Source: a virus
Length of the DNA stretch: 31,117 bases
Virus record (IMG/VR): IMGVR_UViG_3300050035_000717
Span: 1-31,117 of that record
Strand: one strand, 5' to 3'
This document shows, piece after piece, positions 1 to 31,117 of the stretch. The position numbers and the translations under genes are program-made. The notes under the pieces were generated by a model. That model was not told where the DNA came from and did no database searches. It saw nothing but the letters and a program-made list of their open reading frames with translations. Numbering within the stretch: position 1 is the stretch's first letter; every line of letters begins with the position of its first letter.

Positions 1-3000
1 ATGCCCTATGCCGAACTCCAGTGCGCCACCGCCTTCTCGTTCCTGCGCGGCGCCAGCCACGCCGACGAGTTGGTGGCGACGGCCGCCGCCCTGGGCCACG
101 CCGCCCTCGGCGTCGCCGACCGCAACACCGTTGCCGGCGTGGTGCGCGCGCACGAGGCGGCGAAGCAGGCCGGGCTGCGCCTGCTGGTCGGCAGCCGGCT
201 GGCGCTCGGTGACGGCACGCCGGACCTGCTGTGCTACCCCGCCGACCGCGCCGCCTGGGGCCGGCTCACGCGCCTGCTCAGCGTCGGCAAGCAGCGCACG
301 ACGAAAGGCGAATGCCGGCTCGATTTCGCCGATCTGGCCGAATACGCGGCGGGACAGATCGCCCTGGCGGTGCCGACAGCGCGCCTGGATAACCGCCTGC
401 GCGCGTACCTGTCACGCCTGCGCGAATTGTTCGGCAACCGCCTCTACCTCGCCGCCAGCCGGCGGCACCGCGGCGACGATGCGCGGCGGCTGCGCGCGCT
501 GGCGGAGATCGCGACAAGCTGCCGCGTACCGATGGTCGCCACCAACGACGTGCTGTACCACGCGCCGGAACGCCGCGCCCTGCATGACGTGATGACCGCC
601 ATCCGCCTCGGTGTTCCCGTTGCCGCCGCCGGACTCGCGTTGCAGCCGAACGCCGAGCGGTATTTGAAAACGCCCGCCGAGATGGCGCGGCTGTTTCGCG
701 AACATCCGCAGGCGATCGCCCGCACGCTGGAAATCGTCGACCGCTGCTCGTTCTCGCTCGACGCGCTGGCCTACGAATACCCCGACGAGCCGGTGCCACC
801 CGGCACGACCCCCGACCAGCACCTCGCGACGCTGACCTGGCAGGGCGCGGCGGCACGCTATCCGGACGGCGTCCCAGAAAAGGTCCGGGCTACCATCGAG
901 AAGGAACTGCGCCTCATCCGCCAGCTCGCCTATGCGCGCTACTTCCTCACCGTGCACGACATCGTCCGCTACGCACGCGACAAGGGCATTCTGTGCCAGG
1001 GCCGCGGCTCGGCGGCGAACTCGGCGGTGTGCTACTGCCTTGGCATCACTGCCGTCGATCCGATGCAGATCGACCTGCTGTTCGAGCGGTTTGTCTCCGC
1101 CGAACGCCGCGAACCGCCCGACATCGATGTGGACTTCGAACACGAGCGGCGCGAGGAGGTGATTCAATACATCTACGAACGCTATGGCCGCCATCGCGCC
1201 GGCATCGCCGCCGCGGTCATCCACTATCGCCCGAAGATGGCGGTGCGCGAAGTCGGCAAGGCGATGGGCCTGTCCGAGGACACCACGGCGGCACTCGCTT
1301 CGCAAAGCTGGAACGCGCATGGGGAACTGTGGCCGGACGAACGGTTGCGCGAGATCGGGCTGGAGCCGGACAACCCGGCGGTGCAGCGCACGGTTACGCT
1401 CGCGCGCGAGCTGGTCGGTCTGCCGCGCCATCTGTCGCAGCACGTCGGCGGCTTCGTGCTGACGCGTACGGCGCTGGACGAGACCGTGCCCATCGGTCCG
1501 GCGGCGATGCCAGGCCGCACCTTCATCGAATGGGACAAGGACGATATCGACACGCTGGGAATCATGAAGGTCGACGTGCTGGCACTAGGAATGCTGACTT
1601 GCATTCGCAAGTGCTGCGAAATTTTGCGTGCGCGCGGCGTGTCGCTGCGCGACCTGGCGGACGTGCCGCGCGAGGACAGGCTGGTCTATGCGATGCTGTC
1701 GCGTGGGGATTCGCTCGGCGTGTTCCAGGTGGAGAGCCGGGCGCAGATGAACATGCTGCCGCGCCTCCGGCCGCAGCGCTTCTATGATCTGGTGATCGAG
1801 GTCGCCATTGTCCGCCCGGGACCGATCCAGGGCGACATGGTGCATCCCTATCTGCGCCGCCGGCAGGGGCGCGAACCCGTGGCGTTCCCATCGCCCGCGC
1901 CGGAGCACGGTCCACCGGACGAGCTGGAGCGTGTGCTGGGTCGCACCCTCGGCGTGCCGCTGTTCCAGGAACAGGCCATGCGCATCGCCATCGAGGCGGC
2001 GAAGTTCACGCCCGCCGAAGCCAATCAGCTCCGGCGCGCCATGGCGACCTTTCGTAACGCCGGCACCATCCACACGTTCTCTGCCAAGATGGTGGATGGC
2101 ATGGTTGCCCGCGGCTACACGCGCGACTTCTCCGAGCGCTGCTTCCGTCAGATCGAAGGGTTCGGTACCTACGGATTCCCGGAGAGCCACGCAGCGAGCT
2201 TTGCACACCTTGTGTACGTGTCGGCGTGGCTGAAGTGCCATCATCCGGCCAGTTTTGCCTGCGCGCTGCTGAATTCGCAGCCAATGGGCTTCTACGCTCC
2301 GGCGCAAATCGTGCGCGACGCGCGCGAGCATGGCGTAAGTGTGCGCGGCGCTGACGTCAACGCGAGCACATGGGACTGCACGGTCGAGGCAAACGCCACG
2401 CTGCGCCTGGGCTTTCGTTTGATCGACGGGTTCCGCGAGGAATGCGCGCAGGCGCTGGTGGCTGCGCGGGGCACGGGATTGCGCGATTTCACGCAACTGG
2501 TGCGCACTGGCCTGCCGCGTTCGGCGCTGGAGGCACTGGCCGAGGCTGATGCGATGCGTTGCCTGGGGCTGGAACGACGCGCGGCGCTATGGCAGGTACG
2601 CGGCGTGCGCGAAGAAGCGGAGCTGCCGTTGTTCGCGGCGCTGCCATTGCCGATGCGTGCGGCGCCGCTGCCGCAGATGCAACTGCCCGAACATGTCGTG
2701 GCGGACTATCAGACCACCGGCTTGTCGCTGAAAGCGCATCCGCTGCGGTTTCTGCGTTCGGCGCTCGCCGTCGAGGGGGCGCAAAGTTGCGTCGAGGCGA
2801 CCGGACTTGCCGACGGGGCGTGGGTTCGAGTGGCGGGTGTGGTGCTGGTACGCCAGCGACCAGGCAGCGCCGAGGGCGTGGTATTCGTCACCATCGAGGA
2901 CGAAACCGGCATCGCCAATGTCGTGGTATGGCCCGCGGTGGTGGAGCAGTTCCGCCGCGCGCTGATCGGCAGCGCGTTGTTGCTGGTGGAGGGGCGCCTA

Positions 3001-3177
3001 CAACGCTCACCGGAAGGCGTGGTGCACGTGGTGGCGGAGCGACTGAAAGATCGCTCCGCGGCGTTGCGGCGCCTGGACCAAATGGCGATGGCGGCGCCGC
3101 TGGCCCGCGCCGACGAACTTGCCTGGCCGCAAGCCACGCACAACCGACCGTTGCCACGGTCGCGGGATTTCAAATAG
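1..3177 (+). CDS. dnaE2: Error-prone DNA polymerase DnaE2 (ImuC)
   Basis: This is a full-length C-family DNA polymerase (1058 aa), the translesion subunit of the bacterial SOS mutasome that normally works with ImuA and ImuB. The N-terminal PHP domain covers roughly residues 1-200. The polymerase core has GRGSAAN at 334-340, the catalytic acidic cluster PDIDVDFE at 373-380 (D376 and D378 matching the E. coli PolIIIalpha pair) and the third acidic residue D525 in IMKVDVLAL. A helix-hairpin-helix-like segment lies near 828-858, and an OB-fold near 939-1015 carries the DETG-ANVVVWP signature. It ends in PLPRSRDFK, the C-terminus usual in alphaproteobacterial DnaE2, so it is not truncated. DnaE2 rather than replicative DnaE1 is supported by the shorter length and the FLRGASH start. 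imuA and imuB would lie upstream, outside the window, as would any LexA-controlled promoter. The gene converges on the phage block, with 44 bp between stops. Confidence 0.96.
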   Translation: MPYAELQCATAFSFLRGASHADELVATAAALGHAALGVADRNTVAGVVRAHEAAKQAGLRLLVGSRLALGDGTPDLLCYPADRAAWGRLTRLLSVGKQRTTKGECRLDFADLAEYAAGQIALAVPTARLDNRLRAYLSRLRELFGNRLYLAASRRHRGDDARRLRALAEIATSCRVPMVATNDVLYHAPERRALHDVMTAIRLGVPVAAAGLALQPNAERYLKTPAEMARLFREHPQAIARTLEIVDRCSFSLDALAYEYPDEPVPPGTTPDQHLATLTWQGAAARYPDGVPEKVRATIEKELRLIRQLAYARYFLTVHDIVRYARDKGILCQGRGSAANSAVCYCLGITAVDPMQIDLLFERFVSAERREPPDIDVDFEHERREEVIQYIYERYGRHRAGIAAAVIHYRPKMAVREVGKAMGLSEDTTAALASQSWNAHGELWPDERLREIGLEPDNPAVQRTVTLARELVGLPRHLSQHVGGFVLTRTALDETVPIGPAAMPGRTFIEWDKDDIDTLGIMKVDVLALGMLTCIRKCCEILRARGVSLRDLADVPREDRLVYAMLSRGDSLGVFQVESRAQMNMLPRLRPQRFYDLVIEVAIVRPGPIQGDMVHPYLRRRQGREPVAFPSPAPEHGPPDELERVLGRTLGVPLFQEQAMRIAIEAAKFTPAEANQLRRAMATFRNAGTIHTFSAKMVDGMVARGYTRDFSERCFRQIEGFGTYGFPESHAASFAHLVYVSAWLKCHHPASFACALLNSQPMGFYAPAQIVRDAREHGVSVRGADVNASTWDCTVEANATLRLGFRLIDGFREECAQALVAARGTGLRDFTQLVRTGLPRSALEALAEADAMRCLGLERRAALWQVRGVREEAELPLFAALPLPMRAAPLPQMQLPEHVVADYQTTGLSLKAHPLRFLRSALAVEGAQSCVEATGLADGAWVRVAGVVLVRQRPGSAEGVVFVTIEDETGIANVVVWPAVVEQFRRALIGSALLLVEGRLQRSPEGVVHVVAERLKDRSAALRRLDQMAMAAPLARADELAWPQATHNRPLPRSRDFK

Positions 3178-3221
3178 GCCATTCCGGCGGCGAGACGGGG
3201 GCGGTACCGGCGAACCATTCA

Positions 3222-3971
3222 TCAGGCCGCAATCGCGTCCAGCGCACTGCGCAGCCCGTAGAAATCCAGATGCGTGGGCGATACTGCCGAGGTGTTCAGC
3301 CAGTCGCGGTTGAGCAGCGCGTAGGCTTCCTCGCAATAGCGTTTCCAGAACGCCCACGTCATCCGCTGCACGGTGTTCCATGTGATGCATGCCAGGCCAT
3401 CGGAGTCGTAATCGGTCACCCATACGGCATGACCGCCCCAGGTACCGGGCTCACTGCCGATGTCCCACACAGCCTGGTTCTGGGCGCTGTCAGGAAGGCT
3501 TATCCCGACATAGAGTCCGCCGAAGTTGTAGATAGCCTCCCGTACATCGGCATCGTTGGCCGGTTGCAGGACCGCCCACAGCGTCACGTCTTCGCCCTGC
3601 CGCCCGATGTCCCAGCCGTGTCGCGACCATAGGCCAAGCACGTCGGTCTCGATGGCGCCCGTGTCCGTTTCGGGCTTCCCGGGTTGATAGCTGGACACGG
3701 CGGCATAACGGGCAGCCACTATCTCGTCGGGTACGCGCCAGAGCGCCCCATTGGCCGTGGTCCAGGTCAGGATGGCATTCGCTGACGCTGCAATGGTGCA
3801 GTCGCCGATGGCGTCGTTGAGGTGCATTCCCCATTCGGAGACAATGTCGCTGCGCTTGCACGTAGGCGGCGGCGACGGCAGCGCACGCCGCCGGAAGTCC
3901 GCCAGCTTCGGCACGATCATGCCGGCGTGAGGCGCCCGGCGGCCGAGCTTGACGATGCGATGATCGACCAT
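3222..3971 (-). CDS. Papain-like (C39/C1-type) cysteine peptidase-like phage protein
   Basis: 249-aa protein with the order of catalytic motifs of papain-fold enzymes: Cys58 in NDAIGDCTIAA, His181 in WGGHAVWVTDYD and Asn199 in CITWN, the last followed by a Trp-rich segment (TWAFWKRYCEEAY) as in papain-type SW(G) loops. There is no signal peptide or transmembrane helix. The ATG at 3971 has a GGGGGG stretch just upstream and lies 13 nt after the preceding stop; a longer frame upstream lacks this support. It is the last gene of the leftward phage operon, after the lipoprotein and holin-like genes, so a role in lysis, peptidoglycan cleavage or processing of a particle protein is possible. The substrate cannot be read from the sequence. 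The triad assignment is by motif order only, and this could be a non-catalytic relative. Confidence 0.6.
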   Translation of the reverse strand: MVDHRIVKLGRRAPHAGMIVPKLADFRRRALPSPPPTCKRSDIVSEWGMHLNDAIGDCTIAASANAILTWTTANGALWRVPDEIVAARYAAVSSYQPGKPETDTGAIETDVLGLWSRHGWDIGRQGEDVTLWAVLQPANDADVREAIYNFGGLYVGISLPDSAQNQAVWDIGSEPGTWGGHAVWVTDYDSDGLACITWNTVQRMTWAFWKRYCEEAYALLNRDWLNTSAVSPTHLDFYGLRSALDAIAA

Positions 3972-3984
3972 CGGGCGCCCCCCA

Positions 3985-4455
3985 TTACTTCGCCGCCGCG
4001 GCACGCAGGATCAGCCGCGCCTGCTCGGGGCTGTAAACCGGAGATGTCTTCGTGGCACTGGTGACGCCGGCCGCGGCCAGGATCGTCGGCAGCAACGATA
4101 TCGCCGCATTGATGATCGGCACGATCGCCGATCCGCCGGGAATCAGCGGCAGCGCGATGCCCGCTACCGTCTGCACGGTGGATGCGATCTCCTGCACGAC
4201 GTTGGTGCCGGCCGAAGCCGTGGCCGCGGCCACCTGCCCAGCGTCGGTTTTGATCGTGGCCAGGTAGCCCTGAAGTTGCGTGACAGTGGCGGCCGGCACG
4301 CCGGGGATCGCCGCGATCGCCGTAATCGCGGACGACAGGCCGGACGCGATGAGCTGCACGTCGGTGGCGAGTTGCGAGGAGGTGATCGTGGTGCCGCACG
4401 CGCTCAACGCAACGGCGGCGCCGGCCATGGCAAGGATCGAACGACGGGTCTGCAT
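3985..4455 (-). CDS. Putative phage-encoded lipoprotein
   Basis: 156-aa protein starting with a twin-arginine, hydrophobic signal (QTRRSILAMAGAAVALSAC) ending in an LSAC lipobox, so export and lipid attachment at Cys20 are predicted. The mature part is rich in Ala, Thr and Ile. It has a helical central part and a hydrophobic stretch near residues 95-130 (VAGIALPLIPGGSAIVPIIN and LLPTILAAAGV) that could be membrane-embedded. A GTG at 4467 overlaps the holin stop as GTGA and would add four residues (MTYP); neither start has a clear Shine-Dalgarno. Its position between the holin-like gene and the peptidase suggests a lysis or envelope role. An outer-membrane spanin subunit is conceivable, but the protein is longer and more hydrophobic than typical spanins. 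I do not recognise the family. Confidence 0.62.
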   Translation of the reverse strand: MQTRRSILAMAGAAVALSACGTTITSSQLATDVQLIASGLSSAITAIAAIPGVPAATVTQLQGYLATIKTDAGQVAAATASAGTNVVQEIASTVQTVAGIALPLIPGGSAIVPIINAAISLLPTILAAAGVTSATKTSPVYSPEQARLILRAAAAK

Positions 4456-4463
4456 GGGATATG

Positions 4464-4739
4464 TCACTTTGCTGCGGTTGAACTGGAAGCTGACGTGTTG
4501 GCCATCGCCCTCGCCGTGGCGTCGGCGTAGACCTTCAACGCATCGCCGACCACGGTCTCGGCGTCGGCCCTCAGCGCCGGCTTTTCCGGCCAGGCGATGG
4601 CCAGCACGCCGCCGACGATCAACGGGGCCGCCGTCTGCCAGGCGAGCTGGCCGGATGCCACGGCAACGACGGTGCCAATCAGCGCGGAGAAACCCGCGCC
4701 GGTCGTGGTCTGCCGTAACCAGGAAATGATGGAAGCCAT
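4464..4739 (-). CDS. Holin-like small membrane protein
   Basis: 91-aa protein with two hydrophobic segments, about residues 15-30 (GFSALIGTVVAVASG) and 37-50 (AAPLIVGGVLAIAW), then a polar, alanine-rich C-terminal tail. This is a class II holin-like layout. A strong Shine-Dalgarno (GAGGAGAA, 4745-4752) sits 5 nt before the ATG. The stop overlaps a possible GTG of the lipoprotein gene (GTGA), consistent with translational coupling. With the lysozyme gene nearby and lacking its own export signal, a pore-forming protein is expected in this cassette, and this is one of two candidates (the other is at 6228-6416). Assignment is by topology and position, not by a conserved motif. Confidence 0.6.
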   Translation of the reverse strand: MASIISWLRQTTTGAGFSALIGTVVAVASGQLAWQTAAPLIVGGVLAIAWPEKPALRADAETVVGDALKVYADATARAMANTSASSSTAAK

Positions 4740-4754
4740 TCCGTTCTCCTCAAG

Positions 4755-5687
4755 TTAACCCGCTAGCGTGTTGGCATCCTCGTCGCGCTGGCGGAAATAG
4801 GCATCGATGTCGCGCCGCAGCTCCGGTTTGTTGCCCGCCAGCTCCAGCACGCCCCAGACGTTGGGTTTCAGATCGGTCGTAGGGTCGAAGCGATGGCGGG
4901 ACAGGATTTGCCAACGATCAACGTAGGCCCGGCGATCCTTCGCGCCGTGCCAGGCGTGCTCGATGGTGCCTGGCACGTAACCAAGATTGCCGCCAATGTG
5001 CTGCTGTGCACGTGCCTGCCAGCGCAACAGCGGTGCACGGTAGCCCTCGGGGAGGTTGCCCGGGATGGAGTCCACCACCCGACCGATCAAGGCCAGCGCC
5101 ATGTGGTGATCCGCCGCGCCGAGCACAGCGGTGTCGATCAGACCGCCGAGCCAATCCAGCGCCTGCCGCGTCGCCGCCCAGGCGTAGCCAGGATGGGCAA
5201 ACTGGTAGGCACTGACGGCATTCGGCCCCTGCACGAACGGTTTGCGCTCCAGCCACAGCCGGCAGAAACTGCGGTGCGCGATTAGATGATCGTCATTCGG
5301 GCCGAGATCGTAGCAGTCGCTCCACGGCTGCACCACGTCGTAGAGCTGCAAGGCATGCACCGTCTCCGCAGCCCAGTCGGGCTTGCGGAAGCGGATGTCC
5401 GCATCGAGCCACGCGACGTATTTCCAGTCCTCCGGCAGCCGCGCGAGACCGATGTTGAGCAAGTTCTCCTTGTTCCACACCAAAGTACGGGCGCGTACCG
5501 GTACGTGGTTCACGCCCGGTGTGCCGCCGAGTTCGTGCGGCCGGTCACCATAGGCGCATTCCACCACCGTCAGGTGCACGCCGCTTTCCAGCATGTGTCG
5601 CTCGAATTCGCGATAGAGGCGCACGCGGCTTTCCCAGCGGATCGGGTTGGCGACGGCGGTAACGACGTGCAGCAAATCGGCGCGCAT
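4755..5687 (-). CDS. GT-A fold glycosyltransferase-like protein
   Basis: 310-aa protein with features of family 2-like or galactosyltransferase-like glycosyltransferases. There is an N-terminal nucleotide-sugar-binding Rossmann-like part (HVVTAVANPIRWESR near residues 7-21), then WNKENLLNIGL at 71-81 and a metal-binding DxD motif, Asp95-Ala-Asp97, in YVAWLDADIRF. Towards the C-terminus the segment IEHAWHGAKDRRAYVDRW matches the H-x-x-HG-x4-R-x-Y-x-x-R pattern common in beta-galactosyltransferase-like enzymes. The ATG at 5687 has GGAAG about 7 nt upstream; the frame continues upstream without a convincing start. It lies between lysozyme and holin genes, in the same direction. Possible roles are modification of host surface polysaccharide (receptor masking) or glycosylation of a fibre. 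No signal or membrane anchor is seen. Confidence 0.72.
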   Translation of the reverse strand: MRADLLHVVTAVANPIRWESRVRLYREFERHMLESGVHLTVVECAYGDRPHELGGTPGVNHVPVRARTLVWNKENLLNIGLARLPEDWKYVAWLDADIRFRKPDWAAETVHALQLYDVVQPWSDCYDLGPNDDHLIAHRSFCRLWLERKPFVQGPNAVSAYQFAHPGYAWAATRQALDWLGGLIDTAVLGAADHHMALALIGRVVDSIPGNLPEGYRAPLLRWQARAQQHIGGNLGYVPGTIEHAWHGAKDRRAYVDRWQILSRHRFDPTTDLKPNVWGVLELAGNKPELRRDIDAYFRQRDEDANTLAG

Positions 5688-5742
5688 TCTCAAACTTCCA
5701 CACTCCTGATGGTTGTTGGCTGACAAGGCCACATTGAACCGC

Positions 5743-6231
5743 TCACGCGTCTTTCCCGGATTTCTCGTCAGACTCAAGAAAGAGCGCCGTCTCTGCCTGA
5801 CGCCGACGCAACAGACCGGCGACGACCTTGCCGCCCGCGTGATCCCACAGGTCAATCTGCGCGGCGGCGCCGGCGTAGTCTCCAGAGTTCAACTTACGTA
5901 GGAGTGTGCTGTTGTCGAACGCGCCAATGCCGACATTGTAGATGAAGTCCTGCAGCGCCGCGGTTTCGTCCACTGTCAGCCAGACTTTTACCACGCGGGC
6001 AATTTCGCGCGCAGTTTTGTGCAATTCATCAGCCAGCCAGATGCGCGCGAGCTGAAGCGTTATCGGTGGCGTATTCTCCGTCACCGGTGCACCATCCGGC
6101 AGCCAGACCGACCCGTAGCCAATCGTCCAGCGCGGCGGCTTCGCCAGCATGTCAAGATATGGCTCGGCCGAAAAGCCCTCGAATCTGGCTGCCAGTTCCG
6201 CGGCTTCCTGATCTGCTGTTTTGCTCATCAT
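5743..6231 (-). CDS. Phage lysozyme (GH24, T4-type muramidase endolysin)
   Basis: 162-aa enzyme with the T4 lysozyme triad in correct spacing: Glu18 (RFEGFS), Asp27 (PYLDML) and Thr36 (RWTIGYG). The downstream NVGIGAFDNSTLLRKLNSGDY and GLLRRRQAE blocks are also characteristic of the family. It hydrolyses the beta-1,4 bond between MurNAc and GlcNAc in peptidoglycan. There is no N-terminal hydrophobic signal-arrest-release segment, so release to the periplasm should depend on a holin. The ATG at 6231 overlaps the stop of the upstream small membrane-protein gene as ATGA; a second ATG follows directly at 6228. A much longer frame upstream has no start support. Key residues are intact, so it is probably active. 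Confidence 0.9.
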   Translation of the reverse strand: MMSKTADQEAAELAARFEGFSAEPYLDMLAKPPRWTIGYGSVWLPDGAPVTENTPPITLQLARIWLADELHKTAREIARVVKVWLTVDETAALQDFIYNVGIGAFDNSTLLRKLNSGDYAGAAAQIDLWDHAGGKVVAGLLRRRQAETALFLESDEKSGKDA

Positions 6232-6416
6232 CGCATTGCCCAGTCCTGATTGATCGCATAGCGCACCAAGCCAGCGAACACGGTGGCCGCGATGCCGCAC
6301 AACACCCAGGAGCCGAGCCGGGCGGTGCAGCGCTTCCATTGTCGGTCGAGCCATTCCGACATGGCTTTTTCCACCGCCTCCTTCAGGAGGTCGGGCGGGA
6401 TTTTGTCGATGGGCAT
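6228..6416 (-). CDS. Small single-pass membrane protein, possible holin or antiholin
   Basis: 62-aa protein starting MPIDKIPPDLLKEAVEKAM, with an amphipathic N-terminal helix and one hydrophobic segment near residues 37-55 (GSWVLCGIAATVFAGLV). The start is fixed by a consensus Shine-Dalgarno GGAGG (6424-6428) 7 nt upstream of the ATG; a longer frame without ribosome binding site was ignored. The stop overlaps the lysozyme start (ATGA), indicating coupled translation. It is the first gene after the terminator-like hairpin at 6485-6515, so it begins the lysis cassette. A holin, antiholin or lysis regulator is the natural guess from size and position, but no family motif is recognised. Confidence 0.6.
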   Translation of the reverse strand: MPIDKIPPDLLKEAVEKAMSEWLDRQWKRCTARLGSWVLCGIAATVFAGLVRYAINQDWAMR

Positions 6417-6441
6417 GTGCAATCCTCCAGGCCCGCGGCGG

Positions 6442-6470
6442 GACACAGTGATGAGTCGAAGACGGGTCAA
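6442..6470 (-). promoter_or_regulatory. Weak candidate promoter for the lysis cassette
   Basis: On the minus strand a good -35-like TTGACC (6465-6470) is followed by a 17-nt spacer and a poor -10 (TGTGTC, 6442-6447). It lies between the terminator-like hairpin and the first lysis gene. The -10 match is weak, so this is tentative. The rest of the 269-bp gap (6417-6685) shows only the hairpin and no further gene. Confidence 0.22.
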
Positions 6471-6484
6471 GGACACCCGGCGCG

Positions 6485-6515
6485 CGAGCAAAAGAAGAGC
6501 CGCTCGAAAGCGGCT
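6485..6515 (-). terminator. Rho-independent terminator-like hairpin after the tailspike genes
   Basis: A perfect 7-bp stem (AGCCGCT/AGCGGCT, 6498-6504 with 6509-6515) and 4-nt loop is followed, reading leftward, by a T-rich tail (CTTCTTTTGCTC). It lies about 170 nt after the tailspike stop and before the lysis genes. It could end or attenuate the structural transcript. Confidence 0.6.
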
Positions 6516-6685
6516 TGTGCGGTACTGACGGTACGTGTGTCAGATCACGAGCCTGGGTCGGCCATTTCCTAGCTCTCATCGAAAGAGTGCAGGAAAACCA
6601 GCCGCAGCTCCAGAAAGGGTACCGGTTCCCGTTGATTACTCGATTCTGTTTTCGCTTTTGGTGACCAACGGGCAGCGTCTCACGT

Positions 6686-9600
6686 CTATGGTGTCCCGTT
6701 GAAAGTCAGGGTGCCCTTGGCAACGACATTGCCGCTGACGTCGATGGAGAACAGACGCGTGCTGCCGGTGCCGATGACGACCTTGCCAGTGGCGTCTTCT
6801 TGTACCCAGGTGTTGCCGGCGGCATCCAGTGCGATCTTCTGGCCCTGTGCCGCGCGCAGGGCAATTCCGTCCGCGACGATGGCCGTGTCGGTGCGTATGC
6901 CGTGCAGGAAGTTGCCCGCGGCCTGCAGGGGATTGTTTGGCCAAACAGATTGGTCGGCGGCGGTCGAACCGTAAGCAAGGAACGACCGGCCGTTCGGCGC
7001 AATCGAATCCGGCTCTGCGACGAACCCATTGAGGAAACCGGCACCGTATGCTCCTGGCTTGTAGGTAATCGCGGATGTGAGCGTGACGCCGAATATCGCA
7101 AGTGGTGTACCTAGTGTGTTCTGCAACGTAAGTGTACCGCCGGCCGTGTTGCGGATCACCACGGAGGTATCGCCGACGCCTCGCACGTAAGCGGTGACTA
7201 TCTTCGGCGCCGACGTTAGCGACGCCACCGTACTGGTGTTCGGGCTCCACCAGCCGGCCGCCGTCAGAGCATTGCACACACAGCCGACGATATCCTGCGC
7301 CGTTCCGCCACCGGCGACAGTGAGCGAAACCGCGCTTCCGGCCGCGGTCGTAGTTTGCGACAGGCCGACCGACGTGCCACGCACATAGGTTACGACCGTA
7401 CCTCCGGGAATGCCCGGCCCACTGATCGAGACGCCGCCGGAACCGGAACCCGCCACACCCGCCGGCACGGCACTCAAGACGGCAGCGTTCTGTCCACTGC
7501 CGTATGTCGCCGATACGGTGAAGCCGGCCAGGGCAACTGTCACGGGTCCGTAGCTGGTCCCTGAGAGGTCGGTCGCGGCGACCGTGAACGCACTGCCCGC
7601 CGACTGTGCGGTGGCGCCGAATTCGCCGTAGGCTGTAGCCAACGCATGCGGTGGAGCCGGCGGCAGATATACGCCCGCCGTCAGATTCAAGCGCGCCAGG
7701 GAACCCGCAACAACGTCCGCGATCTGTAGCCCACCCGCGGCGATTCCTCCGTTCGGCGCCGGGGCACATGGGTTTGGCAATACCTGTGCCATCAGCACGA
7801 GCCGCCCGCCAGCGTTGGTGTCCGCCGTCACGCCGGGAATAGCGGCCGCATTGATCGCGCTTGCAACCGCCGCCATGGTGCCACTGATCGGAATCGTGAC
7901 GCCATTGACGGCGATCTCGTCGCCCGAGGAAGCGGTTCCGACGGCCGTGGAGATCACCACCGCCGTGGCGTCACGAAGCGTACTGTAGGTACCGGGCGAA
8001 ATCCCCAGGGTCGCCATCGGGCAACCGACGCCATCGTTGATGGTGAGTACGCCGAGATCGTTCGGGGCAATGCTGAACAGCACCAGCCGCTGATCGGTGC
8101 CATAGGTATTGACCATGGCACGTACGTAAGGAATGGCCTTGGCATTGATCGCCGCCGCCACCGAGGCGATGTCGCCGTGTGCACCGTCGGGATTGAGCGT
8201 GACCGATACGGGTGTAGCACCGGGCACACCGCCGCCGGATATAGTCACCGACGGTGGCGAACTGGCGGAATAACCGCTACCGGGGTTGGCAACGACGAGA
8301 CCTGTCAGAAAGCCGTTGCTGATGACCGCGGTTGCGCTCGCTTGCTGACCGCTGTTCGGCGCTGCGATGGTGACAGTGGGAGCCGAGGTATAGAGCCCGG
8401 CGCCGCCGCTGCTGACCGTCACACCGACGATCTGGCCGCCGCTGACGTTCGCCGACGCCTTAGCGGTCACATCCAGTGTGATGGTGACCGTGGCGTTCTG
8501 CGTGACCGTTGCGCTCGTGTTGTCGCCGAACGCCGCCGGATAGCTAATGGCTCGCCGGTTGACCTGCCCTGTGCCGGACTCGCCGTTGTAGCCGCCAGCG
8601 ATACTGAAGCCATTGAACACATGGCCGCCATGGACCATGATCGTGTTCTGCGTCTCGTCTGCCTGCAACCCGTTCATCGCCCAGGCTGCTAGCGCGTGGC
8701 CCTGTGTCGCGATGCTGTTGCCCGCCGTAACATCCCAGCCCGCGTCGGCCGTGAGGCTCACGAGGTCGCTTTCGCCGACCTTGATATCGGTGCTCAGGTT
8801 ACCGCGCGAGGCGGCATCTTCATCAATCGCCGGGCCCTGGATAACGTCAAGAAATTTCCAGCCAGCGCTTCCGTCATAGAAACGATTCCAGATGAGGCTG
8901 TCGTAATGGAACGGCTCGATCCCGTTCCGGTACTTTCCATAGTACAAGCTATTGGTATAATTAGTCATCTTGCCGCTGCGCGCGGCGTTGCTGTTTGCTG
9001 AGTTATTTTCGATCGTGCAGGAACTAAAGGGAATATCCGCGCACGCCGAACCGAGCACCGGGCCAAGTCCGCAGAAGTTTTGGCCTCCCATTACGGTCGT
9101 GTCATATCCGGCATATGTCGCATAGGCCACGTCCGCCACAATGCTGGCGCCGCCGGTAAGTACAGCACCGTTCTCGAGTCGTACGGACACCGTCCGTCCG
9201 GGAGCGGCAACGCTGGAGAGCCATTGCGTGGCTAGTTGGTAGGTGCCTCGGGGCAACACGATCTCACCGAAGCCACCCGAAGGAACCGACTGCGCCGCGG
9301 CTTCGAGCGCAGGGGTGATGTCACCGTGTCCCGTCGGGTCGGCCCCGAAGTCCAGAATGTTGATACGGTCCGCCGCACGTTCGGCTAGCGTACGCGACGT
9401 CGTGCCGTCGGCTGCAACGACGGCGGCAGCCGAGGCATCCTGCCCAGCGAACGTAGCAACGTATTTCTGACCAATAACCCACGCCTCCGTCGCATAGTTG
9501 GCGGGATTGTTGGCGTCGTACGGCGTGTAGCCCAACGCGGTCGCCACATCCGCAGCGGCCAACGCCGCGCCCGAGGTCACCAGCCCTTTGGCATTGATTG

Positions 9601-10060
9601 TAACTTTCTCGAACGTGCCTGGCGCGGTGATCGCCCGCAAAGTTGCCTGGATGTTCGTATTGCCGGAGCCGCTCACATCGCCTGTCAACGTCAGCGATCG
9701 ACCGGAAGTCATCACGAACTCTGTGGTAGCCAACTGGTTACTGGAATCGTTGACCTCCGGCGTCGGCGCGGTCGGTGTGCCGCTGAAGGCCGGCGATGCC
9801 AACGGCGCCATCACCGACATGTCGGCTTGCAGGGCACCCACTGAAAGTTGCACCCCGGGACCGATACCAACCGCCTCGGGCCCTCCGACCAGTGGGCTCA
9901 CGCGGCCCAGGAGGCTGCCGCTGGCAAGCGTCAAGGCCGGCTGAGTGCTGCCTAGCAGCTGTGCGATCGTCGCGGTGACGCTGACGCCATTCTGATCAAG
10001 CAGAATCTGATCCGTCGAATTGACGGCCGTAGCCTCTGGCAGCTGCGCAACGGTCGGCAT
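6686..10060 (-). CDS. Large tailspike/tail fibre protein (1124 aa)
   Basis: Long modular adhesin at the distal end of the tail genes. The N-terminal ~90 residues (PTVAQLPEATAVNSTDQIL, then SGSLLGRVSP-GG-PE) resemble the same region of the next tailspike and probably attach it to the particle. Residues ~90-200 hold fibre-type motifs (PLASPAFSGTPTAPTPEV, then ATALGYTPYDANNPANYAT). At about 240-290, INILDFGADPTGHGD starts a pectate-lyase-3/beta-helix tailspike domain. Near 550-605 are two GSGY-type beta modules. Near 615-661 and 713-757 are two flagellin-IN-like modules. The C-terminus (GTGSTRLFSIDVSGNVVAKG) is a typical fibre tip. The start ATG at 10060 has GAGGA 4 nt upstream, and MPT matches the sister tailspike. 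Likely role: binding and possibly degrading host surface polysaccharide. Confidence 0.82.
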   Translation of the reverse strand: MPTVAQLPEATAVNSTDQILLDQNGVSVTATIAQLLGSTQPALTLASGSLLGRVSPLVGGPEAVGIGPGVQLSVGALQADMSVMAPLASPAFSGTPTAPTPEVNDSSNQLATTEFVMTSGRSLTLTGDVSGSGNTNIQATLRAITAPGTFEKVTINAKGLVTSGAALAAADVATALGYTPYDANNPANYATEAWVIGQKYVATFAGQDASAAAVVAADGTTSRTLAERAADRINILDFGADPTGHGDITPALEAAAQSVPSGGFGEIVLPRGTYQLATQWLSSVAAPGRTVSVRLENGAVLTGGASIVADVAYATYAGYDTTVMGGQNFCGLGPVLGSACADIPFSSCTIENNSANSNAARSGKMTNYTNSLYYGKYRNGIEPFHYDSLIWNRFYDGSAGWKFLDVIQGPAIDEDAASRGNLSTDIKVGESDLVSLTADAGWDVTAGNSIATQGHALAAWAMNGLQADETQNTIMVHGGHVFNGFSIAGGYNGESGTGQVNRRAISYPAAFGDNTSATVTQNATVTITLDVTAKASANVSGGQIVGVTVSSGGAGLYTSAPTVTIAAPNSGQQASATAVISNGFLTGLVVANPGSGYSASSPPSVTISGGGVPGATPVSVTLNPDGAHGDIASVAAAINAKAIPYVRAMVNTYGTDQRLVLFSIAPNDLGVLTINDGVGCPMATLGISPGTYSTLRDATAVVISTAVGTASSGDEIAVNGVTIPISGTMAAVASAINAAAIPGVTADTNAGGRLVLMAQVLPNPCAPAPNGGIAAGGLQIADVVAGSLARLNLTAGVYLPPAPPHALATAYGEFGATAQSAGSAFTVAATDLSGTSYGPVTVALAGFTVSATYGSGQNAAVLSAVPAGVAGSGSGGVSISGPGIPGGTVVTYVRGTSVGLSQTTTAAGSAVSLTVAGGGTAQDIVGCVCNALTAAGWWSPNTSTVASLTSAPKIVTAYVRGVGDTSVVIRNTAGGTLTLQNTLGTPLAIFGVTLTSAITYKPGAYGAGFLNGFVAEPDSIAPNGRSFLAYGSTAADQSVWPNNPLQAAGNFLHGIRTDTAIVADGIALRAAQGQKIALDAAGNTWVQEDATGKVVIGTGSTRLFSIDVSGNVVAKGTLTFNGTP

Positions 10061-10078
10061 GAAGTCCTCATACAGACA

Positions 10079-10106
10079 GATCGGCCCCGCCATGGTCCGG
10101 CCGATC
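10079..10106. repeat. Inverted repeat between the two tailspike genes
   Basis: A perfect 8-bp inverted repeat (GATCGGCC / GGCCGATC) with a 12-nt loop lies in the 139-bp gap between the two tailspike genes, just upstream of the ribosome binding site of the left one. It has no T-rich tail in either direction. It may be an mRNA structure or a recombination footprint. Nothing else is seen in this gap. Confidence 0.4.
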
Positions 10107-10199
10107 GCATGGAAAACATCCAGGAGTTCGGAGGCGATGTCCGCCCCGGGGCGTGGCAGGCGAAGAAAACACGTTCCGGTCGGCGAAGCGACCCAATGT

Positions 10200-12482
10200 T
10201 CAATGCGTCGCCGACGCCGCCTGCCAAGTTCCCCAGGTACCTACCCACTGTGTCGCGCCATTGGCCGGAATGGTCAGATCGGCGCCCGTCCAGTTCTCTT
10301 GCAGTGGGCTCGACCCGCTGAGGCTGAACAATACCGGGCAGTTGCAGCGCACCAGCAGGCGCCGTTCCTCCGGAACAGGTGGCGCCGCATAGGCAACTGC
10401 CTGGGCCCCCGTGCCATCGCCGGTAATCGTGACAGGGACTGCGGTGCCCACCGGTCCGTAGCCACTTCCGCGGGCAGTCACCACAACACCGAGCAAGGTC
10501 CCGTTAGCCAGAACGGCCTGGGCCGTTGCGCCGCTGCCGGCCCCACCGATGGCAACGCTCGCCGTCGTATACCCAGACCCTGCTGCCGTCACGCGCACGA
10601 AGCTAATCTTCCCCCGCATGCCAGCCTGATAACTGGAAAGCATGGACTGCACTCCCGACACAGCGGTAGTGACCATCACGTTTTCCGCGATATCCGGAAA
10701 CACAAGTGTCTGCAGGCTATTCAACGCGACCGGGTTGCACGTAAAACGTGCGCTGAAGTTGTAGTGGTTGCCCTCAATGATCAGGGACTCCGTGTCGGCG
10801 ACCAGGCATTGTGCCGCATTGGCGCTGCCGGTGGTGCCCACGAAGCAGTTTCGTGCCACCAGAATGTTCTGTGGTCCATCGCGCAGTAGCACTCCGGTCG
10901 TCGCTGTCGTACTCAACTCAATCCAGTTATCCGTGATCGCGAGGCCGCTGCATGCGATACCGAAGTTCACACCCGTCGCGTCTGCCTCGATGTTATTAAC
11001 ACAGATTCCGGTAATCGAGCACGCCTGTACTATGTTGTCGGTCACCCGCACGTTCTGACTGCCGCCGCAATTGATGCCGTTGGCGACGCCGCTGACGGCG
11101 TTGTCTGATACGTCGCTGCCGATCGAACCGCCGCAGTCGATGCCAAAGGTCGCGCTGCCCGCAATGGTGTTGTCGATCACGCGCGAATCGATCACGTTGG
11201 CAAGAATTCCCGCCCCGTTTACCTGGGTCCCGTTGCCCACAAGAAGATTGCACGCAATAAGCAAGCTCTGACCGGCTGCACTGATACCATACAGCGTGTT
11301 GTCATGGCAAAGATTGCCCGTCACCAGGATCGCGATGGCGTCGGGATTGGCGTTGCCCCATGTCGGCGGCACGGTGTTGGTGGCGTTGAAATTGCCGACC
11401 GCGATTCCGCGCACATTGTTCCACGCCCGGTTGCCAAGAATTTGTATCAGGTGCACCTTCTGTGTGAAGGTGGGATCAGTGAAATCGATGTTGAAGCCAT
11501 ACTGCCCATTGTCGTGCGCCCGGTTCTCTGCCACCAGTACCCCGGCACACGCCTGCACCCACAAGCCATGGACTGTGTTGGCGGCAAACTCGCAGCCACG
11601 TACAACGTGTTGGCACGCTGCCGGGTCGCTCGCCTGAATCACCAACCCTGTGCCAAGATTGGCCCCCGCTGCATTGCGGAAGACACAGCAGTTGAACTCG
11701 GCGGCAGTGCACTGAGCCGTTACCAGCACACCCCAACTGTCAACGTTGACCAGCTGCTTGTTGGCGTCGAAAGTCACGCCCTCAGCGCGGAAGCTCCCTC
11801 CCTGCACGCTGATGAAGGCTCCATCGCCGCTCTGGCCGATACGCCTCAGGATGCTCTTTCCAGGCACCCCGAGCAGCACCGTGGACACGCCGATCGTCCA
11901 TTGTCCCGTCACCGCGTAGACATTCGGACCGAGCCTCACCGGCCTGCCACCTGCCACCGCCGCTGCCAACGCTGCGGTATCGTCGGTCACACCATCGCCC
12001 GCCGCGCCATAGTCTTCCACCGACACGGCATCCGCGGCCACCGCCGCCAGAGTTCGCATGGCTGTAGCCCCAGCGGCAGTGACTGCCAACGCCGAAGCAT
12101 TGATGCCGGCCACTCCGGCGAGTCCAGCCATGAACTGCGCATAGGGAAGCGCGACGTTGGCGCCGTTCTGTGCCAACGCGACCAGGTCCTGGCCGCGCGG
12201 CGCCACGGCCGTCGGAAGGTTGTTGATGGCGAATGGCGCCGTCGTCCCGTTCAGCACGGCACCAGAGAGCTGAAGATTTGCCCCGACTGCTATCGGTTCG
12301 GGTGCGCCCGCGCTGGTGCCGCCATAGCCAAGCAGCGTACCCTGCGCCAGCGCGAGTTGCGGCTGGAGTCCCGCGACGATCTGCGCGCGAGTCACCTTGC
12401 GGGTTGTCCCGTTCTGGTTCGCCGCGAACTCGTCGGTATCAGCCGACACCGTGGCTGCATCAAGTTCGTCGATGGTCGGCAT
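10200..12482 (-). CDS. Tailspike with right-handed beta-helix (pectate-lyase-like) domain (760 aa)
   Basis: The N-terminus (PTIDELDAATVSADTDEFAA, then AQGTLLGYGG) parallels that of the 1124-aa tailspike. From about residue 150, VSVEDYGAAGDGVTDDTAAL is the hallmark entry of pectate_lyase_3/tailspike beta-helices. It is followed by many parallel beta-helix turns rich in N, G and V (for example VAENRAHDNGQYGFNID and VSGVANGINCGG). About residues 630-698 carry two GSGY-type repeats (AAGSGYTTASVAIGG and ARGSGYGPVGTAVPVTI) also found in the neighbouring tailspike. The start ATG at 12480-12482 lies 3 nt after the stop of the adaptor gene, with GGGGAG 7 nt upstream. Likely a trimeric receptor-binding and polysaccharide-cleaving spike; no catalytic residues can be assigned from sequence alone. 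Confidence 0.85.
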   Translation of the reverse strand: MPTIDELDAATVSADTDEFAANQNGTTRKVTRAQIVAGLQPQLALAQGTLLGYGGTSAGAPEPIAVGANLQLSGAVLNGTTAPFAINNLPTAVAPRGQDLVALAQNGANVALPYAQFMAGLAGVAGINASALAVTAAGATAMRTLAAVAADAVSVEDYGAAGDGVTDDTAALAAAVAGGRPVRLGPNVYAVTGQWTIGVSTVLLGVPGKSILRRIGQSGDGAFISVQGGSFRAEGVTFDANKQLVNVDSWGVLVTAQCTAAEFNCCVFRNAAGANLGTGLVIQASDPAACQHVVRGCEFAANTVHGLWVQACAGVLVAENRAHDNGQYGFNIDFTDPTFTQKVHLIQILGNRAWNNVRGIAVGNFNATNTVPPTWGNANPDAIAILVTGNLCHDNTLYGISAAGQSLLIACNLLVGNGTQVNGAGILANVIDSRVIDNTIAGSATFGIDCGGSIGSDVSDNAVSGVANGINCGGSQNVRVTDNIVQACSITGICVNNIEADATGVNFGIACSGLAITDNWIELSTTATTGVLLRDGPQNILVARNCFVGTTGSANAAQCLVADTESLIIEGNHYNFSARFTCNPVALNSLQTLVFPDIAENVMVTTAVSGVQSMLSSYQAGMRGKISFVRVTAAGSGYTTASVAIGGAGSGATAQAVLANGTLLGVVVTARGSGYGPVGTAVPVTITGDGTGAQAVAYAAPPVPEERRLLVRCNCPVLFSLSGSSPLQENWTGADLTIPANGATQWVGTWGTWQAASATH

Positions 12483-12485
12483 GCC

Positions 12486-12974
12486 TCAGCTCCCCAGCAG
12501 AATCGGATCGCCGTTCTGGTCAGTGATCACGGCACCCGCCTGTGTGGTGAGCGCCGCGTCCTCGGAACTTGTCACGCCGGCAAGCGACCGCACGGGCAGC
12601 AACACGGTCCGTCCGATCAATCGGCCGTTGGCGGTACCAACGGCAACCTGAACGGAATAGGTCGTGCCAGCCACGCCGCCGGAGAACCAGACCACCGCCA
12701 CGGTTCCATCGGCCGCCATATTGCCGGCCGTGAGACCGCCACTGGTGCTCGGCCTCACCGTGACGTCGATGCTCGTGATCGTGTCGTCGCGAGTACCGGC
12801 CAGCGCCTCCGAGATGTCCAGCTCATAGTCCAGGACATCGCTGGGGTCCTTTGCCGGCCACGCCAGGCGCGACGGCGGTAGCGGAACGACGCCGCGCGGA
12901 ACCGGAAAGAAGCCATCGAGCACCACGCGGCGCGCGACCGAGGGCCGCCAGACGGCGGTGGCAGGGGTGGACAT
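12486..12974 (-). CDS. Phage fibre-tail adaptor-like protein
   Basis: 162-aa beta-rich protein. The central stretch (SEALAGTRDDTITSIDVTV, then TAGNMAADGTVAVVWFSGG and TYSVQVAVGTANGRLIGRTV) is the pattern I associate with small phage fibre-tail adaptor proteins found directly before tail fibres. It probably links the tailspikes to the baseplate. The ATG at 12974 has GGGAG about 10 nt upstream. The stop is 3 nt before the 760-aa tailspike start, so translation is likely coupled. Confidence 0.6.
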   Translation of the reverse strand: MSTPATAVWRPSVARRVVLDGFFPVPRGVVPLPPSRLAWPAKDPSDVLDYELDISEALAGTRDDTITSIDVTVRPSTSGGLTAGNMAADGTVAVVWFSGGVAGTTYSVQVAVGTANGRLIGRTVLLPVRSLAGVTSSEDAALTTQAGAVITDQNGDPILLGS

Positions 12975-12992
12975 GACGCTGGATCTCCCGGT

Positions 12993-13259
12993 TCAGGACT
13001 TTGCCTGCAGCACGGCAATCTGGGCAGACAGCGTCGCGATCTGCGCCTGCAGAGCGGCGAGATCCGAAACGGTACTTGGCGCGGTCGACGGCGGCGGGGC
13101 CACGAAACCCGCGCCGGCCTTCACCCATCCCACCCGCACGTTCAACCCGGTGACATCCTGCCATCGTAGCGCGCGATGGAACATTTTCGCGGGGTCAGCG
13201 TCGGTGGTCAGCAACTCCGCCACCACGCCGGCGGCGTCGATGCGTGCGTATGTCTTCAT
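12993..13259 (-). CDS. Small tail-fibre-associated protein with C-terminal coiled coil
   Basis: 88-aa protein. The N-terminal half (MKTYARIDAAGVVAELL, then MFHRALRWQDVTG and RVGWVKAGAGF) is a recurrent phage module found next to tail fibres, where it is often annotated as a fibre assembly or hypothetical protein. After a Pro-rich linker (APPPSTAPS) the last ~27 residues form a heptad-like segment (LAALQAQIATLSAQIAVLQ), suggesting oligomerisation. Only a weak AAGAGAA ribosome binding site precedes the ATG. It sits between the glycine-rich fibre and the adaptor, and could be a fibre chaperone or a minor structural piece. Confidence 0.58.
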   Translation of the reverse strand: MKTYARIDAAGVVAELLTTDADPAKMFHRALRWQDVTGLNVRVGWVKAGAGFVAPPPSTAPSTVSDLAALQAQIATLSAQIAVLQAKS

Positions 13260-13295
13260 TTGTTTCTCTTGTTCTGATCGACGGAACAGAAGGCG

Positions 13296-14543
13296 TCAGT
13301 ACTCGACGATCACCATGCCGGCGGCGCCGTTGCCGCCCTGAGCGCCGGTACCGCCGGTCGCCGCGCTGGCGCCACCGCCGCCGCCACCGCCCCCTGGGCC
13401 CGTGGCGCCAATCCCCTGGATCAGTCCGCTGGTACCACGCCCACCGCCGGGGCCGCCGCCGTCACCCCCGCGTTGTGCTACCGGAATGGCATCGGTGCCG
13501 TATGAACCGCCGAAGTTGGCGTCCCCCCCGACCCCCGCGCCGCCCGCCCCACCGGCGCATGTCGCGGCCGCGGAACCGCCAGTGCCACCCTGTCCGCCCG
13601 TTGCGGAGACGTAGGTGCCGAAGCTGCTCGTGCCGCCGGCACCGCCGTTCCCGGCCGTCGTCGAGGCCGTGCCCCCACCACCGACCGTCACCGGAATGAC
13701 GCTGCCGGAAGTGAGTCCGCTCACCAGCATCATCGCCTGCCCGCCAGCACCGCCGCCAGCGGCTGACATTGTGGCATGCGTCCCGCCGGCGCCACCGCCG
13801 CCGATCACAGTCACCTTCACCGTGCTCACGTTGGCCGGCACCATAAAGCTGCCCGAAACGGTGAACACCGTGTGCTGTGAAAACCCCGGCCGGAGATACG
13901 GCAACTTGTAGGGAATGCACTGCGTGGCGGGCACGGACGCAATGTTCTGCGCGGTCACCTGTGTCTGGCCACAGTTCACCGTGATCACGGCAAGTCCGAC
14001 GTAGCCGGTGTCCACCGGCGGCGTAGCCTGCGTGCCGGTGACGGCGGCCGCACCGGCCTTGAGTTGCAGCGCCACGTGCTGCACGCGCATCGTCGCCTGC
14101 GACGTACCGGCGTTGTTCGGCCCCAGATAAGGCTGCGAGGGTGTCGTGGCGTTGTAGTAGGGCAGCACGACCGGATTGCTGTCGGTTTCCTGCAAGGTCG
14201 CCTCGATCAGGTAGTTGATCGACGTTCCGGCAGTTGTGGGGGCGACCAACGTGAAGTTCGTGGCCTCCAGATTGATCCCCATTTTCATGAGGTTGTCGGT
14301 GTCCGCCGCCAGCGAGCCGTACGCGGAGGTGTCCACCTGCCCATATTGAATGATGGTACCTGCGCCAACGGTCACGTTGAGCGAGGCAGGCGAGGTCGGG
14401 GCGACAGCAAGCCCGTCCACGGTCGTGCTGGTCCCGAGCGTCGCCGCCATCAGGGCGCCGAGTGCCACCATGGTGTTGCGATTGGTGTACAGCAGGTCGG
14501 TGTCCAGCGGAATGGCGCCTGGATAGACAATATTGCGGTCCAT
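13296..14543 (-). CDS. Tail fibre with glycine-rich C-terminal domain (415 aa)
   Basis: The N-terminal ~210 residues (MDRNIVYPGAIPLDTDLLYT, LMKMGINLEATNFTLVAPTT, then TGYVGLAVITVNCGQTQV) look like a baseplate-attachment fibre domain. From about residue 265 the protein becomes extremely glycine-rich (VTVIGGGGAGG, SAAGGGAGGQAMM, GPGGGGGGGGASAATGG) and ends in GAAGMVIVEY, the usual end of glycine-rich phage adhesin domains. Such domains can form polyglycine-helix receptor-binding tips. The repetitive DNA at 13300-13830 is explained by GGN codons, not by a DNA repeat element. The start ATG at 14543 has AAGGGA 5 nt upstream; a longer frame to 14792 lacks support. It follows baseplate protein I, so it is probably the fibre directly bound to the baseplate. 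Confidence 0.78.
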   Translation of the reverse strand: MDRNIVYPGAIPLDTDLLYTNRNTMVALGALMAATLGTSTTVDGLAVAPTSPASLNVTVGAGTIIQYGQVDTSAYGSLAADTDNLMKMGINLEATNFTLVAPTTAGTSINYLIEATLQETDSNPVVLPYYNATTPSQPYLGPNNAGTSQATMRVQHVALQLKAGAAAVTGTQATPPVDTGYVGLAVITVNCGQTQVTAQNIASVPATQCIPYKLPYLRPGFSQHTVFTVSGSFMVPANVSTVKVTVIGGGGAGGTHATMSAAGGGAGGQAMMLVSGLTSGSVIPVTVGGGGTASTTAGNGGAGGTSSFGTYVSATGGQGGTGGSAAATCAGGAGGAGVGGDANFGGSYGTDAIPVAQRGGDGGGPGGGRGTSGLIQGIGATGPGGGGGGGGASAATGGTGAQGGNGAAGMVIVEY

Positions 14544-14584
14544 CGAAGTCCCTTGGTTCGCTGAGATTCTGAAACGGGTTCGGA

Positions 14585-15247
14585 TCAGTCGGTGATCCGC
14601 ACCCAGGCGATGGTGGCAGCCGGAAGCACGCCGGCGGTGGCGTTCTCGATGTCCGTGTCGGTGACGAGGCCCTGTATCAGGTCGAGGCCTGCGTACTCGA
14701 TGGCGCCACCCCCATAGCCGCCTGCATAGGTGTCGTACCCGGCCACCGTCGCGATACCGGCACCCTTTGGGCGCAACGCCGTCACAAAGCACTGGTGAGC
14801 CAGCATCAGGCTGCCCCAGCCACCCGCGACGTTCCAGCCAACCCCCTCCGCCTCATTCCATGCGCCCGTATCGGCGGGGCGGGCGGGCTCGAAGATCGCA
14901 GGGGCGCGGCCGGTCAATTCGGTCAGCACTGCAACGAGCGCCGGGCGTGTCCCCCGTTCCCGCAACAGCTCCGCCTGGATGCGGGCGCGAAATGTGTCAT
15001 CGGTCTCGTCGGCGCGCCGAACGACCCCGTCGCCGAAAAAATCGAACGCGATGGAATCGAGAAAGCTGTCTGTCGCGGTAGCAATGCGCGTCTGCAGCTT
15101 GGCGTAGCCCAACATCGAATACAGCCATGCCCATGCCGCCGCGAACCCGCTCAGCACCCCGTCCAGAACAGGCGTAACATCGGGAAACCAGTGCAGCGGA
15201 AGCACCGTCTTGATGCGCGCCAGCATGTCGTCGGCGTCGCCGATCAT
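14585..15247 (-). CDS. Baseplate/tail protein I-like (wedge component)
   Basis: 220-aa protein immediately downstream of baseplate J, the usual place for gpI/DUF2313-type wedge proteins that connect the baseplate to fibres. Visible features are an N-terminal helical part (MLARIKTVLPLHWFPDVTP), a conserved-looking stretch TDSFLDSIAFDFFGDG, then RADETDDTFRARIQAELLRE, which resembles the helical motif seen in these proteins, and a Gly/Tyr-rich C-terminal part (AGYDTYAGGYGGGAIEYAG). The start ATG at 15247 has AAGGGG 6 nt upstream. An 81-bp gap to the J gene holds no further gene. Confidence 0.68.
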   Translation of the reverse strand: MIGDADDMLARIKTVLPLHWFPDVTPVLDGVLSGFAAAWAWLYSMLGYAKLQTRIATATDSFLDSIAFDFFGDGVVRRADETDDTFRARIQAELLRERGTRPALVAVLTELTGRAPAIFEPARPADTGAWNEAEGVGWNVAGGWGSLMLAHQCFVTALRPKGAGIATVAGYDTYAGGYGGGAIEYAGLDLIQGLVTDTDIENATAGVLPAATIAWVRITD

Positions 15248-15328
15248 GTCTCACCCCTTGCTTTTCCCGCTCGACTTCTCAACGAGACGGAAAGCCGCGC
15301 CGTGGAAGCAACCGCGCAATCGGCGTCG

Positions 15329-16453
15329 TCAGTTCACCGTCACGCTCGCAATCTTGACCACCCCGTTCGCCGGCGGCACCAGGTCGGCGGTACCGCCGTT
15401 CAGCAGCACGCCCGTCACGTTCGTCACCGAGGCGGAGGCCGCGTATGCCACCTGCGCCAGCCGGGACCACGGCAGCGTCGTGCCGACGGGTAGAGTGTTC
15501 ACGTAGTTCGACAGCGCCGTCTGCACGACCGAGGCCACTGTGGCGTGCACCGCGCCAGCCGCCGTCGTGATGTTCAAGCTAATCGCTGCGGAATAGATCG
15601 TTGGCGCTTGTACCGCATAGCTTGTGGCGAGCGGTCGCACCAGCTCGATCGCCGCGCTCACCTGTGCCAGCAGCGCCGAAGCCGGTGTCCCGGATCCATC
15701 GTCCACCGTAACCACGAAGCAGCCCATAGACGCCGTGCCATCCGGCGTCTGGTTCTCCTGGATGACATATTGCAGCCCTTGCTGTACCGAGGTCACCGCG
15801 TAACCCAACGCCACCGGAGTGGCTCGCGCGCGACTGGCAAGAAAACTGGTGAACCGGCTTCGCAACGCCGCGTCGGTTTCCGCATCCAATCCGTTTTGTA
15901 GCGCGGCCGCGTTGGTAACGGTGTCCACACCCGAAATCGCGGCCACGATAAGCGAAATCGCACCAGCCACCACGTTACCCGCGGTTCCCGCCACCACCGC
16001 TTGCACCGGCACGGTGACAGAGCTTGTGCCGCCCGCCAGAAAGTAGCCGTCCTGCGACGCACTCCAGGCCGCATTGCTGTCGTCTTCGATCACATTGAAC
16101 GTCTGCGTGCCGTCTGTCGTCCGCACCTGCGTTCCGACTGGCACCAGCGCACTGGCCGTGTCCGTGAAACGCGCAAAGGTCACGCTGCCGGTCGCCGCGA
16201 CCGCGGATTGCCGCATGACAGAAAAGTCCGCCATCCAGCTATCCAGATCGGAACCGTTGCTGGTTGCAGCCCTCGTGGTCTGCAAAACCAGTACGATCAG
16301 CCATTGCAGCCACAGTGCGATCGACGCATTCGCTTCGAGGATGGCACGCAGCGCCGAGCCGATCGTCAGGTCCAGCAACTGCCTTGCACTACCCTGCACG
16401 GCCGCCGCCGCCGTCTCCACCAGACTGGAGAATGTCATGAGTTGCAGATTCAT
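15329..16453 (-). CDS. Baseplate assembly protein J (gp47/Mu gp47-like)
   Basis: 374-aa baseplate wedge protein. Typical features are the N-terminal helical region (GSALRAILEANASIALWLQW), the GTQVRTTDGTQTF beta element, the V-AG-TAGNVVAGAI core and the ETDAALRSRFTSFLASRAR motif near the middle, which is strongly characteristic of the baseplate J family. The ATG at 16453 overlaps the stop of the W/gp25 gene (ATGA), so the V-W-J order of contractile tails is preserved and coupled. Length is normal for phage J proteins. Confidence 0.9.
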   Translation of the reverse strand: MNLQLMTFSSLVETAAAAVQGSARQLLDLTIGSALRAILEANASIALWLQWLIVLVLQTTRAATSNGSDLDSWMADFSVMRQSAVAATGSVTFARFTDTASALVPVGTQVRTTDGTQTFNVIEDDSNAAWSASQDGYFLAGGTSSVTVPVQAVVAGTAGNVVAGAISLIVAAISGVDTVTNAAALQNGLDAETDAALRSRFTSFLASRARATPVALGYAVTSVQQGLQYVIQENQTPDGTASMGCFVVTVDDGSGTPASALLAQVSAAIELVRPLATSYAVQAPTIYSAAISLNITTAAGAVHATVASVVQTALSNYVNTLPVGTTLPWSRLAQVAYAASASVTNVTGVLLNGGTADLVPPANGVVKIASVTVN

Positions 16454-16824
16454 GCTGGGCCTCCCACGGAAAAGCTGAGCACCTGCGTTTCGCCGCTGGT
16501 CGCGTCGGCATAGCGGATATACACATACACGCTGCTATCCGTGTTGCCCTGCACGTCGATGACCGGCTGGGGGTTCTGTGCGACAGCCGCCTCCTGAAAG
16601 ATTTGGCTGCGCACCACCGCGCGGATGTGCGCGGCGTTTACTGGCTGGCCAACGAATTGGGCGAGCCCTGCGCCGTAGGTTGGCTGCCAGATGTAGTCGC
16701 CAGGATTGGTAAGCAACCGCCGAAGTACACGCTGCTGGGTCAGTAGCGGGGCGTTCACAGCCAGCAGATCACCGGTAGCCCCGATCATGAGGTCGGCGCC
16801 GAACTGATGACAGATGTCGTACAT
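16450..16824 (-). CDS. Baseplate wedge protein W (gp25-like)
   Basis: 124-aa member of the GpW/gp25 lysozyme-like baseplate family. The block QQRVLRRLLTNPGDYIWQPT, followed by YGAGLAQFVGQPV and IRAVVRSQIF, is the family signature (a PGDY-type turn near residue 42). It initiates wedge and sheath assembly in contractile tails. The ATG at 16824 has GGAG 6 nt upstream and begins 3 nt after the stop of the spike gene; it overlaps J at its end. Confidence 0.9.
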   Translation of the reverse strand: MYDICHQFGADLMIGATGDLLAVNAPLLTQQRVLRRLLTNPGDYIWQPTYGAGLAQFVGQPVNAAHIRAVVRSQIFQEAAVAQNPQPVIDVQGNTDSSVYVYIRYADATSGETQVLSFSVGGPA

Positions 16825-16827
16825 GCG

Positions 16828-17355
16828 CTACTCCGGGTCTGGCGCGTTCGTGGTCGCCGTGACGCCGCCGCCGTTGGTGACGTTGCCATGCGCGTGACCA
16901 TCGTAGTTCCCGCGCAACCGGTCGAGGCTGCCATGCCGGTCGTACACGTCCCCGTTCACGTGCAAATCGCCATTCACGTACACGTTGCCGTCGTTGCAAA
17001 GCTTGAGAAAACTGCCGGATTGGTGCACCAGCCAAATTTCCCCGGCTGGTGCACCCGGCGCTCGTGCCGCATCGCTCCAGGCCGCGCCGACAACGACGCC
17101 ATGTTCCGCCGCGCCTTCCTGGGACACAACGAATACCTGAGTGCCCGGGCTCGGCAGGCAGGCCAGACCCCAGCCAGCGCCCACCCAGGGCGAAAGAATC
17201 GGCAGCCACCCGGTCACCACGCCTTCAGGCTGCAGCGCCACGCGTGCCGCATAACGCGCCGGATCGACGCTGGTGACGACGCCGAAACGGGGCTGGCCAC
17301 GGCTTGCGTCCAAAGCCGTTGCCTGCGCCTTCAGTGCATTCAACAGTCGTTCCAT
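16828..17355 (-). CDS. Baseplate assembly protein V (central spike)
   Basis: 175-aa spike protein. The N-terminal half holds the phage_base_V OB-fold (RFGVVTSVDPARYAARVALQ, then GWLPILSPWVGAGWGLACLP and PGTQVFVVSQEG). The second half is a repetitive beta-prism (VYVNGDLHVNGDVYDRHGS). Near the C-terminus GHAHGN places His154 and His156 as an HxH pair, the metal-binding tip motif of P2 gpV-like membrane-piercing spikes. It probably trimerises and punctures the host outer membrane. The start overlaps the D stop by one base (TGATG). Confidence 0.88.
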   Translation of the reverse strand: MERLLNALKAQATALDASRGQPRFGVVTSVDPARYAARVALQPEGVVTGWLPILSPWVGAGWGLACLPSPGTQVFVVSQEGAAEHGVVVGAAWSDAARAPGAPAGEIWLVHQSGSFLKLCNDGNVYVNGDLHVNGDVYDRHGSLDRLRGNYDGHAHGNVTNGGGVTATTNAPDPE

Positions 17356-18440
17356 CAGGCATTGGCCCCTACCGAAACTATGCTCGCGGCGCTGGCGGCG
17401 CGCGCGCGGACGCTCTGGGTGAATCCATGAACGGCATGCAAGCGCCGCTCGATTTCATCGATCCGGTAACTCTGGTCGAACGCCGTACCTGTACCTGCCA
17501 GCCCCAGTACTGTGCGGGGTGTCAGGTCGAGTTCGCCGGGCATCTCCGCCACGAGCACCCGCTCGTGCTGTGTCAGCTCCGCCAGTCGCCGCTCGGCCAA
17601 CTGTCGCGCGGCGTCTGCGGTCAGGTTGGGCATCACGTACACGTAGTTTGTTGTTGTTCCGCCACTTCCCTGCGTGGCGGTCGCGCTTTCGCGGATCATC
17701 ACACCCTGCCGGCTCTGCCAGGACTTCACTGTGACTTTGACGTCCTGTGCCAGCACAAGCGACCGTTCCAGTCGCAACGAGATCAGATCCGACGGCCGCA
17801 GCACCATCGCCGGTGCCGCCGTCTGCTCCGGAGCGCGAAAGTGCAGTGCGCCGCCGGAGACCCAGAGGTCAAAGCTTTCGTGTTCAGCCATGGCAACCAG
17901 CAAATCCCACTCCGTGGTGGTATGGCTGAACTGATCCAGTGAGGTTTGATCGTGTTCCAGTTGCCAATAGCGCCCGACCGGCGTCGTGGTTGCCTGAATG
18001 TCGCTCGACAGCCCATGCCTGGCCGCTAAAATGCCAGCAATCTCGCTCGACGTGCGGTTGGCAAAGGTCTCTTGCGTTCGTGCCTCGATGAGTGCTGTGG
18101 ACTGGTCGCGTCCATTAAGGTCCAGGCATCCGGCGAGCGGGTCGATTTCCAACTGATCCACGGTACCGTCGATCAGGCTCACCCAAGACGTTCCGTCCAA
18201 CGCAACCTGCACTTCGACCGTGACGTTGGCCGCGTCAGCCCAGAACGCGGCGCCGCGGACCGGATCGGCGCCGAGTGCGACGGCAACGTGGAAGCGGTCG
18301 GCGGCAAAGTGATTGTTGCTCTCCACCGTTGCCGCGATCACCCCGGCCAGCACGCCACCATCGACGAGCACGCGCAACCGTGGCTGGCGCACGGCTGGGT
18401 CATTGAGCAGCAACGCCGCCCCCCGCGTTGGGATCCACAT
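17355..18440 (-). CDS. Phage late control D / baseplate hub protein
   Basis: 361-aa protein matching the GPD/gp27-like hub family: HFAADRFHVAVAL, the L-I-DGTVDQLEIDPLAG strand pair, LNGRDQSTALIEARTQETFA, SSEIAGILAARHGL, and later TEWDLLVAMAEHESFDLWVS and AEMPGELDLTPRTVLGLAG. It forms the trimeric hub between tail tube and spike V. The start is uncertain. The ATG at 18440 has no clear ribosome binding site and overlaps the LysM gene by 41 nt. A TTG at 18413 is preceded by GGGGGGCGGCG and would give the shorter start LLLNDPAVRQ. Gene order X-D-V is that of P2-like and Mu-like tails. Confidence 0.88.
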   Translation of the reverse strand: MWIPTRGAALLLNDPAVRQPRLRVLVDGGVLAGVIAATVESNNHFAADRFHVAVALGADPVRGAAFWADAANVTVEVQVALDGTSWVSLIDGTVDQLEIDPLAGCLDLNGRDQSTALIEARTQETFANRTSSEIAGILAARHGLSSDIQATTTPVGRYWQLEHDQTSLDQFSHTTTEWDLLVAMAEHESFDLWVSGGALHFRAPEQTAAPAMVLRPSDLISLRLERSLVLAQDVKVTVKSWQSRQGVMIRESATATQGSGGTTTNYVYVMPNLTADAARQLAERRLAELTQHERVLVAEMPGELDLTPRTVLGLAGTGTAFDQSYRIDEIERRLHAVHGFTQSVRARAASAASIVSVGANA

Positions 18441-18585
18441 CGGGAATCTGAAGGGTGTTGACGCCTGATAGCATCGGATCGGTCAGCTCATTGAGCTGGG
18501 CAATGCGTATCCACTGTGTCGCGTCACCCAATTGTTCGGCGGCGATGCTGAAAAGATTGCCGCCCGCGATCGTCATGGTCATCAT
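18400..18585 (-). CDS. LysM-domain tail protein X
   Basis: 61-aa protein containing little more than one LysM motif (GGNLFSIAAEQLGDATQWIR, then LNELTDPMLSGVNTLQIPD). This matches P2 gpX-type small tail proteins that stabilise the hub or bind near the tape-measure end. Three ATG codons (18585, 18582, 18576) are possible; GGGGAC about 10 nt upstream favours the first. It overlaps the start of D. The C-terminus (NAGGGVAAQ) is encoded by the G-rich DNA that may serve as the ribosome binding site of D. Confidence 0.85.
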   Translation of the reverse strand: MMTMTIAGGNLFSIAAEQLGDATQWIRIAQLNELTDPMLSGVNTLQIPDVDPNAGGGVAAQ

Positions 18586-18590
18586 GATTC

Positions 18591-19286
18591 TTAGGTCCCC
18601 GCATTTGCCAGGTTGGCCGCGGTGCGGTCTATGTAGCCCCGCGCCGCTACCACCGCCGCGAGTTGCTGCGTGGCGGCGGCAGCCGAAGGCACGTCGACCG
18701 CGCTCCCGATCGCGGTCTCGGCGCTGCTGAGTTCACTGTCCACGGAGGTCGAGGCATTACCGAGTGCCGTCACCGCCGAAATATAGGCCGCGGTCCCAAG
18801 TGTCGTTGCGCCAGCCGCCGCAAGAGTCGCCGTGGCAGCGGAAAGGTCCACTCCGCAGCCAAAGGCATCCGCCGCGTCCAGGTCGGCCAGGCCCGCGGCG
18901 GCGAGCGACGCTACGACCTCGATGAGCGCTGCGGTCTCGTCACGCAGCACGATGCAGGCGATGCTGTAGGGTATCCAGTTCGGTCTGGCGTAATCTGCCT
19001 CGAAGCGGGCGATCAACACGGTGTAGCAGAAGCCGTCCCAGGTCAATGACAGCGGGTTACCCGCGACACGCAGCAGGTCGAGCAGACGTGCGCGTTCGAC
19101 CGCGTCCGCTCCGCTGAATGCTCCACGCCAAACGATCTCGGCATCATCGCGCCCCATGGCGTCGATGACGCGAGCGCCGCCCGGCAGTTGGTGTACTGCG
19201 AGGCGTTGCGAGCCGCCGAATCGGATTTGGCCGGGCAGCTCGAACGCTTCGAACTGTACCGGCCCCAGCAGAAGGGTGTCGGACAT
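18591..19286 (-). CDS. Baseplate/tail hub protein, Mu gpN (DNA circularisation)-like N-terminal domain
   Basis: 231-aa protein between the tape-measure-position gene and LysM X. The first ~125 residues (LGPVQFEAFELPGQIRFGG, LAVHQLPGGARVIDAMGRDD, LSLTWDGFCYTVLIARFEAD, then WIPYSIACIVL) resemble the N-terminal beta domain of Mu gpN-type proteins (rigid-hub or tail-tube initiator, often mislabelled DNA circularisation). The remaining part is an alanine-rich helical tail. The ATG at 19286 has GGGAAAG 6 nt upstream. Assignment is by remembered pattern and position. Confidence 0.6.
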   Translation of the reverse strand: MSDTLLLGPVQFEAFELPGQIRFGGSQRLAVHQLPGGARVIDAMGRDDAEIVWRGAFSGADAVERARLLDLLRVAGNPLSLTWDGFCYTVLIARFEADYARPNWIPYSIACIVLRDETAALIEVVASLAAAGLADLDAADAFGCGVDLSAATATLAAAGATTLGTAAYISAVTALGNASTSVDSELSSAETAIGSAVDVPSAAAATQQLAAVVAARGYIDRTAANLANAGT

Positions 19287-19350
19287 GGATGGCTTTCCCA
19301 GTGACCGCGACCTTGCGATCGCGGCGGAGTTCCTCTGCGATCGCGCGCTT

Positions 19351-20343
19351 TCAGTTTCCTTGTTGCGTTCCAGGCCACGTCAGACCCAGACGGGGATCGA
19401 ACGCGGCCCGGCCGGCCGGGGCGCGTGCCGCTTGGCGAGAGAGGGTATCGACCATCCAGCGTCCAACGCGCATTCCGTCCAGGTAGACGTCGCCCTCCGA
19501 CGTGCCTTTCTCCTGATCACGCGCCGGCGGTGCCATAGCGGACGCCATCGACGGTCCTGCCGACCAATCGGATGCAGCGTCGCTCGTCAAACCCGATACC
19601 GCTGGCGGGATAGTCGTGGGCTCCACGGATCGCCGCGGTTTGCGCTCCACCGCCGGCATGGCGAAGCTGCCCCTCTGTGGCACGGCCGGTGCGAGTTCGG
19701 CGAATGCCGGGCTCCGCATTGGGCGTGGCTCATGCATCGCCGGTTGATTTACCGGAGCCGGCGCGAGGCGCTCGCTCTCAGGCACCGATGTTTCCCGCCG
19801 AGTGGGCTGTGTCATCACAAGGGGCGCTGCGGCCGGCACCGTTGGTCGCGCCAACGCGGTCTGGGGCGACGATGCCGCTGCGACAGGCTGCACCGGGGCG
19901 GGCTGCGACCGTGTCGTCGGGATGAAGCTGGAGAAAGATGCACCCGGAACAGGCGAATCCGCCTGCGGCACGCGCGCCGTCGACAGAGCCGTTGGTTTTG
20001 TCTGCGGGTGAGGCAGTATAGGTGCCCGTGAAGGCTGTGGCGCAAACGCGGGTGAAAGCGTTGGCGCCGACTGCGGTGGCGGTGCAGATAGAAGCACAGG
20101 GGCAGGTGGAAGCGGAATCGTTGCCGCGCCCGGCGCCGGTACGCATGGTTGCGGTTGCGCTGCCGGCGGCGACGGCAGCGCGCGTCCGACAGCAGCCCCG
20201 CGTTCTCGCAGTCGCTCCATCCCACCCATGCTAACAGACATGGCATGGTCAAGCGCCGCAAGGTCACGACGGAGTACGGCGATGCCCGCGGAGGCGCCAT
20301 CCTCCAGCGCGAGCCGGATGCCGATGGTGTAAGCCTCGTCCAT
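19351..20343 (-). CDS. Short proline-rich protein in the tape-measure position
   Basis: 330-aa protein with three parts. Residues 1-55 are a helical N-terminus (MDEAYTIGIRLALEDGASAG, then VLRRDLAALDHAM), which I associate with small tape-measure-like proteins of alphaproteobacterial phages. Residues ~55-270 are low-complexity Pro/Ala/Gln/Ser. Residues ~283-330 are an ordered-looking C-terminus (GDVYLDGMRVGRWMVDTL, then FDPRLGLTWPG). The ATG at 20343 has a consensus AGGAGG 4 nt upstream and overlaps the preceding stop (TGATG). It lies where a tape measure normally sits, after the tail chaperones and before the hub, and no longer gene is available for that job. It lacks the long coiled coil and membrane helices typical of tape measures, so the role is inferred from position. 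Confidence 0.55.
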   Translation of the reverse strand: MDEAYTIGIRLALEDGASAGIAVLRRDLAALDHAMSVSMGGMERLRERGAAVGRALPSPPAAQPQPCVPAPGAATIPLPPAPVLLSAPPPQSAPTLSPAFAPQPSRAPILPHPQTKPTALSTARVPQADSPVPGASFSSFIPTTRSQPAPVQPVAAASSPQTALARPTVPAAAPLVMTQPTRRETSVPESERLAPAPVNQPAMHEPRPMRSPAFAELAPAVPQRGSFAMPAVERKPRRSVEPTTIPPAVSGLTSDAASDWSAGPSMASAMAPPARDQEKGTSEGDVYLDGMRVGRWMVDTLSRQAARAPAGRAAFDPRLGLTWPGTQQGN

Positions 20344-20633
20344 CACGCCTCCTGCATGGTTGCCGCGATGGCCGCGGCGATCGCATCGGCCACGCCTTTG
20401 CGTTCTGCGGCCACGAGCCTCGCCAACGCCGCGTCGGGCGGGCAGCCTGGGGTACCCTTCTCTCGCTCCCACGCCGCTTTTCCGCGCAGGGCAACGGTCA
20501 TGCCGTCGGCGTCCACCAGCACATCGGCCTCTGTCGCCCGCGCCAGGCGCGTCGCCTCCCGTTGCAGCGTCGCCGATACACTCCCCACCAAATCAAGCCG
20601 TTGCATCCGTGCGTGCAGTTCGGAAACGCTCAC
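20343..20633 (-). CDS. Unrecognised 96-aa phage tail-region protein
   Basis: Helix-rich protein beginning (M)SVSELHARMQRLDLVGSV. I chose the GTG at 20633 because a strong GGAAGGAG lies 5 nt upstream and the GTG overlaps the stop of the chaperone frameshift extension as GTGA. A longer ATG frame would run over that extension and lacks a ribosome binding site. The middle (ADVLVDADGMTVALRGKAAW) suggests a small beta unit followed by Ala-rich helices. The C-terminus overlaps the next gene (TGATG). Position between tail chaperone and tape-measure-like gene suggests a tail assembly role. I do not recognise the family. Confidence 0.6.
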   Translation of the reverse strand: MSVSELHARMQRLDLVGSVSATLQREATRLARATEADVLVDADGMTVALRGKAAWEREKGTPGCPPDAALARLVAAERKGVADAIAAAIAATMQEA

Positions 20634-21147
20634 TTGTGCTCCTTCCAACGCATGGTGGCGACATCGAACTCGCCGCCATCCAGTGTTCCCAGAGCCACGA
20701 CCCACGCCAGCCGTTCCTCGACGGAAAGGCTGAACGCCACGTCGAAAGGCACCCCGTTCCGGATCAGGTAAAGGCAATCCACCAGATCGGGGTGCCCGAT
20801 CAGTTTCCCACCACGTCCGCCACTTGCGTCTCCGACGCGGGTGTCTCCGCCAGGGCCGCCGCCACTGCCGCTATCCCCTCGTCCCCCAGCCGCGAGACCA
20901 TGGCCTCGATCTGAGCCTCGTTGGCTGGCGCAGGCACGGGTACATCGTCGATCATGCTCACGCTGGCGGCCAAGACGGCCATGCCCAGCCAGAGCTGGTT
21001 CTGCGCCAACGCCGGCCCGGCCGCCTTGAACAACCGCAGTTTGTCCAGCGCGGTCAGCCGCCGCAGCGCAAGCCGGCGCCCGCTGGTGTCGGTCACGGTC
21101 GGCGCCGACTGCGCCGCCGCGATCAGACGAGACGAAGGCGTATCCAT
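20630..21147 (-). CDS. Tail assembly chaperone G-T fusion made by programmed -1 frameshift
   Basis: The 115-codon chaperone frame (20800-21147) and a downstream frame without start codon or Shine-Dalgarno join by a -1 shift at the heptamer G GGA AAC (20803-20809), directly before the TGA. The extension adds 57 residues (LIGHPDLVDCLYLIRNGVPF, then SLSVEERLAWVVALGTLDGG and ending MRWKEHK) and stops at 20630, overlapping the next GTG start as GTGA. The product would be 172 aa. The arrangement mirrors lambda G/GT and P2 E/E', where the two forms in fixed ratio assemble tube around tape measure. Known: the mechanism in those phages. Seen: the heptamer, frame relation, stem-loop and coding quality of the extension. 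Inferred: that it is used here. Confidence 0.82.
20785..20809 (-). promoter_or_regulatory. Programmed -1 frameshift site: slippery heptamer plus stem-loop
   Basis: On the minus strand GGGAAAC (20803-20809) is read in frame as G GGA AAC, an exact X XXY YYZ slippery site; lambda uses GGGAAAG. The zero-frame stop TGA (20800-20802) follows at once. A perfect 7-bp stem GATCGGG/CCCGATC with loop CAC (20785-20801) begins one base after the heptamer. That spacer is shorter than the usual 5-9 nt, so partial melting or a larger structure would be needed for it to stimulate slippage. Confidence 0.8.
20800..21147 (-). CDS. Tail assembly chaperone G-like (zero-frame product)
   Basis: 115-aa protein (MDTPSSRLIAAAQSAPTVTD, then GRRLALRRLTALDKLRLFKA and a helical acidic C-terminal half). 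The LALRRLTALDKLRLFKAAG element fits phage tail assembly chaperones encoded directly after the tube gene. The ATG at 21147 overlaps the tube stop (TGATG). It ends in VADVVGN before the TGA next to the slippery site; a fraction of ribosomes should continue into the -1 frame. It probably binds the tape-measure-position protein until tube subunits polymerise. Confidence 0.82.
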   Translation of the reverse strand: MDTPSSRLIAAAQSAPTVTDTSGRRLALRRLTALDKLRLFKAAGPALAQNQLWLGMAVLAASVSMIDDVPVPAPANEAQIEAMVSRLGDEGIAAVAAALAETPASETQVADVVGN

Positions 21148-21575
21148 CAGACGCGCAGCCGCTGGCTGGCGAAAAATTCCAACCGTTGCTTCACGCTGGC
21201 GTCTCCCCTCCAGGTTCCGGCCTGCGTCAGTTTGAACACGACGTTGCTATACTGGTAGGTCGAGGTCGATCCATCCGGCTCCGCCACGTACTGGTAAAGC
21301 GTACCGGCACCCACGTTCTGGCCGTTGATGAAGTTGGCCTCCATCGAGGCGATAAAGTCATCCACGGTAGAGTCACCGCGCTCCAACTCAAAGTATCCCT
21401 CCCAGCCCTTCGGCAACTCGGCGCCGAGCGCCACGCCGTCGATACAATCGACCCTGACCGGCGCGGTAAGCTGGCGGCTCTCGAATCCTGTTACATACGT
21501 CAGGTCGATGCGGCCCGTCGGCGCCATCACGACCAGTGAGCAGTCGCGACCGATGGAAAACGTGTTGGCAGGCAC
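21147..21575 (-). CDS. Tail tube protein
   Basis: 142-aa beta-rich protein just downstream of the sheath gene, the invariant position of the tail tube. It begins (M)PANTFSIGRDCSLVVMAPTG and includes TAPVRVDCIDGVALGAELPK, GYFELERGDSTVDDFIASME and YQYSNVVFKLTQAGTWRGDA, consistent with the hexameric tube fold. The GTG at 21575 is preceded by GGAGGG with a 6-nt gap. A TTG two codons earlier touches the ribosome binding site and is less likely. Confidence 0.85.
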   Translation of the reverse strand: MPANTFSIGRDCSLVVMAPTGRIDLTYVTGFESRQLTAPVRVDCIDGVALGAELPKGWEGYFELERGDSTVDDFIASMEANFINGQNVGAGTLYQYVAEPDGSTSTYQYSNVVFKLTQAGTWRGDASVKQRLEFFASQRLRV

Positions 21576-21587
21576 TGGCAACCCTCC

Positions 21588-23153
21588 TTACGATGCGGCC
21601 ACGCCGGTGGGCAGAACCTGACTCTGCACCTGTACCGTCTGTCCGCCCTCGATGTTGACGATGAACTTCTCGTTGATTGCCTGATACTGAATCTGCGCGT
21701 CCGATTGCACGTATCCCAGCCCGGTGCGGCTCGGCGGATTGTTGGATGTATCGCAGATCACGCTGAACGGCAGGCTTCCGTCAACACTTCCCAGCAACCC
21801 CTGTGACAACATGTTTTGCAGGAAGCTCAGCTGCGTGGCGCGGATTTTTCGGAACAAGCTGGCATTGACAACCTGCCCGACATACGCCCCCATCCCGGAG
21901 GCCAGCGTCGCGGCGATATAGTTGGTCAGCCGGGTATAGTTGTCGCCATTGGTGCCCGAGTTGGACGAGGTGTTGTGCCCGCCCCGCACGCCCCAGTAGG
22001 ACCCGCCCGGCTGTGGGTTGCTGATCACATCGATGCCCGCCTGCAGCAACACCGAGAGTTCGGCCGCGGAATAGCTGGTGCTCTGGCTGCTGGAAGGCGT
22101 GCCCGACATCTGACTGCCGACAACGCCATAGATCTGCTTGTTCAGGCTGCTCTGCTCGGGGCTCAGATTGGCAAGCCTGCCGGCGACGAAACCCTGTGGA
22201 CTCACCACCCGCGTGACAGCGTTGACCTGGTCATTCCACCAGATCCAGTCGCCGAACATCAGCTTGCAGGCGTAGCAGTCGAGCCCGGCCGACATCTTCG
22301 TTGCCACCGCGCTGGTAATGCCGTCGCCAGCCGGGCCAGTCAGGATCATGTAGATACCTTCGGCCAGCCCGAACTCGGCCTGCACGGTCCACTGCGACGC
22401 ATCATCCCCATCCGCCAGCACGCCGATGCCGCAGCCCTGGCTCCGCAAGGCATACATGCCGGTGCGAGGAATGGTGTCGACCCCGACCAGGTTCACCGCC
22501 GTCACGCTGGCAGCACCGTCCGTACCCTGCGGGCCTGTTGCGAACGGCCAACTGAACGCGACGGGCGTCGTTGAACTGCCACCGGCATTCGCCACGACGA
22601 TCTGGCTGGCACCCCGCTGCACGCCCTGGCCATTGTTCACAGCGTTGGCGAGTGCTGCCCAGAAGGCGGCGCCGGTCCCGCCGATGTTGTCGAACACCTC
22701 CGGCGCCAATCCCGGCAGCGACACGGTTAGCCGCCACGTGTTGGCTTGGCTGCCGGTAGCCAGAGTTACCGTTATGCTGTTGCCGACGCTGCCAGAGTAA
22801 AGTGCCGTGAACAGAAAGTTCGTGTTCGGCACGCTGAACTGAGCGGCGGTGTCGGTACCGTCAGTGACACGTACGCACCGAAAGTTCTGGGCACCCTGCT
22901 GGATCGCGGTCGCCACCTGCGTTCCCATGTCGTACTTGCGCGCGATGATCGGGCCGAAGTTGGCCGCGTAATCTGCCATCGTCGCGACGATCACCGGCTG
23001 TCCGACGGGTCCCCAACTCGCGCTGCCGACGACTCCCACCACGTCGGTCGGAACGCCATTCAACAGAAGGTTCTGCGGCGGCACGATCTGCACATACAGA
23101 TCGGGAACAACCAGCGCCGTGGTATTGATGCTGCCTTGCTGGACAATGGGCAT
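21588..23153 (-). CDS. Tail sheath protein
   Basis: 521-aa contractile sheath subunit. The N-terminal domain carries VPDLYVQIVPPQ and the hallmark GVPTDVVGVVGSASWGPVGQ with MADYAANFG. The C-terminal domain carries PGGSYWGVRGGHNTSS, TNGDNYTRLTNYIAATLASG and SQGLLGSVDGSLPFSVICDT, blocks typical of phage sheath proteins. This gene shows that the particle has a contractile (myovirus-type) tail. The ATG at 23153 has GGGAG 8 nt upstream. Length is normal and no break is seen, so contraction competence is plausible. Confidence 0.93.
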   Translation of the reverse strand: MPIVQQGSINTTALVVPDLYVQIVPPQNLLLNGVPTDVVGVVGSASWGPVGQPVIVATMADYAANFGPIIARKYDMGTQVATAIQQGAQNFRCVRVTDGTDTAAQFSVPNTNFLFTALYSGSVGNSITVTLATGSQANTWRLTVSLPGLAPEVFDNIGGTGAAFWAALANAVNNGQGVQRGASQIVVANAGGSSTTPVAFSWPFATGPQGTDGAASVTAVNLVGVDTIPRTGMYALRSQGCGIGVLADGDDASQWTVQAEFGLAEGIYMILTGPAGDGITSAVATKMSAGLDCYACKLMFGDWIWWNDQVNAVTRVVSPQGFVAGRLANLSPEQSSLNKQIYGVVGSQMSGTPSSSQSTSYSAAELSVLLQAGIDVISNPQPGGSYWGVRGGHNTSSNSGTNGDNYTRLTNYIAATLASGMGAYVGQVVNASLFRKIRATQLSFLQNMLSQGLLGSVDGSLPFSVICDTSNNPPSRTGLGYVQSDAQIQYQAINEKFIVNIEGGQTVQVQSQVLPTGVAAS

Positions 23154-23157
23154 CAGA

Positions 23158-23319
23158 TCAGCTCCCTTTCTGTGGCGAGGTCTGTGGCGGCGCCGTCACC
23201 CGAACCACGTTCGCGACACTTTCACCTGCCAACACGTTCGCGATCGTAGCGGTATCGGTGATCATATCGCCCTTGTTGTACGTGCCGAACGGACGTACGA
23301 TTACCAGTTGCACGCTCAT
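23158..23319 (-). CDS. Small conserved-type phage protein upstream of sheath (53 aa)
   Basis: 53-residue frame MSVQLVIVRPFGTYNKGDMI, continuing TDTATIANVLAGESVANVVR and ending in QKGS. A ribosome binding site (GAGGA) lies 8 nt before the ATG at 23319. Its stop overlaps the region just before the sheath start, giving tight packing between the tail-terminator-like gene and the sheath. The VRPFG-Y-KGD-ITD pattern is one I associate with small phage proteins at this position in alphaproteobacterial prophages. Function unknown. Confidence 0.7.
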   Translation of the reverse strand: MSVQLVIVRPFGTYNKGDMITDTATIANVLAGESVANVVRVTAPPQTSPQKGS

Positions 23320-23334
23320 TGGAGAATTCCTCGA

Positions 23335-24165
23335 TCAGACCATGCGGTTCGCAATGGCGTCGGCGCCAGCCGACGAAAGCTGAATTTCTCCCACGACCAT
23401 CCGTGGCTGGTTCGCTGTAACGAGCGTGGGATATTCGACGGTGTAGATCAGGTCGCGGCGAAACAGTGCCGCGCTTTCGCTGCGGTCGGTCACCTCTGAT
23501 GCGGCGAAGCGCAACCGTCCACTGCTGCCGTCCGGCAGCGCCAGGAACGTGGTTGCTGCCAACGTCGTATCGATCGCTACCGCGACGCGGTCGCGGCTAT
23601 CCGGGTCAGGGCTCCAGCAGGTAACGCGGAATCGCTGCTTTTGCCGCTTCACTTCCCGTCGTACGGATTGATCGGCGAATACGCGCCCCTCCAGGCGACG
23701 CACCAGCGGCACGACCACTGTGGTTCCCTGCAGCAGTGCCGTGCGCACCGTCCGAAGTTGCGCCGCGAGTATCGCTGCCACCATCGCCGGCGTATCGCCT
23801 GTCTGCGTACGATGAACCACCGCCAGCCCGTCCGCGATCAGACCCGCGATCTGCCCGGGCGCCGCATCGCCAGCGAACGTCGCTGTATTCCCCGATACGG
23901 TCACCACAAGGGTCGGCCTCTGCGGCACGTCGACCTGGGTATCATCCAGCCAACGCGTCGTGTTTTCCTGCGCTGCGGATTCGGGATAGATCGTCACGTT
24001 GACCACCCCGGCCGCGAGGTCGGCATCCAACGCCGCCGCCCCCGGCCATCCGCGATAAACGCGCACCGTGCCGCCAGTCACGCTTGGCTGTACAGTGCCG
24101 TCCGGATACAGCGCCTGTGCAATGGTCTGTACCAGCGATGCTTCCACGTCTGATTGATCGGCCAT
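23335..24165 (-). CDS. Tail terminator/tail completion-like protein
   Basis: 276-aa protein between the neck genes and the sheath, the usual place for the tail terminator that caps tube and sheath. Features include MADQSDVEASLVQTIAQALY, VRVYRGWPGAAALDADLAAG and NVTIYP, a pattern I recall from phage minor tail proteins of this kind, and a C-terminal half with QRFRVTCWSPDPDSRDRVAV and RRDLIYTVEYPTL. The ATG at 24165 overlaps the previous stop (TGATG). Longer than P2-type terminators (~150 aa). Role inferred from position and general pattern. Confidence 0.55.
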   Translation of the reverse strand: MADQSDVEASLVQTIAQALYPDGTVQPSVTGGTVRVYRGWPGAAALDADLAAGVVNVTIYPESAAQENTTRWLDDTQVDVPQRPTLVVTVSGNTATFAGDAAPGQIAGLIADGLAVVHRTQTGDTPAMVAAILAAQLRTVRTALLQGTTVVVPLVRRLEGRVFADQSVRREVKRQKQRFRVTCWSPDPDSRDRVAVAIDTTLAATTFLALPDGSSGRLRFAASEVTDRSESAALFRRDLIYTVEYPTLVTANQPRMVVGEIQLSSAGADAIANRMV

Positions 24166-24803
24166 CAGTTTTCTGCCTGTTTAACCGTCAGCCGCCAGCC
24201 AAGCGCGGAAAGGTCCGCCGTCGTAACCACACCGCTTCGTCCGAGATCGTCCTCCAGCAAATCGCCCGCGCGCAGGGCGGGGATCGGCGCCAGCGGCAGC
24301 CAAACCGACCACCTCGCCAATCCCGCGTCGGCCGGCAGGTCGGTCCGACCTACTGTTTCACCCGGAGTCACGACACTGACCGGCCAACGCGTCAGTAGCG
24401 GAATAGCGTCGCGCCGCAGCACGCCGCCGTAGCCGTTGACCCCGGCCGCCGCCGGTGCACCTGGCCGCCTGATGCTCACCACGCGGTTGCCGCAGATACA
24501 CAGCACCGGCTGAAATGGCTCCTGCGCGATAACGAAGAAGCGGTAATCTCCATTGCTGAGATAGTCGCCCGGGCGTGTGTAGGCCGCATCGAACACCCCC
24601 TGCCACACCCGGTGTCCGTGGCTGACGTCCTGGGTCTCGCGCTGCGGCAGAAAGCTTGCGGGCAGACGAAGAAAGCGATTCGCGGAGTCAAGCGGATCGG
24701 TGGCGCCCCGCGGCCGGTAGGCGTCACACCAGGCGCCCAGGCCACGCGCAGCCACCCCGAGGCCGCGGTGCAGCGCGTCCTGGATCCGGTCCGACCGCGT
24801 CAT
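24165..24803 (-). CDS. Head-tail joining/neck-region protein
   Basis: 212-aa protein overlapping the connector gene upstream (ATGA at 24800-24803) and the terminator-like gene downstream (TGATG). Features are MTRSDRIQDALHRGLGVAAR, then YRPRGATDPLDSANRFLRLP, VWQGVFDAAYTRPGDYLSNG-DYRFFVIAQEPFQPVLCICG, a beta-rich middle, and LRAGDLLEDDLGRSGVVTTA. The YTRPGDYL-GD-YFFVI-type segment fits a head-tail joining or minor head protein that I cannot name more precisely. A longer frame to 24866 is not supported. Confidence 0.55.
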   Translation of the reverse strand: MTRSDRIQDALHRGLGVAARGLGAWCDAYRPRGATDPLDSANRFLRLPASFLPQRETQDVSHGHRVWQGVFDAAYTRPGDYLSNGDYRFFVIAQEPFQPVLCICGNRVVSIRRPGAPAAAGVNGYGGVLRRDAIPLLTRWPVSVVTPGETVGRTDLPADAGLARWSVWLPLAPIPALRAGDLLEDDLGRSGVVTTADLSALGWRLTVKQAEN

Positions 24804-25177
24804 ACTATCACCCTCACTCCCCCGTCGCCCAACTCGGGCCCGGGCGGCAGACCGAGAAAGCCGCACAGCCGCCGCCGCCAGTCATCGAACAAGTGCATCC
24901 GCTCACCCACTTCGCCGGCATTGCGCGTCCATACGGCAGCGCGCTCGGTGTCGAGGTTTACCGCCGCTTCTGGAATTGCTCTTTCCAGCACTCCAAGAGT
25001 GGCGAGATACTGCCGGACGACCGCCTCCTCGGAACCGCTCAGGTGCTGCAGGCGGAACTCCATCAGGCCGTACACCTGGTAGAACCGCCAACCCTGAAAT
25101 CCGGAAGTGCCGGAGCCGTATGCCGGATATCCGCAATACCGTCGCACGTCCGTGCGCTCGGCTTCCGAGAACGCCAT
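24800..25177 (-). CDS. Head-tail connector (adaptor)-like protein
   Basis: 125-aa helical protein directly downstream of the major capsid gene. It begins MAFSEAERTDVRRYCGYPAY and continues with YQVYGLMEFRLQHLSGSEEA, a pattern typical of small gp6-like portal adaptors at this position. The ATG at 25177 has AGGAG 7 nt upstream. The last codons overlap the next gene (ATGA). It is expected to attach below the portal. Family identification is by position and general character. Confidence 0.6.
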   Translation of the reverse strand: MAFSEAERTDVRRYCGYPAYGSGTSGFQGWRFYQVYGLMEFRLQHLSGSEEAVVRQYLATLGVLERAIPEAAVNLDTERAAVWTRNAGEVGERMHLFDDWRRRLCGFLGLPPGPELGDGGVRVIV

Positions 25178-25277
25178 GAGGCTGCTCCTGGGAATTCTTC
25201 AGCGCGTCCTGTCGCCCGACGCCAGCTTGCGCCTCGCTGGATGACCTCGGGCGACGTTCACGCCCTCCGACGCCGAT

Positions 25278-25303
25278 GCCGGGAGCGCCTCGGCGCCCCC
25301 GGC
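25278..25303. other. Strong GC-rich stem-loop just after the capsid gene
   Basis: GCCGGG-A-GCGCC pairs with GGCGC-C-CCCGGC across a 2-nt loop: 11 bp with one internal mismatch. It lies 8 nt beyond the capsid stop (25311, minus strand), in the 133-bp gap before the connector gene. There is no T-run, so it is more likely an mRNA 3'-stabilising or partial attenuation structure than a full terminator. Confidence 0.5.
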
Positions 25304-25310
25304 GGCGCGC

Positions 25311-26633
25311 TCAGCCGATGTGCTCGATCATCACCGCCCGTTTGAATGCGGAATTGGTGGCGGTCGGTATCGTCGTCGGATTGGTTGTCACGTCGCTCGG
25401 CGTGCAGAAACCGCCGATCCAGTACCAGCTCTGGGCGATGATCTGCTGCAACCGGTCGATCGGCTCGCGCGTCACCATGCACACGCCGTCCACCAGCGAC
25501 ACGATCGCGTCCTTCGGCGCCACGTCGGCCTCCGCCATGCCTTCGAAGTCACCTTCGATCAGCGCGCCCTGGCCACAGATAATGGGACGACGGATGACCG
25601 CGCCGCTGATGGTGGGGTGCGGCTGCACATACGCTTCGTTGGTCGGCACAAAGCGCAGGCCGAGGAAGTCGTTCACCATGCCGCGCTTGAACACCTGGTT
25701 GGCCGAGGTCGCGCCGAAGAACAACTGACGGAAATCATTGTCCGCGAACAACTGGCGGGACGAAATCGGATCGAGGTAGCAGTTGTACGCCCCGTCGATC
25801 TCCGGCACCGCATTCAGTCGCAGCGTCGCCACGGCGTTCAGCAGCGTCCCCATGGTCAGCGTGTCCGCTGCCTGCAACAGCGCGGTGTTGGCTTCGTTGT
25901 TGGGCCGCGCGATGGCACTGGCGGTCGCCGCGGTCACCGTGTTGCCAGCGGCACCGTCCGCAACGGAAACCGAGGAGCCGAACGTCAACACACCGGAAAT
26001 CCCGCCCGGCGCGGTGGAAACGTTGTTTAGGTCCACGCTGACGCCCACCAGCGTGTAGGCGTTGCTGCCCACGGTAACTGTCAGGTCGGCGGCCGCTCCG
26101 ACGGAGGTCTGCACGCCGTTCACGAATACGGTCTGGAAGCCGCGCACGTCGTCCACGGGCAGCGCCGGGCCGGCCACGGTAAGGCTGCTGCGCAAACGGG
26201 TGTTGCCGCCGAAATACGCCGCGAACAGCGCGTTACGCGCCAGCTCGTCCAGGCTGCGCGCCGCCTGTTCGCCGTTGATGGCCGCATTCAGCAGGAACTG
26301 GCTGGCGATCCCTACCCTGCTCGTGACCATATTCAGGTCGGTGGTGGCGGCGTAGCTGTTCAGCGTGATCGTGTACTGCTCGACGCTGAAGGACTGCGGC
26401 GTAAGCCCGTTGTCGAGGTTGGTGTTGGTGGCCGGCGCCAGCGGCGTCGTCACGGACGGCTTGAGCCCGGCGCGCGTCTTGGTCAGCGTCTCGCCGATGC
26501 CCACCGCAAACATTTCGCGGTCGGCGCAGGCACGGTAGCCCAGCCGGCTGTTCAGCGCCTGCTGGAACTCACGTTCCAAGAAGCCCTGCTGGATGACCGG
26601 CTGTAGTGCGAGTGGAAAGTTCTGAATGCCCAT
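25311..26633 (-). CDS. Major capsid protein (HK97-fold, probable)
   Basis: 440-aa protein after a scaffold-like gene, the canonical capsid position. The N-terminus (MGIQNFPLALQPVIQQGFLE, then FQQALNSRLGYRACADREMF) and the long central section with SYAATTDLNMVTSRVGIASQ suit a P22/N4-gp56-like HK97-fold coat. Residues ~165-245 (VNGVQTSVGAAADLTVTVGS, VDLNNVSTAPGGISGVLTFG) look like an inserted beta domain. The C-terminal half has NCYLDPISSRQLFADNDFRQ and VNDFLGLRFVPTNEAYVQP, typical coat-protein spine and P-domain segments. The ATG at 26633 has GAGGG 5 nt upstream. No protease gene accompanies it, consistent with a coat that is not cleaved. Confidence 0.82.
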   Translation of the reverse strand: MGIQNFPLALQPVIQQGFLEREFQQALNSRLGYRACADREMFAVGIGETLTKTRAGLKPSVTTPLAPATNTNLDNGLTPQSFSVEQYTITLNSYAATTDLNMVTSRVGIASQFLLNAAINGEQAARSLDELARNALFAAYFGGNTRLRSSLTVAGPALPVDDVRGFQTVFVNGVQTSVGAAADLTVTVGSNAYTLVGVSVDLNNVSTAPGGISGVLTFGSSVSVADGAAGNTVTAATASAIARPNNEANTALLQAADTLTMGTLLNAVATLRLNAVPEIDGAYNCYLDPISSRQLFADNDFRQLFFGATSANQVFKRGMVNDFLGLRFVPTNEAYVQPHPTISGAVIRRPIICGQGALIEGDFEGMAEADVAPKDAIVSLVDGVCMVTREPIDRLQQIIAQSWYWIGGFCTPSDVTTNPTTIPTATNSAFKRAVMIEHIG

Positions 26634-26777
26634 GTAGACCCTCGGATTGTGCGACCTCCGGACGACGCTCGCCGGAAGGCTGGTGATTGTCTCGCTTCAA
26701 GAGCGGGTCCGAACGCGGTATCACTTCGTCCGCGCTTGCGTCCTTTGGTCCCGCTTCGTCCGCGCCGACCTATGCCC

Positions 26778-27158
26778 TTATCGCCGTTTCAGCAGATCGG
26801 CCCGTGCCGACCGCCATTCTTCGTAACTCATCTGCGTAGCCAGCTTGGCGCTCGGCGGGCGCGAAGGCGGCGGCGCGGCCGAGGAAGAGGAGGACGCCCC
26901 CCCGAACAGCCACGGCTTCGATCGTCGCAACTGCATCATCAGTGCGGCGCCGCCTTCCAACTCGCCCGCTTCATTCAAACTCACCGTGCCGGCGTCGATC
27001 AGCTTCAGCCCGTCAAGATCCACCATGCCGGCCCGTACGGCCTCGGCTTTCAACTCGGCGTGGATCAGGCGGGTCTGATTCTGGGCCTCTACCTCGGCCA
27101 GCCTGAGTTCCAGCGCCGCTGCCCGCTCGGCGGCATCCTCGGTGGTTGCGTCGGTCAT
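26778..27158 (-). CDS. Scaffolding-like protein
   Basis: 126-aa protein between portal and capsid. An N-terminal charged helix with heptad character (AERAAALELRLAEVEAQNQT) leads to AVRAGMVDLDGLKLIDAGTV, a motif common in small phage scaffolds (a -AG-DLD-LKL-D- region). A low-complexity Ser/Ala/Pro linker follows, then a basic C-terminus (MSYEEWRSARADLLKRR) suited to binding the inner capsid. The ATG at 27158 has GGAG about 7 nt upstream; a GTG four codons earlier is less likely. The 144-bp gap to the capsid gene holds an 11-bp direct repeat (CTTCGTCCGCG) but no gene. Confidence 0.68.
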   Translation of the reverse strand: MTDATTEDAAERAAALELRLAEVEAQNQTRLIHAELKAEAVRAGMVDLDGLKLIDAGTVSLNEAGELEGGAALMMQLRRSKPWLFGGASSSSSAAPPPSRPPSAKLATQMSYEEWRSARADLLKRR

Positions 27159-27184
27159 GCACGTCTCCACTCAAACGATAAGCG

Positions 27185-27210
27185 AGCCGACCCCCAATGC
27201 AGGGTCGGCT
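27185..27210. other. Perfect stem-loop between portal and scaffold genes
   Basis: A 9-bp perfect stem (AGCCGACCC / GGGTCGGCT) with an 8-nt loop lies about 45 nt after the portal stop and 27 nt before the scaffold ATG. On the minus strand it is followed by CGCTTATCG, not a T-run; on the plus strand TTTG follows. It may be a processing site or attenuator setting portal versus scaffold/capsid levels. Confidence 0.45.
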
Positions 27211-27255
27211 TTGTGGCAATCGACAAATTGTCTGGATGTTCGGCTGCGGGTCGGA

Positions 27256-28686
27256 CTAGCTGGTCTGTCGTGACTCGTCGCCATGGCCGACGGCCGCCAA
27301 CGTGGCACTTTCCGCCGCAATGCGTGCCAGCTCGGTCGGGACCGCGTCAATTCCGTACACGTCGGCAATCGACTTCACGGCCGTCTCGCGCGAGATGAAC
27401 CCGCTCGACTGCAGTACGCGCAGACTATTCGCATCACGCTGACGATCCTCGGCCGTAGGAGCATACCAGCGCGGCCAGATCAGGCTTAGTCGCGCCTGCG
27501 GCAACGGCGTCACCGTGTCGCCACGCACACGCAAGGCAAACAGCTCCGAGGCACGCAGAACCATGCGAGCCAACTTCAGCAGTCCGTCGCCGTAACTCAC
27601 TCGCAGATTGTCGGCCAGCCAGATCAGGCCCTGGTTCATCATCTCCAGCGCCCGTCCGCTCTGCGCGGTCGTCAGACGATCGGCCGAAGCACGGTTGCCA
27701 TGCACGCCTTCGAGCGCGAACTCGCGCAACGCGCGCACGTACTCGATCACTGCGGCGGACGCCGTACCATTGATTTCGAGCAGCTTGGCATCACCCTTCT
27801 CGCTTACCACCAAGGCGTTGCCGCCGCCGCGAATGATTTCGCCATCGGCGCTCGCCGGCTCGCGGATGAGCAAGGTGGGGTCGGATGAATACTTCAGGCC
27901 GCGCCCCGCCTGCGAAAGCTGGTAGTCGATCTCGATGTTGGTTTCCAGCGCGGGACGGAAAGTGCATGCGCCGTCGATGTCGTCGCCGCCTGGGAGATTG
28001 CGAATCCACACCATCGGCACGAATCCCATGCCGTGGCGGACGCTGCGCGCTTCGTCCACCTCCGGCGCGGCGCCGGAGCCAACGGGCCACGGCCGGAACC
28101 ATGTCTCGGCCTGATCGTCCCATTGGCGCATGAACCAGTACTGCGCCTGCGTGTCGGCGACATCGTAGCCCTGCGCGACGAGATCCGCGCCAGGAACCTT
28201 GTAGCGTTCGGTCACCAGCAGCAGGCTATCCGGAGCTTGCGGGTCCCATTGCGGCGTCAGGAACTGCGTCTGCAGAACGCGAAAGAACACGCGTCCCCGC
28301 AACACGCGCAGCAGCACCGCGACCGACCCGACGCTGCCGCGCAGCGCCGCCTCCAGCATCGCCTGCTTGCCGGCGCCCTCCTGCACGATGTCTGCCAATG
28401 TCGTGCGTACGCGCGCATCGGCGCAGTCGATGGTCGGAAAATGCCCCTCACTGAACATCAGCGACAGACTGTCGTCCACGATGATGCGTGCCAACGGGTA
28501 GCGTACCGACGGACGGCGCTGGCGCAGCGGAATGTATTCGCCTCCGGCGCCGCGTTCCTCGTGAAATTCGTACGGCAGTGCCTCATACAGGCGGCCTTCC
28601 AGCACGCGCGTCAGAATGTCCAGTCGCCGCGTCCGCTCCGGGTAGTCAGGATCGGCCGGGATCAGACCGCAGATCGTGTCGAACAT
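27256..28686 (-). CDS. Portal protein (Gp6-like)
   Basis: 476-aa portal subunit, the dodecameric DNA channel of the head. Typical features are the N-terminal region with ERTRRLDILTRVLEGRLYEA, the wing segment RYPLARIIVDDSLSLMF, NIEIDYQLSQAGRGLKYSSD and the clip/stem region GVHGNRASADRLTTAQSGRA-LEMMNQGLIWLADNLR, all usual in SPP1 gp6-like portals. The ATG at 28686 has GGGAG 5 nt upstream; an ATG five codons earlier is not supported. It lies 36 nt after terL and before the scaffold gene. No break is seen. Confidence 0.88.
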   Translation of the reverse strand: MFDTICGLIPADPDYPERTRRLDILTRVLEGRLYEALPYEFHEERGAGGEYIPLRQRRPSVRYPLARIIVDDSLSLMFSEGHFPTIDCADARVRTTLADIVQEGAGKQAMLEAALRGSVGSVAVLLRVLRGRVFFRVLQTQFLTPQWDPQAPDSLLLVTERYKVPGADLVAQGYDVADTQAQYWFMRQWDDQAETWFRPWPVGSGAAPEVDEARSVRHGMGFVPMVWIRNLPGGDDIDGACTFRPALETNIEIDYQLSQAGRGLKYSSDPTLLIREPASADGEIIRGGGNALVVSEKGDAKLLEINGTASAAVIEYVRALREFALEGVHGNRASADRLTTAQSGRALEMMNQGLIWLADNLRVSYGDGLLKLARMVLRASELFALRVRGDTVTPLPQARLSLIWPRWYAPTAEDRQRDANSLRVLQSSGFISRETAVKSIADVYGIDAVPTELARIAAESATLAAVGHGDESRQTS

Positions 28687-28722
28687 CGGTGCTCCCTGCA
28701 TCGTCGTAGCCAGGCCGCGGCG

Positions 28723-30090
28723 TCATCTCGCCATCACCGGCACGAACACCCGCCGCGCCGGCGCCGCGGCCTCGCTCAGCATGGTGAAGGCGCGGGCGAG
28801 CGCGTCGACCTGGTCGTCCTTGCGCCCTTGCGGAAAGTCGCGTAGTTCGTCGAGGAACGCGCGGTTCCAGCGCGCCCGCAGCAGCGCTAGGTTGCCGGCG
28901 TCCACCTGCGAGGCCACCGGCCCGGCGCGGGTCAGCTTCGATCCGCTTTCCGGCCCTGCCGCCACGCGGAATCCAGCCAGCCGCCCGGTCAGCCACGCCA
29001 CTTGCTGCTTGCCCGCCTGCCCCGGGTCCTGCGGCAGGCCGATGGGCACGCCGTGGCCATCCGCCCGCGCCGTGGCAACAATCGCCGCCTCCACTTCATG
29101 CGGGCCACCGCGCAGCCGCACGATGTCGAGCACGATGAATTGGCCGCTATCGTTGCGCGCCAGCTTCAGCCCCACCGTCCAGTCCGGGTCACGCCCGCGG
29201 CCGACGGCGGTCGCCGCCAAATCCCATGCACGTACCGTCCGCGTTACGTCAGGCACCGCATCGAGCAGCCCGACGCGACCCGTCTGGAACAGCAGTCCGT
29301 CAACCGGCTGCGGGTTCTGCTGATACAGTGCGCTCCACACGCGCGGGCCTACCGCCAGCCGCTTGCGTGCCAGCGCCGCCGCGTCCTCCCACTCCGGCCA
29401 CAGCGGCGCGCCCGCCGGACGGCCCAGCGGATCGTTCGCCTCGGCCAGCGCCGGCAGGCGGATCACCCGCCATGATGCCTCATCGGTCGCCAGCAGCCGC
29501 CCGCCCAGGTCGTCCTCGTGCCAGCGCGTCATCACCAGCACGACCCGACCGCCGGGCTTCAGCCGGGTCAGCAACTCGCTCTGCCACCAGTCCCACAGGC
29601 CGTCGCGCAGCGTCGCGCTGTCTGCCTCGGCATGGCTCTTGATCGGGTCGTCCACCAATACGAGGTCCGCCCGCCGGCCGGTAATCGGCCCACGCACGCC
29701 AGCGGCGAAATACTGTCCCCCTGCCGTCGTGGAAAAGCGGCCCGCCGCTCGGTCGTCGCGCGTCAGGCCATAACCCAGCACATCGGCGTGCTCGCCCACC
29801 AACCGGCGCACGCGGCGACCGAAGTGCCAGGCAAGAGCCTCGGTATGGCATGCGACGATCACCGCGCTCGTCGGATGGCGCAGAAACCACCAGGGCGGAA
29901 AGATCACGCTGGCATAGGTGCTCTTGGCGCTGCCCGGCGGCATCAGCAGCATCAGCCGGTCGCAGCCTCCCTCGGCCAGCCCGGTCAGGTCTTTCAGTAT
30001 CTCCAGATGGTGGCGTGCCGGCACCTGTCCGGACGGAGCCAGCACCGTCCTGGCCCAATCCTGCAACGTCGGCGCCATTGGCACCCCCAT
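28723..30090 (-). CDS. terL: Terminase large subunit
   Basis: 455-aa packaging motor with both domains. The ATPase has Walker A PPGSAKST at 51-58, Walker B LVLVDDP at 143-149, and the coupling-type motif VMTRWHEDDLGGRLL. The nuclease has the first catalytic Asp in RAWDLAAT (about residue 290) and acidic residues Asp425, Asp426 and Asp429 in KDDQVDALARAF. All key residues are present, so packaging looks possible. No small terminase is seen next to it. Two starts compete. The ATG at 30090 begins right after a terminator-like hairpin and has no Shine-Dalgarno. The ATG at 30078 (APTLQDWARTV) has GGGGG 5 nt upstream. It is the first gene of the leftward block. Confidence 0.93.
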   Translation of the reverse strand: MGVPMAPTLQDWARTVLAPSGQVPARHHLEILKDLTGLAEGGCDRLMLLMPPGSAKSTYASVIFPPWWFLRHPTSAVIVACHTEALAWHFGRRVRRLVGEHADVLGYGLTRDDRAAGRFSTTAGGQYFAAGVRGPITGRRADLVLVDDPIKSHAEADSATLRDGLWDWWQSELLTRLKPGGRVVLVMTRWHEDDLGGRLLATDEASWRVIRLPALAEANDPLGRPAGAPLWPEWEDAAALARKRLAVGPRVWSALYQQNPQPVDGLLFQTGRVGLLDAVPDVTRTVRAWDLAATAVGRGRDPDWTVGLKLARNDSGQFIVLDIVRLRGGPHEVEAAIVATARADGHGVPIGLPQDPGQAGKQQVAWLTGRLAGFRVAAGPESGSKLTRAGPVASQVDAGNLALLRARWNRAFLDELRDFPQGRKDDQVDALARAFTMLSEAAAPARRVFVPVMAR

Positions 30091-30128
30091 AACGCAAAAC
30101 GGCGCGTTGGGGTGTCCCCCACGCGCCG
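30091..30128 (-). terminator. Terminator-like hairpin directly before terL (possible attenuator)
   Basis: A 13-bp stem with one mismatch (30100-30112 with 30116-30128) and a TGT loop is followed, reading leftward, by TTTTGCGTT and then the terL ATG. That is the shape of an intrinsic terminator placed immediately before the first structural gene. It could act as an attenuator or antitermination target, or end a transcript from upstream. Confidence 0.6.
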
Positions 30129-30163
30129 CTGATCATGGGTGTATCTTTACCCCGAGATGGGGC

Positions 30164-30200
30164 ATGTGGGCAAGGAAAATCTTCCTCGGCCCACATTTTT
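30164..30200 (+). terminator. Plus-strand rho-independent terminator
   Basis: The outer arm TGTGGGC (30165-30171) pairs with GCCCACA (30189-30195), extended by an inner AGGAA/TTCCT pairing (30173-30177 with 30182-30186), then TTTTT (30196-30200). It points towards rlpA although no plus-strand gene precedes it. It may stop antisense or read-through transcripts from the phage block, or end a small plus-strand RNA. Confidence 0.7.
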
Positions 30201-30324
30201 CCTCCGCGGCCAGCCGGGCCCTCGCGGACGGAAGAAAAATCCACCGCTCCGTTGAATTTCATGCCGTGCCGCAGCAAGCGGTGCCGAGCTAAACTTGCGC
30301 GCAAAATCAATTGTTTATGATGAT

Positions 30325-30399
30325 AATCTCCGATCGGACGTGCGCTCTGTGCACAGTCATGGCGCGCCGGTGAACGGCGTCGGGCAATCTCCGATAGGA
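30325..30399. promoter_or_regulatory. Two copies of AATCTCCGATNGGA, possible operator pair
   Basis: The motif AATCTCCGAT occurs exactly at 30325-30334 and 30386-30395; with the flanking bases both copies read AATCTCCGATNGGA. The copies are direct repeats 61 bp apart, close to six helical turns. They lie in the divergent region next to an AT-rich patch, so they may bind a regulator of the phage block or of rlpA. The first copy overlaps the palindrome CCGATCGG. Confidence 0.35.
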
Positions 30400-30547
30400 T
30401 TGGGGGTTGATCTTTCCTGCATGCCTGGGCTCAATGCGGCGGTTTGATCTAGCCTATTCCGTGCTCGGGTTCGTACCGGGCGCGGTACTTTTGTGGCGAC
30501 CCAGGCTCGACCTTCCTTAACGGGCCACACGGAGGAAAGGAGATTCG

Positions 30548-31117
30548 ATGATCGCACGCGCCAAGAGGGCTGTTCCCGGCATGGTCGTGTCCATATTACT
30601 TGCTGTACCCGCCTTTGCCTTCGCCTCTCCTCTCGATGCCGCATCAATCCAGCCCCGCAAGATCCAACCTCTTAACGAATCTCGTAAGTCCATCGCGTCG
30701 GCAAGTGCGCGCCGGCGCCACAGCCGGCATCTGGCGCATGCCGCCAGCCACCCGCACGCGAACCTCGACCGCATCGCCTTCTTCGACGACGCGCCCAGCC
30801 GCGACAATGCCTCGGCTGCCGTTGATGGCTGGCCGAAAACCGGCATCGCGTCGTGGTACGGCGGAGGCCGCTGGCATGGCCAGCCTACCAGCAGTGGCGC
30901 CATCTATGACGAGAACGCGCTGACCGCCGCGCACGCCACCTTGCCCATTGGCACCCGCGTGCGCGTCGCCCTCACGGGCTCGGACCGCGCCGTCGTGGTC
31001 ACGATCACCGACCGCCCGGGCACGCGTCGGCGCATTATCGACCTGTCGCGCGGCGCGGCACGTGAACTTGGCATCCTCAGCCGGGGCGTAGCCCTGGTGA
31101 CGCTGACGCCGCTCTAG
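30548..31117 (+). CDS. rlpA: RlpA-like double-psi beta-barrel septal ring protein
   Basis: 189-aa secreted protein. Residues 1-26 form a type I signal peptide (charged MIARAKR, hydrophobic [16 protein letters not shown]), with no lipobox cysteine. A basic low-complexity linker follows. The RlpA double-psi beta-barrel spans about 98-189: [40 protein letters not shown], then [20 protein letters not shown]. RlpA proteins bind and in some species cleave denuded glycan strands at the septum. There is no SPOR domain. A near-consensus Shine-Dalgarno (GGAGGAAAGGAG, 30531-30542) precedes the ATG by 5 nt. The DRGP usual in the family reads DRPG here. The gene is divergent from terL and probably host, not phage. 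Confidence 0.88.

Follow-up and report, generated by a model that had tools for sequence, protein, structure and literature searches.

Type I alphaproteobacterial gene transfer agents (GTAs), the Rhodogtaviriformidae with RcGTA and CcGTA, consist of late genes only, occupy a fixed chromosomal locus, are inherited vertically under purifying selection and are controlled by an Xre/CI-type repressor together with dedicated activators that can be unlinked from the cluster (RogA, GafY, GafZ). In the Caulobacter GTA, RogA is the repressor of gafYZ, with GafZ acting as an antiterminator (PMC9632790, PMC11150451). Recognised GTA particles with described tails have non-contractile ones (classification paper PMC9662315), and our search of the open-access literature turned up neither a GTA in Acetobacteraceae nor a contractile one. 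PBSX and the PBSX-like defective prophages of Bacillus, by description, combine a contractile tail with an Xre repressor, lysis genes and a conserved site, and for their core region no integrase is reported; PBSX and its homologue in B. pumilus carry packaged host DNA of 13 and 9 kb, and both kill relatives (PMC8347963). Within Acetobacteraceae, the available sections of a 2025 paper on the Sphagnum core virome describe phage-like contigs, assigned to temperate or degraded prophage, that have no integrase or repressor, a gpVWJ baseplate, flanking metabolic genes and matches in Acetobacteraceae genomes, and report no analysis of locus, tree or selection (PMC12142844).

We analysed a DNA stretch of 31,117 bp (the window), which is an excised IMG/VR virus record. 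Its ends are therefore a software choice, and as the abutment of host genes cannot be judged from the window alone we used relatives with long contigs. Positions 3222-30090 hold one uninterrupted late module on the minus strand in which every late gene is open, beginning with TerL (28723-30090) and closing with the gene that ends at 3222, in agreement with the intact one-strand module of the original prediction. It encodes TerL, portal, scaffold-like protein, capsid, three neck proteins, sheath, tube, chaperone and a short tape, and then hub, spike, baseplate W, J and I proteins, fibres, endolysin and small lysis and accessory proteins. The host gene dnaE2 ends at 3177, leaving a gap of 44 bp to the module, and rlpA starts at 30548, beyond the terL end. 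No tRNA gene was found in the window, and no exact direct repeat of at least 10 bp joins the two module edges in it. The features are as follows.

1-3177, plus: host dnaE2, error-prone DNA polymerase, flank (ORF of 1058 aa)
3222-4004, minus: accessory protein, possibly C1-peptidase-like (label by eye only; phrog_19005; same-end homologues in G140 and G067)
3985-4467, minus: small lipoprotein-like gene (ORF)
4464-4739, minus: holin-like small membrane protein (inferred from size and position)
4755-5690, minus: protein of ~311 aa, perhaps glycosyltransferase-like (no Pfam/PHROG match; 70% identical protein in the decayed Acidisoma cluster L024)
5743-6264, minus: endolysin (phrog_7, E 1.6e-40)
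6686-10093, minus: tail fibre/spike 1 (weak tail PHROG matches; homologue in relatives)
10200-12482, minus: tail fibre/spike 2 (weak tail PHROG matches; 755 aa conserved in relatives)
12486-12974, minus: fibre-tail adaptor, Gp77-like (PF23148, E 3.3e-24)
12993-13259, minus: small accessory protein (conserved in G056 and G006)
13296-14555, minus: tail fibre/collar fibre (phrog_863, E 4.3e-32)
14585-15247, minus: baseplate gpI-like (phrog_26379, phrog_7378)
15329-16453, minus: baseplate J-like wedge (phrog_6, E 3.7e-49)
16450-16824, minus: baseplate gpW-like wedge (phrog_120)
16828-17355, minus: tail spike/gpV-like baseplate assembly (phrog_6142)
17355-18440, minus: baseplate hub (phrog_52, E 2.9e-20)
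18427-18594, minus: tail X-like protein, LysM-like (ORF; conserved in all relatives)
18591-19286, minus: gp43-like protein adjoining the tape gene (phrog_21362, E 1e-43)
19351-20355, minus: short tape measure, ~334 aa, proline-rich (from its position between chaperone and gp43; 250-440 aa in relatives)
20343-20648, minus: small ORF overlapping the tape start
20800-21147, minus: tail assembly chaperone-like (phrog_20383; position)
21147-21581, minus: tail tube (phrog_12993, E 7.2e-39; position after sheath)
21588-23153, minus: contractile tail sheath (phrog_23, E 2.8e-43)
23335-24165, minus: neck/tail terminator (phrog_13532, E 5.6e-72; role from position)
24165-24812, minus: neck/head-completion protein (phrog_14605; role from position)
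24800-25177, minus: head-tail connector (phrog_14539; role from position)
25311-26633, minus: major capsid protein (phrog_1357, E 5.9e-32; 71-82% identity in relatives)
26778-27170, minus: scaffold-like protein (PF06810, E 3.9e-07, just below the family cut-off)
27256-28701, minus: portal (phrog_145, phrog_64)
28723-30090, minus: large terminase, TerL (phrog_38, E 2.1e-95)
30548-31117, plus: host rlpA, flank (PF03330 DPBB_1; divergent neighbour of terL in many genomes)

The cluster derives from a phage. Phages phiKX1 and phiKX2 of Komagataeibacter share a collinear portal-to-baseplate module with it at 25-52% protein identity, but they are complete 53 kb phages that carry early genes (a complete early region in phiKX1), their own, different TerL together with a TerS and a tape of 742 aa, and have no fixed locus. 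Cousins of the cluster in other genomes of the family show capsid identities of 44-59%, and variable prophage copies of the same family are present in G007, G061 and G053b.

A collinear cluster of ~27 kb was found in many Acetobacteraceae. Scanning prokaryote genomes with TerL yielded 25 loci, nearly all in Acetobacteraceae or 'Rhodospirillales' MAGs, and a strong TerL match (E ≤ 1e-140, tallied by hand) is present in about 95 of the 299 sampled Acetobacteraceae genomes, with stops in none and as a single copy in about 92. More than one strong match occurs in G003, G230 and G159; the extra copies of G003 may be assembly or binning artefacts, as this genome includes a palindromic contig. The contig CAIYCW010000145.1 (L005/L006), a perfect-looking palindrome that carries the cluster twice, is probably an assembly artefact. 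In a class-wide sample a capsid of more than 70% identity was detected in one of 385 genomes, which is the reference carrier. The module was recovered in 17 of the 20 fetched regions: it is full length in 14, divergent and interrupted in G146, and cut by contig ends in G082 and G187. The other three (G160, G281, G126; L054-L056, L072-L074) are different, prophage-like clusters at similar positions in related small genomes, with TerL (46-51% identity) as the only common feature.

Several carriers depart from the common layout. In G249 (L046/L064), G181 (L047/L065) and G218 (L045/L063) a second sheath-like gene of ~640 aa follows the fibre genes, alongside the normal sheath gene of ~515 aa, and in G156 (L069) the cluster end is interrupted by two identical IS256-type (Transposase_mut) elements. 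Acidisoma sp. L85 (L024/L144) holds a decaying copy in which the capsid gene continues into what is left of the sheath gene and the sheath-to-baseplate genes are deleted, with TerL, portal and the regulatory set retained; the trait is thus dispensable there. The version in G146 (L052/L070) is divergent and expanded by many inserted genes, has an L1-type TerL with a TerS next to it, and could be near the ancestral phage form.

The location of the cluster is fixed within clades, at rlpA, at dnaE2 or between groESL and ppk-hda-purM. The gene rlpA divergently adjoins terL in at least 14 of the 25 first loci, at a TerL identity of only 60-68%; in the window, G056 and G003b the cluster is followed by dnaE2; four genomes carry it between groEL-groES and ppk-hda-perM-purM; and others have rlpA or a different set of shared flanks. 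Conservation beside rlpA and/or dnaE2 in related genomes thus bears out the proposed domestication. Host genes at both ends, which the window edges alone leave undecided, were likewise confirmed in several long contigs of relatives, where core host genes lie on both sides with only IS elements and small accessory genes in between besides the cluster.

A tree of seven concatenated element proteins (2089 columns, 21 genomes) was compared with the host rpoB tree. The element follows its host, with 13 of 18 splits in common (shuffled labels: mean 0.18, maximum 3) and a Mantel r of 0.80, and every host split with a support of at least 97 is recovered. The five conflicting splits are mostly deep, with weak support on the host side of most and element support of up to 99%, so that occasional transfer or tree error remains for these. 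For the element we obtained median dN/dS values of 0.15-0.21 in three species pairs, demonstrating strong purifying selection, with dS values (0.78, 0.85, 0.98) close to those of flanking host genes (0.63, 0.76, 0.95). TerL is intact and constrained, with a dN/dS of 0.065 (G249/G181).

We also searched for missing phage functions by a complete Pfam and PHROG census of unassigned ORFs between the host flanks in five to six relatives and of the accessory genes of the window. It returned IS transposases, a spanin, a phosphoesterase, a sulfotransferase and the host gene usg, and no integrase, recombinase or replication protein; the matches listed for 12 carriers include no tyrosine integrase (E<5e-19) closer than ~45 kb to the cluster. 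The integrase module that might have lain just outside the window was thus not found in relatives. A TerS profile built from cousin clusters detected TerS beside TerL in 11 of 14 cousin clusters, and in the fixed clusters of the window's lineage it gave no match, its only hit there being G146, which has no typical fixed cluster; TerS is divergent, and the profile could miss one. The claim that all packaging genes are intact is therefore too strong, as TerL is present and no small terminase is recognisable. We rejected the short tape as a mark of domestication since several mobile cousins also have tape regions of 1.1-1.8 kb.

The supposed lack of any early module holds for integrase, replication genes and flanking repeats, but not for regulation, as relatives carry a regulatory set of an Xre repressor/regulator, a GcrA-like protein and a DUF6362 protein. 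In some carriers this set lies directly upstream of rlpA/terL, and in others it is found elsewhere in the genome yet still together, with Xre absent in the groESL clade; in about 10 genomes the regulators are unlinked from the structural genes, and even then GcrA-like and often Xre are kept with DUF6362. DUF6362 is present in 24 of 24 carriers versus eight of 48 family genomes without a strong TerL match, one of which (G070) carries the element capsid. That DUF6362 is the TerS found no support, its AlphaFold model (pLDDT 80) having no significant PDB match; the weak top of the PDB list (sigma region 4, AlpA, Q21 antitermination factors) provides a lead only. The arrangement recalls the RogA/gafYZ logic by analogy, with no homology claimed.

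Thus, the cluster combines general properties of GTAs: a tailed-phage origin with retention of structural and packaging genes, lack of autonomous replication and integration functions, and vertical co-evolution with the host under purifying selection. GTAs by definition also package random host DNA, never fitting their whole gene set, and pass it to recipients; the lack of a cousin-like TerS and the unlinked regulators of about 10 genomes bear on this packaging only indirectly. The marks of an active temperate prophage, i.e. integrase, att sites and variable location, are missing. It differs from Rhodogtaviriformidae in its contractile rather than siphovirus-like tail (sheath, W, J and spike genes), in its regulators, which by the families identified here are DUF6362 and GcrA-like proteins and not GafA, and in its restriction to Acetobacteraceae. 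The type I GTA family TIGR02218 scored above the cut-off in none of 24 carriers, the Caulobacter control being positive. The Sphagnum contigs are, from their description in the available sections, probably members of the window's lineage.

The intact module, fixed loci, tree congruence, matched dS, low dN/dS, kept regulators, missing integrase and replication genes and the lack of a recognisable TerS make it very probable that the cluster is a domesticated, vertically inherited contractile particle. As our main reading we propose, with a probability of roughly 0.6, a domesticated contractile late operon that is a chromosomal trait of a large part of Acetobacteraceae and most likely a GTA, the latter part by analogy. 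In the proposed mechanism the Xre repressor, acting over the GcrA-like and DUF6362 proteins, would activate the structural operon in a small number of cells. Working without a sequence-specific small terminase, TerL would load heads with host DNA, presumably at random; holin and endolysin would lyse the producer cell; and sheath contraction would inject the DNA into relatives. Head capacity may exceed the 27 kb of the cluster, since a 53 kb phage has a related capsid.

The main rival is a domesticated PBSX-like particle that packages random host DNA and uses its contractile tail as a bacteriocin to kill competing relatives. Two things speak for it: PBSX and its B. pumilus homologue, which do both, likewise have a contractile tail, an Xre repressor, a lysis module and a conserved locus (PMC8347963), and the fibres of the cluster are large, as would suit a host-range device. 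The hosts of PBSX-like elements are Gram-positive, unlike those of the cluster. However, the cluster has no recognisable toxin or immunity gene, TerL, portal and capsid are under strong selection and would not be needed by a pure killer, and the fibres, rather than being hypervariable, stay conserved along 755 aa even in distant species. We consider this rival rather unlikely. Alternatively, a vertically kept cluster might serve lysis, vesicle release or anti-phage interference with packaging genes retained for assembly only; phage-derived lysis can serve other roles and the cluster has lysis genes, but TerL is intact and constrained even though empty heads would assemble without it, rendering this use improbable. 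The cluster could also be part of an ordinary temperate or defective prophage, with its early module beyond the ends of the excised record, as the phiKX1 likeness and the variable prophage copies would allow; this is already largely refuted and most improbable given the core host flanks, the same sites across divergent species, the congruent trees, the host-like dS and low dN/dS and the missing tyrosine integrase.

We return to the GTA reading, according to which the cluster is probably, by analogy, a tamed particle moving bacterial DNA between cells. A second lineage may parallel it. Six cousins share one site beside an RND efflux operon, four of them also a cytochrome c/GMC oxidoreductase flank, and group into a single clade (98%) that mobile copies separate from the window's lineage. 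These contractile late clusters, with their own TerS and TerL, are L172/L153 (G053), L155/L173 (G059), L158/L174 (G014) and L147-L152 (G030, G042, G027); their carriers appear from the flanking genes to be acetic acid bacteria. The RND-site cluster is possibly a second domesticated particle, domestication on two separate occasions being the simplest reading. Descent of both fixed lineages from one single-host phage is unsupported, as their positions in the tree differ and mobile prophages are placed in that tree as well. To the wider proposal, a contractile GTA without shared descent with RcGTA, heritable in much of Acetobacteraceae, and at least two domesticated contractile phages with the second at the RND-efflux locus, we give even odds.

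If this is true, a contractile GTA arose separately in another alphaproteobacterial family, perhaps twice, and would offer an independent test of why bacteria keep GTAs, showing which phage features invariably disappear (integrase, replication, small terminase) and which invariably persist (the repressor-activator switch, lysis). Many 'viral' contigs of acid soils, peat and plant microbiomes would then be host traits counted as viruses.

Follow-up and report, generated by a model that had tools for sequence, protein, structure and literature searches.

The window analysed in this work is the whole of the virus record IMGVR_UViG_3300050035_000717, a stretch of 31,117 bases. Its minus strand carries a tail gene module in which an open reading frame of 115 amino acids is continued beyond its stop codon by a 57-codon extension in the -1 frame. 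The features of the module are listed below.

21588-23153, minus strand: tail sheath (phrog_23 tail sheath, E 3e-43)
21147-21581, minus strand: probable tail tube gene, assigned by its position between sheath and chaperone (phrog_12993, function unknown, E 7e-39)
20800-21147, minus strand: zero-frame putative tail assembly chaperone, 115 aa, lambda G-like (phrog_20383, function unknown, E 2e-23; AlphaFold model with BFVD matches)
20803-20809, minus strand: slippery heptamer G_GGA_AAC, read from the sequence
20800-20802, minus strand: zero-frame stop TGA, directly 3' of the heptamer
20797-20802, minus strand: spacer of 6 nt from heptamer to stem, by count, with identical spacing in the alignment of relatives
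20788-20796, minus strand: 5' arm of the conserved stem, GGCACCCCG, proposed stimulator (covariation, helix scan, synonymous sites)
20757-20787, minus strand: apical loop of 31 nt; the inner 5-bp helix in the minimum free energy fold of the window is weakly conserved
20748-20756, minus strand: 3' arm of the conserved stem, CGGGGTGCC, proposed stimulator (same evidence as the 5' arm)
20785-20801, minus strand: small hairpin put forward in an earlier, sequence-only reading of the window; unconserved and mutually exclusive with the conserved stem
20630-20803, minus strand: -1 frame extension, 57 aa, lambda T-like (selection in its own frame)
20343-20633, minus strand: next gene, whose GTG start (20633) overlaps the stop of the extension as GTGA
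19351-20343, minus strand: candidate tape measure gene, 330 aa, Pro/Ala-rich, placed by position, with no family match

The gene order is sheath, tube-like gene, chaperone, one short gene and presumed tape measure. The chaperone thus follows the major tail genes and precedes the presumed tape measure gene, the sheath being assigned by its PHROG and the tube and tape measure by position. Beyond the presumed tape measure there are baseplate-type genes (Phage_base_V above cut-off, Gp45 below cut-off). The place of the short gene is occupied, in one Rhodovastum plasmid, by a gene annotated as phage virion morphogenesis protein. Scans of the window with Rfam and for tRNAs gave no matches. In relatives, most of the large downstream ORFs have some 250-430 aa, and ORFs of about 630-810 aa are present at the tape measure place in plasmid relatives; the small size of the presumed tape measure protein in the window makes a short or unusual tail possible.

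The chaperone family has no informative name in Pfam, PHROGs or NCBIfam. Searches with the chaperone against Pfam and NCBIfam gave sub-threshold matches only, and the tail assembly chaperone family phrog_508 was matched by four of 61 family members, with a best E of 0.0014. In BFVD, the collection of predicted structures of viral proteins, the AlphaFold model (pLDDT 90.2) matched a phage protein that is itself uncharacterised (E 1.4e-6). The same search returned FS-gp41 of phage Mu (E 0.025, probability 0.98) and, among annotated chaperones, that of Gemini (E 0.036) and with weaker scores those of Finch and RcRhea; the Colossus chaperone was a weak match at rank 40 (E 1.6). No fold in the PDB matched the model at E 0.001 or better. 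Fold, phrog_508 matches and position together make a good case, but not proof, that the 115 aa ORF is a tail assembly chaperone.

The zero-frame ORF (21147-20800, minus strand) ends in GTG GGA AAC TGA, giving the C-terminus ...VVGN, and the heptamer is in the right phase immediately before the stop. The -1 frame from 20803 reads CTG ATC GGG CAC (LIGHPD...) and continues for 57 codons to the TGA at 20632-20630, which gives 115 + 57 = 172 aa for the frameshift product. The sequence-only reading had proposed here a programmed -1 frameshift of the lambda G/GT type, with a product of about 172 aa and an extension ending as GTGA on the next gene. The heptamer, its phase, the overlap and the arithmetic of the frames all agree with the sequence, and the frameshift itself has strong comparative support, given below.

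Relatives were collected by the extension (best 80 of 455), by the chaperone (best 80 of 90) and by the extension in bacterial genomes (best 80 of 82), to which four plasmid regions were added. Among the resulting 244 sequences, 243 loci and the window, a usable match to the extension is found in 241, none in two, and in one the match lies at the edge. Distinct loci, 181 in number, are defined as distinct stretches of the heptamer and 100 nt, after removal of rows whose flank was too short; collapsing these at 85% identity left 84 loci. Rates of substitution were calculated on a random sample of 60 from the 133 loci with 54-58 codons and more than 60% identity.

A heptamer of the form X_XXY_YYZ occupies precisely this position in 174 of the 181 distinct loci (134 GGGAAAC, 36 AAAAAAC, 2 AAAAAAG, 1 AAAAAAT and 1 AAAAAAA) and in 78 of the 84 collapsed loci; its loss in close homologues, which the sequence-only reading had named as grounds for giving up the frameshift, is not what is found. 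In 140 of the 174 loci the zero-frame stop follows without any gap; in 27 loci 18 nt lie between the two, and in seven loci 3 nt. As a control, the same frame was read farther upstream in the 84 collapsed loci: of its 7332 in-phase codon positions, 20 carry any X_XXY_YYZ and none carries GGGAAAC or AAAAAAC. Three adjacent bases separate the two main forms, one of which encodes Gly and the other Lys; on a quick tree of 77 rows, in which 36 of 74 inner branches are weakly supported, there are at least eight switches between them, and none of the 181 distinct loci carries a one- or two-base intermediate. Since the forms alternate, the residue changes and intermediates are absent, the pattern points to selection for shiftiness rather than for the protein.

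The seven distinct loci with no heptamer at this place are of different kinds. In L175, L231, L237 and L241 no canonical in-phase heptamer is present in the stretch searched, L231 and L237 having partial sites (G_GGG_GAA and A_AAG_AAG, respectively). In L213 a GGGAAAC is found 51 nt farther upstream and in L164 a CCCTTTG 15 nt farther upstream, both in phase. In L233 (Endobacter medicaginis, about 5900-6160) the heptamer is lost, six of the nine stem pairs are kept and the chaperone is in the other relative frame, around GCT TGA, where the two frames could be joined only by a +1 or -2 shift. A further odd locus, L076 (IMGVR_UViG_3300037258_000922), has the heptamer and a zero-frame TAG about 18 codons before it, which is best read as a decayed copy or an assembly error.

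Six nucleotides after the heptamer begins a 9-bp stem, formed by GGCACCCCG (20796-20788) and CGGGGTGCC (20756-20748). Over the 84 collapsed sequences 92.7% of 756 cells are paired, against 37-48% for slid versions of the stem, and the number of double-changed cells is 18 against a shuffle mean of 2.1, a value reached by none of 500 shuffles. The re-paired variants include GGCACTCCG/CGGAGTGCC in L139 and L152, GGGACGTTG/CAACGTCCC in L232 and GAACCCCG/CGGGGTTC in L161 and L163. RNAalifold, unprompted, recovered six of the nine pairs, and in a scan of all six-bp helices between -40 and +140 in 77 sequences four registers of the stem took ranks 1-4 among 13,695. A pattern of heptamer plus stem, written at the DNA level only, found at least 119 stretches in viral contigs, and all of the 80 that were examined as loci had the same gene context; a variant pattern from the Aquitalea/Pantoea stem had no matches in viral contigs. 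Several of the most distant loci, L235, L240 and L241 among them, have a poorly formed stem, and the local fold energy of the window is unexceptional (z -1.44; 17 of 200 shuffles as good).

Other structures were considered as well. The hairpin at 20801-20785, which starts one base past the heptamer and was pointed out in the sequence-only reading, exists as a perfect inverted repeat but is not conserved, and it is rejected as the stimulator; with 58.5% of cells paired it is little better than shuffles (19 of 500 as good). An inner helix within the 31-nt loop is paired in 61.7% of cells, and sliding it by one column gives a better value (70.2%), so it is left out of the proposed signal. The scan of all helices from -40 to +140 in the 77 sequences showed, among the best 25, no well-paired covarying helix between loop and downstream sequence of the kind expected for a pseudoknot.

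The stem could also be conserved on account of the motifs it encodes (HPD and NGVPF), or for some other role of the RNA or DNA, and not as a stimulator of frameshifting; both arms are within well conserved protein columns, and the tests of the stem were made on sequences. Because both arms encode conserved residues, the synonymous sites were tested. Codons 3-5 have a pS of 0.10-0.23 and codons 16-18 one of 0-0.07 (60-sequence sample), so the synonymous sites of the arms are frozen, and the neighbouring codons are free, loop codons 9, 10 and 12 having a pS of 1.52, 1.22 and 1.46; low values (0.17-0.23) are also seen at the Leu codons 1, 7 and 13 of the extension. Gly-17 of the extension is encoded by GGG in 73 of the 82 Gly-bearing loci; among the 542 Gly codons of the chaperone, GGG is used 152 times. 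The changes on both sides of the stem in L232, L139 and L152 also speak against this alternative, and the 6-nt spacer is within the usual range of 5-9 nt between heptamer and structure (PMC7618472). We consider a conservation for reasons other than frameshifting unlikely, although it is the most serious of the alternatives.

The extension is a real coding sequence, as the sequence-only reading had supposed: its median dN/dS is 0.23 in its own frame, and shifting the frame gives 1.37 and 1.81 (60-sequence sample). It has no match in Pfam, PHROGs or NCBIfam. The predicted structure is a small three-helix domain (pLDDT 85.9), for which a fold search in BFVD returned nothing significant. The extension does not appear in the gene tables, themselves incomplete, of the four plasmid regions. 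If it were a separate small gene with a start of its own, reached by reinitiation or at an internal GTG, the heptamer would be incidental. There are candidate starts: codon 18 is GTG in 76 of the 84 collapsed loci, and in the window codon 8 (20782) is GTG, so that the extension is not entirely devoid of start codons, as the sequence-only reading had it; no more than 14 of the 84 collapsed loci have GTG at this codon. In L196 (Acidicaldus organivorans, 5989-6000) A_AAA_AAA runs into ATGA, so that codon 1 of the extension is an ATG overlapping the stop, and reinitiation could there add to frameshifting. However, no start is conserved, as 57 of the 84 loci have neither ATG nor GTG in the frame of the extension from its upstream stop to codon 8, and the GTG at codon 18 is accounted for by the 3' arm of the stem, to which it belongs. 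Codons 1-16, located 5' of that conserved GTG, are under protein-level selection (pN/pS 0.24) and translation must therefore enter from upstream. Together with the retention of the heptamer, this makes a separate gene very improbable.

Even less probable is an origin of the extended form in transcriptional slippage at a run of A, for which the six A of the AAAAAAC group (36 of 181) might speak; 134 of the 181 loci carry GGGAAAC, with no run longer than three, and six A are short for polymerase slippage. That the change of frame is a sequencing error or a decayed gene has nothing in its favour and could be thought of only for a locus viewed alone; with the -1 relation identical in all 100 distinct 63-mers from 157 loci, its probability is negligible.

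The isolated phage which bears on the question is Komagataeibacter phage phiKX1 (LC644975, 8504-9045), a temperate phage of an acetic acid bacterium which was found through its sheath (50% identity) and not used in the definition of the stem. It carries AAAAAAC-TGA, the identical 9-bp stem, the 6-nt spacer and a 31-nt loop. The gene annotation treats its extension as a hypothetical ORF of its own, PhiKX1_590, which starts at an internal ATG; this annotation would fit a separate gene, while heptamer and stem suggest that PhiKX1_590 is the product of frameshifting. A term search of the text of the phiKX1 paper gave no occurrences of "frameshift". Searching the phage collection by tblastn with chaperone and extension of the window returned nothing, the phiKX1 proteins included, nor did the Pantoea and Ralstonia relatives as queries.

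We are close to certain that programmed -1 frameshifting at this locus yields a 115 aa chaperone and a 172 aa extended form, like lambda G/GT. According to the mechanism proposed from these comparisons, a minority of ribosomes would be stalled by the 9-bp stem with GGA AAC in the P and A sites and would slip back by one base, GGA giving way to GGG and AAC to AAA, by which the stop would be bypassed. The slipped ribosomes would make the protein with the 57 aa C-terminal domain. By analogy to gpG and gpGT of lambda, the short product may form a coat around the tape measure protein, and the longer one may bring in the subunit of the tail tube. A point against the frameshift is that A_AAA_AAC shifts much more weakly in E. 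coli than A_AAA_AAG does (PMC5009743); as an AAC-ending site is weak in that species, we infer that a stem lifting its efficiency makes sense. For the whole family, it appears probable that these contractile-tail phages, across host groups from Acetobacteraceae to Planctomycetes, keep an Asn-ending heptamer and, at a constant spacing, a 9-bp stem whose sequence serves the -1 protein and the RNA alike, and that, unlike in lambda, a ratio of the gpG:gpGT kind is set by structure-dependent frameshifting; the chaperone of the Endobacter locus L233 would then have moved to the +1/-2 frame, with part of the stem kept.

The mechanism is already known from many tailed phages, and what is new is a large family in which both parts of the signal are clearly under selection. 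A conserved frameshift of the tail assembly genes of dsDNA phages was reportedly described by Xu, Hendrix and Duda in 2004. The frameshift is widely conserved in long-tailed phages (PMC5009743), and its efficiency in a cluster of chaperones was measured at 6-7% by the authors of GeneTack (PMC3711429). As in the window, the lambda -1 shift lies close to the end of a small gene that follows the major tail genes, and it results in a short and a C-terminally extended chaperone (PMC5009743, PMC3483164); the differences are the lambda heptamer G_GGA_AAG as opposed to one ending in AAC (Asn), and in the window the gene between chaperone and presumed tape measure and the covarying stem. Burkholderia phage KL1 gp18/gp19 has GGGAAAC directly before TGA, an intervening gene before the tape measure, which is also found in HK97, and a downstream stem-loop suggested by Mfold from a single sequence (PMC3483164). 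KL1 is however a siphovirus, and the likeness is one of signal and gene order. The same two heptamers are present in the pre-tape-measure chaperones of the Caulobacter phages phiCbK (AAAAAAC) and Colossus (GGGAAAC), and the passage on them in PMC3556154 describes no downstream structure. Mu shares the FS-gp41 fold match, the contractile tail and the type of baseplate neighbours, but -2 frameshifting is reported for it (PMC5009743). The dnaX gene of E. coli also combines a heptamer with a simple 3' stem-loop on bacterial ribosomes (PMC5009743); it differs by A_AAA_AAG, an upstream Shine-Dalgarno stimulator and by being a cellular gene for an unrelated protein. PhiKX1 has a homologous sheath, AAAAAAC and the same stem, and differs in that its extension is annotated separately. 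Our literature search, from which most subscription papers were outside, found no report of frameshifting in this chaperone family.

By this analysis phrog_20383, of unknown function, and a 57 aa stretch with no family match become a putative pair of chaperones for which a mechanism is predicted; the phages concerned have contractile tails and form a large, mostly uncultured group. The comparative evidence that a 3' RNA stem belongs to this tail gene frameshift is unusually strong, and the natural compensatory variants of the stem can be used directly in a reporter.

Two copies of the module (L183 and L184) are found in opposite orientation on one 81-kb contig (CAIYCW010000145.1). Relatives are also present on records filed as plasmids, namely L162 and L164 (Rhodovastum), L161 (Aquitalea) and L163 (Pantoea), which suggests phage-plasmids or prophages on plasmids; L161 and L163 carry genes for a P22-type capsid protein.
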